Source: Ralstonia sp. A12 (GTDB lineage: Bacteria; Pseudomonadota; Gammaproteobacteria; Burkholderiales; Burkholderiaceae). Taken from it: DNA of 64,000 bases. Shown here piece by piece: positions 1-64,000 of this stretch. A model generated the notes under the pieces. That model was not told the DNA's origin and searched no databases. It saw only the letters and a list, made by a program, of their open reading frames with translations. The stretch spans positions 620,001-684,000 of the forward strand of contig NZ_JSZO01000001.1 of assembly GCF_000801955.1 (NCBI RefSeq), given 5' to 3'. Each line of letters opens with the position of its first letter. Positions within the stretch are counted from its first letter, which is position 1. Position numbers and translations under genes: made by a program.

Positions 1-1
1 C

Positions 2-823
2 CAGTTCACGCTCACCACCCAGGTGCAGCAGCGTGGCGAGTGGATCTTGCATCCGCTCAACGAATCGTTGCGCAAGGCCTCGCCGGGCAAGCTGCGCTCC
101 ATTCCCGTGCGCTTGCTCTTCAACGATCCGACCCTCTCGCTGCGTGCGGATTACACCCTGTTCGACAGAGATAGCGGTCGCCCGGTCTGCGTCGGGAATG
201 GCGAGCGCTGCAAACGCGTGGAGGACAGCGGCATTGCGGTCCTGCCCTGCCCGTCGCCGGAAGGCTGTCAGTTCGGCGGCCCGGGCGGCTGCAAGCCGTA
301 TGGCCGATTGAATGTGATAGTAGGCGACGAAGACGAGATGGGTTCGTTCATCTTCCGTACCACCTCGTTCAACTCCATTCGTACGCTGGCAGCACGCCTG
401 CACTACTTCAGCGCGGTATCCGGCAACCTGCTGGCCTGTCTGGCGCTGGAATTGAGGCTGCGGGGTAAATCCACCGCGCAAAGCTACCGTGGCGCCATCT
501 ATTACGTCGATCTGGCGGTCCGGGTCGGCACGACGCTGGAAGCGACCATTACGGAGGCGCGAGAACTGGACGCACGCCGCAAGGCAGCCGGCTTCGATCA
601 GGCGGCGTTGGATGCGGCCGCCAGGGCGGGCTTTGCCAACGGGGAGTTCGAGGACAGCGCGGAAGAAGCGGCAGCGGTGGCCGAGGAATTCTATCCGGGG
701 CAAGTCCAGGGCGATGCAGCACTTGGCTCAGAGGCGGCGGCTAATGAGGCACCCGGACCTGTCCCCACCCTGCGCGACAAGCTCACGCGCAAGGCGGCTT
801 TGCTGGGCGGATCGGCCGCATGA
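2..823 (+). CDS. gp3-like / 'hydrolase or metal-binding' integrative-element protein, 5' end outside window
   Basis: The frame is open from base 2, so only the last 273 residues are seen; GTG codons inside it are not the start. The visible part begins QFTLTTQVQQRGEW and has a cysteine-rich patch (CVGNGERC, then PCPSPEGCQFGGPGGC) followed by KPYGRLNV and a helix-rich C-terminus. I recognise this as the protein commonly labelled 'hydrolase or metal-binding protein' in Burkholderiales and Pseudomonas integrative elements. It resembles the gp3-like recombination directionality factor family, which steers serine integrases. Metal binding by the cysteines and a directionality role are inferences. 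It opens the plus-strand operon and overlaps the next gene by 4 bp (ATGA). Confidence 0.7.
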   Translation, partial: QFTLTTQVQQRGEWILHPLNESLRKASPGKLRSIPVRLLFNDPTLSLRADYTLFDRDSGRPVCVGNGERCKRVEDSGIAVLPCPSPEGCQFGGPGGCKPYGRLNVIVGDEDEMGSFIFRTTSFNSIRTLAARLHYFSAVSGNLLACLALELRLRGKSTAQSYRGAIYYVDLAVRVGTTLEATITEARELDARRKAAGFDQAALDAAARAGFANGEFEDSAEEAAAVAEEFYPGQVQGDAALGSEAAANEAPGPVPTLRDKLTRKAALLGGSAA

Positions 824-1845
824 GCCGGGGCGCCTCTCGGGCGCTGGCGGTCGCGGCGACCGGCACCGCGCTCTGCCTGTCGTTGTTGGCCGGCTGGCAG
901 CGCGGCGGCTCGTCTGCCGAACGGCTGGTGTGGGTCGCCATCGGTGTCGTGCTGGTCGCCTGCGCCCACCTGCTGCCGGCGCTGGTGCGGGGCGCGTCGG
1001 CTGGAGTCCGTGGCGTGGCCGCCGTCCTGTGGCTTGCCTGCATGGCGGCGGCGTGCCTCGGTCACGCCACGTTCTTCGTCCTGGCCCAGCGGCATGCCGG
1101 GGAACTGCGGATGTTGGCGGCGCCTGTCCCAGAGCCGGCGGCGGCCAATCGGAGTCTCACAGCGGTCATGACGGAACGGGCTGAGGTTGTTGCGCGGCTG
1201 GCGACGATCACGACTCAGCGCTGTTCCGGCAACTGCCCGACACTGGAGGCGCGTCGCGTCACGCTGACTGCGAGACTTGCTGCGCTGGACGCCGAAGTGG
1301 AAAACGTACGGCGCAGCATGGCCGAGCGTGACCGCGCGACGGCACAACGCGACGCGCGACTCACCGATCCGGTCACGGCGCGACTCGCCGCGCTACTGGG
1401 CACAACGGTGGTGCGTGTTGAGCTCCTGACGGCGCTCACCTTCGCTGCGGTTCTGGAGGGCATTGCCTGTCTGCTCTGGACGCTGACACTGGTGTCGCGC
1501 CAGCGCTCGGAGACTCCAGTCGCGCCCAGTCATGCCCTAGCCGTCGCACCAGCAGGGCCGTTACCCGCAGCGGTCGCATGTGCGACTGACGTGACTGCAC
1601 CCCCAGTCACGGCCGTCACGCTAGGTGCCGTCGAAACGGCAGGCAGTCACGCCCCACACGACGCTCCAGTCACGCCGCACCCGCCAAGCGCGTCGCACGA
1701 CCCCGACGTGACGCAACTCGTCCAGGCCATCGCCACCGGACAACTGCGCCCGACCGTCAACGGCATCCGCCAGTTTCTTGGCTGCTCCCAGGCCCGGGCC
1801 ATCGCCCTGCGCCGCCGGCTCGCTGAACTCGCCTCAGCGGCATAA
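820..1845 (+). CDS. Four-TM membrane protein with Cys-pair coiled coil and C-terminal helix-turn-helix
   Basis: 341 aa. Hydrophobic segments lie near residues 9-26, 34-54, 62-86 and 205-227. A GWQRGG motif follows TM1, HLLP lies in TM2 and AQRHAGE follows TM3. Between TM3 and TM4 is a charged, probably coiled-coil stretch opened by a cysteine pair (RCSGNC). A Thr/Pro/Ala/Val-rich linker leads to a C-terminal helix-turn-helix at about 305-338 (TVNGIRQFLGCSQARAIALR) that recalls the FtsK gamma winged helix. No motor or enzyme domain is seen. The gene is translationally coupled to the preceding one. It is a diverged relative of the protein at 33030-34361 and holds a dense cluster of GTCACG words. 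Function unknown; membrane-anchored DNA binding is inferred. Confidence 0.75.
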   Translation: MSRGASRALAVAATGTALCLSLLAGWQRGGSSAERLVWVAIGVVLVACAHLLPALVRGASAGVRGVAAVLWLACMAAACLGHATFFVLAQRHAGELRMLAAPVPEPAAANRSLTAVMTERAEVVARLATITTQRCSGNCPTLEARRVTLTARLAALDAEVENVRRSMAERDRATAQRDARLTDPVTARLAALLGTTVVRVELLTALTFAAVLEGIACLLWTLTLVSRQRSETPVAPSHALAVAPAGPLPAAVACATDVTAPPVTAVTLGAVETAGSHAPHDAPVTPHPPSASHDPDVTQLVQAIATGQLRPTVNGIRQFLGCSQARAIALRRRLAELASAA

Positions 1846-1846
1846 C

Positions 1847-1865
1847 GCCGGGCTTGGCGCCCGGC
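1847..1865 (+). other. Intercistronic GC hairpin
   Basis: A 7-bp perfect stem, gccgggc / gcccggc, with a 5-nt loop starts two bases after the stop codon of the membrane-HTH gene. No T-tract follows, so it is better read as an mRNA processing or attenuation element than a full terminator. A similar hairpin follows the next gene. Confidence 0.6.
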
Positions 1866-1957
1866 ATTTCTGCCGTTGTGTTTCCCATCCATTTTGGTGT
1901 GCCCGGTTCCGGTTGGCCCGGAGGCTCGCGCACGCCCTTACACCTTAGGAGCCCCCA

Positions 1958-2995
1958 ATGGGTGCAACCGTCCTCGTCGACCTCAAAACGGCGGCCTTAC
2001 GCCGCCCCGATGGGTCCATCGTCTACTTTCTGTTCGAGAACACGTACGAGAAAAACCTCTACCCACACGAACCGCGCTGGTCCTGCGTCGCCATCGGGTC
2101 GTACGACCAGGTGCTCAAGCGCATCTTCCAGGGCGCCGCCGCCTGCGAGGGCGGGTCGCTGCAGGGGCGCGGGCGTGGCCTTCTGCCAGAGACGTTCATT
2201 CCGCGCTGGCAGCGTGCCTTACGAACCCCGCTCACCATGCCGGATGTCACCGTTCGTGTGGAGCCGACTCTGCCTTACTCCCGGGATGAGGAGAACGCCC
2301 GGTATCGAGACAAGCTTGCCGGGGTGCTGGCCGACCAAGGCCGCCCGGAGCTGGCGGAGACCATCCGTGCGGGAGACGCCATCACGCTGGAGCTATACGC
2401 CGACCTCGATCTCGTGCTGGCGCTGCATGGCATGGATGGGCCGGTGTCGCCCTGGCGAGCCGTACGCGCGGAGCAGGCTCGGGAGCCCGCGGCGCCGGAG
2501 TTGGCACCGCCAAGATCCCGGGAGCCGGCGATGGCGCCGCTCTATGCGGTGTGGGCACTAGATCAGGATCTACGCATCGGTAAGTTCGGCGATGCGCCCG
2601 TGGCTGTCCTGGGCTGGACGTACCGGGCGGTGGGGCATTTCCTGGGCCAGTACATCTACCCGCTGGAGTTGCGGCGGACCGGCATCTCGGCGGAGCTCAT
2701 CCGACGCTTCCGAGAGGCCTGCCTGTCCGCTGCGCTGCTGCCCGACACCGTGCGCATCACGATCCGGCTCGATGAGCCCCCCGATGTGCAACCGTGGCAG
2801 TGGAAATGCGCCAGCCGGATTGCGGCGGCGCTCGGCGGCACGCAAGAAACGGCCTTGAGCACCACCTTGGGCGAACTGCGGCGCGCAGGCGCCCTACGCG
2901 ATCTGTCGTCGCTCAGCGCCGCCCAGCTTCACTGGGACGAGGCCACCTTCCCGCCCAGCTTTCCTGCCGACACTGCACCGGCGCCAGCGGCATAA
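1958..2995 (+). CDS. Integrative-element protein of unknown function
   Basis: 345 aa, starting at ATG 1958 with a purine-rich TAGGAG ribosome site about 8 bases upstream. No transmembrane segment or signal peptide is evident. I recognise no catalytic motif. There is a mixed alpha/beta N-terminal part, a Pro/Ala/Glu-rich linker around 165-185 and a second globular part from about 190 to 330. Position between the membrane-HTH gene and the DUF4942 gene, same strand, and hairpins on both sides make it part of one operon. Families in this position of Burkholderiales elements are generally uncharacterised. Confidence 0.65.
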   Translation: MGATVLVDLKTAALRRPDGSIVYFLFENTYEKNLYPHEPRWSCVAIGSYDQVLKRIFQGAAACEGGSLQGRGRGLLPETFIPRWQRALRTPLTMPDVTVRVEPTLPYSRDEENARYRDKLAGVLADQGRPELAETIRAGDAITLELYADLDLVLALHGMDGPVSPWRAVRAEQAREPAAPELAPPRSREPAMAPLYAVWALDQDLRIGKFGDAPVAVLGWTYRAVGHFLGQYIYPLELRRTGISAELIRRFREACLSAALLPDTVRITIRLDEPPDVQPWQWKCASRIAAALGGTQETALSTTLGELRRAGALRDLSSLSAAQLHWDEATFPPSFPADTAPAPAA

Positions 2996-2997
2996 GC

Positions 2998-3016
2998 CCC
3001 GGGCTGCGTGCCCGGG
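2998..3016 (+). other. Intercistronic GC hairpin
   Basis: cccgggc / gcccggg, 7-bp perfect stem with loop tgcgt, beginning two bases after the stop codon of the preceding gene. It has the same design as the hairpin at 1847-1865, which suggests a shared role in the operon mRNA. Confidence 0.6.
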
Positions 3017-3045
3017 ATGGTCTTCCTACGACGGACAGGATTCTC

Positions 3046-3855
3046 ATGAATACCACCACAGATGTCGTCCCCAGCGTCAGCATCTCCAATCTCGCCAACC
3101 AGCGCGCCGCCGTGGTTGAACGCATCCGCGCCGCGCTCGACTTGCTTGCAGAAGCCGAACAGCTCGCACGCTCCGCCCACCTGGGCTTTCCGAGGCTGGT
3201 GCTCGACAATAGCTATGCGCGCCGGGGCGTGGTCACGGTGACCGGCGAATATGCGACGCGCGCCGAGGCGGAACAAGCGATCCTGCACACCATCGACGCC
3301 CAGGGCTGGAACTACTTGCTCAGCGAATCGGGCCTGCGCACCTTCATGGATGCCCGCGCCCGCGCGCAATGGCACCAGCAGATTGCCGATGGCAACGTGC
3401 CCGAGTTCACCGCTGCCAACATCGAAGCCACGTTCACCGAGCTGCACGGGGCCCGTGGCGACATGTTCGAGCGCGGCGTGCTGGAGTGTTTCCGGCGGCT
3501 GTCGTGGGACTACAAGAGCAACCAGCCCTTCAAGTTCGGCAAGCGGGTCATCTTGAAGTCCCTGTTCAGTTACGGATCGCTCAATCACCACGGCGCGAAT
3601 GAGCTGGACGACCTGCTGCGCGTGTTGCACGTGCTCGACGGCAAGCCCGAGCCGGATCACCGTGCCGGCGTCTACTACCTGATCAGCCACGCGCGAGGGC
3701 AACGGCAGGTCGAGGCAGAGAACGATTATCTGCACCTGCGCTGGTTCCAAAACGGCAATGGACACCTGACGTTCAAGCGGTCGGATTTGGTAGACCGCAT
3801 GAATCTGATCCTCGCCAAGCACTATCCCAACGCACTGCCTTCCCAAGTGCGGTAG
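3046..3855 (+). CDS. DUF4942 domain protein
   Basis: 269 aa from ATG 3046; the frame is open further upstream but overlaps the previous gene without a ribosome site. The segment from about residue 120, with FTELHGARGDMFERGVLECF, RRLSWDYKSN, FKFGKR and LDDLLRVLHVLDGKPEPDHR, is the conserved core of the DUF4942 family. That family is found almost only on plasmids, phages and integrative elements and has no assigned biochemical function. The N-terminal 100 residues are helical. The gene continues the left-hand plus-strand operon. Confidence 0.85.
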   Translation: MNTTTDVVPSVSISNLANQRAAVVERIRAALDLLAEAEQLARSAHLGFPRLVLDNSYARRGVVTVTGEYATRAEAEQAILHTIDAQGWNYLLSESGLRTFMDARARAQWHQQIADGNVPEFTAANIEATFTELHGARGDMFERGVLECFRRLSWDYKSNQPFKFGKRVILKSLFSYGSLNHHGANELDDLLRVLHVLDGKPEPDHRAGVYYLISHARGQRQVEAENDYLHLRWFQNGNGHLTFKRSDLVDRMNLILAKHYPNALPSQVR

Positions 3856-3866
3856 CCCCTTGGGGC
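3855..3866 (+). other. Short hairpin overlapping a stop codon
   Basis: gcccc-tt-ggggc: the first base is the last base of the DUF4942 stop codon. Third in the series of hairpins placed directly after stop codons in this operon. The 2-nt loop makes it weak. Confidence 0.35.
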
Positions 3867-3962
3867 GCGTCCTGCGTCCGGTTTCTTCCCCTTTGACCCC
3901 GACGACCCTGCATCCGGCACCGCTGGAGGCCCGCGCTCGTCCGCATTTTTTGGAGAACACCC

Positions 3963-4265
3963 ATGACGGAACCCGCTTTACCCGCATTGACACCGCCACG
4001 CTTGCCGCTCGGGCAACTGGTGGCAACCCCGGCGGCGATTGCCGCCCTGTCCGAGGCCGGCGTATCGGTCTACCTGCTGCTCAACCGCCACGCTCGTGGC
4101 GACTGGGGCGAGTTGCGCGAGGCAGACCGCTTGCAGAACGTGTTGGCGGTCAATACCGGAGAGCGCGTGGTCTCCTCCTACCGGTTACCCAATCAGCAAA
4201 AGGTCTTGATCATTACGGAGGCCGATCGTGCGGCGACGACGGTCCTGCTGCCGGAGGATTATTGA
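3963..4265 (+). CDS. Small plasmid/ICE-type conserved protein
   Basis: 100 aa, ATG 3963, with TTTTTTGGAGAACACC upstream giving a good GGAG site. The pattern LGQLVATPAAIAALSEAG, then LLNRHARGDWGEL, then EADRAATTVLLPEDY, is a recognisable small family carried by plasmids and integrative elements. It is often mislabelled 'type I restriction endonuclease subunit M', but it has none of the methyltransferase motifs. Its stop codon overlaps the ATG of the next gene by one base, so translation is probably coupled. Function unknown. Confidence 0.8.
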   Translation: MTEPALPALTPPRLPLGQLVATPAAIAALSEAGVSVYLLLNRHARGDWGELREADRLQNVLAVNTGERVVSSYRLPNQQKVLIITEADRAATTVLLPEDY

Positions 4266-4882
4266 TGAACTTGCTGATCCAGAAACTGCACCCGGCCATG
4301 CAGCCCGGACGGCAGCTCGTCGTGAAGGACTCTGGCAAGCCGCTTTTCAGCCGCCAGGGCGACTGGGATGGCGGCAGCCCATTGCACTGCGTCGCCATGG
4401 CGCTGGCACTGTTGGGCAAGCTCGCCGATCCAGTCGATATTCGGCGGCACACAGACGGTCCCGACGCCCGCTTCTGGGACCGCGCCTGGCCGCACTACCT
4501 GCACGGCCTTACGCTCTCAGAACTAGCGAGCTTCGTCTGGGAACTGAACTGCGGGGTGCGCCCCGTTACTGGCGAAGGGAATCCCTCAGCCGTGCTGCGC
4601 TTTTGCGTCCGGGAACTCGCCAAAGGCTGGCCGGTGATCGTGGCGCTGTGCACCCGGCGGCGCACCCATGCAGCGCTCGTGGTGGGCATCGAAGGACGGC
4701 AGTCCCATCGCCATTTCACGCCCCACGCCCTGCTGCTGCTCGATCCCGCCGCACCCGAGCCTGGGCTGGCCAGTTTCAACGCCCGCCTGGAGACCGCCAA
4801 GCGTCCGCTGCTGCTCACCACTGCGGCGACGCAGCGCGTGACCATAGAGGGCGCCGTGTCGATCCGGCGCAAGCCGCCGTAG
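4265..4882 (+). CDS. Putative papain-like / C39-type cysteine peptidase
   Basis: 205 aa, ATG 4265 overlapping the previous stop, with cGGAGGatt upstream. Three elements are spaced as in C39-like peptidases: Cys42 inside GSPLHCVAMALALLGKL, His135 in THAALVVGIEG and Asp160 in LLLLDPAAPEP. No transporter or signal peptide is present, so it would act in the cytoplasm, or its partner lies elsewhere. The fold assignment rests only on motif order and hydrophobic pattern. It ends the left operon and runs tail to tail with the XRE gene. It could be an inactive structural relative. Confidence 0.55.
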   Translation: MNLLIQKLHPAMQPGRQLVVKDSGKPLFSRQGDWDGGSPLHCVAMALALLGKLADPVDIRRHTDGPDARFWDRAWPHYLHGLTLSELASFVWELNCGVRPVTGEGNPSAVLRFCVRELAKGWPVIVALCTRRRTHAALVVGIEGRQSHRHFTPHALLLLDPAAPEPGLASFNARLETAKRPLLLTTAATQRVTIEGAVSIRRKPP

Positions 4883-5212
4883 TTACCGCAGGCGGCTGCG
4901 CTTGATCTCGGGCGGCGTGGCGGCGTTGACGCGCCGGTGCCCGGTGGGCTTGAGCGACACGCCATCGAGCGGTGCAAACAGTTCGGAGAGCGTCACGCCC
5001 AAGCAGTAGCAGATGTTCGCCAGCGTCTCCACCGACGGATTGGCAATACCGCGCTCGATCGAGGAAATGTAGGTCCGGTCGACGTGCGCCTCGAAGGCCA
5101 ACGTTTCCTGTGACTTGTCCGCAGCGTGGCGGCACTGCTTGATGCGTTTGCCCAGGGCCACCGAGATCGGAGCCGGTCGAGCGGAAGGGGTCTCTGAGCG
5201 CTTGGCAGTCAT
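4883..5212 (-). CDS. XRE-family transcriptional repressor
   Basis: About 109 aa; ATG at 5212 (MTAKRSETPS) is preferred, with another possible start six codons upstream at 5230. Residues 15-80 form a Cro/C1-type helix-turn-helix: LGKRIKQCRHAADKSQETLA, then VDRTYISSIERGIANPSVET, then LGVTLSELF. It is convergent with the peptidase gene, their stops being adjacent. Its promoter region holds a perfect 11-bp inverted repeat, as expected for an autoregulating repressor. It may control both itself and the divergent cargo gene at 5417. Confidence 0.85.
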   Translation of the reverse strand: MTAKRSETPSARPAPISVALGKRIKQCRHAADKSQETLAFEAHVDRTYISSIERGIANPSVETLANICYCLGVTLSELFAPLDGVSLKPTGHRRVNAATPPEIKRSRLR

Positions 5213-5252
5213 GGCGTGCAGAATGCCCACCTGACGACTGATTCACGACGCT

Positions 5253-5281
5253 GTAAACACGTCATTTTAGGACGTGTTTAC
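5253..5281. promoter_or_regulatory. Palindromic operator of the XRE repressor
   Basis: Perfect 11-bp inverted repeat gtaaacacgtc / gacgtgtttac around a 7-bp AT-rich centre, 40 bp upstream of the XRE start. A second, single copy of an 18-bp version (ttgtagagtagacacgac, 5343-5360) lies on the other side of a small GC hairpin and is inverted relative to 5271-5288, differing at two positions. Confidence 0.75.
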
Positions 5282-5416
5282 TCTACAATCCAATTCGGAC
5301 ACACCCAGTGCCCGCTTTGCGCGGGCTTCTTCATACGAAGATTTGTAGAGTAGACACGACAAAACATCCCAAGCCGCCCATGGGACGGTTTCCAAACACT
5401 CAACACCAAAACGAAC

Positions 5417-5971
5417 ATGAACATGAACAACGCTTGGTATTACGAAAAGAACGGCCAACGTCTGGGCGGACTGCCGGAGGCGGAGGTCGTTGGCCTGATT
5501 GCGCAACACGCCCTCACCGCCGAAACCTTGGTCTGGAAACAAGGCTTGGCGACCTGGACGCCGCTGGCACAGACCGAGCTTGCGGCGCATCTCGCCTCGG
5601 CCGATCTGCCGCCAACGCTGCCGGCCACCCATGTGAGCAACCTCGTCGTCTGGTTCATTGCGGCCGCGCCACTGATCGGCAGCTTCCTGCAGGGTGTTCT
5701 CGCCTACGTCGTGGCGGGTAACGAATGGATGGCGCAACGCGCGCTGGCTTCCGGCCGGTATTGGTGGGTCACCGTGTTGCTGAATGTCGGTCTGTGCATC
5801 GTGGATGAGCGCCGGCTCAAAGTGGCCGGCGTGGATACCTCCACGTTTGGGAAGCTCGTCTTCATCGTGCCGGTCTACCTGTGGAAGCGCGCGACCTCCC
5901 TGAAGCAGCGCCCGGCCTATTTCTGGACGTGGATCGGCGTGTTTGTGCTCAACCTGCTGTCAGCGCTTTGA
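5417..5971 (+). CDS. GYF_2-domain membrane protein
   Basis: 184 aa (ATG 5417, or ATG 5423). Residues 6-55, AWYYEKNGQRLGGLPEAEV and VWKQGLATWTPLAQ, form a GYF_2 (DUF4339) domain, typical of bacterial membrane proteins with a soluble protein-binding head. Four hydrophobic segments follow at roughly 73-95, 98-112, 118-130 and 165-182. It lies divergently from the XRE gene across the shared operator region and begins a run of small cargo genes. Its role is unknown. Confidence 0.75.
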   Translation: MNMNNAWYYEKNGQRLGGLPEAEVVGLIAQHALTAETLVWKQGLATWTPLAQTELAAHLASADLPPTLPATHVSNLVVWFIAAAPLIGSFLQGVLAYVVAGNEWMAQRALASGRYWWVTVLLNVGLCIVDERRLKVAGVDTSTFGKLVFIVPVYLWKRATSLKQRPAYFWTWIGVFVLNLLSAL

Positions 5972-6049
5972 TTACTTACAGCGAGTTTGCGCTATCCGCA
6001 GTCTGTCATTCCCTTACCCACCTTCTCACCCACTACCCCCAACTCGACC

Positions 6050-6406
6050 ATGAAATCGATGCTCCGTATCGCCGCAGCGGCCTGCGCCGTTGCCGTTGTC
6101 TCGCTTGCCCACGCTAGCAGCCATGTGGGCCAATGCGTGTTCCCGAAAACGAAGACCGGACCGGGAGGCAGGCTCGTCCTGGCGCATCCGATCCAGGTTT
6201 ACGAAACACCCAGCGCTGCGGCGGCCAAACGCCCGCTCACGCTCTTGTCGGCCTTCACCATCACGGCTGACGCACCTGGTGGCTATGTCCGCTTGGCAAC
6301 GGTGCCGAACTACGACCTCCCGAACCCGCAGAGCGCTGCAGGCAAGCTGGTCGGCTGGGCAAAACTCAGCGCGTTCGACTTCCAGGACCTGCGTAACTGC
6401 AACTGA
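6050..6406 (+). CDS. Small secreted protein
   Basis: 118 aa. ATG 6050 gives a clean signal peptide (MKSMLRIAAAACAVAVVSLA-HA) with likely cleavage after HAS. The mature part of about 96 residues has a Cys near each end (GQCVFPKTKT and DLRNCN), suggesting a disulfide, and an SH3-like beta pattern (VYETPSAAAAKRP, GYVRLATVPNY). Function unknown. A strong terminator follows 28 bp after the stop. Confidence 0.65.
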   Translation: MKSMLRIAAAACAVAVVSLAHASSHVGQCVFPKTKTGPGGRLVLAHPIQVYETPSAAAAKRPLTLLSAFTITADAPGGYVRLATVPNYDLPNPQSAAGKLVGWAKLSAFDFQDLRNCN

Positions 6407-6434
6407 CCGCGCCGGCAACAACCAACGTCATAGT

Positions 6435-6488
6435 GAGAGCCACGCCGGTCGGCGTGGCTCTCGTCCTGTCTCAGGTCTTCTTTTTTCT
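6435..6488 (+). terminator. Rho-independent terminator
   Basis: Perfect 12-bp stem gagagccacgcc / ggcgtggctctc with loop ggtc, followed about 14 bp later by a T-rich run. Confidence 0.75.
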
Positions 6489-6498
6489 TTGCTGCCCT

Positions 6499-6843
6499 AT
6501 GTCGATCGACATTCAGAAATTCACCACCGATGAACTCGACTCGGAAAAGCTCGACACCCTGATCTCGCAGCACCAGTCGTTCCAGGTCGTTGGCGTGGGC
6601 GACATCAGCGTGACCGCTTCCAGAATCGAGGGTTGGATCGAGAAAGCCGGTTTGCGCTGCCGCGTCTACACAGAGTATCGGGCAGCGGCCATGGCGGGCT
6701 CACTTTTCTCCGGTATCGCCAGCGTTGTCGGCGTCGCCTCTGCGGTGGGCATTGCCGCGCATCGCCTAGCGACCATGAACCCCGATTATGAGATCGGGAA
6801 AAACAAGCTGGCCGGCACCATCACTGTCAGATACGCCAAATAG
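6499..6843 (+). CDS. Small protein with a glycine-rich hydrophobic segment
   Basis: 114 aa from ATG 6499 (MSIDIQKFTTDEL); the in-frame start upstream would run through the terminator. Residues 70-95 (AAAMAGSLFSGIASVVGVAS and on) are a Gly/Ala/Val hydrophobic stretch that could insert in a membrane. The N-terminal 60 residues look like a small alpha/beta domain. No family recognised. It sits in the small-protein cargo cluster. Confidence 0.55.
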   Translation: MSIDIQKFTTDELDSEKLDTLISQHQSFQVVGVGDISVTASRIEGWIEKAGLRCRVYTEYRAAAMAGSLFSGIASVVGVASAVGIAAHRLATMNPDYEIGKNKLAGTITVRYAK

Positions 6844-6892
6844 TTCTAACCGGACGATGACGCGGCGCTCCCATGCCGCTTTGCCAAAAACC

Positions 6893-7135
6893 ATGAACAG
6901 CTCTCAATCGCAAGGTCTCGTGGTCGCGGCTTGCCTGATCGGCTGCACAATCTTCTCGGTCGTCCTTTGCATCAAGGTGTTGCCCAGCCCGGCAGAAAGC
7001 CTATCAGCGCCCGAGCAAGCCAATATCAGGCGGCGAAACGGCCTCGTGTTGGCCTGGGTGGCGCTGGCTTGCACAAGCATCGTTGTGGGTCATCTCATCG
7101 TTCACTACGTTCTAGGACCGACCATCAAGTGCTAG
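6893..7135 (+). CDS. Small two-TM membrane protein
   Basis: 80 aa from ATG 6893. Hydrophobic helices lie at about 9-29 and 52-74, separated by a short charged loop (NIRRRNG). No family recognised. Its stop codon overlaps the far 3' end of the minus-strand tail-fibre-like reading frame, so the two units meet tail to tail. Confidence 0.5.
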   Translation: MNSSQSQGLVVAACLIGCTIFSVVLCIKVLPSPAESLSAPEQANIRRRNGLVLAWVALACTSIVVGHLIVHYVLGPTIKC

Positions 7136-7332
7136 CCGATCTTGACGAGCGACATAAAGCCTTGCAAGGCGAGTGGCGTTTGATTCTGGGAGCCGAGGAC
7201 CTTCGCAAAACCCATCCACAGCGGGGTGTTGCCATTCCAACTTGCCTGCACGCAGCCAACCCGTAGCATGCCGAGCACACCTGACGTCGATGCGGTGGTG
7301 ATCGGCGCGTCGGGATACTGCTGAACGGCGTA
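7132..7332 (-). pseudogene. In-frame continuation of the tail-fibre-like gene after the amber stop
   Basis: 66 sense codons in the same frame as the upstream gene follow the TAG at 7335-7333, ending at another TAG (7134-7132). The translation (YAVQQYPDAPITTASTSGVL, later TPLALQGFMSLVKIG) is protein-like and would supply the final beta strands expected of a C1q-like domain. One base change, for instance CAG to TAG, explains the interruption. Confidence 0.6.
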
Positions 7333-7836
7333 CTAGTAAATGCCGGGATACGCGATGTTCTGGCCGGCGGCGAACACCATCTGGGCAGGAAGCTGGTAAG
7401 TGTCGGTAGTCAGCACAAGGATCTTGGCGCTCCCGATAACAAGGTAGACGCCAGATGGGATGATGATCGTACCGTCGTTATTTGCGGTGTACGGAAAGCC
7501 GTTGTACGTGTCGACGCCCACCCGGAAGTCAAGTTGATACCAACTGCCCATGTCGATGCCGCGCCCACCGTTCGCTTGCCCTGAATGGCCAAGTTCAATG
7601 GTGAACACTGGCGAAACGCCCTGCGGGACTGGCAGATTGGTGAGTTGGCTACCATCTATGGCTGGCAATCTGCCCTGGGCGTCGAGCACAACGACATCAC
7701 CGGGCCCGGTTCCCTCCTGGGACTTCGGAATCGCGGCTTTGGCGGTGGTGGCGATCGCCTGAAGCCGTGCGCCCAGTCCAGCCGTCGCATTGTTGAGAGC
7801 GGCAAGGGTCGAGGAAAACTGTTCTTGTTGGGTCAT
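7333..7836 (-). CDS. Phage tail-fibre-like protein, ended by an in-frame amber codon
   Basis: 167 aa from ATG 7836 (MTQQEQFSSTLAALNNATAG); an alternative start is at 7863. A helical N-terminus leads to DVVVLDAQGRLPAIDGSQLT, the linker typical of tail-fibre and tail-collar proteins, and then a beta-rich C1q-like part (YQLDFRVGVDTYNGFPYTAN, IIIPSGVYLVIG). The frame stops at TAG 7335-7333 but continues open in the same frame for 66 more codons. The product is therefore either truncated at its last strands or made full length by readthrough. No other phage structural genes are nearby, so it looks like an isolated cargo or remnant gene. Confidence 0.6.
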   Translation of the reverse strand: MTQQEQFSSTLAALNNATAGLGARLQAIATTAKAAIPKSQEGTGPGDVVVLDAQGRLPAIDGSQLTNLPVPQGVSPVFTIELGHSGQANGGRGIDMGSWYQLDFRVGVDTYNGFPYTANNDGTIIIPSGVYLVIGSAKILVLTTDTYQLPAQMVFAAGQNIAYPGIY

Positions 7837-7957
7837 CGCATACACCGTGAAGAGAAGGAGCACACAAGATGGGGCGGCGTGCTACCGCCCTGGAGTGGAG
7901 TCTTTCTTCTTTCAGCCCTGCACCACTGCAACACCTGCGACGGCATATAGGAGAAAA

Positions 7958-8098
7958 ATGCCCGGCCACGTCGGCGAACGGACCGGGCGTCCCAAGATCG
8001 CGACGGTAGTGCAACTCGCTCGCTGGTCGGGGGTAAATCCCCTACCGCCCACACCATTGCAGGATTACATAGCCGAGAGCACGAAGGCCGGAGCCTGA
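7958..8098 (+). CDS. Possible 46-aa protein
   Basis: ATG 7958 is preceded by ATAGGAGAAAA, a near-ideal ribosome site. It encodes 46 residues (MPGHVGERTGRPKIATVVQL and on) with a short helix and a basic N-terminal part. No family recognised. The ribosome site is the main support. Confidence 0.4.
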   Translation: MPGHVGERTGRPKIATVVQLARWSGVNPLPPTPLQDYIAESTKAGA

Positions 8099-8136
8099 CC
8101 GCCATCGGGCCGCAGCTCCGTCTGCTATGCATAGGA

Positions 8137-8164
8137 TTGCAGTTGATACTGAATTTGCTATCCT
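8137..8164 (+). promoter_or_regulatory. Promoter of the HU-like gene
   Basis: TTGCAG (8137-8142), 16 bp, then TATCCT (8159-8164): a reasonable sigma-70 promoter about 70 bp upstream of the ATG. Confidence 0.5.
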
Positions 8165-8232
8165 CGCTCCCAGCGAATCGTCCGCGATACGCTAAACGTG
8201 CATGCCTCATTGACTCAATACCGGATTTTTCT

Positions 8233-8643
8233 ATGGCGACCAAAGCGAAGACAGCAGTAAAGAAGGCAGCACCGAAAAAGGCAGCGCCGGCGAAGAAGAC
8301 CGCCGTAGCGGCAGCACCGGTGAAACCGTTGAAGGGCACGTTTACCAAGTCTGGCCTTGTGGCTCACCTAGCCGAGCAAGCGCAGGTTGAGGCCAAGGCG
8401 GTCAAGGCGGTGTTGCTCCATCTGGAGAACACCATCGTGGGCGCCCTGCACAAGAAGGGCGCCGGCGAGTTCACCTTGCCGGGGCTCTTCAAGGTGATGT
8501 CGGTGAAGGTGCCGGCGACCAAGCGCCGCTTTGGCAAGAATCCGTTCACCGGCGTGGACCAGTGGTTCGAAGCCAAACCGGCGACGGTGCGCGTCAAGGT
8601 GCGCGCCTTGAAGAAGGTCAAGGATGCCGCTCTGAACGGCTAA
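8233..8643 (+). CDS. HU-family DNA-binding protein with histone-H1-like N-terminal tail
   Basis: 136 aa, ATG 8233. The first 38 residues are a Lys/Ala/Pro tail with repeated KKAAPKKAAPAKK units, as in bacterial histone-H1-like proteins. Residues 42-133 form an HU/IHF fold: FTKSGLVAHLAEQ, GEFTLPGLFKVMSVKVPATK, RFGKNPFTG. The arm has the RxGxNPxTG pattern that enters the DNA minor groove. It probably compacts DNA or coats the element. A promoter upstream and a terminator downstream make it a single-gene unit. Tailed HU proteins are frequent on large plasmids and integrative elements of Burkholderiales. Confidence 0.85.
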   Translation: MATKAKTAVKKAAPKKAAPAKKTAVAAAPVKPLKGTFTKSGLVAHLAEQAQVEAKAVKAVLLHLENTIVGALHKKGAGEFTLPGLFKVMSVKVPATKRRFGKNPFTGVDQWFEAKPATVRVKVRALKKVKDAALNG

Positions 8644-8659
8644 CCCATGAAACGACAAA

Positions 8660-8681
8660 GGGAGCCTGCGGCTCCCTTTTT
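8660..8681 (+). terminator. Rho-independent terminator of the HU-like gene
   Basis: gggagcc / ggctccc stem, loop tgc, followed by TTTTT, 17 bp after the stop codon. Confidence 0.85.
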
Positions 8682-8682
8682 C

Positions 8683-8928
8683 ATGCTGCCTTGCGAAGAC
8701 GCTCGCCCTGTCGAACCGACGAAGAACGCGTTACTTCGCTTGACTGAATTGGCTGCGGCCATCGACACCGCCGCTGGACTGTTGACGCCATCCGCCGCGG
8801 AGGCGATCCGCCACGAACTCGGCACTATTGCGCGCGCACTCAAGCGCCTCGACCATATGCAGCGGTCACGCCAGATAGCCAGCGCTCCGATAACTGCGGC
8901 CCCCATGCAGGGGGATCTGCTGGGATAG
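8683..8928 (+). CDS. Hypothetical small helical protein
   Basis: 81 aa from ATG 8683, immediately after the HU terminator; an ATG at 8647 would put the terminator inside the gene and is rejected. The sequence (TKNALLRLTELAAAIDTAAG, AAEAIRHELGTIARALKRLD) is amphipathic helix without recognised family. No clear ribosome site is separable from the terminator. Support is coding character only. Confidence 0.4.
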   Translation: MLPCEDARPVEPTKNALLRLTELAAAIDTAAGLLTPSAAEAIRHELGTIARALKRLDHMQRSRQIASAPITAAPMQGDLLG

Positions 8929-8991
8929 CATTGCGTCGCAGTACGCGTGGTGAATGCCGACGAGATCAGCACTCGCCCTGGAGTGCCCCCG

Positions 8992-9387
8992 TCACGTCCA
9001 ATGGCCGTCGACGTCATGCGCCAAGTGGCCGGCAAGAAGGTAATCACCCAATGCAGTAGCCTTGGCCTCCAGCCGTACCAACTCGCCCGCAGGGAGCGCG
9101 CCTAAATCGAACAAGCAATAGAGGTTGCGCTGGCGGAATGTCAGCTTGGGACGGGAAAGTCCAGCAACTAGTGCAGTCAGCGATCGAACGGCGATGTTCT
9201 CTTGGCCACGGAACTCGACGCGAATTCCGACCTTCTGCCCCATGCGGCCCAACTCCACGGCATCCTGCCAGCCGGTTTCATAGTCCAGCTCGATGACTGC
9301 GATTCCATCCGTCTTCAGCAGTCGCAGCGCTTCTTCTCTTGTACCAGCACGCGCTGTTGCCATCTCTTCCTCAATTCCGCTCTGCAT
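8992..9387 (-). CDS. Hypothetical protein downstream of mcrC
   Basis: 131 aa if started at ATG 9387 (preceded by GGAG); ATG 9363 is another option. The sequence has a plausible globular pattern (EEALRLLKTDGIAVIELDYE, VGIRVEFRGQENIAVRSLTA, LTFRQRNLYCLFDLGALPAG). No motif recognised. It lies 106 bp beyond the mcrC stop on the same strand and could be the last gene of the restriction transcript. Confidence 0.5.
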   Translation of the reverse strand: MQSGIEEEMATARAGTREEALRLLKTDGIAVIELDYETGWQDAVELGRMGQKVGIRVEFRGQENIAVRSLTALVAGLSRPKLTFRQRNLYCLFDLGALPAGELVRLEAKATALGDYLLAGHLAHDVDGHWT

Positions 9388-9493
9388 GCCGTCCAACTCC
9401 GCGCCAGCATGCCACAGATAAACGCACCGCAATGAAGGCTGTTTATCTCAGTTGGAGTCTGCGCAAACACCCAAATCATGCCATTGGGCCTTG

Positions 9494-10834
9494 CTACGAC
9501 GCTGACGCGACGTCTGCAGCCAAACCAGCGCCTTCGAATCTACCGAGGAACGGTGCCTCAACTGGCGTGACCAGCCGCCGTGTTTTCAAACAGAAGGGCA
9601 AGACCCATAGTCGCAATTCGGTCGTCTTGGGGAACTCAAATACCGGCAGTGGCTTATCGAAACTAGCCGTCCTAGGGAAGATCAGGACAACGTCGCCTTT
9701 GCCCTCCAGATAGCTTTGACCGTATGCCTGAAGCTGGTAGAAATCGCTCTGAGCGAGACCGTACTTGGCTGTACCGTTCGCTTTCAGGCTCTCCAGCAGC
9801 TTCCACTTGGTGTCGAGTACCAGCACATCGCGCGTGGCATCTTGGACAAGCAGATCCGGCTTGAGGCGAAACCAGTCCTGCCCGCAATGGCGAACCAGGT
9901 GATGACTTCTGGCTTGGGCCTTTAGATGCAACGGACGAATCAACTGGCCGGCGATATGCTTCGCGACGAAAGCCTCGAATACCGCCTCCATTGGGAACAG
10001 GAGCGAAGGCGCACGATGCCTGCCAATTCCTGTCAAGGGAGATTCCTCGTCGAGAATCAGGCGAGCCCAAGCCAACGCATCGTTGTAGTAGCTCATCCCT
10101 CGGTCAAGCCGCACGCATTGGAAATCACGATCCGGCAGATTAGAGGGCGCAATCTCGGCGAACACAAAACACAGTTCTCGCGCGAACTGTTGATTTGCCT
10201 GCGATGTCGACAATGCCAGAACGCGACGCAGCGCCGCATGGAGCAGCCGATTTTCAGGGCGGTTCGGAGTGTACTCGTCATGCTCAGTGAAGAACCGATC
10301 CGCCCGGCAGAGGTTTTCTCGCAGATGCGGTGCCATTCGCAATTTGCCGCGCAACGACACCAAGTTGCCCTGCCGACTCGTGTAATCGCTGCGAAGCCCT
10401 CGTTTGACGACATGTTCGACGCTCAGCAGGAACTCGCCGATGAAGACTTCGAGCAAAGGCATGTGGGCAGCCGCGACCTTAGCCCGGTCGGTCCGAATGT
10501 GCCGGAAGCCGTTGAGGCACCACAGCATGTCGAGCAGCAGCTGTCGCGCCTCGACGGCCCCGCCACCGATCACCTTGCCAACCTTGGGCAACACCTCAAT
10601 CTGGAATCCGTCGGGGGCGCGGACAACGCCAACGAAACTCGTTACCTGAACGGCACGCCGACCGCGCCGCCGCACCGGACGCAACCACGCAGCCTCGCCA
10701 TCCTCTCCCCGCAAGCTCTCAAGGTCCAGCCAGTCGAACACGTTCGTCGGAATGGCGTGCACCCCTTCCGCCTCCGTCAGGTTGGTGCCGTCGGCCACCA
10801 GAGCGTCGAACTCGTAGATCGTAATGCCACTCAT
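9494..10834 (-). CDS. mcrC: McrC-family subunit of a modification-dependent restriction system
   Basis: 446 aa from ATG 10834 (MSGITIYEFDALVADGTNLT). The N-terminal half carries McrC features (FVGVVRAPDGFQIEVLPKVG, then LEVFIGEFLLSVEHVVKRGL and SLRGKLRM). The C-terminal nuclease half has LKPDLLVQDATRDVLVLDTKWKLL, the PD-(D/E)xK signature with Asp and D-T-K spaced as in McrC. It would supply the cleavage subunit for the McrB motor encoded 16 bp upstream. McrBC systems cut DNA with modified cytosines. Length and motifs are typical; target specificity cannot be read from sequence. Confidence 0.9.
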   Translation of the reverse strand: MSGITIYEFDALVADGTNLTEAEGVHAIPTNVFDWLDLESLRGEDGEAAWLRPVRRRGRRAVQVTSFVGVVRAPDGFQIEVLPKVGKVIGGGAVEARQLLLDMLWCLNGFRHIRTDRAKVAAAHMPLLEVFIGEFLLSVEHVVKRGLRSDYTSRQGNLVSLRGKLRMAPHLRENLCRADRFFTEHDEYTPNRPENRLLHAALRRVLALSTSQANQQFARELCFVFAEIAPSNLPDRDFQCVRLDRGMSYYNDALAWARLILDEESPLTGIGRHRAPSLLFPMEAVFEAFVAKHIAGQLIRPLHLKAQARSHHLVRHCGQDWFRLKPDLLVQDATRDVLVLDTKWKLLESLKANGTAKYGLAQSDFYQLQAYGQSYLEGKGDVVLIFPRTASFDKPLPVFEFPKTTELRLWVLPFCLKTRRLVTPVEAPFLGRFEGAGLAADVASAS

Positions 10835-10850
10835 CCAGTCTCTCGTGGCC

Positions 10851-13220
10851 TCACGCGGCGAGCGTCTGGTAAATACCGATGTAGGCGTCCGGATTGGAGA
10901 AGGCCGCATCCTGAACGCCGTAGCACCGCTTGGTACCGTAAATATCCAGACCGTGATCGTTGCCGAACAGACGCGTCAGTTCCCCGTCGTGGTCCCGACT
11001 CTCCGTGACAAACCTCACTGCCTCCGGCTTTTGGTTGTCTGCAAGCACCAGCCGGATCTTCTGCCAGTCTTCGAAGAAATACTCCTCCAATAGTGGCAGG
11101 ATGCGATTGCTGAACACCTGTTGCAACGCCACCAAACGCTCGTCGCCGTCAGGCACCTGGCCCAGCGCGGTGAAGTAGGCGTGACCGATGCAATGATCTC
11201 TATCGTAGAGGGCTTCGATTCGCTGATTGATGGCAGCCAACATGCGGGGAACGTCGATGACCTGCTCTCCAATCGTCACACGCAGACCATGCAGTGGCGC
11301 CCCTGGCTCGTCCCGAGCGTCCGGCATGATCGCCACAAATTCGAACCGTCGGCGCAACGCCGTATCCAACAGCGCCAAGGAGCGGTCCGCTGTGTTCATC
11401 GTGCCAATGATGTCGACATTTTCCGGTACGGAGAACGGCTCGCCAGAATACGGCAGCGTAACGGACACCGCGTTTTCCGTACCCTCGCGCTTATCTGGCT
11501 CGATCAGCGTGATCAATTCGCCGAAGATCTTACTGATGTTGCCCCGGTTGATCTCATCAATCACCATTGCGAATCGCTGATCCGGTGCTGAGCGAGCCCG
11601 GCGGCACAGGTCCTTGAAGACGCCAGAACGGATCTCGTATTGGATTTCACCGCTCTCGGCTTCGCCGTTGAGCACGGGCCGAAGCCCTTCAACAAACTCC
11701 TCGTAACCGTAAGATTGATGGAAGGTCACGAAGCTGTAGCGGCGCACCGCCCCCGACATTGGCGCACCCGCTCGATAGGCCTTCGCCGTCTCAATGAGAT
11801 CCGCGCAAGAATCCATCCATTCGCCCGCAAACTGCCAGACTGAGTCCACCGATTTGTCGAACACGGCAGGGGCCAGCCGTAGCTTGGTGTTAACAGTCTG
11901 CGACTCCTCGATGGTGTGATGCTGCAACGTATTCCACAGCGTCGGCCTGACGTTCTGAATACGCCCTTTGGCAGTGGCGATCGCTTGAATGAACGGATGC
12001 TCGTAGAGCTCCCCAACTTTGGCTTTACCGCCCAGATCGACTAGCGCGGCGGCAACGCCTTCCCACCAAGTGAGACCGGCAATACGCGTGGCTATAAACT
12101 GCTCTCGCCATTCTTCGCCGGATACCGCAGCCATAGCTTGTTCGTATTCCCGTTTGAGCAGGCGCGATAGCTCATAGGTCTTTCCCGTACCGGGTGGACC
12201 GTAATAGATGCGATTGATAGGCTGCCGGACCGTATCGACGTCGGTGGTCTCCTCGTCGTCGGGCTCGTCTCCCGGCTCCGCCGAATCGTCGCGCAAGTCA
12301 TCGGGCCACAAACCGGGGCGCTGTACCGACCAATCGTCCAGTGAATCGCGCTCGGACAGTGCCACCTCGATCTTCGCGACCAAGTCCGATGTCAACGGCG
12401 CGCGGTTGAGTTTAGATAACGGGCCAATGTCTCGCGTCCATGAGATTTTTCGCGTCCGCGTGCCGCGAATGACGCCCAGCACACCAACCGCTCGCTCGCT
12501 TCCGGGGTTCTTTCTGCCAAAACGTACCTGGACGCCTTTGCTCATGTGCCACCAGTCTAGGCCAGCGGCATGAACGGTCCGTGCCAACTGGCAAAAAAGT
12601 GCTTTGTCGTGGGATGACCATGAGGCACGGAACGTCTTGAAGGCTGGCTTGCCGTCGAAATGCTTCAGCAAATCCTCGTCGCTAAAGGTGGCATCCAAGT
12701 TGAGCTTTCCCACAACTTCGTCATAGCGAAGCTTGAACCCACGTATCGCTTCTACGCTCCATGCGGTCAATTGCTCCAGAGACATTGCCAGTCCGTCTGA
12801 CGCGGGCAACCTAGCTACAAAGGGGGAGGTGTTGTCGTAGGGTCCTCGCAGCGCAACATAAGCCTTGCGAAGCGGATCTGTGTCGTCTAGGCCAACGGTG
12901 TCGATCTTGACCACAAAACCGTCTTCAGCGCCGATACCAACTGTGTAAGCAAGCTCCTTGGGAGCTTCTGCGGAGGGGTAAACCTTGGCCCAGTTATAAC
13001 CGGCGAAGTTGTTGCCCTGGTTCGTTGGGCGCTTGCGAATCTCTACACGGCCCAGAGGAAACAACGTCTCCTGGACGGACTTCGCCCATGCCTCGGTAAT
13101 CTCATACGCGCGCTTCAGGTCCTCGTAAGCACGGTTCTGCTCCGGATTGGTCTCGTCCCGCTTCTGCCCTCTCCACTTATTGAGCAGCTTGAAGTGATCA
13201 CTGGTAAAGAATTCCGCCAT
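10851..13220 (-). CDS. mcrB: McrB-family AAA+ GTPase of the McrBC system
   Basis: 789 aa from ATG 13220 (MAEFFTSDHFKLLNKWRGQK). The N-terminal 300 residues resemble the MrcB/DUF3578 DNA-recognition domain (NNFAGYNWAKVYPSAEAPKE, VGIGAEDGFVVKIDTV). The AAA+ domain follows: Walker A YYGPPGTGKTYELSRLL, Walker B with the McrB signature VIDEINRGNISKIFGEL, and MNTADRSLALLDTALRRRF (sensor and arginine-finger region). It is longer than E. coli McrB (about 460 aa) because of the different N-terminal reader, so the modified target may differ. It lies 5 bp after the metalloprotease gene and 16 bp before mcrC. Confidence 0.9.
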   Translation of the reverse strand: MAEFFTSDHFKLLNKWRGQKRDETNPEQNRAYEDLKRAYEITEAWAKSVQETLFPLGRVEIRKRPTNQGNNFAGYNWAKVYPSAEAPKELAYTVGIGAEDGFVVKIDTVGLDDTDPLRKAYVALRGPYDNTSPFVARLPASDGLAMSLEQLTAWSVEAIRGFKLRYDEVVGKLNLDATFSDEDLLKHFDGKPAFKTFRASWSSHDKALFCQLARTVHAAGLDWWHMSKGVQVRFGRKNPGSERAVGVLGVIRGTRTRKISWTRDIGPLSKLNRAPLTSDLVAKIEVALSERDSLDDWSVQRPGLWPDDLRDDSAEPGDEPDDEETTDVDTVRQPINRIYYGPPGTGKTYELSRLLKREYEQAMAAVSGEEWREQFIATRIAGLTWWEGVAAALVDLGGKAKVGELYEHPFIQAIATAKGRIQNVRPTLWNTLQHHTIEESQTVNTKLRLAPAVFDKSVDSVWQFAGEWMDSCADLIETAKAYRAGAPMSGAVRRYSFVTFHQSYGYEEFVEGLRPVLNGEAESGEIQYEIRSGVFKDLCRRARSAPDQRFAMVIDEINRGNISKIFGELITLIEPDKREGTENAVSVTLPYSGEPFSVPENVDIIGTMNTADRSLALLDTALRRRFEFVAIMPDARDEPGAPLHGLRVTIGEQVIDVPRMLAAINQRIEALYDRDHCIGHAYFTALGQVPDGDERLVALQQVFSNRILPLLEEYFFEDWQKIRLVLADNQKPEAVRFVTESRDHDGELTRLFGNDHGLDIYGTKRCYGVQDAAFSNPDAYIGIYQTLAA

Positions 13221-13225
13221 CGTTG

Positions 13226-13978
13226 TTAGATTCCTTCGACATCGATTCCGTGTTCCGCGAGCCAAGCTTTGCGTTGCGCGAAATCAGGCATCGCTCTCTC
13301 GACACGCAGCCAGAACGCGGGGGTATGGTGGGGTTCATGCAAGTGAGCAACCTCGTGTACCACGACGTACTCGGCGATGCGAGCTGGCAGAAGGATCGAC
13401 TTCCAATGAAAGTAAAGCCAATCGCCCTTTCCGCACGATCCCCAGCGATAACCGAGATCTTGAACCTTGACACCCGCAGGCGCTACCTCCATGCGAGACC
13501 GGTACTCAACCACCTTGCCAGCCAACCAGGCTTTTGCCCGCTCGCTGTACCAGCGGATGAAGTGCTCACGCGCGGCCGGCAACGCATCCCGCCGCAAAGC
13601 AAACCAGCCGTTGATAAGTTTCAAGGGCACATCCTGTTCATCCACCAACTTCAATCGATAGCTGCGGCCCAAATACAGGAACCCCTCGCCACCCACAAAC
13701 TCCTTGCGAGGTATCGAGCGTTGTAGTCGGTCCTTCTCTGCCAGCTTGGTGTAAATCCAGAATCGTTTGTCCGCGACGAATTCGCGCAAATGAGCCTCGT
13801 CCACACCTGGCGGCACGCACAAGACCAGTTCACCGGTTCGTTCGACGGTAATTTGCATCGTCCTGCGCCGCTCACTGCGCCGCACGGTAAACCGCAGATC
13901 ATCGACAGTGAAGTGGCTGCTCAACCCCGACGCAGTGCTGGCAGGCTGCGGACTGATCAACTTGACTGGCGCCAGCAT
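13226..13978 (-). CDS. YgjP-type (DUF45) zinc metallopeptidase in a restriction operon
   Basis: 250 aa from ATG 13978, 4 bp after the hsdR stop. The C-terminal domain has YRWGSCGKGDWLYFHW, VVHEVAHLHEPHHTPAFW and a final helix, matching YgjP/DUF45 peptidases; HExxH supplies two zinc ligands and the catalytic Glu, and the downstream His the third. The N-terminus (FTVRRSERRRTMQITVERTG) matches the family opening strands. Such genes are frequent partners of hsdR in type I loci, where their job is unproven; removal of the restriction enzyme from DNA or its turnover is a reasonable guess. Confidence 0.85.
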   Translation of the reverse strand: MLAPVKLISPQPASTASGLSSHFTVDDLRFTVRRSERRRTMQITVERTGELVLCVPPGVDEAHLREFVADKRFWIYTKLAEKDRLQRSIPRKEFVGGEGFLYLGRSYRLKLVDEQDVPLKLINGWFALRRDALPAAREHFIRWYSERAKAWLAGKVVEYRSRMEVAPAGVKVQDLGYRWGSCGKGDWLYFHWKSILLPARIAEYVVVHEVAHLHEPHHTPAFWLRVERAMPDFAQRKAWLAEHGIDVEGI

Positions 13979-13982
13979 CGCG

Positions 13983-16900
13983 TCACACCTGCACCAGCGT
14001 GTCATGGTTGGCGCGGGCTTGCTCCATCAACCGATCCGCCAACACCCCAGCCTTGTCAGCATTGGCAAGCGCCGGCCTCAGACGCATCACGTAGTCGAAG
14101 AGCCGCCCATTCAACTCGTCCTGCGCGGCGAGCTTATGCGGGCTCCAGATGTTCCGGTTGCTCTGCAGCTCCTGCACCAACAGTTCCACCAGCTCCACAG
14201 TCACGTCTTTGAGGCGGAGCAGTTCGACATCTGTCGGCACCGCACCGGCACAAATCACGTCCGTTACCGTTCTGAGAAACGGCGCGCAATATGCGGGGAG
14301 ATCGCTCGGGGTGTCCTCGGCCCCGGCCTGGCCGGTACGCAATTCATCGATCATGGTTTGAAGTTGAGCAATGACGTCATTCCATTGCTCTCCCAGCGTT
14401 CTGAGGATGTCATTCAGCCGCTCCGAGAGCCTACGGTACAACACAGGGTCTTCGTTAACGTGTTTGCGGATATGCGATCGAATCGCATGCTCCATCTCAG
14501 AGGCCTTGGCACGGTCATTGGCTACGCGCGACAGATGGGTGTCGAACTCGGCATCGGTGAGTTGAATCGGCGGGATCTTGGGGTCGATTCCCAACGAGAT
14601 CACATGGTCGTCGATTAACCTACGAACCTTGGCGCCAATATCCTTGCCGAGAACTGGCGTGTCCTTGTAGCGATTCCGGGCTCTAGCGTAAATATAAGCT
14701 AGACGCTTTGCGTCCCCGGAATACGGTAGCCCGTCGGGACGCGGCAAGACTGTATCGAGCGAGGCAAGAAAAGCCTTGAGTTTGACTGCAAATTCAGCCC
14801 TCAGCTTTTCGCTGCCGAGCACGTCGACGCAGGCGTCGGTATCGTCCAACGATTCGATGCCGCACTTGCGAAACAGGTCCACCACGCGCAGATGTCGATC
14901 ACGCAACACCGGCACCTCGTCTTTCAGGCTAGCCAGCGCACCTTCCACATCCTCGTCAGCATAGGCAGCAAGCGCCTGCTTCAAATGTTGCGCAACCCCA
15001 TAGTAGTCGACCACGATGCCACAGCGCTTCCCGAAGCCCGTTCGATTGACGCGAGCGATGGCCTGCAATAGTTCGGCCTCGCGAATGGGGCGATCCAAGT
15101 ACATGACACCTTCGATAGGTGCGTCGAAGCCAGTAAGCAGCATCGACTTCACCACCAAGAATGCAAGTGGATCTGCCTTATCAGGCTTGACGTGAAAAAG
15201 CGGCTTTTTGAAGCGCTTGATGAGCTGAGCTTGCGCTGCACCGTCCGTCCATGGCTTCCATGTCGGGTCATCGTTGTTGCCACCGGAGACGATGGGCGCA
15301 AACTCCAGTTGCGCTAGCGTTTCGCGGTAACGCCAAGCCTGAACCGCTGCTCGCAACTTGCAGGACCGTCGACACAAATCCTCATCATCAAGCTCCTTGT
15401 CTTCGGGAGACAACGCCTCAGCTTCAGCGAGCAGCTCATCGCGGGCAGTTCGGAGTGCGTCAAAATAGCGGATCGCCGCCAGCCGACTGTAGGCGACCAC
15501 CTGCGCTTTGTATCCGTTCGGTAGGATGTTCGCCGCGTAGTGGCGAAGCATGTCGCGAGCCTTGTCGGCAATCAACGCCGGGGCGTCGAATATGTGCCCC
15601 TTGGTGGCGTACCGCTGTTTGATTGCTTCCAACTCTTCCGGAGTATGCTGACGAAATAGATCCTCGAAAAGCCCATCAAGGCTGGCTCCGTCCTTGATCG
15701 CCCCCTTGGCGGTCCGTCCCTCATACAACACGGGCACCGTTGCGCCGTCGGCCTCAGCCTCCTTGATCGTGTAGCGATCGACAAACTCACCGAAAATTTC
15801 ATGGGTGCGCTTCTTTTCACCCATGATGATCGGCGTGCCAGTGAAGCCGATCCGGGCGCAATTTGGCAATCCCGCCAGCAGGTTCGCGTGTAGATCACCG
15901 GCCTGCGTGCGGTGCGCCTCATCGATCAGGACGAGGATAGTCTCATCCTCGTTCAACACTTCGAATTTTTCGTCAGTCTTGCCAGAGGCCTTGGAGGCTA
16001 CTCCTGCGACCGTACCGACCGCCGCAGGCAGCGTATCGCCTTGCGTGTCGGCATTCCGATATTTCTGAATGGTGGCAAAAACCAGGGCTGGCCCTCGGCG
16101 CCGCGCAAGCGCCTTCACGCCATCGGCGCTTTCGGCCACCTCGACCGTTTCCCCTGTCAGCGTCGCTGTAACGGACAACTGGCCCTGCAGATCCTTGCGG
16201 TCGGTGACGACGATAATCTTGAAGCGACGAAGCTCCGGATCGGTGCGCATCTTGCGCACCAGGAACACCATGGTCAGGCTCTTGCCCGAACCCTGTGTAT
16301 GCCAGATGATGCCGCCGCGTTGGTCATGCTCACCATGCTGAAGGCGAGTCTGTCCATTCTTTAAGCGAGAAATCGCACGGTTGACGGCACGGTACTGCTG
16401 ATATCGGCAGACCGCCTTTATCGTCTGTCCGCCCACCTGCATGAACAGCATGAAGTTCTTCACCACGTCCAGCAGATGACTGGGTGCAAGCAAGCCCGCA
16501 ACGTGGCGCTCTTGTTCCGAAAGGGCAGCCTTACCCAGAGCGTGTGCGATCTCTGCCTCGTTGCCCGCACCGTCCGGACCCACTACGGTCTTCCACTGCG
16601 CATAATGCTCAAAAGCAGCACCTACGCTGGCGACGCGCGCCTCATCGAAGGATGTCGCAATCAGAAGTTGTACGGTCGAGAACAGTGCCTCGCACCCCTC
16701 GTTGTCGTCCACTTCGAAGGCGGCCTTACGTGCATTGCTGTAGCGCCGCAGTTGGTCAACCGCCTCGGCCAGCGGTTCCGGGATGGACGGACTCTTGCAT
16801 TCCACCACGACCAGCGGAATACCGTTCACTAACAGCACCAAATCGGGCACGATGAACGCCTTGCCCGCGTTGAAGCCAGGTGGGCAATCGACTCGGTATT

Positions 16901-17300
16901 GATTGACCACCGAGAAGCGGTTGTTGGCCGGCGTCTCCCAGTCGATATAGTGAATCGTCTGGCCACGTCCGCCATCCCAACCGGGTAGCCCTTCAAGGGT
17001 AATCCCCTTGATCAGCAACTCAGTGGCCTTCTCGTTGGCCTCGATCAATTTGTGCGTGCCCAACCGGGTAATGGCCGCTACCGCTTCCGATAGACGCGTA
17101 TCGTCCAGCCAGCACTGGCCGTCGGGGCGCAGGTTCAGAGCACGCAATTGTTCGCGGAGCACGCCTTCCTGGAATACCTCGACAAAGCTGGCGCGGCGTG
17201 TGACTCTCGGATCGTCGAGGCAGCCCTCAATGTGCGTCCAGCCCAGTGCCTGCAATTGGGCGACGAATGGCTTTTCGACGTCATCGAGTTCCCAACCCAT
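13983..17300 (-). CDS. hsdR: Type I restriction enzyme R (translocase-endonuclease) subunit
   Basis: 1105 aa. ATG 17300 is chosen over the GTG one codon upstream because GGAG then sits at the correct distance. The N-terminal nuclease has FIVPDLVLLVNGIPLVVVE followed by CK, the PD-(D/E)xK motif. The helicase motor follows: Walker A IIWHTQGSGKSLTMVFLV, VTDRKDLQGQL, DEAD-type VLIDEAHRTQAG, FTGTPI, LLTGFDAP and IARVNRTG. A helical C-terminus binds the methylase core. It loads on HsdM2S and translocates and cuts unmethylated DNA. Intact by length and motifs; 17 bp downstream of hsdS. Confidence 0.95.
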   Translation of the reverse strand: MGWELDDVEKPFVAQLQALGWTHIEGCLDDPRVTRRASFVEVFQEGVLREQLRALNLRPDGQCWLDDTRLSEAVAAITRLGTHKLIEANEKATELLIKGITLEGLPGWDGGRGQTIHYIDWETPANNRFSVVNQYRVDCPPGFNAGKAFIVPDLVLLVNGIPLVVVECKSPSIPEPLAEAVDQLRRYSNARKAAFEVDDNEGCEALFSTVQLLIATSFDEARVASVGAAFEHYAQWKTVVGPDGAGNEAEIAHALGKAALSEQERHVAGLLAPSHLLDVVKNFMLFMQVGGQTIKAVCRYQQYRAVNRAISRLKNGQTRLQHGEHDQRGGIIWHTQGSGKSLTMVFLVRKMRTDPELRRFKIIVVTDRKDLQGQLSVTATLTGETVEVAESADGVKALARRRGPALVFATIQKYRNADTQGDTLPAAVGTVAGVASKASGKTDEKFEVLNEDETILVLIDEAHRTQAGDLHANLLAGLPNCARIGFTGTPIIMGEKKRTHEIFGEFVDRYTIKEAEADGATVPVLYEGRTAKGAIKDGASLDGLFEDLFRQHTPEELEAIKQRYATKGHIFDAPALIADKARDMLRHYAANILPNGYKAQVVAYSRLAAIRYFDALRTARDELLAEAEALSPEDKELDDEDLCRRSCKLRAAVQAWRYRETLAQLEFAPIVSGGNNDDPTWKPWTDGAAQAQLIKRFKKPLFHVKPDKADPLAFLVVKSMLLTGFDAPIEGVMYLDRPIREAELLQAIARVNRTGFGKRCGIVVDYYGVAQHLKQALAAYADEDVEGALASLKDEVPVLRDRHLRVVDLFRKCGIESLDDTDACVDVLGSEKLRAEFAVKLKAFLASLDTVLPRPDGLPYSGDAKRLAYIYARARNRYKDTPVLGKDIGAKVRRLIDDHVISLGIDPKIPPIQLTDAEFDTHLSRVANDRAKASEMEHAIRSHIRKHVNEDPVLYRRLSERLNDILRTLGEQWNDVIAQLQTMIDELRTGQAGAEDTPSDLPAYCAPFLRTVTDVICAGAVPTDVELLRLKDVTVELVELLVQELQSNRNIWSPHKLAAQDELNGRLFDYVMRLRPALANADKAGVLADRLMEQARANHDTLVQV

Positions 17301-17317
17301 CACGCGCTCCTTTGTTG

Positions 17318-18622
17318 TTAGGCGGCTTCAGCCAGCAATGGTGTAACGCGGACGCGGCCGGTAAGGAGATCGTCCATAAGGCCAGCCTTGAGGTCACGTA
17401 GAGCCGCCGCTTTTTCTAACTCAGTATTCAATCGAGCATCACCCGCAGCCAATAGCGCGAGGATCTGGTTCTGCTCGGTTTTTCCTGGTACTGCCACCGC
17501 TAGGTTACTTACGATCTTGCCGCTGATCTTGACCATGCTTCCAGATGTCCCAACTGCATGCGCCTGAACTTGTCGACGAACCGCTGGTGCCTGCAGGACA
17601 AACTGCAAGAACTCAGCGCTCGTTTCGGATGATGGCCGCAAACGCATCATCAGATCAGGGTAGGTGCAGGGTGTTCCAACATCCCGATACACGCCGACCA
17701 TGCCCACGAGATCGCGTGTATTTGCACGGCTCATGAGTAGGTCCCCATCGGATAGCAGCGCATTTGAAAGCCGCTTGTCACCGCGTGGTGCTGGTTTTAG
17801 TTGAAGAGGCTGGAAGCCTTGCAATGTTAAACATCCAAGCCCCAGCATTTGGATGCCCGTCCATTCAGCCGCCTCTTGCGGGGAATACCCGTTCTTCGGT
17901 TTACCGTCGAGCCAGGAATTGAGAGTTCCGCTCATCCAATCATTCGGAATCCACCCAATCGGCGACAGCTTGTAAAGGTGCGCAGCCTCAGCCCGATGCA
18001 GGCGGATTTCGCCATTGGCGTCTATGCCGCGCGTAAGCAAGTCATAGAGTAAACCTTGTCTGACAATCTTGAGTTTAGCGATAATCGCATCGGATTCTTG
18101 AATAACGGCGTCGAGAATCGACAGAGCATCAGCGATGTACTTCTGCTCAAGATCGCTCTTTGGTATTGAAATGCGAACAGCATCGACAAATTTGCTGTTC
18201 AAGCCTGGCTGCGCGGAACCAGTAATCATCCGCGCAATTGAACGCTGTGTGTCGCGCTGCAGCAGGTAATAGTAGAGAAGACGCTGATTAATAGCGCCAT
18301 TTGTTGATCTTAAGATGAATAGGTGTTCGTTTATTGCAGCCTCTTCAAACTCACCTTCGTAGAAGCCGACCTTGCCAGTTTGAGCACCGTCTTTGTTGAT
18401 CAGGACGTCCCCCATTTGGAGGTGCCCCTTTGTCATAAGCGCAAAGAATTTGCGTGGGATTCGCTTGAGAACATCGAATGTCAACCCGCCATCAATAAGG
18501 ATGTTTTCTCCGCCAAGGCTGGGAATACCCGCAGTATCTTCGCGTACCCCACCGGAAGGCCTCGATCCAGATATTGGTGCGGCAACCAGCTCACGCAAAC
18601 TGTGCTGACTCCAATCACACAT
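17318..18622 (-). CDS. hsdS: Type I restriction specificity subunit
   Basis: 434 aa from ATG 18622, overlapping the hsdM stop by 8 bp. It has two target-recognition domains: the first at about 5-155 ([40 protein letters not shown]) and the second at about 225-375 ([40 protein letters not shown]). Each is followed by a conserved coiled-coil spacer ([40 protein letters not shown]), with LLYDLLTRG and [12 protein letters not shown] closing the repeats. The two half-specificities define a bipartite site that cannot be deduced here. Confidence 0.93.
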
Positions 18623-21113
18623 AGCCAATATCCTTCAAGAACCGTTGCAGCGCCTTTGCGGCACGATCTCGCTCGCCCTCAAGCTCTGTCAGCGTCATCC
18701 GGTACTTATCCCACCAGTTCTCGAACGTGCCCACGATCTGCTTGCGCTGCGCGGCAATATAGCGCTCCACGATGGCCTGCATGTCGTTGTGCAGGATGGT
18801 CAGCAGCAACTCGGCGGCGGCCTCCGGCGTCAGTCCTTCCACGGCGGCACCGATGTGCTGCTTGAAGCTGTCGTTCTTGGCCTTGAGTTGCTTCTTGACG
18901 GCGGAGAGCTCCTTCTTCCAGGTTTTGAGTTGGACTTCGTCCACAGCGTTCTCTTCATCGGCATCGTCCTCTACCGCCTCGGCCGCTTCGCCGTCCTCGC
19001 CCTCGGCATCCTTGGGACTGGCCGCTTTGATCTGACTGTCCAGTTCCGCTTTCCTGGCTTCCAGTTCGGTGATGGCCTCGACGAAATCGCTCATCAGGAA
19101 CTTGACCAGCTTGTGCTCCAGCGGGCTTTCTTTGCTGGCCTTGTCTTCCAGCGCGGTGACGATGCTGGTGCGCCAGGCGTCCGCCACGCCCTTTGCGCCG
19201 CGCGCCATCAGGGTGAGGAAGTCGTACTTGGTCTGGTACCAAAATCCGGCAACGATGCCGCGCACCTGGAAGGGATCAAGCAGTCCGATGGCCTCCAGGC
19301 TTTGGCTAAAGCTGGCCAGCAAGTCGCTGCGCAGGGCCACCAGGCTGGCGGCGTTGTCCATTTGCCCAGACAATGCCGTGATGCGTGCACTGTGCTCTTG
19401 CCACCATTGCTCGAATGCGACGCGGATGGCGGCTTCCTTGGCGACCAGACCTGCATTGCTTTCGATGGTCGGCTTGAGCGCCTGCCGTTTGTCTAGGCTA
19501 GGCAAGAAGTCGTAATACTTGGCGTCTCTTTCCACCAACAGGTCCATCGGATTCAGGCCGTGGGCGCTGAACATGCTGGCTTTGCTGGCCACCTCGGCCT
19601 TGGGGATACCGCCCACTAAATGGGCGCGCACGTCGTGCGGCTCAGGCGGCGGCGCGTTGTCGGCGTAGCGGCGGATGTTGAGATTCCAGTCGTTGGCCTT
19701 GAGGGTGGCGTTATCGACGATGGCCGAGAAGCCGTCGATGGCTCGGAATTCGTCGAAGGTGGTGACGATCTTTTCGATATTTTCAGGCAGCAGGTAATTC
19801 TGGGCCCTGCCTTCGAAGTATTCCCTGTCGGCGTTGATGAACAGCACCTTGCCCTGGCGCTCTTTGGGCTTGCCGCTGACACGGTTGGCGCCGTTTTGCG
19901 CGCGTTGACGTAAAACAAGGATGCAGGCTGGGATGCCAGTGCCATAGAAAAGATTAGGTGCGACGCCGATCACGGCTTCCAGAATATCGTCGTCGATGAT
20001 GCCAGCGCGGATGGTCCGTTCTTCGCCTCCCCGAAACAGCGCGCCATGTGGCATCACGGTCGCGACCATGCCACCATCACGGGTGACGGCCAGCATGTGC
20101 TGTAGGAACATCAGGTCGGCTTTCTTGGCGCCGAGCGGCACCTGACCATACTTGAATCGCTCCGGGAACTTCGGCGCCCAGGCAGGCGTGCCGTCAGCGT
20201 TCTTCTCCGTATTGCCCCAGTTGATAGAAAACGGCGGATTGGTCAGCACGCGATCGAAGTGCATCAGTTCGCCACCCTCGACGTGCTGAGGCTCAGCCAG
20301 AGAGTCGTCGTTCTGCAGATTCGCTGTGCTGATGCCATGCAACAACATGTTCATCTTGGCGATGGACCACACCGTACCGTTGAACTCCTGCCCGAACAAG
20401 TTGGCCTTACGGCCATCCTCGCCATGCTCATCGATATATTCTTTTGCAGCGATCAGCATGCCGCCAGAACCACAGCACGGGTCGTAGATGTCGTGCTTCA
20501 ATTCAGGCTTGAGTAGCCGTACCATCATCCGGACGACCGAGCGAGGGGTATAGAACTCGCCGCCCTTCTTGCCTGCGGAATCAGCAAACTCGCCGATCAG
20601 GTACTCATAGGCTGCGCCAAGCAGATCCGGAAACTCGAAGTCCTCGTTACGCAGCTGGTGCAGGCTGAAATGGGTGATGAGTTGCCGAAGCCTGATGTCA
20701 GGGATTTTGCTCTGGCCGACCTTGCGCGTGAAATCGATATGCTCCAGCACGTCATACAGGCTCGTGTTAGCGGTCTCGATACCGGTCAGAGCCTTATTCA
20801 GATAGTCACCAACGTTATGCTGAGCTTCGTTGAGCAGGAACTCGTAGCGAGACTGCTGCGGGACCCAGAAGGAACCCTCCTTCTTGTACCAGCGCGAGTT
20901 CTCGGCCGACTGGCGTGCCTCCGCTTCGGTTTTTCCGGCCTCAATTTCCAGCCGAATCACCTCCTCGCGACGCTGATTAAATACGTCGGAACATCGCTTG
21001 AGGAACAGCATGCCGAAGATGTATTCCTTGAACTCTGAGGCATCCATCTTGCCGCGAAGGATGTCAGCGGCTTTGAACAAGTGACGTTCGAGTTGTGGCA
21101 GAGTGAGTGGCAT
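18615..21113 (-). CDS. hsdM: Type I restriction DNA adenine methyltransferase subunit
   Basis: 832 aa, ATG 21113. It has the HsdM N-terminal helical domain ([20 protein letters not shown]), SAM-binding motif [11 protein letters not shown] and catalytic motif IV NPPF (N6-adenine type), then [13 protein letters not shown]. It is long for the family (about 500-550 aa): residues after about 560 form an extended, partly coiled-coil tail with an acidic patch ([20 protein letters not shown]). Long HsdM proteins of this kind exist in a type I subfamily. It is the first gene of the restriction operon and would protect host DNA. Confidence 0.95.
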
Positions 21114-21355
21114 TAGTAAATTCCGGATTCGTCATCGCCCATCAGCCCTGGCTTGCGTTGCAGCGCAGGTCGATGCTCGTCTCGTTGCGACGCGCATGTT
21201 GGACGAGGTGTTTCATGAATTATGCAATACAGAGCCGGACGCCCACGATCGAACTTCGATGGGTCTGTGACGTCGGATGAAGTGAACCGCCAATTCGGCG
21301 AAGACAGCATCAGAATCGAACGCTAGGAAGCGCGGCGCCTGTCCGGCAACAACAC

Positions 21356-21946
21356 TTAGCGATAAGGCGCCTTGGGCCCGATATAGCGCTTGTAGGCCGC
21401 GATCCAGTCGTGCGCCATCTCCTGCTGGGCTTTCGCTAGAGGAAGCTTGCGATGGCACACCAGCGTGTGCAGGCGGTTCTCCAACCGGTCCTTGGCGAGG
21501 CTACCCCAGTTGCCAATCACGTGGTGAGGCTGGGGCCAGAGATTCCTGGCACTGTCCGGTGAGCCACCAATCTCCAGCGCAACGAGATGGTCTTCTTCAT
21601 AGTCCCGCAGCCGCTTGTCCGCGTAGCCGTACTGCCGGATCTGTCGCACCTTGAGGTCATGCGTGAATTGCTGCGGTGGCCGCACGGTCTTGGTGTAACC
21701 GCGCACGCAGATCGTCTCGCGGATGTTGGCCTGCGTGACGCGCGGGTCAATGGCTCCTGGTGTCAGCTTTGGATTGGGCCTCGCCCGCTCGATCGGTGCA
21801 ACGGCGGCATACACGCCTGTCGCATCATCAACGCCGCCCATATTCCTCCGCGCGTGCGCCGGAAGCGAAGTCAAGACTGCCACGCACAGCGTGGCGAACA
21901 ACCACCGATACTGCCTTTGCACAACCACCCCATCGAACAACCGCAT
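21356..21946 (-). CDS. Secreted HNH-like nuclease family protein
   Basis: 196 aa, ATG 21946. Residues 14-32 form a hydrophobic signal segment ending SLPAHARR. The C-terminal half carries LRDYEEDHLVALEIGGSPDS and RNLWPQPH, the pattern of small exported HNH-like proteins (D-H pair, later N and H). Cysteines in TICVRGYTKT and HTLVCHRKL could pair after export. Periplasmic nuclease activity is inferred. It is separated from hsdM by 240 bp on the same strand and may be its own unit. Confidence 0.7.
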   Translation of the reverse strand: MRLFDGVVVQRQYRWLFATLCVAVLTSLPAHARRNMGGVDDATGVYAAVAPIERARPNPKLTPGAIDPRVTQANIRETICVRGYTKTVRPPQQFTHDLKVRQIRQYGYADKRLRDYEEDHLVALEIGGSPDSARNLWPQPHHVIGNWGSLAKDRLENRLHTLVCHRKLPLAKAQQEMAHDWIAAYKRYIGPKAPYR

Positions 21947-22263
21947 TGAAGTTCGATATTGTACGTTCTGCGCCCCACTCCCCAGATTGGAGTGAGCCTA
22001 GGAATCGGTTTGGATCAACTCGCGCGCCGAAGAGTTGATCAGCGACTGCAGCTCGGCAAGATCCACAGTCGCGAGGCGCAGGCCTTTCGTAAGCAATTGG
22101 AAAACGGATTCACATCCTCCGCAGATCGCTGCATGGCCACTATCCGACATGGTCGAAGCTGATGCAACCTAGCTAGGTTATGACTACTTGTCAGCACTAG
22201 CCGCGCTAGTTCGCGCACATTTCGGATCGCACAGGCCATCTCTCGCATACCGTGCGATGCGCC
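21947..22263. other. Intergenic stretch without recognised feature
   Basis: 317 bp between the HNH-like gene and the PHP-SMC gene, both minus strand. I see no convincing reading frame, hairpin terminator or repeat. It presumably holds the HNH-like gene promoter near 21950-22020. Confidence 0.5.
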
Positions 22264-25200
22264 TCAGTGGTACTTGACCCGTCGATTATTGAATGCGGGC
22301 TTCGTCCCCTCAAGCACATCCACGACACGACCATTGATTAATGAGTTTTCGATGGAGCCAGCAACATACGAAATCTTCGACCCACCCTTTCTGTCGAAGC
22401 TACACCAGATGACCTGTTCGGCATCACACACGACAGCAAGATTGGGGTTGTGCGTCACCATGATGATCTGCCTACGCTTCTTCGCCTCGGTCAGCACAGG
22501 CACAAGCAGGCCCACAACAGTTTCGTTATCAAGGTTCTCCTCCGGCTGGTCGAGAATAATCGGATTCCGTCCTTTGTCAACGAGCAGGTAGAAGATCAGT
22601 AACAACGCACCTCGCTGACCGGGTGACAACTGCTCAATGGGCGTATCCTGAAATAGCAGTGAATATCGTGGCTCGAGAAACGACAACCCAAACAGCAAGT
22701 CGTACACATCCGTCGGAGACTTGTCTTTGCGCAGCATGGTTCGGATGCCGATGGACGCTTTCCCACCATTTCCCGCAGCGGCCGCAACGATCTTGTCGCA
22801 AAGGCTACTCACAAAACCGACAGCTTCATCGCGTTTGTTGAAATCGTGTTGTTCTGCCAGCCTGCGAACAACACCGTAGCTCTCGTCATCTCCCCCACGA
22901 AACTCGCCTGCATTTTGCTTAATCAGGGTGAAGAGGCTATCCGAGAGCGGTTCGAGCGAACCACCGAGGGTTGCCCGGAACTGGAGCTTGTAGTCATCGC
23001 GAATAAGGCTGTTGCCCTGGATCAGGTCCTGCACCGGCTTGAACAGGTCTTCGCGCGCTTTCCTCTGCGCTCCGAGCACGTCAAAAATTTCACCGGCAAG
23101 CTGCGTCCGTTTAGCACGGTACCCCTCCCAAATCCCTGGAAGAGCATCAAGTTGTGCCAGCCTCGCCTTCAGGCCCTCGAGCGTATCGGGAGCGTCGGCA
23201 GCCCCAACCAACTCGGCTAATTTAGTATTCCAATCCTCGACCGCCTTCAAGTTCTGCTGGTAGAGAAGCTGCGGCGCATTGAGCTTCGCCTGGAGGTTGG
23301 CCCGCTCCTTGAGCAACGCGTCCCTACTGGTGGCCGCAACGATAGCAGCCTGGTCGAGCTTTGCCTGCTCGCCTGACGCGTATGCAACGACGTCATCTAA
23401 CGGCTGAGGCGTTATCGCGAGAGTGACAAGATCCTCCACTTTCAGACCTAGGGTCGCCAAATCCTTGACCGTCTCGTCGACAAACTGCTTGTGCGCCCGC
23501 TCAAGGAGTCGAAGACGTTCTCTCGTGTTTTGAACGGCCTTCGACTTGCCTGCAAGCAGCGCTCGGGTCGCGGCCGCCTGATTGGCCGACTCGTCAAGGG
23601 CTCTTAGTTTCTCGGATACTCCCTCAAGATCCGCTGCTGCCGTTTTCTGTTCCGGCGACAGGGCCTCCCCTGGTGGGGAAACGGGAGCAGGTTTGATCTT
23701 GTTGTGTTCCTCGATCTGGCGAGCTTTGAGTGCAAGCAATTCCTCAAGCGCCCGCCGCCCCTCCGGTTGAAGCTGCTCCTCACTTGCGGTGATTCGTTGA
23801 TTGACGTCTCGAAGGTCTTTGCGAAGCTCGTTCAGTTGGGACCGGAAGCTTTGTTCCTGCTGCTCAACCAGTTGGTCGAAATCGAGCGCGCCAAGCCGGA
23901 TCGTTTCGTCAGTATGCGAGAAGATGACATCTCGCAACTCTTTCTCAAACGCATCGGAACGGCCAGAGACGTGAGCGTTACAAAGCTCTTCGAAGTGGCC
24001 CTGCGGGATATACCGGACCATTTCGACCTTGTCTTGTGGCGGATCCTCGTTCAAATTTCGCTGCTCGATGCTTCCTTCAAGCCAGGCCAGCTTGCCCAGG
24101 AACTGCCTCGCGGGGTCCCCCGATTTACCCCTAAAGCGGTCCTTCTTGAGAAAGGTAAAGTGCGCCTTTTGACGCGAATTCCCGAGCAGCGCCAACACGT
24201 CCGCGAGCGCGCTCTTGCCACTACCCTTGTTGCCAATGATCGCGACGAGGTCTTGGTTAAGCGGCAGCTTCACCCCGTCGAGCCAATCTCCGACAACTGT
24301 AGCGCCGGAGACCTTCTCAATCTCGACAGCGCCGATGAAATAGGTCCTGTTGTTCTCAATCTCGACCTGCTTGGGCGGACGCTCGCCAATGTAGGAACGT
24401 TTCGCCGGCTCCATAATGGCTTGCAGAAGTCCTTGGAAAGTCGGATCGGCTTTGATCCACGTGGCCTTCCCAGACGGGAAATCGCCGTAGCCTCGTTTGT
24501 CGTTGTTGCCTTTGACGCCTACGAAACAATGCGCGTCGCTCCCAGACACGACCAGCCGAGGGACGTGATTGAGTCCAACCTGAAAGTTCTTGAAAAATTT
24601 GGCGTTACCTGGCGTCTCCTCTCCCACGAAGGCGCCTCTGAGGTCGCTGTTCCGGGACTCGAAGATTGGTGAGCTTTGGAACAGGTCAAGAAAATAGGCG
24701 TAGTGATCCTGCCACTTGACTTCGCCAAGCCCGTCGCTCGTATCGTAGGGCATGAATCCGATGGCTTGGCCATGAGGCACACGCTTGATTGCCTCCTTGT
24801 ACGACTCGCAATTGATTTCGGCTATCGTCGAACCGGCTTGCAAAGCAAGAGCATCGTCCGTGTCGACCAGGGTTTTGTCGAAACCATGATGTTTAAGCTT
24901 GTCGGCACCTACGTGTCGTGCAAGGGCGACCAGGGCTGCATTGGAGAGAGGCCGCTTGACCAGCTCGACCTCAAGGGCCGATTTGAAATCGTCGAGCGCT
25001 TGGTCCTCGATCTCGTTCGAGAACAAGACATGTGCGTTGAGCCGGCACTTGGTGGGCGCGGCCAACCGAAGCTCAATTCCGGGGAAGACAGTTTTTTGCA
25101 GCGCCGGCGCACCAACTTCCTTCAGGCGGCGTTTAAGCGCAAACCAGCCATCAAATGTCCAATAGTCCATGAGCGTGAATACGGCCGGCTCGGCAGCATT

Positions 25201-25353
25201 CAGCGCCTGGATCATTTCGTCGACGAGAGCTCGATTGACATCGGACGCTGGATCGGCGTCGAACCGCTTGCCAGTCCAATGAAACGAAGCCGGCGTGTGG
25301 ATGTGTAAGTCCCACTGCCGCCACTCTGAGCCGCGCTGGTATATCCCCGCCAT
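22264..25353 (-). CDS. PHP-domain / SMC-like ATPase, candidate Ppl (TrlF-type) anti-phage protein
   Basis: 1029 aa from ATG 25353 (MAGIYQRGSEWRQWDLHIHT). The N-terminal PHP phosphoesterase domain has WDLHIHTPASFHW, AHVLFS and SGSDAHCF (about residue 280), the metal-binding His/Asp motifs. An ABC/SMC-type ATPase follows, split by a long coiled coil (about 450-760): Walker A IIGNKGSGKSALADVL, signature EQLSPGQRGALLLIF, Walker B NPIILDQPEENLDNETV and switch His IIMVTHNPNLAV. This architecture matches the single-gene PHP-ATPase defence family known as Ppl, also annotated TrlF. It probably senses phage DNA ends or replication and cleaves nucleic acid. It lies between the restriction operon and an unknown 310-aa gene. 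Confidence 0.85.
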   Translation of the reverse strand: MAGIYQRGSEWRQWDLHIHTPASFHWTGKRFDADPASDVNRALVDEMIQALNAAEPAVFTLMDYWTFDGWFALKRRLKEVGAPALQKTVFPGIELRLAAPTKCRLNAHVLFSNEIEDQALDDFKSALEVELVKRPLSNAALVALARHVGADKLKHHGFDKTLVDTDDALALQAGSTIAEINCESYKEAIKRVPHGQAIGFMPYDTSDGLGEVKWQDHYAYFLDLFQSSPIFESRNSDLRGAFVGEETPGNAKFFKNFQVGLNHVPRLVVSGSDAHCFVGVKGNNDKRGYGDFPSGKATWIKADPTFQGLLQAIMEPAKRSYIGERPPKQVEIENNRTYFIGAVEIEKVSGATVVGDWLDGVKLPLNQDLVAIIGNKGSGKSALADVLALLGNSRQKAHFTFLKKDRFRGKSGDPARQFLGKLAWLEGSIEQRNLNEDPPQDKVEMVRYIPQGHFEELCNAHVSGRSDAFEKELRDVIFSHTDETIRLGALDFDQLVEQQEQSFRSQLNELRKDLRDVNQRITASEEQLQPEGRRALEELLALKARQIEEHNKIKPAPVSPPGEALSPEQKTAAADLEGVSEKLRALDESANQAAATRALLAGKSKAVQNTRERLRLLERAHKQFVDETVKDLATLGLKVEDLVTLAITPQPLDDVVAYASGEQAKLDQAAIVAATSRDALLKERANLQAKLNAPQLLYQQNLKAVEDWNTKLAELVGAADAPDTLEGLKARLAQLDALPGIWEGYRAKRTQLAGEIFDVLGAQRKAREDLFKPVQDLIQGNSLIRDDYKLQFRATLGGSLEPLSDSLFTLIKQNAGEFRGGDDESYGVVRRLAEQHDFNKRDEAVGFVSSLCDKIVAAAAGNGGKASIGIRTMLRKDKSPTDVYDLLFGLSFLEPRYSLLFQDTPIEQLSPGQRGALLLIFYLLVDKGRNPIILDQPEENLDNETVVGLLVPVLTEAKKRRQIIMVTHNPNLAVVCDAEQVIWCSFDRKGGSKISYVAGSIENSLINGRVVDVLEGTKPAFNNRRVKYH

Positions 25354-25530
25354 GCGATTACCCCACCGATTATGGTCTACGCTCTGGTTCGCGGCAGGCG
25401 GCACACTACTAGTTACCTACGCCGCGGCCCCTGCCGTATTCCCACCATTTTCCGGACTGCATCGAACTGTTGCCATAATAACCGGCGCTGCAGTTGAGAG
25501 AAATCAATCCGCGAAATCAGGTCAGACAGG

Positions 25531-26463
25531 CTAGCGAGCCCAGCCAAGCTCTCTGTAGATAAGGCCAAGTAGCGCGATGGCTGCTTCCGCATCTGCCTCG
25601 GTGGGCGGTACGGTCCCCCTCTTCATCTGCTCGGCGGCTTTGCCCCGCGAGTGCAAAAGAGCAAGGATTTGCGCCGCCTTAGCAAGGACATATCTGCCAC
25701 GGGGCTCAAATGATTTTCCGAGCTCCGACAGATCCGCTACCTTGTCAGTTTCTCCAGCATTCAATCGCTCTGCGTTCAATGCAGCAGAGGCAGCTTCCCG
25801 GCATCGATCAATCACGCTCTCAGCATCGTCACGAAACGCTGAACTAGCAGCTTTCTCGTAATGTTCGAGGATGTGGTTGGCGTACTGCTGCGGCAGCAAC
25901 GCCGCAATGAGCTCGGGCAAACCACTCAGATTGCCTCTCGTCCTGATGGTAATCAGTTCCTCCCCGGTTGCCAGCCGCTCGACATCAAGGACAGGGTAAG
26001 CCGTAGCACGGTCACCCGAGCCCAACACCAGCACAGCATCCCTTCGTGTGTCGAATAGCTGAACTGGTGCCGTCCACGACAGAAACGTTACAAGCCGCGT
26101 TAGGATAAAGCCTTGTGGATCAGCAGTTACGTAAGTACTCGGGCCCGATCGGTTACTCTGAGCCTGCGCAGCGTACGCAGGATGCCGTTGGACGCGCCAA
26201 TCCGCTGGATTCGCATCAGTGCGCCGGGTGTACAAGCGGCCGCGACGTACACGTGCGACGGGGTCAAATGAGTCTTCGCGGAACAGCATGGGCGCATCCT
26301 CAAGGCGAACAACATGCTGGCCGCGCTTCCAGTCGGACGATTGACCGACATAGGCCGCGATGGACATGAATGGCGAAGGCCAAATCGCGTGCCCATAGAG
26401 ACTTGGGGAACCCTCATAAAAGAGAGAAGTGTTCTGGTCAATCCCGATCGCTGTGTTGCTCAT
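25531..26463 (-). CDS. Unknown protein upstream of the PHP-SMC gene
   Basis: 310 aa, ATG 26463. Residues 1-150 are beta-rich and include ARVRRGRLYTRRTDANPADW and YVTADPQGFILTRLVTFLSW; residues 190-310 are helical and end with PPTEADAEAAIALLGLIYRE. No catalytic motif is recognised. The helical tail resembles C-terminal domains of other uncharacterised defence-island proteins, but that is weak. It runs in the same direction as the PHP-SMC gene, 177 bp ahead of it, so they could be co-expressed. Confidence 0.65.
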   Translation of the reverse strand: MSNTAIGIDQNTSLFYEGSPSLYGHAIWPSPFMSIAAYVGQSSDWKRGQHVVRLEDAPMLFREDSFDPVARVRRGRLYTRRTDANPADWRVQRHPAYAAQAQSNRSGPSTYVTADPQGFILTRLVTFLSWTAPVQLFDTRRDAVLVLGSGDRATAYPVLDVERLATGEELITIRTRGNLSGLPELIAALLPQQYANHILEHYEKAASSAFRDDAESVIDRCREAASAALNAERLNAGETDKVADLSELGKSFEPRGRYVLAKAAQILALLHSRGKAAEQMKRGTVPPTEADAEAAIALLGLIYRELGWAR

Positions 26464-26927
26464 GACGCTCCTACTTGCTCCGATGCAGAGCCGTACCGAA
26501 TGGAGTTTGACCGCACACCCGCTTTCGCTCTTCGTTCATTGCATATAACCGCAGTGATCCCCTTTCGGCAACATAATCGGAACAGCCTGGCGAGCGTGAT
26601 GGCGCGCTGGTCCTACACCTTTGATATCGCAATGGCGTAGCGCCACCTGTATCTTGAGCGCTATTCGCAAACGGCGCGAGCCAATGCTGGCCTAGACGAC
26701 GGCAACCTGTTGCCGAAAGATGCGAACGAGATCAACCCGCATCCCCAGGGCATCTCTCTGAGAAAGGCAGGTACTTCGCACAAATCACCAGTACCGCTGC
26801 AGGAAAGGCGTCGGAGGATGCCAAACGTCAATCGACCCCGCGACTCTACGGGGCTTTCAGCCGCGATTGAATCAAAACTCCGCACATCGGCCGACGCTTG
26901 CCTAACAGCGCCGGCCTCCTCCCGCGG
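26464..26927. other. Intergenic stretch, no gene recognised
   Basis: 464 bp between the unknown 310-aa gene and the stop of the duplicated YfjJ-like gene. Short open frames exist on the plus strand, but none has a ribosome site or protein-like composition. It must contain the promoter of the 310-aa gene near 26470-26560. It also marks the seam between the defence genes and the CP4-57-like module. Confidence 0.45.
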
Positions 26928-29126
26928 CTATGCGATGTGCGGACGCTCCAATGGCAGCGCCTCATGCTCGTGGCGCGTGCCGAACAATGGGCCGTCTGCC
27001 CAGCAGCTCATGCGCAAGTACCGACTCGCCTGGGCCATGTAGCGGATGTTCCTGCGCAGTGCCTGGCGCTTTTGCTGATCCCTCCAATCGACCGCCCCCA
27101 TGAAGACACCATGCCGGTGCTTTGCGTGGAAGCCCTTGTTGGGATAGCCATTCCACCATTGGCCCACGTCACCTGTCAGGCTCAGCCATACTTCGCCGAG
27201 CAAGTCCGAGACGGCGAAGTCATGACATGTGTCCTCTGTGCAGAAGAACAGTACGTGCAGACGCAAACCAGACTCCTCCCCGCCATCGAGCATCCAGATG
27301 TCATCAACAACGACGCGGCTTAGCACTGGATCGGTGCGGCAGAGCTCAAGGAACGCGCGGCTGTGGGCTTGTATCTCCGTTGGCGTGATTTGGGCTCGAT
27401 CCGGATAGCAATAGCCGAAGCTCAGCATCAGCACGGTACGCGTGGACTGCGCCGCGAATACCTGTCGCTCGACCGCAAGGCCCATGGCTTCATCGTGCTG
27501 CATGTCGTGTTGGTGCGCGCGTAGTTGATTCGCGAATGGCGCCGAGCGGAGGATTTCCTGCGCCTTGTCTACCACCTCGTCAAACACTACCCGATGCGGT
27601 TTCCCAAGCCGGCGATCATAGGCATCAGGCTCGCCAAAGGCGAAGCGATCGGGATACAGCCCCAACGCGTAAAGCGCCTGGCGGATGGTCTCGACGTGGG
27701 GACTGAAGACATATCGATCAGAGAAGGCGCAGTGTTTTTGAAACCGTTTCAAGGCATAGAAGTAGCGCGTATCCTTGAAGCTCACACGAGCTTCGCTGGA
27801 CGCGATGTCACGCGCCATCTCTTCCATCGGGACAAGCAGGGGCATGAGCACGTTGAAGCTTGGAAGCCTGGCCACCGCCGGCTGGCCGTTGAACTCGATG
27901 CCGTCGGCGTTGCGCATGCATTCGATGAATTCGTGAATCTTGGGAAAATCATCGGCCACCTCGTCTGCGATCGTCGCGACACCCTCGCCAGCCTGGCGTG
28001 CGGCCGAGGCCGTAGCGCCCGTGTCAAGCCCTGGGGATGGGTGGGCCGGCTGACACACAGATTCCTCTACCACTTCCCGGATCAGGCTCGTCCCAAACAC
28101 AGCGCAACGTTCAAATCGCGGCATGCATAGAAGCTGATCCGCGTTGGTCATGTAGTGGATGTACATGCGCAGCGCCTCACGCCTCTCCTCGTCGTACCGA
28201 TCAATGATGCCGGTGCAGATGGGATAGTCATACTTCTGGTGCAACGCCGCGTGGGCGTTGTCATGCCAGCACTGCCCCTTTCCGCCAGTCGCCGTCCTCC
28301 AATGCGCGCCGAGTAACGTGGGTAAATGGTGCTCGCGGAGCGAATCGGCGGTAAGAAAGAGCATCATTTGCAGATGCAAGCCGCTCTCAGCGCCCTCGCC
28401 CTGTGTCCAGATATAGTCAACGATGATGCGGCTCAGTAGTACGTCCGTGCCGCAGAGGTCCAAGAGTGCTTGGCGGTGCTTCTCAATCTCATCCGGCTTG
28501 ATCTGACGTCGGTGCTGCTCCTGGTACCCCATGGTCAACAGCAACACCGCGCGCTGAGACTCGGCCTCGAACGCCTGCCGCTCAATCGCCAAGCCCATTG
28601 CCTCGTTACACTTAGCATCCGCACAACGGGCCTGCATGCGCTCCTCGAACTGCGGGGAGCGCATGATCTCAGTCGTCTTGGCGATCACCTCGTTGAAGAT
28701 CTCGGCATGCCGCTTGCTGGTGCGAGCGTCACGCGAATTGGGCTTGGCAAAGGTGAAAACGTCGGGAAACAGGCCCAACTCCATCAGTGCCTCGCGCACT
28801 GCCTCAACGCGGTCGCTGAATATGTAGCGCCCGGCAAATGCGTGAGATCGCTGAAACCGCTTCAATACGGGAAAGTATTCCTTGCCGAACGCAGAGGGCA
28901 CGGCAATCTCACGTCCCCGTTTCCGAGGAGCGATTTCAAAGCCGATGTCGCCCCAGCCGCTTCCAATGCTGCGCGCCATGTCCTCCAGCTTAATCAGCGT
29001 AGGTCCCAGCAGATTGAAGCTTGGCAGCAAGGTTGTCACCTGATCATCCCGCTCCATCTTGCCCTCGGTATTCCTCGACCACTCGATGTATTCGATCACC
29101 CTTCCATAACCACGCTCATTGATCAT
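26928..29126 (-). CDS. Tandem-duplicated YfjJ / inovirus Gp2-like protein
   Basis: 732 aa from ATG 29126 (MINERGYGRVIEYIEWSRNT); the frame opens slightly upstream only with a TTG. Two homologous halves, about 1-345 and 385-732, share LLPSFNLLGPTLIKLEDMAR with RLPSFNVLMPLLVPMEEMAR, VLKRFQRSHAFAGRYIFS with ALKRFQKHCAFSDRYVFS, and LLSRIIVDYIWTQG with VLSRVVVDDIWMLD. The end of each half (RMYIHYMTNADQLL; RRNIRYMAQASRYL) resembles the YagK/YfjJ (inovirus Gp2) C-terminal domain, a replication-associated family. At the expected HUH position one half reads ESGLHLQ and the other ESGLRLH, so each has lost one histidine. It is 105 bp downstream of the related gene at 29232. Confidence 0.7.
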   Translation of the reverse strand: MINERGYGRVIEYIEWSRNTEGKMERDDQVTTLLPSFNLLGPTLIKLEDMARSIGSGWGDIGFEIAPRKRGREIAVPSAFGKEYFPVLKRFQRSHAFAGRYIFSDRVEAVREALMELGLFPDVFTFAKPNSRDARTSKRHAEIFNEVIAKTTEIMRSPQFEERMQARCADAKCNEAMGLAIERQAFEAESQRAVLLLTMGYQEQHRRQIKPDEIEKHRQALLDLCGTDVLLSRIIVDYIWTQGEGAESGLHLQMMLFLTADSLREHHLPTLLGAHWRTATGGKGQCWHDNAHAALHQKYDYPICTGIIDRYDEERREALRMYIHYMTNADQLLCMPRFERCAVFGTSLIREVVEESVCQPAHPSPGLDTGATASAARQAGEGVATIADEVADDFPKIHEFIECMRNADGIEFNGQPAVARLPSFNVLMPLLVPMEEMARDIASSEARVSFKDTRYFYALKRFQKHCAFSDRYVFSPHVETIRQALYALGLYPDRFAFGEPDAYDRRLGKPHRVVFDEVVDKAQEILRSAPFANQLRAHQHDMQHDEAMGLAVERQVFAAQSTRTVLMLSFGYCYPDRAQITPTEIQAHSRAFLELCRTDPVLSRVVVDDIWMLDGGEESGLRLHVLFFCTEDTCHDFAVSDLLGEVWLSLTGDVGQWWNGYPNKGFHAKHRHGVFMGAVDWRDQQKRQALRRNIRYMAQASRYLRMSCWADGPLFGTRHEHEALPLERPHIA

Positions 29127-29231
29127 GATTGACTGCCTCTCCAAAACGGTTGCATGCGCGACGTTTCTTCATCGCGTTCCACTGACTCGGTTTCATGAGT
29201 CAATAGATGAGGCAGTCATGTATTTTTTTGC

Positions 29232-30398
29232 TCAGCGCCACGTGCGCCCACTCGTCAGCGCTCGAGAGCGCTCAGTCGGCTTCGCGAAGAGCAACTGATC
29301 GTCCGAGGCGAAGTAGCCCATTACGTACTGCTTCAACTTCTCCCAGCGCTCGACCTCCCTGGGATGCTGCACCTCCAGCACCCATTTGCCCTGCGCCTCC
29401 AACTCGCTGCGGTCCTCACGCTCATGGGAATAGAAGACGTAGCCGCGTCCACCCGTCACCCGTGCCCAGCGAGCACTGAACCGGCTCTGTAGCCATTGCA
29501 GAGTCGGCAACTTGCTAACGTCGATTAGGTAAACGACATGCAGATGTAGTGCGCCATGGCGGCCACCGACTTCCACCTTACCCAGATGCGGACCCAATAC
29601 GTCAAACAGATCAGAGTCGACTCCGCGTTTATCGCCGAAGAACAGGTCACGCGCATCCATGGCAGCATGTACATCGATTCGGCAGTGATACTCGGCATTG
29701 CCATCTCCGAGTCGATCTATAGACGGTAGCTGTACCCATTGCCCGTCGATAAAACGCCAACACAGGTGCGGCAGCATTTCCGACTCCACAGCCGCACACT
29801 CTGGGAACAGTAGTTCTGCTCGAAACGGGAGCATTCCGCGATCCAGCGCCGCAGCACCAGAGAACCACCTGTCGATGGATTCTCGCTGGTAATTCACTCC
29901 CTCCTTTTTCAGCCTCCACAATGCCTTTGCTACCTTACGCTCGATAGCCTGTTCACGTAGATAGCCAACGAAGTCATTGAACATCTCGGCAGCCAGCATT
30001 CCATTGGGGAGTCGTTGAGTAAAAGACCCACCCAACCCGAGACGCCCAAACATGTGGTTACGGTAGCAGTCGAAGAACAACTGAAAGTCAGGACGATACG
30101 CCTCCTCTGGCGAATACAGATCCATCAGACCCTGACACTTGCTAAAGTAGCTGGATAGGTTACGAGCATCTCCAGCACGGCGAGTACGGACCACCTGCTT
30201 GCGCCCTCCCTCACCTCGAATCTCAAAAGGAATCTGTTCTCCTTCCAGTGCCGCCCTCATGAAGAGCATTAGATCAAAAGAGCGCCTGTGGTATTCACCC
30301 AATGCCCAGTAGCTAAGGCTCAAGCCAGAGTGGGAGTACGTATTGCATTCAGGTACTACAACGCTTTCAGCGCAAGGGTTCTCGACATTGACTCTCAT
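29232..30398 (-). CDS. YfjJ / inovirus Gp2-like putative replication protein
   Basis: 388 aa. ATG 30398 (MRVNVENPCAES) is chosen for the GGAGAA eight bases upstream. The C-terminal half has a full H-U-H motif in GALHLHVVYLID, then LQSRFSARWARVTGGRGYVF and KLKQYVMGYFASDDQLLF, matching the YagK/YfjJ (inovirus Gp2) pattern. These proteins are thought to act in rolling-circle-like replication of small elements. The catalytic Tyr cannot be fixed by eye. It is the single-domain relative of the neighbouring 732-aa protein. Iteron-like repeats lie in its upstream region, consistent with initiation at that site. Confidence 0.7.
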   Translation of the reverse strand: MRVNVENPCAESVVVPECNTYSHSGLSLSYWALGEYHRRSFDLMLFMRAALEGEQIPFEIRGEGGRKQVVRTRRAGDARNLSSYFSKCQGLMDLYSPEEAYRPDFQLFFDCYRNHMFGRLGLGGSFTQRLPNGMLAAEMFNDFVGYLREQAIERKVAKALWRLKKEGVNYQRESIDRWFSGAAALDRGMLPFRAELLFPECAAVESEMLPHLCWRFIDGQWVQLPSIDRLGDGNAEYHCRIDVHAAMDARDLFFGDKRGVDSDLFDVLGPHLGKVEVGGRHGALHLHVVYLIDVSKLPTLQWLQSRFSARWARVTGGRGYVFYSHEREDRSELEAQGKWVLEVQHPREVERWEKLKQYVMGYFASDDQLLFAKPTERSRALTSGRTWR

Positions 30399-30639
30399 GA
30401 CAACTTCTCCAGTGGATTGAATCAAGTCATGAGGGAAGCGAATTCTTTTCTATGCCGTTAACGTATACCGAGGCTGCGGAGTCTTGACACACCTGCCTGT
30501 CACTTGAGCGACACAAGCACTCTCTCGTCAGCTCTTGGAGAGGATGTTTGGGCAACCCCTCCTTTCTGGGTGAGTAGAAGGAGAGAAGAAGCGGAGGACA
30601 CGACCACTCCCCTGAAAGCAGAAGGATATCTTCAGGAGA

Positions 30640-30714
30640 TGCTGAAAAGGTGCAGAAATATCCTGATACATACTCCGAGAAGGGGTAGAAATACTCCGAG
30701 AAAATGTAAAAACA
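30640..30714. repeat. Three 21-nt iteron-like repeats
   Basis: Copies at 30640-30660, 30673-30693 and 30694-30714 share the pattern (c/g)t(c/g)(c/a)gaga-then-g/a-rich-then-g(c/t)agaaata. The second and third are directly abutting and start with the same ctccgagaa; the first is more diverged and one half-turn-adjusted step (33 nt) away. Confidence 0.6.
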
Positions 30715-31029
30715 ACTCTATATAGCAGGAATACCGTTTCAGTATGGAGAGATCACTACGAAAGCCTCGTAGACAATGAGATTCGACAAACATGACTCCC
30801 GAAAAACATAGGAACTTCATTAGCAAACAAAATTCCGGAGTTATCCGGAATAAAACCATTATTCGCTCACCAAAGCCTCGCCCGCGAGGGACAAACTTGA
30901 ACGCTTCCGGCAACAATGAGGAGTCGCGGTTTTCGGCCACAGATGTCTCCACATCGCTAGCGACCTCATGGCACCAATTCGGTACATGAAGGGGGCTAAT
31001 GCGCCTTGAGGGCTCCACAGGCCCCCTGC

Positions 31030-31064
31030 GCTACGTTGCTACATTGCTACCGTAGCAACGTAGC
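31030..31064. promoter_or_regulatory. 13-bp inverted repeat
   Basis: gctacgttgctac / gtagcaacgtagc, perfect 13-bp arms with a 9-nt loop; the loop itself repeats ttgctac. There is no T-tract on either strand, so a protein-binding site or origin hairpin is more likely than a terminator. Confidence 0.6.
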
Positions 31065-31250
31065 ACGATCAAATTTGAAAACAATGTCACACATCCCTCG
31101 ACCTTACCTACCATTCCATCAATAAAGTGAGCAAGCCCGCGGACCCACGGGAGCAGACATGCAGAGCTTCAAGTAGTAAGCGCCGATTTGGGAGACAAAA
31201 AAAAGCGCGTACAGTCCGCACGCGCTCATCAACAATTTGTCGGCTTTTAG

Positions 31251-33017
31251 TTAGTCACGATAATAGTAGGTACTCGTCAACTCTACGTGACCTAGACCAG
31301 CCTCCCCTGCCTGCTTCTGAATCTCCTGCTTGACTGCACGAAAATCCTTCGAATCGTGCACGACATGTTTCGGATCGCCTGCTTGAGCTGCAGTGTGTAC
31401 CATTTTGTCGTTCGCCCGCACGACATATGTCCCCTGCTTCGCGGACACAACCGCACCGAAATTACTCTCCCCCATGTCTGCAATCGCTTTTTTCACGCGA
31501 GCAGCAATCATACGAGGGTGAGTCGCATGAAAATCGGGCATGATCTCGGCAAACTTGTTTGCTGGAAACAATATAATCCGCCCTCCTTTTCTTCCTGGAA
31601 CAATAGAGATGTACCCCTGTCGCTGAAGCGCATCAATTGCACTTGCCAGCAATGCGGGATTTTTTCGGATCGGCGAGAAGTTGTTCAGATCTCGCTCGGT
31701 ATACTGCCCTGGTTTCAACTGCGAATATCGAAACGGATTCGCCGCCGCCTCCTGAAGCCATTCCAGAAGTTTTTGCATTGCCTCGGCCTCCTGTTGCAGC
31801 TTGGACGGTGCATAGGGCGTGAACACGCGAATGTATTCGTCTGCGTACCACTCGCACAGGGCAATCGCGCTCTTCATCGCTTCGGGCGAAATATCACCAG
31901 GTTTCCCCTCGAAATAGTGAAAAAGCGCAGCAATTCGGCTTGCGTTTTGCGCGAGCTTGCGAAAGAAGAACTTGATGCTGTCGGAATGGCACGAGCCAAC
32001 CAGCCATCGGTTAATCGCGTCCTTGAAAAGCTTCCAATAGCGTTTGGCGCCCTCGGACAACCTCTTCACAGTGCGCTCACGAGGCGCAGGAACAACCTGC
32101 CCCAGAATCTGCTTGACCCGCTCGTTAAAAAGTCCGAGCTTCGGCTCGGGCACATCCTCAACGCACGTCTCTTGCCCAGATACATCACTGTATTGAGGAG
32201 CCACAATCAGTGTTCTCGCTAACATGCCCGTTCCGAAAGCGTCCCTGCCTCGGCTCTCCATGTAATCCGAGAACCTATCGGTTTGGCTCATGACCGATAT
32301 GGTCAACTGTGGCGCCACAGGTCGACGATTTCCGCTGACAAGGCCGACCGGTCGGTCCTCGCCACTCCAGTAGCCGCTGAACATCGCTGGCTGGCCGAAA
32401 GTCATGCCGTTGATAACCGGTCCGGCCTCGGCCGATATGATGCTGATGGTGCCGTTGGCAACCAGTGCATCCCGCAGCCCCTGCGGCGACAATTCAGCGT
32501 ACCGTTGCTCCCGGACCGCAGGTTTCACCGGTCGCTGCTGCTCATGCTGCAGACGCATCTCGCGAATGCTCAGGGCTTCATCTGAAGCGGGCTCTGCGCT
32601 GCGGTAATCCTTGGCCAGCCGCCGCTCATCATCTTGCCAAATCTTCAGCTCTGCCAAGTAGATCGGCATCTTGGCCGCAACGTCTTCCTCTTGCTGGCGC
32701 TCGCGGGCCACCACCGCGCGAAGAAAGCGCTGTTCCACCGGCGACTTTCCGGCGCTGGAATTGCTGACCCCCATTAGAAAAAGGGAACACGGCGCCGGAT
32801 CGAAGTTTGGACACTGGACGCTAATGAAGTCTTGGCAAACGTGCGACACCGTGCCCAACGCCGCTTGAGCCGACAATTCGACCGGCAGCGTGAGAATCTG
32901 GCTAACCTCCCAAATGGCCTCTCCGATGATGGGCGGAAAGACGTGCGTCGGGTAACAGCCCTGGGCCATCGGCGATTGATAGAAGGCCTCTCCGTTTGGA
33001 TACTCCACGATTGGCAT
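31251..33017 (-). CDS. YfjI-family (DUF3987) protein
   Basis: 588 aa, ATG 33017 (MPIVEYPNGEAFYQSPMAQG). The DUF3987 core is recognisable: LTLPVELSAQAALGTVSHVC, DPAPCSLFLMGVSNSSAGKS (a degenerate P-loop), SEAGPVINGM and QLTISVMSQTDRF, then a helical region and a winged C-terminus (SAIDALQRQGYISIVPGRKG). YfjI proteins are primase/helicase-associated proteins of CP4-57-like elements, with a presumed replication role. It is 12 bp downstream of the membrane-HTH gene, so they form one operon. Confidence 0.85.
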   Translation of the reverse strand: MPIVEYPNGEAFYQSPMAQGCYPTHVFPPIIGEAIWEVSQILTLPVELSAQAALGTVSHVCQDFISVQCPNFDPAPCSLFLMGVSNSSAGKSPVEQRFLRAVVARERQQEEDVAAKMPIYLAELKIWQDDERRLAKDYRSAEPASDEALSIREMRLQHEQQRPVKPAVREQRYAELSPQGLRDALVANGTISIISAEAGPVINGMTFGQPAMFSGYWSGEDRPVGLVSGNRRPVAPQLTISVMSQTDRFSDYMESRGRDAFGTGMLARTLIVAPQYSDVSGQETCVEDVPEPKLGLFNERVKQILGQVVPAPRERTVKRLSEGAKRYWKLFKDAINRWLVGSCHSDSIKFFFRKLAQNASRIAALFHYFEGKPGDISPEAMKSAIALCEWYADEYIRVFTPYAPSKLQQEAEAMQKLLEWLQEAAANPFRYSQLKPGQYTERDLNNFSPIRKNPALLASAIDALQRQGYISIVPGRKGGRIILFPANKFAEIMPDFHATHPRMIAARVKKAIADMGESNFGAVVSAKQGTYVVRANDKMVHTAAQAGDPKHVVHDSKDFRAVKQEIQKQAGEAGLGHVELTSTYYYRD

Positions 33018-33029
33018 GCTTGATCCTCC

Positions 33030-34361
33030 TCACGCGTACGCCATGGCGGGCATAGCGATGCTTGGCACATGGATCTTGTTCTGCTGCCGCACACGCGTCA
33101 CGTCCGACAAGGCGTGCGGAGATGCGCCACCAAGCGACATTTCCACGACATTCTTCCCAATGTGGCTCCCTTGGCTGGGTGTGCTGCCATAGCGAGCAAG
33201 GTATTGACGGTTCAGGCTGCCCGCCGTCCATTGCCGGCAGCGGAGAAATTTGCGGATCGACTCCTGTGTCGGCTTGAGGTGCCCAATCAGGACAGCCTCA
33301 TGGATTCGGGCAAGCAGAAGTTCATCTTCTGACGTGTCCGGGCCACCTGGGTTTTCCACAGCGGTAACCGCTTGGCCTGACGCGACCGCTGCACGACCAT
33401 CGGCCGGGACTATTCGGTCGCCGGTCGCAGGGCTGCATACAGGTAAGACCACTTGACGTTCCGACACGACCGCCTCACGGTTCGGCGCATCAGCGTCGCG
33501 ATCGGATGCGACCACTGCGCGACCGCCTGTACGAGCCAAGGCAATCTGCACCAGCAGCCAGCCAATGATGGCAGCGCCTTCGAGCACGACCGCGCAGGCG
33601 ACCGCAAGAAACAGTTCGAGTCGGCGTTCGGTCGTGCCAAACCAGGATGCGACCGTCGACGCGACCGGATCGGCACGCAACGTCGCGCGCAGTGCTTCAT
33701 CGCGGTCAGCTTGGTCGTTCCGGCGGTCTTCTTCGGCTTCGCGGCGGCGTGCCTCGCTCGCCTCAGTATCCAATGCCGCAAGCTGCGCTGCGAGGATGGT
33801 CTTGCGTGTCTTAAGCGCCGAGCAGTCGGCCACGCAACGGCGCATTTCCGCACGGGCGAGGTCAGCGCTAACCTTGGCAGCATCCTGCGCGATCTCCGTA
33901 AGACTACGGCCTGATGGAGGACTCGCACCGGGCGGCATGACGGTCGCAGGAACCGCTGCTGCCCGCTGATTGCTTGCATGCTGCTGCGAGACCATGAAGA
34001 AGCTGACTTGCCCATACAGTACGACCGCAACGCTGACACACCACAATACGAACGCGGTAGCTCGCGGCATTGCGCGGAACGTGCTCCAGCACATGGGCAA
34101 CAGATGCGTGCAAAGGACCACCACGCCGCCGAGCGCCACGCTCGTCACCTGCTCGATGAACGTGCCGCCACGCTGCCAGCCTCCGTACATCGCAATACCA
34201 AGCGACACCGCACTGGCCGACACTGCGCACACTGCCGTTAGCGACAGCGGGATAATGGATTTGCCGACAGGCAACTGGTCTGGTCGTTCGGATGCGCGAA
34301 TATGAACATCGCTGGCGTGAACGGCATCAGTACCGATCGCTACAAATTGAGTTGAGTGCAT
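33030..34361 (-). CDS. Second four-TM membrane protein with Cys-pair coiled coil and C-terminal helix-turn-helix
   Basis: 443 aa from ATG 34361, with AAGGAG seven bases upstream. Same plan as the protein at 820-1845: TM1 then GGWQRGG, HLLP in TM2, QQHA after TM3, a cysteine pair (RRCVADC) opening a coiled coil with AAQLAALDTEASEARRREAE, and TM4 near VACAVVLEGAAIIGWLL. A long Val/Ala/Arg-rich linker leads to a helix-turn-helix at about 345-390 (LKPTQESIRKFLRCRQWTAG). It has an extra tail of about 50 residues. The gene is dense in GCGACCG words. It is co-transcribed with the YfjI-type gene, which ties it to element maintenance. Confidence 0.75.
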   Translation of the reverse strand: MHSTQFVAIGTDAVHASDVHIRASERPDQLPVGKSIIPLSLTAVCAVSASAVSLGIAMYGGWQRGGTFIEQVTSVALGGVVVLCTHLLPMCWSTFRAMPRATAFVLWCVSVAVVLYGQVSFFMVSQQHASNQRAAAVPATVMPPGASPPSGRSLTEIAQDAAKVSADLARAEMRRCVADCSALKTRKTILAAQLAALDTEASEARRREAEEDRRNDQADRDEALRATLRADPVASTVASWFGTTERRLELFLAVACAVVLEGAAIIGWLLVQIALARTGGRAVVASDRDADAPNREAVVSERQVVLPVCSPATGDRIVPADGRAAVASGQAVTAVENPGGPDTSEDELLLARIHEAVLIGHLKPTQESIRKFLRCRQWTAGSLNRQYLARYGSTPSQGSHIGKNVVEMSLGGASPHALSDVTRVRQQNKIHVPSIAMPAMAYA

Positions 34362-35216
34362 GCAAGACTCCTTACGCCAAAAAATAGGCGGCATGAGGCG
34401 TCCGGCCACAGGCGTACCGGGCCGGAAAACTATTTACGGGATATATGGATTTAGAAAAGCTGACGCGATGGTTAGCCGCGCCGCCGCACAATACCAATTA
34501 CTACGGACCGAAGCTGCCCAACAGCCCCGAACGTGATGACCATGTCATCAGCGTTCGACTTGCGTCGGAAAATATGGTGGAACCGTTTCTTTACCCGATG
34601 TGCATTCCGTTCATGCCCTCCTGATCGAGAGGGTCCGACTGGCCCGGACCCAAGCAACAGCACCACAACGGCGCCAATCTCTTTCACAATAAGCAAGCCA
34701 GAAACTACCGGTCAAGTGCCGTAAAAATTGGACTTTGAGGTGATTATTTCCAACCTAATTCAGCCGAATCCAACGCTTTCCAAAACATCGATTTTGATCT
34801 GTGAAAATACCGCAGCGCAATTGCAACACCTGAGTTGCGAAGCCCCGGCATGCCGACCGGCAACGATCGGACGGCGAAGACGCTGTTTTCTGGTGGGCGT
34901 GTGAAGAACAGCCAAAGCTCGATGTGAATTCGTCAAGCAAGTGCCTGACGCGTAGCTGTCAACGCGATGACGTTGAAAGGCCCATCCATGGGCAGTTGCA
35001 TGATCTGCTCCATGGGCCAGCACAGGGGCATTTCGCAGCTTCCATCACTTCAAGATGGTCGCCCTTGTTGGAAAAGCCCTTCCTAGTTGACTGCCGACCG
35101 ACGCAAGGGGCCATACGTTCGCCAACCGGCGCTTGCCTGCCGTTCGCAGGGATGGTCGCGGGAGAAAGCGTGCAGCAGATCCTCTAGCCATGGCCTCACC
35201 GCAGTCGAGCCAACAC
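34362..35216. other. Intergenic stretch with only doubtful small frames
   Basis: 855 bp between the membrane-HTH gene and the AlpA-fusion gene. Two overlapping candidates face each other: a 59-codon plus frame at 34445-34624 (MDLEKLTRWLAAPPHNTNYY and on) and a minus frame at 34472-34690 opening with TTG or GTG. Neither has a good ribosome site. 34700-34830 is relatively AT-rich. The promoter of the yfjI operon should lie at 34370-34450. Confidence 0.4.
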
Positions 35217-36446
35217 CTACGCTGTATCAGACCGCTTTCCTCTGCGCGGACTAGGCTCAGGTACTCGTTCTGCCTGGGTGGCGACCCAAGTCTCGACCTC
35301 AGCCGCATCCCAGCCGACTGCACTGCCTACCGTCAGACCCAGGGGAAATTGGCGGGGAAACGTTGGATCGTAATGCGGCGATCGTTCGTCCATCCGGTTA
35401 TAGATGGAGCTCCGACTCAAGCCGGTCAGCGCCCGGACCTGAGCCAAGCGCACGACCTTACCTACCTTCTTGATCGCTACGCCCGATGGTGCCGGAGAGC
35501 AAGCTTCTGCATCAGCGGCTGGCACGGCCTCTTTTGGGCTTTCAGGCACATTTGGCGCTGGCAGCGCTGCTTCGTTGGGCGCGGCCTGTACAACGGCGTC
35601 CAGCTTCGCCGGCATAGCTGCCGGAGCCACGCCTGGCTCCGGCTCAATTGAGCGCTCAGTAGGCGCGACATCAAGGGCGACATCAACATCTCCTCCCGTA
35701 AGTCCACGCTCCTTCAAGTAAGCGATGGCGTCCTCGCGCAGAATGTAAGTGCCAGCCATCAGCGCCTTTACACGCAGGTGGCGGCGATCCACGGCAACAA
35801 AGCGTCCAGCCGCAAACTCCTCCCGCAGTTCGCGCTGATGTTGCTCCATCACGCGCATCTGCTCGTCCCGGCGTCGCTCGATATACACAGCATCCATCAG
35901 GACCGGCTCCCACGCAGGGCGTCCAGACAGGTCGCGGTAGGCGTCAAGAAAAGCGGCGGCGGCCTCATCCGACATCGGATAGCTCAGTGGCGGCAACTGC
36001 GGCAAAAGAGCCTCCAGCACACGCCGATCATTGTCGTCTAACGGGTATGGCGACAAGAACTCAACGACTTGCTTGCCCAACGGCAATTCCGGCTCAGCGG
36101 GTTCGGCACCGTTGTATTGGTCGGCAACCATCTGGTCGAGCGTACGGCCGTCTGCGGATAGGAGCACACTCTGAAATCCCGCTCGGAGTGCCCAGGCCAG
36201 CGAATCCGCTGACGGAGCCGTGACGACCTCGTGCTTCGCCACCTTCCCCACGACACACTCCATCCCCTTAAGCCCGCGCTCCCTCAGCGGGCAGACCGTC
36301 TGAGCGATTGCCCTGCAAAAACCTTGGAACTCGATCAGGGGGCCGGACGGCAGTTCGACGCGGAGTTGCACACGTGCCTCGTTGGGTGGAATGTCGGATG
36401 GCCGAAGTATACGGAGCCGGAATCTTGTCGTCACGATGCCGGTCAC
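35217..36446 (-). CDS. AlpA-type regulator fused to a long unknown N-terminal region
   Basis: 409 aa if started at GTG 36446 (VTGIVTTRFRLRILRPSDIP); ATG 36539 gives 440 aa, but the added residues look non-coding and approach the tRNA terminator. The last 60 residues (GKVVRLAQVRALTGLSRSSI, later FPLGLTVGSAVGWDAAEVET) form an AlpA/MerR-like winged helix, the activator of excision or integrase genes in CP4-57-like elements. AlpA proteins are usually about 70 aa. Here some 340 residues precede it: an unrecognised globular part, a charged helix and an Ala/Pro linker. It is the last island gene before tRNA-Ser. Confidence 0.7.
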   Translation of the reverse strand: MTGIVTTRFRLRILRPSDIPPNEARVQLRVELPSGPLIEFQGFCRAIAQTVCPLRERGLKGMECVVGKVAKHEVVTAPSADSLAWALRAGFQSVLLSADGRTLDQMVADQYNGAEPAEPELPLGKQVVEFLSPYPLDDNDRRVLEALLPQLPPLSYPMSDEAAAAFLDAYRDLSGRPAWEPVLMDAVYIERRRDEQMRVMEQHQRELREEFAAGRFVAVDRRHLRVKALMAGTYILREDAIAYLKERGLTGGDVDVALDVAPTERSIEPEPGVAPAAMPAKLDAVVQAAPNEAALPAPNVPESPKEAVPAADAEACSPAPSGVAIKKVGKVVRLAQVRALTGLSRSSIYNRMDERSPHYDPTFPRQFPLGLTVGSAVGWDAAEVETWVATQAERVPEPSPRRGKRSDTA

Positions 36447-36573
36447 GTCTTCACCCTGGCCACACTGCCCAACTCCCGGTCGGCCCACCTGCAAGAAACC
36501 TAAACATGAGCCAAACCCCATCCGAAACCTAGCCCACATCGAGTGATGGGCTGTGTGATGGGCCAGAAAAACA

Positions 36574-36607
36574 AAAACCCCGGAAGACCGCAATCTTCCG
36601 GGGTTTT
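36574..36607 (-). terminator. Terminator of tRNA-Ser
   Basis: Perfect 14-bp stem (aaaaccccggaaga / tcttccggggtttt) with a 6-nt loop; on the minus strand it is followed by T-rich sequence. It begins 12 bp beyond the tRNA 3' end. Confidence 0.9.
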
Positions 36608-36618
36608 CTCCACCAAAT

Positions 36619-36712
36619 TGGCGGAGACGGAGGGATTCGAACCCTCGATCCAGGTTTTGGCCCGGATGCTCCCTTAGCAGGGGAGTGCCTTCGACCTCTC
36701 GGCCACGTCTCC
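36619..36712 (-). tRNA. tRNA-Ser(GCU)
   Basis: Class II tRNA of 94 nt including an encoded CCA. The acceptor stem GGAGACG pairs with CGTCTCC, discriminator G. The anticodon arm is CTCCC-CTGCTAA-GGGAG with GCU at 36678-36676. A long variable arm follows, and the T arm is GAGGGTTCGAATCCCTC. Its 3' half faces the island, the usual geometry for integration at a tRNA 3' end. The gene is intact. Confidence 0.95.
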
Positions 36713-36850
36713 CAAACTTGCGTCACACGAAGGAGCCCGTGCAACGAAGCGCGTATTCTAGCCACTTCACCCCACCCGGTCAACGACAACTGCATGACAT
36801 GCGGTGAGAATCTGTGGCCCCGGGTCGCCACCCGGCGCCAGCTCAGTCGA

Positions 36851-38101
36851 TTACGCCTGATCCAGCTCGAACGCCTTGTGGAGCGCGCGCACGGCCAGCT
36901 CCATGTACTTCTCGTCGATCAGCACCGAGATCTTGATCTCCGAGGTGGAGATCATCTGGATGTTGATGCCCTCTTCCGACAGCGTGCGGAACATCTTGCT
37001 GGCGATGCCCACGTGCGAGCGCATGCCCACACCCACCACCGACACCTTCGACACCTTCGGGTCGCCCGACACGCTGGCGGCGCCGATGTGGCCCTTCACG
37101 CTGTCATTCAGGATCGCCAGGGCGCGCTGATATTCGCCGCGCGGCACGGTGAACGTGAAGTCCGTCTTACCTTCGACCGACTGATTCTGGATGATCATGT
37201 CGACGTCGATGTTGGCGTCGGCAACCGGACCCAGGATCTGATACGCGATGCCGGGCTTGTCCGGCACACCGATCACGGTGATCTTGGCTTCGTCGCGGGC
37301 AAAGGCGATGCCGGAAATGGCGGCGGCTTCCATGTTCGAATCTTCCTCAAAAGTAATCAGCGTGCCCGAGTTCATCTCAACGTCGAGCGACATCAGCGGA
37401 TCAGTCAGCGACGACAGCACGCGGGTCTTCACGCGGTACTTGCCGGCAAACTCCACCGAGCGAATCTGCAGCACCTTCGAGCCGAGGCTGGCCATTTCCA
37501 GCATCTCTTCGAAGGTGATCTTGTCCAGGCGGCGGGCGTCGTCCACCACGCGCGGGTCGGTCGTGTAGACGCCGTCGACGTCGGTGTAGATCAGGCATTC
37601 GTCGGCTTCGAGCGCGGCGGCAACCGCCACGGCCGAGGTATCCGAACCACCACGGCCGAGCGTGGTGATATGACCTTCGCCGTCGATACCCTGGAAGCCC
37701 GTGATGACGACCACGCGACCAGCGTCGAGGTCGTTCTTCACGCGCTCGTCATCGATCGACTGGATGCGGGCCTTGGTGAAGGCCGAATCGGTCTTCACCG
37801 GCACTTGCCAGCCGGTGTAGCTGCGGGCGTCAATACCTTCGGCATGCAGCGCGATGGCCAGCAGGCCCACGCTCACCTGCTCGCCGGTCGAGGCAATCAT
37901 GTCGAGTTCACGCGGGTCAGGCTGGGCCGAAATCTCTTTGGCCATACCCAGCAGGCGGTTGGTTTCGCCGGACATGGCCGACGGAACGACCACGATCTGG
38001 TGACCGGCACGGTGCCACTTGGCAACGCGCTTGGCGACATTCCTGATGCGTTCAACAGAACCCATCGAGGTGCCACCGTACTTGTGAACGATGAGAGCCA
38101 T
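36851..38101 (-). CDS. lysC: Aspartate kinase
   Basis: 416 aa from ATG 38101 ([20 protein letters not shown]). Aspartokinase catalyses the first step of the aspartate pathway to lysine, threonine and methionine. The kinase domain has [23 protein letters not shown] and [11 protein letters not shown]; two ACT domains follow from about 265 ([15 protein letters not shown] and [19 protein letters not shown]), the feedback-inhibition part. Length is typical of the monofunctional enzyme, and a coupled internal beta subunit is possible. The island-free core starts with this gene. Confidence 0.96.
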
Positions 38102-38197
38102 CTTGGAAAGATCGAGAGGAGGCGGAACGGTGCAAAAGCTTTTGAAAATACAGCAATTTGCATCGATCGGCAAGCAATTCGCCAGTGAAGATGTGTA

Positions 38198-39610
38198 TCA
38201 GCGCGCACCCTCGGCGGTGGCAAACCATGCAATCCGCCAGCCGGGGCCGCCGCCTGCGGCCGCCCGATCCATGCCTAGCCCCGCCGCAAAAACCAGGGTT
38301 TCACCGGCATAGAGCAACGGCAAACGCTGGCGCTCCCAGGCTGGGATACCAGCTTCCTGATAGGCCTGTTTGAGCGCACGTGATGGCCCACCCGGGCGCA
38401 GCACGATGCGCTCTCCGCCACGGCGGGGCGTCAAGGACAATGACGCTTGCAAGACTTGCGCTGCAACGCCGTCCGCTGCAACGGGCGAAAACACCAACGC
38501 CCCACCCCACTCAACCACATTCACACGTTGATCGATCCGCCGTGCGGGGTCGAACTGCTCGGCAGCAATAACGACAGCAGCCGGCTCGGATGTATCACGG
38601 GCACCGGTTTCGATCCGCGCAACACCGCGATAACGTCTGATTTGCCCTGCCGGCAATGCAATGCACAGCGCACCGTCGCCGCGTGCCTCAATCAGTTGGA
38701 TACGCAGATCCTCAAGGCGGCGTGTGGACAACGCGCGCATACCGGCCTGGGCCAGCCACGCCCGTAGCACCGCACGCTGGCGCGGCGTGGACAACGCCAT
38801 CAGCGCAGCCACCTCAAGCTCTCCTGCAGAAGCCATCTGCGCCAGATCCGCCTGCGCCACCTCTTCGATCAGCGCAGCGGCATCTGCCAGATGGGCCGCA
38901 CTGCGTGCAAGCGCCTCGCGATACGCAGGGAAATGTGTCGCCATGCCCGCCAGCAGCGGCCGCAGCGCATTGCGCGCATAGCGCGCATCGTCGTTGGAAG
39001 GATCGTCGACCCACTCGAGCGCATGGGCGCGGGCGTAGTGCTCAATGTCGCTGCGCGGCACATCAAGCCAGGGGCGCAGCAACGTCACATCGCTCGCTCG
39101 CGTCATCGGCATGGCGGATAGACCATCGAGACCGGCACCGCGCATCAGTTGCAGCAGAACAGTCTCAGCCTGATCGTCCTGGTGATGCGCAGTGAGCAGA
39201 ATCGTCGCGCAGGTCTGCGCGCACAGGTCAGCGAGTGCGGCATAGCGGGCCTCGCGCGCCGCCGCTTCCACACCACGCCCGGCATCGATGGCAACGCTCA
39301 CACGGCGCGCATGAAACTCAACACCGGCAGCTTGGGCCATGCGAGCACAGGCAGATTCCCACGCATCCGCATCAGCTTGCAAGCCATGGTGAACATGCAG
39401 CGCGACGAGGCGCACGTGCACACCGGCATCACGCCACGCGGAGCACGCGTGCAACAGCGCCGCGGAATCACGCCCGCCCGACAAGGCAATCGCCACCGTC
39501 GGCACCTCGTCAGAAACAACAAAGGCCGCACACGCGGCAACGCGTTGTGCGACCTTGTCGACCAGGCAGGCTGACGAATCAGCGAACTTCGGTTTCCTTG
39601 AACTTGCCAT
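38198..39610 (-). CDS. tilS: tRNA(Ile)-lysidine synthetase
   Basis: 470 aa, ATG 39610, overlapping the end of accA by 32 bp. The PP-loop SGGRDS is at residues 44-49, then [34 protein letters not shown] and [17 protein letters not shown], all TilS hallmarks; a TilS C-terminal domain ([20 protein letters not shown]) follows. The enzyme converts C34 of the tRNA-Ile anticodon to lysidine so that it reads AUA. It is essential in most bacteria. Confidence 0.95.
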
Positions 39611-40547
39611 AGGCCATCAGCCGCTCGTGACGACGCGCCTGCAGTTCCGACGTCTTCATGCCCTGGAACTGGCGCAGCGACTCAGCCAGCGCGCGCTTGA
39701 GCATCGAAGCCATACCCCTAGGATCGCGATGTGCACCGCCCAGCGGTTCGTTGACGATCTTGTCGATCAGGCCCAACGCCTTCAGGCGATGCGCCGTCAA
39801 ACCCATCGCTTCGGCGGCTTCAGGTGCCTTCTCAGCGGTCTTCCACAGGATCGACGCGCAGCCTTCCGGCGAGATCACGGCGTACGTGGCGAACTGCAGC
39901 ATGATCACCGAATCGCCCATCGCAATGGCCAGCGCACCGCCCGAACCGCCCTCACCGATGATGGTGGCGATCAGGGGCACCTTCAGGCCGGCCATCACAA
40001 ACAAGTTGTGGCCAATGGCTTCCGACTGGCCGCGTTCCTCCGCATCGATGCCCGGGAACGCGCCCGGCGTATCGACGAAGGTGAAGATCGGCAGGCCGAA
40101 CTTGTCGGCCAGTTCCATCAGACGCTTGGCCTTGCGGTAGCCCTCGGGCTTGGACATGCCGAAGTTGCGCAGCGCGCGCTCCTTCGTATCGCGGCCCTTC
40201 TGGTGACCGATCACCATGCACGGCTGGCCGTTGAAGCGGGCCAGACCACCCACGATCGACAGGTCGTCCGCGAAAGTGCGGTCGCCGTGCAGTTCGTGGA
40301 AGTCGGTGAAGATTTCGCGGACGTAGTCGAGCGTGTACGGACGCTGCGGGTGCCGGGCAATCTGTGCGACCTGCCAAGGTGTCAGGTTGGCGTACAGATC
40401 TTTGGTGAGCTGCTGGCTCTTGGAGGCCAGGCGGGAGATTTCTTCAGAAATATCGACAGCGGAATCGTCTTGAACGAATCGAAGTTCTTCGATCTTCGAT
40501 TCAAGTTCTGCGATCGGCTGCTCGAACTCCAGGAAGGTTGTTTTCAT
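39579..40547 (-). CDS. accA: Acetyl-CoA carboxylase carboxyltransferase subunit alpha
   Basis: 322 aa, ATG 40547 ([20 protein letters not shown]). It has the AccA N-terminal helix, then [48 protein letters not shown] and [15 protein letters not shown], the oxyanion-hole glycines. With AccD it carboxylates acetyl-CoA to malonyl-CoA for fatty acid synthesis. It overlaps tilS, so the two are translationally linked. Confidence 0.97.
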
Positions 40548-40633
40548 GGATCTTCTGAAAGGCTCTTGAAGGCGCGCATTCTACCGGATTTTGACCGCCG
40601 GACGATGCTGTGCGTTTCATCGAAATTAACAGA

Positions 40634-41514
40634 TCAATAGGTGGTCGCCGTGTCGAGGCTGCGCCACATATACCACGTGGCCACTGTGCGCCACGGTTCC
40701 CAGTTAGCGGCCACTTCGCGCGCTTCGCTGCGAGTGACTGGCTCGCCACTGAAATAATTCTGCGAGATTGCGTTGATGAGTCCGATGTCGTCCAGCGGCA
40801 GCACATTCGGGCGCATCAGGTTGAACATCAGGAACATCTCCGCTGTCCAGCGACCGATGCCGCGGATCTGCGTGAGCTCAGCGATCACATCCTCATCGTC
40901 CATCTCAGCCCACTTGGCAACGTGCAGGGTGCCGTTGCGGAAGTGATCGGCGAGATCCAGGATGTACTCGGCCTTGCGCTTGGACAAACCACAGCTTGCC
41001 AGCTTCTCTTGGCCGGCGCGCAGGAACTGTGCGGGCACCAGCTTGGGGCATACCGCCACCACCCGCTCCCAAACAGACTGCGCCGCCTTGACCGAAATCT
41101 GCTGACCGACGATCGACCGCGCCAGCGTGACGAACGGATCGCCACGCGACGCCAGATGCGCCGGACCATACGCGGGAATGATCTTGCGCAGGATGCGGTC
41201 GCGCTTCATCAGATCGGCACAGGCTTCCTGCCAGTAATCAGGCGGGCCGGACAGCACGACTTCGGCCGGCACCGGCTCATTGGTGGCAAGCGTTTCGGGC
41301 AAGGGCACCTTCGATGCGGGCGCGCGCTTGGCTGGCACCTTTTCGATGACCTTGGCAACCTTGCCTGCCTTGATGGTTGTGCTCTTGGCCGCCACCGTCT
41401 TGCTGGCAACGCCGTCAACCTTCTTGGCGTCTGCCTTCTTCGCAGGTGCCTTCACGGCCGGCGCCTTCTTGGCAACCGTACTGCGCACTGCGCTGGCTTT
41501 CTTGGCCACCGCGT

Positions 41515-41518
<4 letters not shown>
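40634..41518 (-). CDS. AlkA-type DNA-3-methyladenine glycosylase with Lys/Ala-rich N-terminal tail
   Basis: 294 aa from ATG 41518. The glycosylase domain (about 95-290) has [20 protein letters not shown], the helix-hairpin-helix [18 protein letters not shown] and the catalytic Asp in [13 protein letters not shown]. It removes alkylated purines in base-excision repair. The first 75 residues are a Lys/Ala/Val tail ([20 protein letters not shown]) like bacterial histone-H1-like proteins and probably raise DNA affinity. The ATG overlaps the cysS stop by 4 bp, so it is coupled to cysS. Confidence 0.9.
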
Positions 41519-42906
<1,388 letters not shown>

Positions 42907-43164
42907 GAAGCGGTGTCGGGAGATTCGGTGCGCCGCCACGTACTGAGGTACTGGGCTGGATGCCGGCGGGCGCAGAACGTCGGCTGGCGACGCACTGTAA
43001 AACCAGCGGCATATCTTACCGGAACTGCCTGAACAGGGCCGACGAGGCGGGCGACCAACGTGCCCGGCTGCTTCCCGCCAAGAACCTTTTCCGGTGCGCA
43101 TTGCCGCTGCTGCGCACAAAGACGGTTTGTTAGAATGCGGCGGAGTATAACGGAACCGATTCTC

Positions 43165-43854
43165 ATGAACAGACCGCTGCGAGATCGCGCTGTAACCCCG
43201 CACGCTGCAACCCTGTGCGCTGCCATCGTGGGCGCCCTGCTTGTCACGTCAGCCGCGCCCGCCTTTGCCCAGACCGCCGGCATTGCCCTGCCGGCCGATC
43301 TGACGCCCAGCACCCAGCAGCAGCCGCAGGTCGCGCGCCAGAAACGTATCGACGACTGGCTCGCCAAGAAGCAATACACCCAGGCGCTGACGGAGCTGGA
43401 CAAGGAGATCACCGAACAACCGCGCAACGCGCAGGCCCGCTTCCAGCGTGGCGTGGCGCTTGCCGGCCTGGGCCGTGGTGACGACGCCATCGTCGCATTC
43501 GGCCAGATGACGCAGGATTTCCCCGAACTGCCCGAGCCGTATATCAATCTGGCGGCACTCTACGCAGAACGCGGTGAATTGCTGCGCGCCCGCGACAGCC
43601 TCATCATGGCGAGCCGCGTGGCGCCGGAGAATGCGCAGGCGCAGGCCAACCTCGGCGATGTCTACGTCCGCCTGGCTGCGCAGTCCTATCAGGGCGCGCT
43701 CAAGCTCAATCCCAAGAACGCTACGGCGCGCGCCCGTCTTGATGCCCTGCCCAATGTGCCGGGCGTGCATCCGGCGGCTGCACCCGCAAAACCCGCCGCG
43801 CCTGCTGCCGTGGTGCCCGCTGCCAGCAGCGTGAACGCCAAGCCGGCCAAGTAA
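43165..43854 (+). CDS. Exported TPR-repeat protein
   Basis: 229 aa from ATG 43165. A signal peptide covers residues 1-37 ([13 protein letters not shown]). About three tetratricopeptide repeats follow at 60-180 ([60 protein letters not shown]), then an Ala/Pro tail. Periplasmic scaffold of unknown partner. It is divergent from cysS and upstream of the two cyclophilins, with 51 bp to ppiA. Confidence 0.85.
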
Positions 43855-43905
43855 CCACAAGAAACGGCCGACCCCGTTTTCCCCACCCCAAAGCTCTCCT
43901 AGACC

Positions 43906-44490
43906 ATGCTCCGTATCCGCTCTCTCTTTGCCGGGCTCGTGTGTGCACTGGCTGTGTCCGCTGCTGCTGCAGCCGCGCCGCAAGCTACGTCAACCCAGCG
44001 CGTGCAGTTCAAAACGTCGATGGGCAACTTCACCGTCGAGGTCTATCCGGACAAGGCCCCTAAGACCGTCGCCAACTTCCTGCAATACGTGAAGGACGGC
44101 TTCTACAAGGGCACGATCTTCCACCGCGTGATGGATGGCTTCATGATCCAGGGCGGCGGCTTCACGCCCGACATGAAGCAGAAAGACACGCGCCCGCCCG
44201 TTGAGATCGAATCGAAGAACGGCCTGAAGAACGACAAGTACACGATCGCCATGGCTCGCACCATGGACCCGAACTCCGCCACCGCGCAGTTCTATGTGAA
44301 CGTGGTCGACAACAACATGCTGAACTACCCTGGTCAGGACGGTTACGGCTATACCGTCTTCGGCAAGGTGGTCGACGGCACCGACACCATCGACAAGATC
44401 AAAGCGGTGGAAACCACCACCAAGTTCCCGCACCAGAATGTGCCCGTGAAGCCGATCACGATTGAATCGGCCAGCATCGTCACCAAGTAA
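43906..44490 (+). CDS. ppiA: Periplasmic cyclophilin-type peptidyl-prolyl isomerase
   Basis: 194 aa. The signal peptide is [20 protein letters not shown], ending near AAA. The cyclophilin domain has [52 protein letters not shown] and [10 protein letters not shown]; the catalytic Arg is in FHRV. Assists proline isomerisation in periplasmic folding. Followed after 52 bp by a cytoplasmic paralogue. Confidence 0.93.
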
Positions 44491-44542
44491 CGCCCGAGCA
44501 ACACCCAAGCAACGCATTCCGCAATACCCCAAGGAACTCACC

Positions 44543-45049
44543 ATGACCCAAGTCAAGCTGCACACCAACCACGGCGACATCACCCTGGCCCTGGACGCCG
44601 AAAAGGCACCCAAGTCGGTTGCCAACTTCGTCGCCTATGTGAAGGACGGCCACTACAACGGCACGGTGTTCCACCGCGTCATCAAGGGCTTCATGATCCA
44701 GGGCGGCGGTTTCGAGCCGGGCGAGAAAATGAGCCAGAAGCCCACCAAGGCCCCGATCGACAACGAAGCCAACAACGGCCTGAAGAACGAGCGTGGCGCC
44801 ATTGCCATGGCACGTACCAACGATCCGCACTCGGCTACGGCCCAGTTCTTCATCAACACGGTCGACAACGACTTCCTGAACCACACCTCGCCGACGCCGC
44901 AAGGCTGGGGCTACGCCGTGTTCGGCAAGGTGACCGAGGGCATGGACGTGGTCGACAAGATCCGCTCGGTGCGCACCGGCAACCGCGGCTTCCACCAGGA
45001 CGTGCCGATGGAAGACGTGGTCATCGAAAGCGCTGAAGTGATCGAATGA
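44543..45049 (+). CDS. ppiB: Cytoplasmic cyclophilin-type peptidyl-prolyl isomerase
   Basis: 168 aa from ATG 44543 ([20 protein letters not shown]), without signal peptide. The active-site motifs [38 protein letters not shown] and [12 protein letters not shown] are all present. Close to the preceding gene in sequence, so they are a tandem pair that diverged in location. Its stop overlaps the lpxH start (ATGA). Confidence 0.95.
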
Positions 45050-45861
45050 TCGACACGGCGCACGCCTCACAGGCATCCGCGCTGAAGACACCGGTCCGGG
45101 TTTCCGGGCCGGTGTTTTTTATTTCGGATCTGCACCTGACGGCCAGCATGCCGGCCACCGCCGCCGCGTTCGAGCGCTTCCTGCGCACGCGCGCACGCGA
45201 GGCACGCACGCTCGTCATCCTGGGTGACTTCTTCGAATACTGGGTCGGCGATGAAGAGCTCGCCGATCCGTTTCATCAGCACGTCGCCAACCTGCTCGCC
45301 GAACTGGCGAAGGCCGGCACACGCGTGCTGTTCATGCACGGCAATCGCGATTTCCTGCTCGGCAAGCGCTTCCTGGCTGCCGCGCATGCAACGCTGTTGC
45401 CCGATCCCAGCGTGCTGGAAGTCGATGGCCAACGCATCGCCCTCGCCCACGGCGATGCCCTATGCACACGCGACGTGGCCTACATGCGCTTTCGACACTG
45501 GACGCGCAAGCGCTGGGTGCAACGGATATTTCTGACGATGCCGCTGCGCTGGCGGCTGAAGATCGCGCAGAAGATGCGAGCGGAAAGCGAAGCCGGCCGC
45601 GCCATGTCCGCCAATGTGGCCGGCGAACCGCGCGCCGCCGCGATGATGGGCGACGTGGCCCCGGAAGCCGTCGATGCGCTGTTCAAGGCCGCAGGCACGC
45701 CCACGCTGATCCACGGCCACACGCATCGCCCGCAACGGCACCACGAGCCGAGCGGTGAACGCTGGGTGCTCTCCGATTGGGATTTCGATCAGGCGCAGCC
45801 GCGTGGCAGCTTCCTCAAGCTGCAAGACGATGCACTGACGGTCGAGCAAGTGACAGCATAG
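45046..45861 (+). CDS. lpxH: UDP-2,3-diacylglucosamine diphosphatase
   Basis: 271 aa, ATG 45046 overlapping the ppiB stop. Calcineurin-type metallophosphatase motifs are in order: [39 protein letters not shown] and HGHTHRPQ. It hydrolyses UDP-diacylglucosamine to lipid X in lipid A synthesis at the inner membrane. The first 20 residues before VFFISDLHL extend beyond E. coli LpxH. Confidence 0.95.
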
Positions 45862-45881
45862 GCTGCCGTCACCCGCCCTCC

Positions 45882-46628
45882 TTACTTCAGCATCCGCTTC
45901 AGCTCACTCGCATCGAACGGATCGTTCGGCGAGTTCTCCAGGTGCGCGCCCAGCCGGTCCAGCGCAGAAAGGATCGACTCGATGCGTTCCTGCTGAAGCT
46001 CGCTGTGGTCGATCAACCGCTTGAGCGCCAGCGACACCGGATCGTCCGCATCCGGCGTGATGCCGTAGGCCGAGAACTCCTGCTTGAGCGCCGACGGGGC
46101 CTCGGTGGCCACATCGCGTTCGATGATGCGCGCCGGAATGCCCACCGCCGTCGCGCCCGGCGGCACCGGCTTGAGCACCACCGCGTTGGACCCAACGCGC
46201 GCGCCATCCCCGATGACAAAGCCGCCGAGCACCTTGGCACCCGCGCTCACCACCACGCCCTTGCCGAGCGTCGGGTGGCGCTTGGCGCCCTTGTACAGCG
46301 AGGTGCCGCCCAGCGTTACGCCTTGGTAGATCGTGCAGTCGTCGCCGATCTCGGCCGTCTCGCCAATCACAACACCCATACCGTGATCGATGAATACACG
46401 CCGGCCGACAGTCGCGCCCGGGTGGATCTCGATACCGGTCAAAAAGCGCCCGAGGTGCGAGAACCACCGCCCCAGCAGCTTGAAGCCGCCGTGCCAACAC
46501 GCATGTGCAACCCGATGGATGACGATGGCATGCAGACCCGGATAGCAGGTCAGCACTTCCCAGCGGCTGCGCGCGGCCGGGTCTCGCTCCATGATGGCGC
46601 GGATATCTTCGCGGGTGCGTGTGAACAT
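45882..46628 (-). CDS. cysE: Serine O-acetyltransferase
   Basis: 248 aa, ATG 46628 ([20 protein letters not shown]). An N-terminal helical domain is followed by a left-handed beta helix of hexapeptide repeats: [60 protein letters not shown]. The His/Asp active-site pair is in FIDHGMG and the CoA-binding part in [19 protein letters not shown]. It acetylates serine, the committed step of cysteine synthesis. Short form with a helical C-terminus; convergent with lpxH. Confidence 0.95.
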
Positions 46629-46777
46629 CTTGGGTCGTGTGTGAAGCGTTATATCTATATGCGCAATGCGCTGAGGGCAGTGTAAGGCATTCCCTTGACC
46701 TTCTACGGCAAGGGTTTTCGCCCGACATGCATGGGGATGCCGCCCTGCTTGGTCAACAACGGGCGGCTTCTGGGAGG

Positions 46778-47650
46778 TCAGCGACAGTCGTCGGCGGCGC
46801 CAGTGGGGGGCGTGACAACCTCGGCGCGGCGGCCGAGCATGCGCTTGGCAATCCCGCGCAGGATGTTGACCTCTTCGGCCTCCAGCTGCGTACGGGCAAA
46901 CAGCCGCCGCAGGCGCGGCATCAGCTTTTTCGGCTGGGCGGGGTCGAGAAAACCGATCTCGACCAAGCCCTGCTCCAGGTGTTCGAACATGCCGTCGATC
47001 TGCTCGGCGGTAGCCGGCTCGCCGACGAAGCCCACGCCGTCCATGCGGGTGTCGCCAGTGCCGGTGTCGGCCAGCAGCGCCATGCGTACTTCATACGCAA
47101 TCAACTGCACTGCCTGCGAGAGATTGAGCGACGCATACGCCGGGTTGGCAGGAATGTGCGTGACGACGTGGCAGCGCTCCACCACCTCGTTAGGCAAGCC
47201 GAAGCGCTCGTTGCCGAAGACGAAGGCAACGGTGGTGTCCGGGGCAGCCAGCAGCGCGGCCACCTCTTCCGCTGCGGCACGCGGACCGATGCGACGCGGG
47301 CCGAACTCGCGCGGGCGGGCCGTCAAGGCGATGGTGAGCGAGGCACCGGCCAGTGCCTCGCCAATGTCATCAACCACGCGGGCTCCGGCCAGCACATCAT
47401 CCGCGCCGCTTGCCATGGCAACGGCATCTGCATGGGACTGGGCTTCGGCTTCGCGCGGGCGCACGAGCACGAAGCTGCCGGACGCGCCAAATCCCATGGT
47501 CTTGAGCGCACGTGCCGTCGAGCCGACATTGCCAGGATGGCTGGTCTCGACCAGCACGAAACGGCAACGCGCGGCGCGCTGGCGCAACGTTTCGGGGTCA
47601 GCGGGCGCGGCGTTCGGCGTGTTTTCCAGGGCGCTGGGGGCGGGGTTCAT
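46778..47650 (-). CDS. trmJ: tRNA (cytidine/uridine-2'-O-)-methyltransferase TrmJ
   Basis: 290 aa from ATG 47650. The SPOUT domain shows [20 protein letters not shown] near residue 35, [20 protein letters not shown] and [18 protein letters not shown], the three SpoU motifs forming the knotted SAM site. The C-terminal helix ([20 protein letters not shown]) is specific to the TrmJ/LasT group. It methylates the 2'-OH at position 32 of tRNA. Divergent from suhB. Confidence 0.93.
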
Positions 47651-47762
47651 ATACAATACGGCCACTCTTTTGACGGCGGGATCTTGCCCGCCGCTCGTTC
47701 TTCTACAATTCGCTGTGTTGTTCGCCTGCCGCCAAAAAAGCGCGCTGGCGCGGAGATCCGTC

Positions 47763-48575
47763 ATGCATCCGATGCTCAATATCGCCGTCCGGGCTGCTCG
47801 TAAGGCCGGCACCATCATCAACCGCGCGTCCTTCGACGTCGATAGCCTGCGCACCGAGCGCAAACAACACAACGATTTCGTCACCGAAGTCGATCGCGCA
47901 GCTGAAGCCGCGATCATCGAAGTCATCAAGACTGCATACCCCGATCACGCGATTCTAGCGGAAGAGTCCGGCCAATCCTGGGCCGATGGCGAAACCGTGA
48001 GCGAAAACGTCTGGGTGATCGACCCGCTGGACGGCACCACTAACTTCATCCACGGCTTCCCGCAATACTGCGTGTCGATCGCGCTGATGCAGCGTGGCGT
48101 GGTCACGCAAGCCGTGGTGTACGACCCGACGCGCGACGAACTCTTTACCGCTTCCAAGGGCGCGGGCGCTTTCCTGAACAACCGCCGCATCCGCGTCACG
48201 CGCCGCGACAAGCTGGCAGACTGCCTGATCGGCACTGGCTTCCCATACCGCGACATGGAGGGCCTGTACGACTACACCCGCCTGTTTACCACGATGACGG
48301 AAAACTGCGCCGGCCTGCGTCGCCCGGGTGCTGCTGCGCTGGACCTGGCCTACGTGGCCTGCGGCCGTCTCGACGGCTTCTTCGAGCAAGGCATCAACGC
48401 GTGGGACATGGCCGCCGGCTCGCTGCTGATCACGGAATCGGGCGGCCTGGTTGGCAACTACTGCGGCGAAGCCGGCTACCTGGACCAGGGCGAAATCCTG
48501 GCCGGCAACCCAAAGGCCTTCGTGCAGATGCTCAAGATCACAACGCCGTTCTCGCGGTCGAAGGCATCGGAATAA
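47763..48575 (+). CDS. suhB: Inositol-1-monophosphatase family protein SuhB
   Basis: 270 aa, ATG 47763 ([20 protein letters not shown]). Metal-site motifs: [27 protein letters not shown] and [19 protein letters not shown]. In enterobacteria SuhB is also part of the rRNA antitermination complex; whether that holds here is not visible. A bidirectional terminator follows. Confidence 0.95.
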
Positions 48576-48594
48576 GCCCGCCCTGCCGGAAAGT

Positions 48595-48624
48595 AAAAAA
48601 GCCCGCTAGAAAGCGGGCTTTTTT
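48595..48624. terminator. Bidirectional terminator between suhB and a lipoprotein gene
   Basis: aaaaaagcccgct / agcgggctttttt around loop agaa; A-tract before and T-tract after the stem serve both convergent genes. Confidence 0.9.
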
Positions 48625-48639
48625 GCTGCTGCGGTTTCG

Positions 48640-49098
48640 TTACTTCTTGGCTGCCGGCGGCTCGTTCGGTGCGAAGCTCAGCGACGGCAGCTCAGCCTGC
48701 GCTTTTTCCGGCGTTTCCAGCTCCGGCACAACACGGCCGACGATCAGACCCAGCGACGGCGAGGTGCGCACGTACTTGGTCTCACCCGCGTCCAGCGCGA
48801 AGCTCAGCGTCTTCTCGGTCTCGGTTGCGGTCGACACAACGTACTTGCCCGCAGGGCGATCCACGAAGAAGAAGCCACCCGGCTTGGACTGCCCCACCAC
48901 TTCGCTGTTGAGCTTGATGTCCGGTTGCAGTGCGGCGCCGATCAGCGACGACGAGCGGAAGAAGTACACGCGGCCCTGGTCCTGCTTGATCGTCGGGATG
49001 GTCGAAGCCATCTCGGAATACTTCACGCCCGAGGCGCACCCTGCCATAAGGACGGTGATACCAATGGCCGAAGCCAGTGCGCGCAAAACTCCCTTCAT
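48640..49098 (-). CDS. DUF2846-type lipoprotein
   Basis: 152 aa, ATG 49098. The lipobox is LMAGC at about residues 17-21. The mature part has GRVYFFRSSSLIGAALQPDI, GGFFFVDRPAGKYVVST and KYVRTSPSLGLIVGRVVPEL, a DUF2846 beta-sandwich pattern. Outer- or inner-membrane lipoprotein of unknown role. The start overlaps the stop of the upstream lipoprotein gene by 4 bp, so they form a two-gene operon. Confidence 0.85.
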   Translation of the reverse strand: MKGVLRALASAIGITVLMAGCASGVKYSEMASTIPTIKQDQGRVYFFRSSSLIGAALQPDIKLNSEVVGQSKPGGFFFVDRPAGKYVVSTATETEKTLSFALDAGETKYVRTSPSLGLIVGRVVPELETPEKAQAELPSLSFAPNEPPAAKK

Positions 49099-49490
49099 TG
49101 TGGTTCTCCTGTTGTGATTGGAACGGCTTTGGAAAGCGGGGAATACGCCTGCTCGCCCGGCAGGTAGAACCCGACCAGACGTTGATCAGCGATGACGAGA
49201 TAGGCTTCATGAACCTGGCGGCCTTCGATCGTGAAGATTGTGCCAACCGGGCGATACACCGCGCCTTGGGACAGCGTGCCCACACGCTGCCAGTTGGAGC
49301 CTGCCGCGAGCGTGCGCGTGTAGCCCGTCTCCAGGCGAATCTCGGTGGGCGTTTTCAGTTGGAGGCGCGACGAGCCTGTCGCGTTATCGGTGGCCAGCGT
49401 GGCCGGTGCGGTGGATACCATCGGCGCACAGGCGCCAAGGGCGGCTACGGCAATGCATGCCGCAACCACATGCAACATGGGCTTTCGCAC
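49095..49490 (-). CDS. Small lipoprotein
   Basis: 131 aa, ATG 49490. The signal peptide ends in the lipobox ALGAC (Cys at about 20). The mature part (LQLKTPTEIRLETGYTRTLA, VYRPVGTIFTIEGRQVHEAY, RLVGFYLPGEQAYSPLSKAV) is beta-rich. No family recognised. First gene of the lipoprotein pair and coupled to the DUF2846 gene, so the two may work together in the envelope. Confidence 0.75.
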   Translation of the reverse strand: MRKPMLHVVAACIAVAALGACAPMVSTAPATLATDNATGSSRLQLKTPTEIRLETGYTRTLAAGSNWQRVGTLSQGAVYRPVGTIFTIEGRQVHEAYLVIADQRLVGFYLPGEQAYSPLSKAVPITTGEPQ

Positions 49491-49645
49491 AACTCACTCC
49501 CTGATCTTGTCTTGTTATGGGTGCCACGTGATGCGGCCCTTTCGGGGAGCGATCTTAGTGAAGTGCCGTAAAGGTGACATCCCCCCGAGTCTGATTTTTC
49601 GAGGGGATGACGATGCAATTTTCTAAAGGCTGATTTAAGCGATTT

Positions 49646-50191
49646 TTAGCCGGCGGCATCTGGCGCACTGACCACGACCAACACTTCCGCCTGTTCCACC
49701 CCTACCGAACGCGTCCGATGCGGAATGCGCGCATCGAACACCACGGAATCGCCCACCGCCAGCAGCACGGTCTGGCCGGCAAAGGCGACTTCCACTTCGC
49801 CGCGATGGATGAACAGCAGCTCCTCGCCGTCGTGCTCCTTGAATGGCGACGCGCTGAAATCGGCGGGTGGATAGATCACGAACGGCAGCAGCGTCTTGCC
49901 GCTGCGTTGCGTGGCAATCCCCTCGTACAGCGGCTGCGTGCCGGCGTTGCCAACGCGCGTGCGCTCGTCCGCCCGGACGATGGTGATGGCGGCGGACGAA
50001 GCGGTCTCGCCAAACAAGTCTTCGGTGGGCACACCGAGCGCCTGCGCCAGCTTCATCGCCACGGCAATCGACGGCACCGAAACCCCGCGCTCGACCTTGG
50101 AGAGGTAGCTCTTGGTCAGGCCGGTGCGTTCGGCCAGGGTCTCAAGCGTCCAGCCGTGGTTCTTGCGCAGCGGTTTCAGGCGTACGGTCAT
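49646..50191 (-). CDS. XRE-family regulator with C-terminal cupin domain
   Basis: 181 aa from ATG 50191 (MTVRLKPLRKNHGWTLETLA). Helix-turn-helix at 5-60 (LAERTGLTKSYLSKVERGVS), then a cupin sensor at 100-175 (FKEHDGEELLFIHRGEVEVA, GDSVVFDARIPHRTRSVG). Proteins of this PuuR-like plan sense a small metabolite and repress neighbouring metabolic genes. It is divergent from the amidotransferase gene, with an inverted repeat between them, so it probably controls that gene and itself. Confidence 0.9.
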   Translation of the reverse strand: MTVRLKPLRKNHGWTLETLAERTGLTKSYLSKVERGVSVPSIAVAMKLAQALGVPTEDLFGETASSAAITIVRADERTRVGNAGTQPLYEGIATQRSGKTLLPFVIYPPADFSASPFKEHDGEELLFIHRGEVEVAFAGQTVLLAVGDSVVFDARIPHRTRSVGVEQAEVLVVVSAPDAAG

Positions 50192-50223
50192 GGGGACGAT
50201 CGTGTCATTGGTATCGCCAAGAT

Positions 50224-50247
50224 TGTCACATATGACACCTTGTGTCA
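50224..50247. promoter_or_regulatory. Overlapping inverted repeats, operator of the XRE-cupin regulator
   Basis: TGTCA-CATA-TGACA (50224-50237) overlaps TGACAC-CTT-GTGTCA (50233-50247) in the 91-bp divergent intergenic region. The shared TGACA half-site suggests two interfering binding registers. Confidence 0.65.
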
Positions 50248-50282
50248 TACAATGCAAACCTGCCGATCCTTCTTGCCTGGCC

Positions 50283-50987
50283 ATGAAAACCGCCCTCGCC
50301 TTGCGCCACGTTCCGTTCGAGCATCTCGGCATCCTGCAGCCGCTGTTGGAGGCTCGCGGCTATGCGGTGCGCTATGTGGACGTGGGGGTGCAATCCGTGC
50401 CGGCCGGTGACATGGCCACGGCCGATTTGCTGATCGTGCTGGGCGGCCCCATCGGCGCGTATGACGATGCGACGTATCCGTTCGTGCGCGGCGAGGCGGA
50501 GGCCGTTGCGCAACGGCTGGCGGCGCGCAAGCCGCTGCTCGGCATTTGTCTGGGCGCGCAGTTGATGGCGCGAGCGCTGGGTGCTGCGGTCAAGCCGATG
50601 GGCGTGAAGGAGATCGGCTTTGCGCCCATCACGCTCACCGCCGAGGGTGAAGATTCGCCGCTCGCGCCGCTGGCCGACGGCACGCCGGTGCTTCACTGGC
50701 ATGGTGACCGCTATGACCTGCCGCCCGGTGCGCGACGGCTTGCGTTCACAGCGGTCTGCGCAGAGCAGGCCTTCGCCATCGGCGATCACGCGCTCGGCCT
50801 GCAATTCCACCTGGAAGCGAATCTGGATGAACTGGAGGCGTGGCTGATCGGCCACGCAGCGGAACTCGGCGCGGCGGGCATCGACCCATGCACGTTGCGT
50901 GCACAAGCGCCGGCAATTGCTGAACGTCTGGCGCGGTGCGCTCGCGCTGTGTTCACCGCCTGGCTCGATCGCGCGGAGGCGGCATGA
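50283..50987 (+). CDS. Class I glutamine amidotransferase-like protein
   Basis: 234 aa, ATG 50283. GATase1 features: LIVLGGPIGAYDD (oxyanion region), nucleophile Cys in PLLGICLGAQLMARALG and catalytic His in ALGLQFHLEANLDELE. Stand-alone proteins of this type hydrolyse glutamine or gamma-glutamyl compounds. A role with a PuuR-like regulator next door hints at gamma-glutamyl amine metabolism, an inference only. Coupled to the MOSC gene by a 4-bp overlap. Confidence 0.88.
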   Translation: MKTALALRHVPFEHLGILQPLLEARGYAVRYVDVGVQSVPAGDMATADLLIVLGGPIGAYDDATYPFVRGEAEAVAQRLAARKPLLGICLGAQLMARALGAAVKPMGVKEIGFAPITLTAEGEDSPLAPLADGTPVLHWHGDRYDLPPGARRLAFTAVCAEQAFAIGDHALGLQFHLEANLDELEAWLIGHAAELGAAGIDPCTLRAQAPAIAERLARCARAVFTAWLDRAEAA

Positions 50988-51691
50988 CGTTGCCCGCGCC
51001 CATCCGCATCGACACGATCCTCACCGGCCGCGCTGTCGACTACACGCGCCCCGGCTCACGCAGCGCCATCGACAAGCACCCCGTGACCGATGCGGTGCAG
51101 GTGGACATCAACGGCATCCTCGGCGACGAACAAGGCGACCTGCGTGTGCATGGCGGCCCCGACAAGGCGATCCACCACTACCCGTTCGACCACTACGCCG
51201 CGTGGCGGGCAGATATCGGTGCGCTGCCGGTGCTCGCGCAACCCGGCGCGTTTGGCGAGAACCTGAGCACCACCGGCATCACCGAAGCGGACATCTGCGT
51301 GGGCGACCGCCTGCGCGTGGGCAACGTGGTGCTGGAAGTGTCGCAACTGCGCCAGCCATGCTGGAAGCTCAACGACCGTTTCGACACGCGCGACATGGCG
51401 CGCCGCGTACAACACACAGGCCGCACAGGCTGGTACTACCGGGTACTGGAAGGCGGCACGCTGCGAGCGGGCGACACGCTTGCATGGCTCGAACGCCCGT
51501 GGCCGCAATGGCCATTGGCGCGTGTGCTGGACGTGCTCTATCGCAACATGCTGGATCGCGCCGCGCTGGAAGACATGGCGGCGCTGCCGCTCACGCCGTC
51601 GTGGCGCAAGCTCGTGGAAGGCCGCCTCGCGCGTGGCGAGGTGGAGAGCTGGGCCAAGCGCATTGATGGCCCAGCGAGTACTACGCCCTGA
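50984..51691 (+). CDS. MOSC-domain protein (YiiM-type)
   Basis: 235 aa from ATG 50984. The MOSC core has ILGDEQGDLRVHGGPDKAIH, GAFGENLSTTGITEADICVG and the conserved Cys in VSQLRQPCWKLN, then a helical 3-alpha C-terminus (WPLARVLDVLYRNMLDRAAL). MOSC proteins bind molybdenum cofactor or reduce N-hydroxylated compounds. Its stop codon abuts the stop of the convergent chemoreceptor gene with no spacer. Confidence 0.88.
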   Translation: MTLPAPIRIDTILTGRAVDYTRPGSRSAIDKHPVTDAVQVDINGILGDEQGDLRVHGGPDKAIHHYPFDHYAAWRADIGALPVLAQPGAFGENLSTTGITEADICVGDRLRVGNVVLEVSQLRQPCWKLNDRFDTRDMARRVQHTGRTGWYYRVLEGGTLRAGDTLAWLERPWPQWPLARVLDVLYRNMLDRAALEDMAALPLTPSWRKLVEGRLARGEVESWAKRIDGPASTTP

Positions 51692-53494
51692 TCAGAAGGT
51701 TTCCCAATCGGCATCAGAACCGCCACCAGCCACGGCCAGCGGCGGCTTCTTGGCAGGCGTGGGAGTCGTTGCGAGGGAGGTCGTCGGCGGAACAACCAAC
51801 TTCGGTTCACGCTTACGAACCACTGGGCTCGGTGACTTGACGGGCTTGGCCGGCTTGACGGCCGTGGCTGTTGCGGCAGCAGGCTTGGCGGGTTTCGCCA
51901 GCTGGGATGCTGCAAACGCGACCGTCTCGGCACCATCCAAGCGGAACTGCGATACCACCTGCGTGAGGTTCTTCGCCTGCTCTTCGAGCGACTGCGCGGC
52001 GGCGGCAGCCTCTTCCACCAGCGCGGCATTCTGCTGCGTCACCTGCTCCATCTCTGACACGGCTTGGCCGATCTGCATGATGCCCTGCGTCTGCTCGGCC
52101 GATGCCGCAGCAATGTCTTCGACGATGTTGGCAACGCGGCGCACAGCTTCCACCGTCTCGGTAATCGTCTCCCCCGCCTGCGACACCTGCGTGTGGCCGG
52201 CCTGCACGCGCGAGACCGAATCGTCGATCAGCGTCTTGATTTCCTTGGCAGCGGCCGCACTGCGCTGGGCCAGCGCACGCACCTCGCCGGCCACCACGGC
52301 AAACCCGCGGCCCTGCTCGCCGGCACGCGCGGCTTCCACGGCGGCGTTAAGCGCAAGGATGTTGGTCTGGAAAGCGATGCCGTCAATCACACCGATGATG
52401 TCAGCCATCTTGCGCGAGCCCGCGCTGATGTCGTCCATGGTGGCCACCACGCCGCGTACCACCTCACCGCCACGCGACGCCAGATCGGCGGCGTTCGAGG
52501 CAAGTGCACTGGCTTGACGGGCGCTCTCGGAGTTGTTGCTGACGGTGGACGTCATCTGCTCCATGCTGGCCGCTGTCTTCTCCAGCGAGGCCGATTGCTG
52601 CTCGGTGCGTGTGGACAGATCGAGGTTACCGCTGGCGATTTCATGCGCGCCGGTGTTAACCGAATCCGAACTGCTGCGTACTTGGCGCACGGTATTCACC
52701 AAGCTCTCGCGCATGCGTGCCACCGCCGCCAGCAGGCGACCAAGTTCATTGCGGCCACCGGTCTCAACATGGACTGCCAGATCGCCCTCGGCCACGCGTG
52801 AGAGCACCGTCACCGCTTCATTGAGCGGCGTGATCACGAAGGCCCTGAGCGCGTAGAACACAGCCACGATCAGCGCCAGCGCCATGGCGATGCCCAGCGC
52901 AACGAACTTGAGGATCGTCTCGTAGCGCGCGCGACCACCATCGGCCTGGTCCTTGGCCAGCTTCTTGACGAGTTGCTGGAAGTTTTCAATCTGGGTCGAC
53001 CAGGCTGCGCCCGTGTCGGTCACGTCCTTGTAGTTGAGGGGCGCATAGGCCGCAGCGTCGCCGGCACGCAGTGCTGCCAGGGCGCGCTGGACGGCTTCGA
53101 TGTGCGTTTGCGCAGCCTGCACGATCGACTGGCGCAGCGCATCGTCCACACCCTCGATGGGTGGCGCGTTCTTGAACGCTTCCACCTGCGCGATGGACTT
53201 CTTCAGGCCCTTCTCCGAGCTTTCAAGCGCGGCGGTCTTGGCGGCATCGTCCATGTTCTCGCGCAGCACGCTGTACAGGCGCGACATACCGGTGCGCGCA
53301 CGTTGCATGTCCTTGTAGGCGTCGTTCAGGAGCATGCTGCGATCCGAGATGTCATGCACACGCTCGGTCGCGGCATTGGTCGTGCGCAGTGCGATCACGC
53401 CAACGGCAGCCCCGACCACGATCATCAGCGCGAAGGTGATCAGAATCGCCAAGAGGCCAGCGCGCACGCTGGTGTTCTTCAGAACGCGGTCCAT
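51692..53494 (-). CDS. Methyl-accepting chemotaxis protein, Tar-type ligand domain, DWETF tether
   Basis: 600 aa, ATG 53494. TM1 at about 11-33, a four-helix periplasmic sensor (35-190), TM2 at 192-214, HAMP to about 265, then the signalling hairpin with tip [20 protein letters not shown] and [21 protein letters not shown] Pro/Ala/Lys linker ends in DWETF, a variant of the NWETF CheR/CheB-binding pentapeptide. It senses an unknown ligand and controls CheA. Tandem with another receptor 89 bp upstream whose 3' end is nearly identical. Confidence 0.93.
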   Translation of the reverse strand: MDRVLKNTSVRAGLLAILITFALMIVVGAAVGVIALRTTNAATERVHDISDRSMLLNDAYKDMQRARTGMSRLYSVLRENMDDAAKTAALESSEKGLKKSIAQVEAFKNAPPIEGVDDALRQSIVQAAQTHIEAVQRALAALRAGDAAAYAPLNYKDVTDTGAAWSTQIENFQQLVKKLAKDQADGGRARYETILKFVALGIAMALALIVAVFYALRAFVITPLNEAVTVLSRVAEGDLAVHVETGGRNELGRLLAAVARMRESLVNTVRQVRSSSDSVNTGAHEIASGNLDLSTRTEQQSASLEKTAASMEQMTSTVSNNSESARQASALASNAADLASRGGEVVRGVVATMDDISAGSRKMADIIGVIDGIAFQTNILALNAAVEAARAGEQGRGFAVVAGEVRALAQRSAAAAKEIKTLIDDSVSRVQAGHTQVSQAGETITETVEAVRRVANIVEDIAAASAEQTQGIMQIGQAVSEMEQVTQQNAALVEEAAAAAQSLEEQAKNLTQVVSQFRLDGAETVAFAASQLAKPAKPAAATATAVKPAKPVKSPSPVVRKREPKLVVPPTTSLATTPTPAKKPPLAVAGGGSDADWETF

Positions 53495-53583
53495 CTTTGT
53501 CTCCAGAGCCCGGTCAGCACACGATTGCGCCGCGCCGGAAGCAGGTGCGCCATGGCGCCCGCAAGATCAGCGAAGGGAATCGA

Positions 53584-55425
53584 TCAGAAGGTTTCCCAAT
53601 CGGAATCGTCGCCGGCGGCCACCAGTGGCTTGGGCTTCGCAAGGCTGGCGGGGGCAGCAACAGATGCTGCAACCGCCGGTTTGTCGATCGGCTTGCCTGC
53701 CGCCTTGCGCAGCAGCGGTGCCTTGCGCGGCGTCAGCTTTGGCTTGGCCGCGTCAGCGCTCGGCTTGGCAGGTTCTCGGCGTGGCGCTTCGGCCTTGGGT
53801 GCAGCCGGCGCTACCGGTGCAACAGGTGCGACGGTCGATTCAATCTTGGCAACCATCGCCGGCGCACGCAGCGCGTGGGCATCCAGGCGGAACTGCGCAA
53901 CCACTTGCGTCAGACTCACGGCCTGCTCTTCCAGCGATTGCGCAGCAGCGGCCGCCTCTTCCACCAGCGCGGCGTTCTGCTGCGTGGCGTCGTCAAGCTG
54001 GGTAACGGCGTGGCTCACTTCTTCAATGCCCGAGCGCTGCTCCTGGCTCGCGGAGGAAATCTCGCCCACGATGTCCGTCACGCGCTTCACGCTCGCAACG
54101 ATCTCGCGCATGGTCGTGCCGGCTTCTTCCACCAGCGCGCTGCCTGCATCCACGTTGATGACGGAATCGTCGATCAACGCCTTGATCTCCTTGGCCGCCG
54201 CCGCACTGCGCTGCGCGAGGCTGCGCACCTCGCCAGCAACAACGGCAAAACCACGGCCCTGCTCGCCGGCACGTGCGGCTTCCACAGCGGCATTGAGCGC
54301 GAGGATGTTGGTCTGGAAGGCGATGCCATCAATCACGCCGATGATGTCGACGATCTTGCGCGACGACGCGTTGATCGAGCCCATCGTCTCCACCACGCGC
54401 GTCACCACTTCGCCGCCGCGCACTGCCACGTCAGATGCGGATACGGCAAGCTGGTTGGCCTGCTGTGCGTTGTCGGCGTTCTGCTGCACCGTCGACATCA
54501 GCTCTTCCATGGCCGAGGCTGTCTCTTCCAGCGAGCTGGCCTGCTGTTCGGTGCGCGACGACAGATCCAGGTTGCCGCTGGCGATTTCGCGCGTGGCCGT
54601 GCCGATGGTGTCCGACGCGCCCTTGATGCGGCCGATGGTCTGCACCAGCGCGCCGCGCATGCGGCCCATGGCGTACAACAGGCTGTGGTTGTCGTCGGCG
54701 CGGGTGTTGATCTCCACCGTCAGGTCACCGCCGGCAATGCGGTTGGCCACGTCGGCCGCGTAGGTGGGGTCACCGCCCAGCGTGCGCTGCAGGCTGCGGT
54801 TGGCGACACTCGCCAGCGCCACCAGCGCCAAGGCCACGAGCACCAGCAAGCCGCCCGTCTGGTACAGCGAGGTCATGAACGCGGCGTTGATGTCGTCCAT
54901 GTATACGCCGGTCGAGAACACCCAGTCCCACGGTTCATAGCGGATGGCGAAGGCGGTCTTGGGCACCGGCTCCGTGCCGCCGACTTTCGGCCAGACGTAG
55001 CTGGTGAATCCACCTGCCGGGTCTTTGGCAGCGCCGGTCAGGAGGACGTACACAGCGTTGCCCTGCGCGTCTTTGAAGCCAGATTGGTCTTTGCCGATGA
55101 ACTCCGGCTTGATCGGGTGCATGACCACCACGTTGCTGGAACTGGTGATGGTGAAGTAGCCGTCCTTGCCATAGCGCAGCGCCTTGAAGCGGTCCAGCGC
55201 CTGCTTCTGCGCCTCGTCCTTGGTCAGTGCGCCACTCTTGGCCAGATCGTCGTACTGCTTGGCCAGGTTCATGGCCATGGTGCTGACGCTCACAAGGTTG
55301 TTCTTGCGTTCCTCGATGCGGATCTCGCGCGCCTGGTAGGCGTTGAACACCGAGATCAAGGTCAGCGCGATCAGGCTGATCACCAGCGGCAGCCAAAGCT
55401 TTTGGCGGAAGCTGAGCTTACTCAT
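53584..55425 (-). CDS. Methyl-accepting chemotaxis protein, single-Cache ligand domain, DWETF tether
   Basis: 613 aa, ATG 55425 ([20 protein letters not shown]). TM1 at 11-30. The periplasmic part is a single Cache (Cache_2) domain: [40 protein letters not shown] and [18 protein letters not shown]2 at about 188-208, HAMP, and the conserved hairpin [20 protein letters not shown]. It ends in DWETF after a Pro/Ala/Lys linker. Cache_2 receptors often bind small organic acids; the ligand here is unknown. Confidence 0.94.
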
Positions 55426-55662
55426 TCCAGAGTCTCCGGAGTGGGAATCGATTGCGCAATGTGCGCAATACGTCTCCCTATGGTTTTAGAGTTCCGGATG
55501 GTCTATCGGCACCGTATTCACCAATCTTGAGTAGTCCGCATAGGCAAGCAGTCAGGCGCAGGTGGCGAGCACCCCAATGGTCAGCACGGTCGAGACGCGC
55601 GTGACTTTGCAAAAATGTCCGCCTTGTGCAGAATATTCTTGACTAGAAATTGACAATCAACG

Positions 55663-56550
55663 ATGAAGACCACGCTCGAAGAACTGCTCGCCTTCCGCAC
55701 GGTGGTGGATACCGGTTCTGTCACGGCCGCTGCCGAGCAGCTTGGCCAGACCGTCTCGGGTGTGAGCCGTGCGCTGCGCAGGCTGGAAGAGAAGCTGGAA
55801 ACCACCCTGCTGTCGCGCACCACGCGCCGTCTGTCGCTGACCGACGAAGGCACGGTGTTTCTGGCACAGGCGCGGCAGATCCTATCCGCCGTGGATGAGG
55901 CCGAAGAGCAGATCGCTCTGCGCCGCCAGCAACCCGCCGGGCGCCTGCGCGTGAATGCCGCCATGCCGTTCATGCTGCACGTGATCGCGCCGCTGGTGCC
56001 CGACTTCCGCGCGCAGTATCCGCAGATTGAGCTGGAGTTGAACACCAACGACCTGATCATCGATCTGCTGGAAGAGGACACCGACATCGCCATCCGTATC
56101 GGCACACTGCGCGATTCCACGCTACGTGCGCGGCTCATGGGCACCCGCCGGTTGCGCGTGCTGGCAAGCCCCGCGTATCTCAAGGCACATGGCCGGCCGC
56201 GCTCGGTAGACGACCTGAAACACCACACCCTGCTTGGTTTCGTGCAGCCGGAATCGCTCAACCAGTGGCCCCTGCGCGGCCCGCACGGCGACCATCTGCG
56301 CATCGAGCCTGCGCTCAAGGCATCGAGCGGCGAAACCTTGCGCCAGCTCGCACTGCAAGGCGCCGGCATCGTCTGCCTGGCCGACTTCATGACCGCCGAA
56401 GACCGCCGCGCAGGTGATCTCGTACAGGTCTTGCCGGATGCCACGGTCGAGGTGCTGCAACCCATTCACGCGGTCTATTACCGCAACACGCAACTGGCTT
56501 CACGCATTGCGTGCTTTCTTGATTTTCTGGAGGCGCGACTTGCCGCCTGA
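55663..56550 (+). CDS. LysR-family transcriptional regulator
   Basis: 295 aa, ATG 55663. N-terminal winged helix (LLAFRTVVDTGSVTAAAEQL, GQTVSGVSRALRRLEEKLET, TRRLSLTDEGTVFLAQARQI) and a LysR substrate-binding domain from 90 (RLRVNAAMPFMLHVIAPLVP). Its binding-site gene cannot be told; the divergent neighbour is the Cache receptor, 237 bp away. It is followed after 4 bp by an acetyltransferase gene on the same strand, a likely co-transcribed pair. Confidence 0.93.
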   Translation: MKTTLEELLAFRTVVDTGSVTAAAEQLGQTVSGVSRALRRLEEKLETTLLSRTTRRLSLTDEGTVFLAQARQILSAVDEAEEQIALRRQQPAGRLRVNAAMPFMLHVIAPLVPDFRAQYPQIELELNTNDLIIDLLEEDTDIAIRIGTLRDSTLRARLMGTRRLRVLASPAYLKAHGRPRSVDDLKHHTLLGFVQPESLNQWPLRGPHGDHLRIEPALKASSGETLRQLALQGAGIVCLADFMTAEDRRAGDLVQVLPDATVEVLQPIHAVYYRNTQLASRIACFLDFLEARLAA

Positions 56551-56554
56551 CGCC

Positions 56555-57061
56555 ATGACTTCACACGTATTGATCCGCCCCGAAGCCCCTGCTGACGCAC
56601 AGGCCATCGAAGCCGTCACCATCGCCGCCTTTCGCGAAGCGGAGCACACCAGCCACAACGAGCAGGAAATCGTCCGTGCGCTGCGCGCGGCGGACGCGCT
56701 CACTGTTTCGCTTGTCGCCGAGATGGATGGCAACGTTGTCGGGCATGTCGCCACCTCACCTGTATCGATTGCCGATGGCGCACCTGGCTGGTTTGGACTG
56801 GGGCCGATTTCCGTGCTGCCTGCATGCCAGGGCAAGGGCGTCGGCGCTGGTCTGATGCACGCTGCGCTGGACGCGTTGCGCAAGCTGGGGGCAGCAGGCT
56901 GCGTTGTACTCGGCGACCCGGCTTACTACGGTCGATTCGACTTTCGCGCAGAATCTTCGCTCGTATTTCCAGGCGTGCCGACCGAGTACTTCCAGGCCCT
57001 GATCTTCCGGGGCGTGCTGCCCAGCGGTGAAGTCACCTACCACCCCGCGTTCTACGCCTGA
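56555..57061 (+). CDS. GNAT-family N-acetyltransferase
   Basis: 168 aa from ATG 56555. The GNAT fold shows VVGHVATSPVSIADGAPGWF, GLGPISVLPACQGKGVGAGL (acetyl-CoA pyrophosphate loop Q-G-K-G-V-G) and CVVLGDPAYYGRFDFRAESS. The last motif is typical of the YhbS-like group. Substrate unknown. Same strand as the LysR gene. Confidence 0.9.
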   Translation: MTSHVLIRPEAPADAQAIEAVTIAAFREAEHTSHNEQEIVRALRAADALTVSLVAEMDGNVVGHVATSPVSIADGAPGWFGLGPISVLPACQGKGVGAGLMHAALDALRKLGAAGCVVLGDPAYYGRFDFRAESSLVFPGVPTEYFQALIFRGVLPSGEVTYHPAFYA

Positions 57062-57182
57062 CGTTCTGCCCCTTCCGTTGCGGACAATTCGCCAGGAAGC
57101 CACTGCCCACCTGTGCAACAATTGCGCGATTCAACACCTTCCGCGCGCGATCGATCGATTGCGCGCTAAGCATTGACACCGC

Positions 57183-59837
57183 ATGGCTGAACACTCCGCT
57201 CCGGCTCTGGAGATCGACCCGAAATACGGCCCCTTCGACAAGCACACGCCAATGATGCAGCAGTACCTTCGCTTGAAGGCTGGGCATCCGAACACGCTTG
57301 TCTTCTATCGCATGGGCGATTTCTACGAGCTCTTCTTCGAAGACGCCGAGAAAGCCTCCCGCCTGCTCGACATCACGCTTACCGCACGCGGCAGCTCCAA
57401 CGGGCACCCGATCCGCATGGCGGGCATTCCGTTCCACGCTGCCGAGCAATACCTTGCCAAGCTGGTCAAGCTGGGCGAGTCGGTCGCCATCTGCGAGCAG
57501 ATTGGAGACCCGGCCACCACAAAGGGCCCAGTTGAGCGCAAGGTCGTACGCGTGGTCACGCCTGGCACGTTGACGGATGCGGCGCTGCTGTCCGACAAGG
57601 TCAACAACCACCTGCTGGCCATCGCAAACCTGCCAGGCAAGCGCGGCAGCGCACCACTCATCGGCCTTGCATGGCTCAACCTGGTTGGCGGCGAGCTGCG
57701 CATGATGGAGTGCAGCCCCGACCAGCTCGAGCGCGAACTCGAACGCATCCGCCCCGCTGAAGTGCTGGCCGATGATGCAACGCTCAACGCCATCCAGATC
57801 GACGTTGCCCGCACACGATTGCCCGATTGGCACTTCGACGTGGAAGCCGGCACGCGCCGTCTGCGCGAGCAACTCGGCGTCGCAAGCCTCGTCGCCTTTG
57901 GCGCGGAAACGTTGACGGCTGCACTGGCCGCCGCCGGCGCGCTGCTGAACTATGCAGCCGCCACGCAAGGCCAGTCGCTGCGCCACGTGATCGGCCTGAC
58001 CGTCGAGCATGAGAGCGAATTCATCGGCCTGGACACCGCCACGCGCCGCAACCTGGAATTGACGGAGACGCTGCGCGGTCAGGAATCGCCGACGCTGTTC
58101 TCGTTGCTCGATACGTGCGCGACCAGCATGGGCAGCCGCCTGCTGCGCCACTGGCTGCACCATCCGCTGCGCGATCGCGCGGTGCCGCAGGCGCGTCAGC
58201 AGGCCATCGAGACCTTGCTCGAAGGCGATTGGCAGACGCTGCGTGCAACGTTGCGCACGCTGTCGGATGTGGAACGCATTACCGGGCGGCTGGCGTTGTT
58301 GAGTGCACGCCCGCGCGATCTGTCTTCACTGCGCGATACGCTCGCGCGCCTGCCTGAGATTCGCGAAGAACTCCCGCAGAGCGATGCCGCGCCGCTGCTG
58401 GCTGAACTGTATGCAGCGCTCACGCTGCCCGAAGACGCCCACGCCCTGCTGCAGCGCGCCGTGATGGCTGAACCCGCTGCCATGGTGCGTGACGGCGGCG
58501 TCATCGCCCGCGGCTACGATGCCGATCTGGACGAGCTGCGCGATATCTCCGAGAACTGTGGCCAGTTCCTCGTCGACCTGGAAGCCCGCGAGCGCGAGCG
58601 CACCGGCATCGCCAACCTGCGCGTCGAATACAACCGCGTGCACGGCTTCTATATTGAGGTCACCAACGGCCAGGCAGCCAAGGTGCCCGATGACTACCGC
58701 CGCCGCCAAACGCTCAAGAACGCCGAGCGCTACATCACGCCTGAACTGAAAGCGTTTGAAGACAAGGCGCTCTCCGCGCAAGACCGCGCGCTGTCGCGCG
58801 AAAAGCTGCTCTACGAAGAGCTGCTGCAGAAGCTGCTGCCGCACCTGGCCGAGTTCAAGCGCATCGCCGCCGCTCTTGCGCAGGCCGACGTGCTGGCCAC
58901 GCTGGCCGAGCGCGCGTATGCGCTGTCGTGGTCGCGCCCGACGTTGACGGATGCCCCGGGCATCGAACTCGCGCGCGCACGCCATCCCGTGGTCGAACAG
59001 CAAGTCGAACAGTTCGTCGCCAACGACTGCGTCCTGCAGGAAGCACGCAAGCTGTTGCTCATCACCGGCCCGAACATGGGCGGTAAATCAACCTTCATGC
59101 GCCAGACCGCGCTGGTTGTACTGCTCGCCTACGTGGGCGCGTTCGTACCGGCGGAAGGCGCGACCATCGGCCCGATCGACCGCATCTTCACGCGTATCGG
59201 CGCAGCGGATGACTTGGCGGGTGGGCGCTCCACCTTCATGGTCGAGATGACCGAAGCCGCCGCCATCCTGCATCGCGCCACGGCCAACAGCCTGGTGCTG
59301 ATGGATGAGATCGGGCGTGGAACGAGCACCTTCGATGGTCTCGCACTCGCCTGGGCGATCGCGCGCCATCTGCTGTCGCACAACCGCAGCCACACGCTAT
59401 TCGCCACGCACTACTTCGAGCTGACACAACTGCCGCAGGAGTTTGCGCAGGCCGCCAACGTGCACCTCTCTGCGGTGGAACACGGCGACGGCATCGTCTT
59501 CCTGCACGCCGTGCAAGAAGGCCCCGCCAGCCAAAGCTACGGCCTGCAGGTCGCACAACTGGCGGGCGTGCCGCAGCCGGTCATTCGCGCCGCGCGCAAG
59601 CGGCTGGCCTGGCTGGAGCAGCACTCCGCCGATACCGGCGCCACGCCGCAACTCGATCTCTTCGCCCTCGCAGCGGAAACCCCCATCGACGATGAGGATG
59701 AAGACGAGACACCCGCCGACGTAGCCAACAGCGCGCTGGCGGATGCAATGGCCGACATCGACCCCGACGACATGACGCCGCGTGAAGCGCTCGACGCGCT
59801 GTACCGGCTCAAGGCGTTGTCCAACCCATCTGCCTGA
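57183..59837 (+). CDS. mutS: DNA mismatch repair protein MutS
   Basis: 884 aa, ATG 57183. The mismatch-reading domain I has [20 protein letters not shown] (the F-x-E type wedge as GDFYELF). Lever and clamp domains follow, then the ATPase: Walker [35 protein letters not shown], Walker [15 protein letters not shown] and [11 protein letters not shown]. It ends with the tetramerisation region ([18 protein letters not shown]). Full length. Recognises mismatches and recruits MutL. Its stop overlaps the next ATG. Confidence 0.97.
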
Positions 59838-60922
59838 TGACCCGGCTCGGCTCGGTTTCGCACACGCTCAAAGGCATCGTCATTGCGTTGGCGATGCTGG
59901 CGCCGGTTGCCTCGATGGCGGCCACCGCCGCGCCCAAGGATTCCAAGCCTTCCGCCCCGTCCAGCTTCACCTTTGCGGTCATCGGCAATGTGCCCGAACG
60001 CGCCGACGAGGAAGGCCCGGTACGCACGTTGCTCGACGCCATCGACGCCGAACACCCGGCCTTTGTCGTCCACCTGGGCAACCTGAAAGGCCGCGACGAA
60101 TCCTGCGCGGACCGCCTGCTGGAAGCACGCCACGATCTGCTCGACAGCCTGAGCGCGCCGCTCATCTACATTCCGGGCGACCATGATTGGAGCGACTGCC
60201 AGCGCCCCGCCGCTGGCCGCTTCGACCCGATCGAACGTCTGCTGCGCCTGCGCGAGTTGTTCTACCCCGACGACAACACACTCGGTCAGCGCGCCATGAC
60301 GATCATGCGCCAGTCCGATCAGGTCAAGTTCCGCAGCTACCGCGAGAACACGCGCTGGGAAACCGACGGCGTGCTGTTCGTCACCCTCAACGTGCCTGGC
60401 GACAACAACAACTACAAGACCGCCGGCGGCCGCAACGGTGAGTACGAAGACCGCCTCGAAGCCAATCGCCAGTGGCTGGCGCGCGCCTTTGCGGTTGCCC
60501 GTCAGCGCAAGGCGCCCGGTGTGGTCATCATGATGCAAGCCGACCCACTGTTCGAAGATGGCTGGGAGCGTCGTCGCGCACCCAACCTGCTGGACGGTCT
60601 GCTGCGCCGCCGCCCGCATGACGGTTATCTGGCGCTCAAGCGTCAGTTGCGCACCCTCACGCGCGACTATGACGGCGCCGTCCTGCTCATTCACGGCGCA
60701 AGCCAGAGCTTCCTGCTCGACCGCCCGCTCAAGGACGAGGACGGCCGGCCAGACCCGCATGTCATGCGCGCCCGCACGTATGGCTCACCCACGCTTGATC
60801 AATGGTTGGAAGTGTCGGTCACACCGGGCCGCATGCCGCTGTTTCACGTACGCGGCCGCCGCGTCGCCAGCGAGCCACTGCCAGAAGCCTCACCCGCACC
60901 GGCACAAAACTCGGTGCAATAA
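59837..60922 (+). CDS. Exported metallophosphoesterase-like protein
   Basis: 361 aa, ATG 59837 overlapping the mutS stop by one base. Residues 14-33 are a signal segment ending ASMAA. Motifs of the calcineurin fold are partly present: FAVIGNVPERADEEGP, FVVHLGNLKGRDESC, YIPGDHDWSDC and VLLIHGASQSF; the first Asp of the usual DxH is replaced, so catalysis is uncertain. Probably periplasmic. A terminator follows. Confidence 0.75.
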   Translation: MTRLGSVSHTLKGIVIALAMLAPVASMAATAAPKDSKPSAPSSFTFAVIGNVPERADEEGPVRTLLDAIDAEHPAFVVHLGNLKGRDESCADRLLEARHDLLDSLSAPLIYIPGDHDWSDCQRPAAGRFDPIERLLRLRELFYPDDNTLGQRAMTIMRQSDQVKFRSYRENTRWETDGVLFVTLNVPGDNNNYKTAGGRNGEYEDRLEANRQWLARAFAVARQRKAPGVVIMMQADPLFEDGWERRRAPNLLDGLLRRRPHDGYLALKRQLRTLTRDYDGAVLLIHGASQSFLLDRPLKDEDGRPDPHVMRARTYGSPTLDQWLEVSVTPGRMPLFHVRGRRVASEPLPEASPAPAQNSVQ

Positions 60923-60925
60923 AAA

Positions 60926-60945
60926 ACGGGAGCCGAGGCTCCCGT
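60926..60945. terminator. Bidirectional terminator
   Basis: acgggagcc / ggctcccgt, tight loop, preceded by AAAAA and followed by TTT, between two convergent genes. Confidence 0.8.
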
Positions 60946-60973
60946 TTCTCATGTGTGCATCAGAATCAGACGA

Positions 60974-61501
60974 TCAGTGCAGCGTGTGCGGCTTGTCGTC
61001 GTCTTCGTCTTCGTCAACCACTTCGATGCCGCTTTCGCCGTGCACGTGACCGTGCTCGATCTCTTCGGTAGTGGCTTCACGCACGTCCGTTACCTTCAGT
61101 TCGAAGCGCAACGCCATGCCAGCCAGCGGGTGATTGCCATCCAGCACAACCTTGTCTTCCGCCACGTCGGTGACAGTGTAGACAACTGCGTCTTCTTCGT
61201 CGCCGTCTTCGGGCACGCCCTCGAACTGCATGCCGACTTCGAGCGGCTCCGGAAAGCGGTCTCGCGGCTCGATCTTGATCAACTCCTGGTCGTACTCGCC
61301 GAAAGCGTCATCCGGTTCCAGTTGCAGTTTGGTCTCGAAGCCTTGCTCCTGGCCGTCGAGCGCTTCCTCGATCTTGGGGAACGTGCCATCATAGCCGCCG
61401 TGCAAGTACACCATCGGCTCATCGGATTCCTCGATGACGTTGCCCTGCGCGTCGGACAGTTTGTAAGCCACCGACACCACCGTATTCTTCGCGATTTTCA
61501 A
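60974..61501 (-). CDS. slyD: SlyD-type FKBP peptidyl-prolyl isomerase
   Basis: 175 aa with a TTG start at 61501 (LKIAKNTVVSVAYKLSDAQG): GGAG lies seven bases upstream and the family begins at this residue; an ATG nine codons earlier is possible but has no such site. FKBP part VAYKLSDAQGNVIEESDEPM, insert-in-flap domain LQLEPDDAFGEYDQELIKIE, then the FKBP close DGNHPLAGMALRFELKV. The tail has a few His and an acidic run (EHGHVHGE, DEDEDDDKP), weaker than the E. coli metal-binding tail. Chaperone and isomerase in the cytoplasm. Confidence 0.9.
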   Translation of the reverse strand: MKIAKNTVVSVAYKLSDAQGNVIEESDEPMVYLHGGYDGTFPKIEEALDGQEQGFETKLQLEPDDAFGEYDQELIKIEPRDRFPEPLEVGMQFEGVPEDGDEEDAVVYTVTDVAEDKVVLDGNHPLAGMALRFELKVTDVREATTEEIEHGHVHGESGIEVVDEDEDDDKPHTLH

Positions 61502-61512
61502 TTGCGCACTCC

Positions 61513-62754
61513 ATGAACGAAGTCCCATTATACGCTGCCGATGGCGGCGTCCAAGGCAGCGCACAAACTGCCCTTCCGGCGGGACGTCCGGCACAGTTGC
61601 TGGGCGGTCTATCACCGCGCGATTTCATGCGCACGCACTGGCAGAAGAAGCCGCTGCTGATCCGCCAGGCGCTATCGCCTGAAGAGATGCGTGCGCTGCA
61701 CTTTCCGCTGTCACCCGAGCGCGTATTGGCCCTGGCTGAACGTCCGGACGTCGAATCCCGCCTGATCGCCCAATCACGCGGGCGCTGGTCGTTCACACAA
61801 GGCCCGTTCGACGAACGCCCCCTACCCTCGCGCAAGACGCGTAACTGGTCGGTGCTCGTGCAGGGTGCGAACCTGGTCGAACCCGCGGTTGAAGCGCTCA
61901 TGCAGCGTTTCCGCTTCATCCCCGACGCGCGGCTCGATGATGTGATGATCAGCTTTGCCACCGACGGCGGCGGTGTCGGCCCGCATTTCGATTCTTACGA
62001 CGTATTCCTGCTGCAAGCCCATGGCAAGCGGCGTTGGCGCATTTCGGCGCAGGATGACCTCACCCTCGTACCGGACCTGCCGCTCAAGATCCTCGCCAAC
62101 TTCCAGCCCGAAGAAGAGTTTGTGCTGGAGCCCGGCGACATGCTGTACCTGCCCCCGCACTACGCGCACGACGGCGTGGCCGAGGGTGACTGCATGACGT
62201 ATTCGATCGGCTTCCGATCACCGTCGTACCGCGAGCTGGCCGGCCACTTCCTCGGCTTCCTGTCGCAGACGCTGGAAGACGACACCAACTTTGAAGGCCG
62301 CTACACCGACCCGGAGCAGAAACCCACGGAGCGCCCCGGCGAACTGCCTGCGGCCATGGTCAAGGCGCTCGCACAGAAGCTCAACGCGCTGCGCTGGACG
62401 CCCGAGCTTGTCGGCGAATTCCTCGGCGCCTACCTGACCGAGCCGAAGGACCACATCGACTTCATCACACAGCCGCGCCTGCCCCTCGCGCGCTTCACTG
62501 CCCGGGCACGCAAGGAAGGCGTCGTGCTGGATGCACGCACACAGGCGCTCTACAGCGGCCAGCACTTCTGGATCAACGGTGACACGTTCGAACCACCGGG
62601 TACGCTGCTTGCGTGGCTCTCAGCGTTGTCGGACCAACGCAGCGCCAGCGGAGCATCCGTCGACGCGGCAGCCGATCAGCCGGACCTGATGGACACGCTG
62701 CATGCCTGGTATGAAGAAGGTTGGCTGCGTTTGGCAGGGCCGGGTTCGCGCTGA
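61513..62754 (+). CDS. JmjC-type ribosomal oxygenase (YcfD/RoxA-like cupin)
   Basis: 413 aa, ATG 61513, divergent from slyD with 11 bp between the starts. The JmjC/cupin_4 domain has LGGLSPRDFMRTHWQKKPLL, the iron ligands in GGVGPHFDSYDVFLLQAHGK (HxD) and His in DMLYLPPHYAHDGVAEGD. A helical dimer part and winged-helix C-terminus follow. RoxA hydroxylates an arginine of ribosomal protein L16. Divergent promoters must overlap the two 5' ends. Confidence 0.9.
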   Translation: MNEVPLYAADGGVQGSAQTALPAGRPAQLLGGLSPRDFMRTHWQKKPLLIRQALSPEEMRALHFPLSPERVLALAERPDVESRLIAQSRGRWSFTQGPFDERPLPSRKTRNWSVLVQGANLVEPAVEALMQRFRFIPDARLDDVMISFATDGGGVGPHFDSYDVFLLQAHGKRRWRISAQDDLTLVPDLPLKILANFQPEEEFVLEPGDMLYLPPHYAHDGVAEGDCMTYSIGFRSPSYRELAGHFLGFLSQTLEDDTNFEGRYTDPEQKPTERPGELPAAMVKALAQKLNALRWTPELVGEFLGAYLTEPKDHIDFITQPRLPLARFTARARKEGVVLDARTQALYSGQHFWINGDTFEPPGTLLAWLSALSDQRSASGASVDAAADQPDLMDTLHAWYEEGWLRLAGPGSR

Positions 62755-62840
62755 TCCGCGTTGAAACAGATCGTTACAAAAGCGCATGAATCCCGTGTGC
62801 AGCAAGCCGGACTCAACTACACAGGGTGTGTAAAGGTCGC

Positions 62841-62846
62841 TATAAT
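62841..62846 (+). promoter_or_regulatory. Possible -10 element for the Ala/Pro lipoprotein gene
   Basis: A consensus TATAAT in an otherwise GC-rich region, 148 bp before the ATG; no good -35 is seen at the right distance. Confidence 0.4.
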
Positions 62847-62923
62847 CCGTCGCTAGCTTGCTGGCCGGGGTTGCCTTTGTGCAGCTTGGCTGGAAGCACA
62901 GAAGAAGGTGTAGTTCCAGAGCG

Positions 62924-62941
62924 ATAATTACCGGTAATTAT
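62924..62941. promoter_or_regulatory. 18-bp perfect palindrome in a 5' untranslated region
   Basis: ataattacc / ggtaattat with no loop, flanked by gcg and cgc, between the putative -10 and the lipoprotein start. A dimeric regulator site is likely. Confidence 0.55.
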
Positions 62942-62993
62942 TCATCGCGCTTTCTGTTGTCCGCTTTCCATATTCAGTTTAAGGATCGAAAAA

Positions 62994-63251
62994 ATGAAAA
63001 AGTCTCTCCTGATCGCCTCGCTGATGGCTGCTGTGGCTCTGGCTGCTTGCGGTAAGAAGGAAGAAGCTGCTGCTCCGGCTGCTGCTCCGGAAGCTTCGGC
63101 TCCGGCCGCTGCACCGGCTGCTCCGGAAGCCTCGGCTCCGGCTGCTGCTCCGGCCGCTTCGGACGCTGCTGCTGCTCCGGCCGCTCCGGCTGCCTCGGAC
63201 GCTGCTGCTGCTCCGGCTGCAGAAGCTTCGGCTCCGGCTGCCAAGCAATAA
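62994..63251 (+). CDS. Small Ala/Pro-repeat lipoprotein
   Basis: 85 aa, ATG 62994. The signal peptide MKKSLLIASLMAAVALAAC has the lipobox Cys at 19. The mature part is almost only Ala, Pro, Ser, Glu and Asp in loose repeats (AAAPEASAPAAAPA, AASDAAAAPAAPAA), so it is disordered. Similar small, abundant lipoproteins occur in Ralstonia and relatives with unknown role. Own promoter region and terminator. Confidence 0.85.
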   Translation: MKKSLLIASLMAAVALAACGKKEEAAAPAAAPEASAPAAAPAAPEASAPAAAPAASDAAAAPAAPAASDAAAAPAAEASAPAAKQ

Positions 63252-63269
63252 TCGCGTTTCTCGCGAGAC

Positions 63270-63299
63270 AAAAAAGCCGACCTTCGGGTCGGCTTTTTT
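63270..63299 (+). terminator. Rho-independent terminator of the lipoprotein gene
   Basis: aaaaaagccgacc / ggtcggctttttt with TTCG tetraloop. Confidence 0.92.
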
Positions 63300-63386
63300 C
63301 ATGGGCGCATGATCGAACAACGTCGTTGCCGTCTCCACTCGCCACTCAAAGTTGTATCTGAATCTTACAGGCCACCCGCACCCGCG

Positions 63387-64000
63387 TTAGACGGCATACC
63401 AGGGCAGCCCCTCCTCCTGATCGGCGATCGGCACATCGCCAGCATCAATGCCCAACGCCACTGCAATTGCCTGGCCCGCCAACAGCGGCGTGTTGTTCTG
63501 CTTGGACAAATGCGCAGCCACCACGGTATGCAATGCCGCGTGCCTCACGCGCGCAAGAATCGCGCTGGCGATGTCATTGGCCAAGTGACCGAAATCCCCA
63601 CCGATACGCTGCTTCAATGACCATGGATACGCCGAGTTGGCCAGCATCTCGCGGTCATGATTGCACTCCAGCACCAGCGCATGCATGTTTTCCAGATGTG
63701 CGCACAGGTACTCGGTCGACATGCCGGCGTCCGTCAATACACCGAGGCGCCGCGCACCATCATTGAAGACAAACTGCAGCGGCTCGCGCGCATCGTGCGG
63801 CACGGTATACGGCAGGATCTGCAGGTCACCAACGCTGAACATGTCATCGGCACGGCAAAAGCGCACGGCGGCTCGATCGGCACCGCGCAAGTTCACGGTG
63901 GCGCGATATGTGCCATGGCTGGTCCAGACCGGGATGTTGTATTTGGCAGCAACCGCATAGGCACTGCCAACATGATCACCATGCTCGTGCGTGACGAGAA
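63387..64000 (-). CDS. Metallo-beta-lactamase-fold hydrolase, 5' end outside window
   Basis: The frame stays open to the right edge, so the start is not seen; about 203 residues are visible. The edge codons read LVTHEHGDHVGSAYAVAAKY, the HxHxDH metal site. Later GVLTDAGMSTEYLC and LVLECNHDREML supply further ligands, and HTVVAAHLSKQNNTP is the closing His motif. This matches YycJ/WalJ-like MBL phosphodiesterases or exonucleases. Product identity beyond the fold is an inference. Confidence 0.88.
   Translation of the reverse strand, partial: LVTHEHGDHVGSAYAVAAKYNIPVWTSHGTYRATVNLRGADRAAVRFCRADDMFSVGDLQILPYTVPHDAREPLQFVFNDGARRLGVLTDAGMSTEYLCAHLENMHALVLECNHDREMLANSAYPWSLKQRIGGDFGHLANDIASAILARVRHAALHTVVAAHLSKQNNTPLLAGQAIAVALGIDAGDVPIADQEEGLPWYAV

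Follow-up and report, generated by a model that had tools for sequence, protein, structure and literature searches.

The p16.7 protein of phage phi29 contains one transmembrane segment (TM) and a C-terminal domain of its own, and a model of it is included in the Pfam and PHROGs libraries. ToxR/CadC- and BcrR-type regulators possess N-terminal helix-turn-helix (HTH) domains of known families, and islands of the P4/CP4-57-like type are characterized by AlpA and YfjI genes and a tyrosine integrase at a tRNA gene. To our knowledge, little is known about how Burkholderiaceae arrange the DNA of their integrated islands and large plasmids within the cell. As an integral membrane protein encoded by a mobile element, p16.7 has been proposed to draw the DNA of that element to the membrane (PMC4974454), and in B. 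glumae a region acquired by horizontal transfer contains YqaJ, DUF932, and a XerC-type recombinase (PMC12755741).

Here we analyse a window of 64,000 nucleotides from Ralstonia sp. A12 (contig NZ_JSZO01000001.1, positions 620,001 to 684,000), which carries the genes MH1 (820..1845, + strand, 341 aa) and MH2 (33030..34361, - strand, 443 aa, ATG at 34361). Their products are paralogues of one polytopic inner-membrane family carried by mobile elements. Like p16.7, they are integral membrane proteins of a mobile element which may recruit DNA; unlike p16.7, they have four TMs, a Cys-pair region, an HTH-like tip, and Gram-negative hosts, and they gave no match to p16.7 in Pfam or PHROGs. With FtsK/SpoIIIE they share a membrane-embedded N-terminus, a flexible linker, and a small C-terminal HTH-like domain, whose profile likeness to gamma is weak and no more than suggestive, but they lack a motor and a significant Pfam FtsK domain match and contain the Cys-pair region between TM3 and TM4. 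A putative cytoplasmic DNA-binding part joined to TMs would resemble that of ToxR/CadC- and BcrR-type proteins, and a periplasmic domain, which loop charges make probable, would be a further likeness to ToxR/CadC; unlike in ToxR/CadC, the N-terminus runs into TM1 and no known regulator winged helix was matched in Pfam.

Homology and common plan of MH1 and MH2

The two proteins are 35% identical over 345 aa (BLASTP, E 6e-41), so that the homology on which a preliminary description of this DNA had staked its claim is clearly upheld. In MH1, TM1 (residues ~10-25), TM2 (~37-56), and TM3 (~66-88) are followed by a charged region of about 100 residues with a Cys pair (C135/C139), TM4 (~199-222), a variable Ala-, Val-, Pro-, and Thr-rich linker (223-292), and a conserved HTH-like C-terminus (293-338), and MH2 has the identical plan. 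Hydropathy gives four maxima, and membrane anchoring is well supported on this basis; the motifs GWQRGG and HLLP, also noted before, are present in both proteins. The family hallmarks found in them are a WQRG-type motif after TM1, HLLP in TM2, the Cys pair, and a C-terminal IRxxLxCxQxxA. In an alignment of 67 Burkholderiaceae sequences, from which ORFs below 250 aa and duplicates were dropped (plasmid loci fetched later stand outside alignment and tree), C135 and C139 are kept in 67/67, and R28 (94%), H50 (97%), and P53 (99%) as well as I316 (97%), R317 (99%), C322 (97%), Q324 (96%), and A327 (99%) of the C-terminal motif are almost invariant. The family is under purifying selection, with dN/dS values from 11 pairs of 0.17 for the HTH, 0.16 for TM1-3, 0.14 for TM4, 0.31 for the TM3-TM4 region, and 0.59 for the linker.

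The family matches no curated family in the libraries searched: MH1 and MH2 gave nothing significant in Pfam (best E 0.066), NCBIfam, PHROGs, or PADLOC, in agreement with the earlier statement that a motor or enzyme domain is lacking, and PDB sequences gave no significant match. A RecA-like motor was matched in neither protein by Pfam or NCBIfam and is absent among the families matched by 13 members. No description of the family or its element was found in the open-licence literature.

MH genes occur in at least 79 of 398 Burkholderiaceae genomes; G052, G202, and G313, which were marginal with the MH2 query (E ~5e-4), are left out of the member counts, and absences in the large genome samples are soft, the best 4-7 first-look candidates having been scored per genome. 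The genome of strain A12 itself contains three copies, i.e. MH1, MH2, and one on contig C5 which is 62% identical to MH1. At the level of the order, at least five of 300 genomes match, namely the own genome, G035, G548 and G642 (the last two from another family), and, doubtfully, G519 (E 7e-4, 48 residues). A class-level sample, including at least two Burkholderiales (G445, G488), yielded 0/273 other genomes among the best candidates per genome. Phage records contained no relatives at E 0.01, and none of nine pattern matches in viral contigs was confirmed as MH. A third clade is largely plasmid-borne. MH genes were found in 24 plasmid records; of 15 annotated plasmid regions, four (three distinct backbones) have rep or parB less than 1 kb from the MH gene, and the other 11 have no rep/par inside that distance. 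A search for other plasmid proteins reusing the HTH returned 18 records, all of them MH matches already.

The island and the gene neighbourhoods of the two copies

MH1 and MH2 are located on one 101-kb island, as had been assumed before, which is supported by an integrase, direct repeats at a tRNA-Ser, and an empty site in relatives. The integration site is the tRNA-Ser(GCT) gene at 36619..36712 (- strand), whose 3' end contains an attR-like repeat (36613..36632). The partner repeat, identical in 19/20 positions, was located via the empty-site gene 64.5 kb left of the window (G000:C1:555480-555499, window -64520), none being present within 60 kb left of it, and the flanks of the relatives gave no BLASTN match of 120 bp or more to the island. 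These empty-site flanks contain fabI-like and yej-like genes, named by eye. With a tyrosine integrase beside the att repeat at the tRNA, AlpA, and DUF3987/YfjI, the island belongs to the P4/CP4-57-like type; compared with that type, MH islands measure about 55-101 kb (three measured) and carry a DUF932-YqaJ-Gp3-MH1-DUF4942 module plus MH2. The B. glumae region, compared by description, is likewise a Burkholderia island with genes of module A, and the portion of that description considered here names no MH protein (PMC12755741).

In module A, a Gp3-like gene (1..823, + strand, starting 97 bp left of the window; Pfam PF18897, E 7e-32) overlaps the MH1 start by 4 bp. MH1 goes with the DUF932-YqaJ-Gp3 module, and among the best 4-7 candidates per genome the MH match adjoins Gp3 at 46/50 close-homologue loci, which answers positively a check that had been suggested for the gp3-like gene. 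Downstream follow an extra ORF of 345 aa (1958..2995, +) between MH1 and DUF4942, which found no match in the compared regions, the DUF4942 gene (2896..3855, +; Pfam E 7e-61), a small conserved protein of 100 aa (3963..4265, +) with no Pfam match, and a Cro/CI-type HTH_3 regulator (4883..5230, -; Pfam E 1e-12), which is 82-86% identical in the related elements G057, G381, and G287. Near the genes of module A there are also conserved hairpin sequences, which might serve as operators or as RNA signals.

In module B, only 12 bp separate the end of MH2 from a DUF3987 (YfjI-type) helicase/primase-like gene (31251..33017, -; Pfam E 4.5e-52; phrog_2373 'DNA helicase', E 4.5e-40), and a terminator-like hairpin follows the pair (31203..31227, -), which the preliminary description had as co-transcribed; the region contains 11 terminator-like sites, compared with a shuffle mean of 6.8. 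The module further includes a protein in which one domain occurs twice in tandem (26928..29126, -), putatively YfjJ-like by motif, and, where the island meets the tRNA, a large protein with a C-terminal AlpA domain (35217..36539, -; Pfam E 3.6e-13). All 11 members of the MH2 clade adjoin a YfjI, AlpA, or YfjJ-like gene.

Pairing of MH1 and MH2 is not obligatory. Among the best 4-7 candidates per genome, an MH2-type gene is accompanied by MH1 in 10/13 genomes and stands without it in 3/13, no MH2-type gene was identified in 35/44 Gp3-bearing genomes, and G010 has AlpA, YfjI, and MH1 and lacks MH2. The pair could thus be a relic of two joined modules, each with its own copy and no joint work, for which we see about even odds and which is compatible with any function of the proteins. 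It is opposed by a fixed layout, in which MH2 sits between the tRNA and MH1 in six of eight two-copy regions, the six in which a tRNA gene was found; the eight, including our own, were picked for both copies on one contig.

The presence of a membrane protein on an element that also carries defence genes could be taken to indicate entry exclusion, defence, or another envelope role unrelated to DNA. The lack of a PADLOC match at E 0.01, the conserved HTH, and the location of MH genes beside recombination and replication genes rather than cargo make this the least likely explanation considered here.

The HTH-like C-terminus and the Cys-pair region

The earlier proposal that the C-terminus resembles FtsK gamma holds as far as a conserved HTH-like domain is concerned, whereas homology to FtsK gamma was not established. 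In hhalign, the MH HTH profile aligned with 24 FtsK-gamma domains in the register proposed previously, with a probability of 11.6% and a score of 17.4, which tops 300/300 random single segments used as decoys (maximum 17.2, next 14.2, median 8.1); individual FtsK-gamma sequences reach 10.8-19.2, with many of them inside the upper decoy range. The likeness is only suggestive. Among 50 HTH segments, Pfam recognised no DNA-binding fold (the best match was LexA in one member, E 0.07; FtsK_gamma 0/50), nor did the PDB sequence search with the HTH. DNA binding by the C-terminus is predicted from motif conservation, the dN/dS of 0.17, and the weak gamma likeness. The motif CSQ..A..LRR is common to most MH1-type and plasmid copies and to the distant homologues, and the MH2-type motif differs, being mostly C.Q..A..LNR; between MH1 and MH2 the HTH is 30% identical, below TM1-3 at 40%, and when MH1 is compared with G548, a distant homologue, it is the best-kept part (52% against 14-39% elsewhere).

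On these data the proteins might be FtsK-gamma-like directors without a motor, whose HTH would recognise a host sequence or protein and link the element to the chromosome-terminus or division-site machinery. The decoy comparison, the register, and the shared CSQ..A..LRR, which fits a common target, speak for it, but the low hhalign probability with its decoy overlap, the Pfam result, the lack of an FtsK motor or TM-domain match, the deviating MH2-type motif, and the integrase of the element's own leave it improbable.

Net loop charges of +1.4 for the N-tail and +1.9 for the TM2-TM3 loop, compared with +0.6 for the TM1-TM2 loop, suggest that the N-terminus, the TM2-TM3 loop, and the C-terminal tail are probably cytoplasmic and the TM3-TM4 region with the Cys pair probably periplasmic. 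The topology is soft, since the charge after TM4 is just +0.4 and the TM3-TM4 region has +2.4 over 114 residues. The coiled coil previously assigned to this region was not established: LIVMF periodicity had p 0.0175 at 100 degrees and p 0.32 at the heptad angle, and mean hydropathy showed no helical period. The Cys pair is missing in both distant homologues, which belong to another bacterial family, though the HTH is kept.

A periplasmic Cys-pair domain sensing an envelope or redox signal and a cytoplasmic HTH controlling element promoters would make the MH proteins membrane-bound one-component regulators, functionally similar to ToxR/CadC or BcrR. This main rival is consistent with the likely location and complete conservation of the cysteines, the purifying selection on the HTH, and the module A hairpins as possible operators. 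It must contend with the HTH_3 regulator and, where found, the AlpA protein already present in modules A and B, the Cys-less distant homologues, the coupling of MH1 within an operon, and the upstream region of MH2, in which no convincing repeat or common operator was found, nor was one found among the elements. We consider it possible, though rather unlikely.

Proposed tethering of element DNA and its meaning

Our preferred reading, to which we assign a probability of roughly 0.4, is that MH proteins tether element DNA to the membrane. The cytoplasmic HTH-like domain, borne on the variable linker, would bind element DNA, perhaps together with products of the adjacent DNA-processing genes, and MH1 with DUF932/YqaJ/Gp3 would keep this DNA at the membrane during recombination, MH2 with YfjI during replication, by analogy to p16.7 and its proposed recruitment of phi29 DNA to the membrane. 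This reading is favoured because homologues of one plan form two clades tied to DNA-processing modules (46/50 and 11/11), because of the 4-bp overlap with Gp3 and the plasmid regions near rep/parB, because of the loop charges, the dN/dS pattern, and the HTH conservation in G548, and because regulators are already present, HTH_3 in module A and, where found, AlpA in module B. Against it count the unrecognised fold of the 50 HTH segments in Pfam and PDB sequences, the 11/15 plasmid regions away from rep/par, the soft topology, the diverged MH2 HTH, and the Cys pair, which a pure tether does not explain and which could point to sensing. Shared iterons were rejected as the site that is bound: among nine compared elements, no 13-mer is present in at least seven, a few 11-mers reach this number, once or twice in each, and the sequence upstream of MH2 gave nothing convincing. 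Of the tether idea as originally put forward, the conserved links to element genes and the membrane anchoring stand, and transfer is its weakest part, inspection of two related elements by eye having turned up no conjugation genes.

More tentatively, the MH proteins may represent a transferable membrane-tether family, of which we found no description, with an HTH tip and a periplasmic Cys-pair domain. Recombination and replication modules as well as plasmids in Burkholderiaceae would each have taken it up, and their element DNA would be processed at the inner membrane; MH1-type and plasmid copies may be directed at one shared DNA or host target, and MH2 would have diverged from it. With links to a recombination module, a helicase-primase gene, and some regions for plasmid maintenance, this one family provides a testable handle. 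If the proteins are regulators, they would be membrane-embedded ones that combine a C-terminal HTH with a periplasmic Cys pair, outside the curated families of the libraries searched; if they are tethers, these elements would generally process their DNA at the membrane.

Architecture of the two proteins

The two genes put forward in the preliminary description, MH1 (820-1845, plus strand, 341 aa, P0001) and MH2 (33030-34361, minus strand, 443 aa, ATG at 34361, P0002), proved to be real and related to each other, their products aligning over 345 aa with 35% identity (E 6e-41). A search of the own genome (G000) returned three MH copies in all: besides this pair, contig C5 carries a third, which is 62% identical to MH1 and is accompanied by its own DUF932-YqaJ-Gp3 module (76-82% identity to the island module). 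Neither MH1 and MH2 searched against Pfam, NCBIfam, PHROGs and PADLOC, nor 13 family members searched against Pfam, nor a PDB sequence search gave a significant match, and no description of the family was found in the open-licence literature.

The four membrane segments proposed for both proteins were borne out by four maxima of mean hydropathy in 67 Burkholderiaceae sequences, with a charged stretch of some 100 residues separating the first three from the fourth. C135, C139, R97, P184 and W220 are invariant in all 67 sequences, and a C-terminal motif (G307, T312, I316, R317, C322, Q324, A327, L330, R332) is kept in 91-99%. The net charges of the N-terminal tail (+1.4, 53 sequences), the TM1-TM2 loop (+0.6) and the TM2-TM3 loop (+1.9) favour an N-terminus inside the cell and hence a periplasmic position of the cysteine pair (C135/C139) and a cytoplasmic one of the helix-turn-helix-like C-terminus (HTH), whereas those of the TM3-TM4 region (+2.4 across 114 residues) and of the stretch C-terminal to TM4 (+0.4) are uninformative for topology. 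No firm coiled coil emerged between TM3 and TM4, where one had been suggested: the region looks helical from a 100-degree periodicity of its LIVMF residues (p 0.0175), but heptads were not supported (p 0.32) and its mean hydropathy showed no helical period. In 11 close pairs, whole-gene dN/dS was 0.27, with 0.16 for TM1-3, 0.14 for TM4, 0.17 for the HTH, 0.31 for the TM3-TM4 region and 0.59 for the linker.

Distribution and partner genes

Of the 398 Burkholderiaceae genomes sampled, 79 (from 9 of 25 genera) matched the MH1 query and 80 the MH2 query, the latter figure including three marginal hits. MH genes occur in 24 plasmid records (19 Burkholderia, 5 Paraburkholderia); phage records contained no relative at E 0.01. 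Distant copies turned up in two genomes of the order sample that belong to another Burkholderiales family (L168, 10183-11202; L171, 16829-17860); these copies keep the HTH motif, lack the cysteine pair and have on their 5' side a gene of 322-344 aa and, by eye, a likely integrase. No copy was seen in the remaining 273 genomes of the class sample.

The MH clades differ in their partner genes. In a midpoint-rooted tree of 69 rows, the MH2 clade comprises 11 rows, with a weak deep fork (72/94), six of eight inner forks starred and long branches for L091 and L059; all 11 have YfjI (the DUF3987 gene, in the window at 31251-33017, minus strand), AlpA or a YfjJ-like gene within 6 kb. Among the 48 Burkholderiaceae rows that belong neither to this clade nor to the one described next, Gp3 (in the window at 1-823, plus strand) lies close upstream in 44; L049 has DUF932 without a Gp3 match, and L065, L068 and L074 have neither gene within their short flanks. 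A separate clade of eight rows (100/100), five from plasmid records, has no gene of either module, though at three of its loci the flanks extend no more than about 1.5 kb. Seen from the Gp3 side, 46 of the 50 close homologues (E 1e-30) adjoin an MH match. At least three of these MH copies (G160, G276, G305) appear broken or partial, and no adjacent match accompanies the second Gp3 locus of G057 or the Gp3 genes of G137, G012 and G182, the last being partial. Family searches place YqaJ with RecE-like exonucleases (E 3e-82) and YfjI with phage DNA helicases (E 4.5e-40).

Eight regions with two copies were compared, the own one and seven chosen for carrying both on one contig. The copies are 12-37 kb apart and oppositely oriented in seven regions (G035 being the exception), and MH2 lies between the tRNA and MH1 in the six regions in which a tRNA was found; AlpA was detected in four, YfjI in five and the YfjJ-like gene in five. 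Thirteen genomes have an MH2-type gene (a fragment in G301); ten of them also have MH1 (a fragment in G351), and G086, G092 and G209 do not. Among 44 genomes carrying Gp3, an MH2-type gene was identified in 9. The pair is therefore not an obligatory couple; it represents two modules, each keeping its own MH copy.

The island and its cargo

A left direct repeat, CCAAACTGGCGGAGACGGAG (G000:C1:555480-555499), recurs at 656613-656632 with 19 of 20 positions identical, the right copy falling at the 3' terminus of tRNA-Ser(GCT) (36619-36712 in the window). Beside the left repeat lies an integrase of 396 aa (phrog_1, E 4e-58). Five viewed relatives (G011, G005, G001, G012, G008) have a fabI-like gene directly before the tRNA-Ser/lysC block, and the G011 flank carrying this gene matches G000 up to 555480. 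From this arrangement the element is about 101 kb long, its right 36.6 kb lying inside the window. Elements estimated at about 60 kb (G057) and 55 kb (G381) are bounded by this tRNA and by integrases with 87-89% identity; elsewhere the neighbouring tRNA is tRNA-Ala (G383, G035), tRNA-Thr (G287) or tRNA-Ser(CGA) (G010). G000, G057 and G381 share the order tRNA, AlpA, YfjI and/or YfjJ-like gene with MH2, cargo, HTH_3 regulator, small genes, DUF4942, MH1, Gp3, YqaJ, DUF932, cargo and integrase, YfjI being undetected in G381. Inspection of G057 and G381 by eye revealed no transfer genes.

The Cro/CI-type regulator of the MH1 module (4883-5230) is conserved at 82-86% in G057, G381 and G287, MH1 there at 50-56%. 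Defence-type cargo between the modules (9494-25353) includes a type I restriction-modification system (13983-21113), an AAA/SMC-type protein (22264-25353) and a restriction gene (10851-13220) that matches type II entries of PADLOC and looks McrB-like. Left of the window and within the 101-kb element (G000:C1, about 563000-606000), flagellar-looking genes and a 4364-aa repeat protein were seen by eye. The MH2 module encodes a protein (26928-29126) with two tandem copies of one domain of about 350 residues, single-copy in G057 and G381, in which a motif suggests a resemblance to YfjJ/inovirus Gp2. A G/C-rich hairpin preceded by GCATAA (1840-1866, 2990-3017) stands at or right after the stop codons of MH1 and of ORF 1958-2995, and reversed shortly before DUF932; it recurs in G381, G301, G010, L007, L044, L045, L048 and G383. 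The pattern matched 21 times in 990 kb of regions, some matches clearly being other hairpins (block-shuffled mean 3.3); the hairpin may be a terminator, an operator or a REP-like repeat. ORF 1958-2995, which found no match among the other elements compared, sits between two such hairpins in the manner of an inserted cassette. The available part of an account of an acquired region in B. glumae lists YqaJ and DUF932 and mentions no MH protein (PMC12755741).

A possible role at the membrane

The HTH segment alone (50 members) gave no convincing match to any HTH family. Its supposed resemblance to FtsK gamma was recovered in the expected register against a profile of 24 such domains (score 17.43), but with a probability of 11.6% and with 300 random single segments scoring up to 17.22 (next 14.2, median 8.05); the 24 single FtsK-gamma sequences scored 10.8-19.2 and five control segments taken as HTH-bearing or plasmid-partition 9.3-13.2. 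This likeness is a lead, not proof, and leaves room for a role directed at the host, which we consider improbable.

A membrane tether for element DNA is the reading we favour, tentatively (roughly 40%), because DNA-processing genes neighbour MH in both island modules and sometimes on plasmids, and regulators already exist in the island modules. The latter also speaks against a membrane-bound regulator, for which the cysteine pair leaves room and which appears somewhat less likely than the tether. Among 16 plasmid regions viewed, 15 of them annotated, the MH gene is less than 1 kb from rep or parB in four annotated ones (three backbones), a remnant lies about 4.5 kb from repA in one more, and ParA is 7-9 kb away in two; the remaining eight annotated regions have no rep/par within 8-10 kb, and the copy in the unannotated one is MH1-type and comes with the Gp3 module. 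As a tether, the C-terminus would form an HTH, which would bind DNA and so hold element DNA at the membrane; as far as the available part of PMC4974454 goes, phi29 p16.7 is the nearest working analogue. No shared DNA repeat supporting element-specific binding was found.

Between MH1 and the distant homologue G548, the HTH is the best-kept part (52%, other parts 14-39%), whereas between MH2 and G548 it is not (HTH 33%, TM1-3 30%, TM3-4 region 35%); between MH1 and MH2 its identity is only 30%, as against 40% for TM1-3. The motif is CSQ..A..LRR or a near variant in the majority of MH1-type and plasmid copies and C.Q..A..LNR in the majority of MH2-type copies. If the HTH reads DNA, MH1 and MH2 may recognize different sites.
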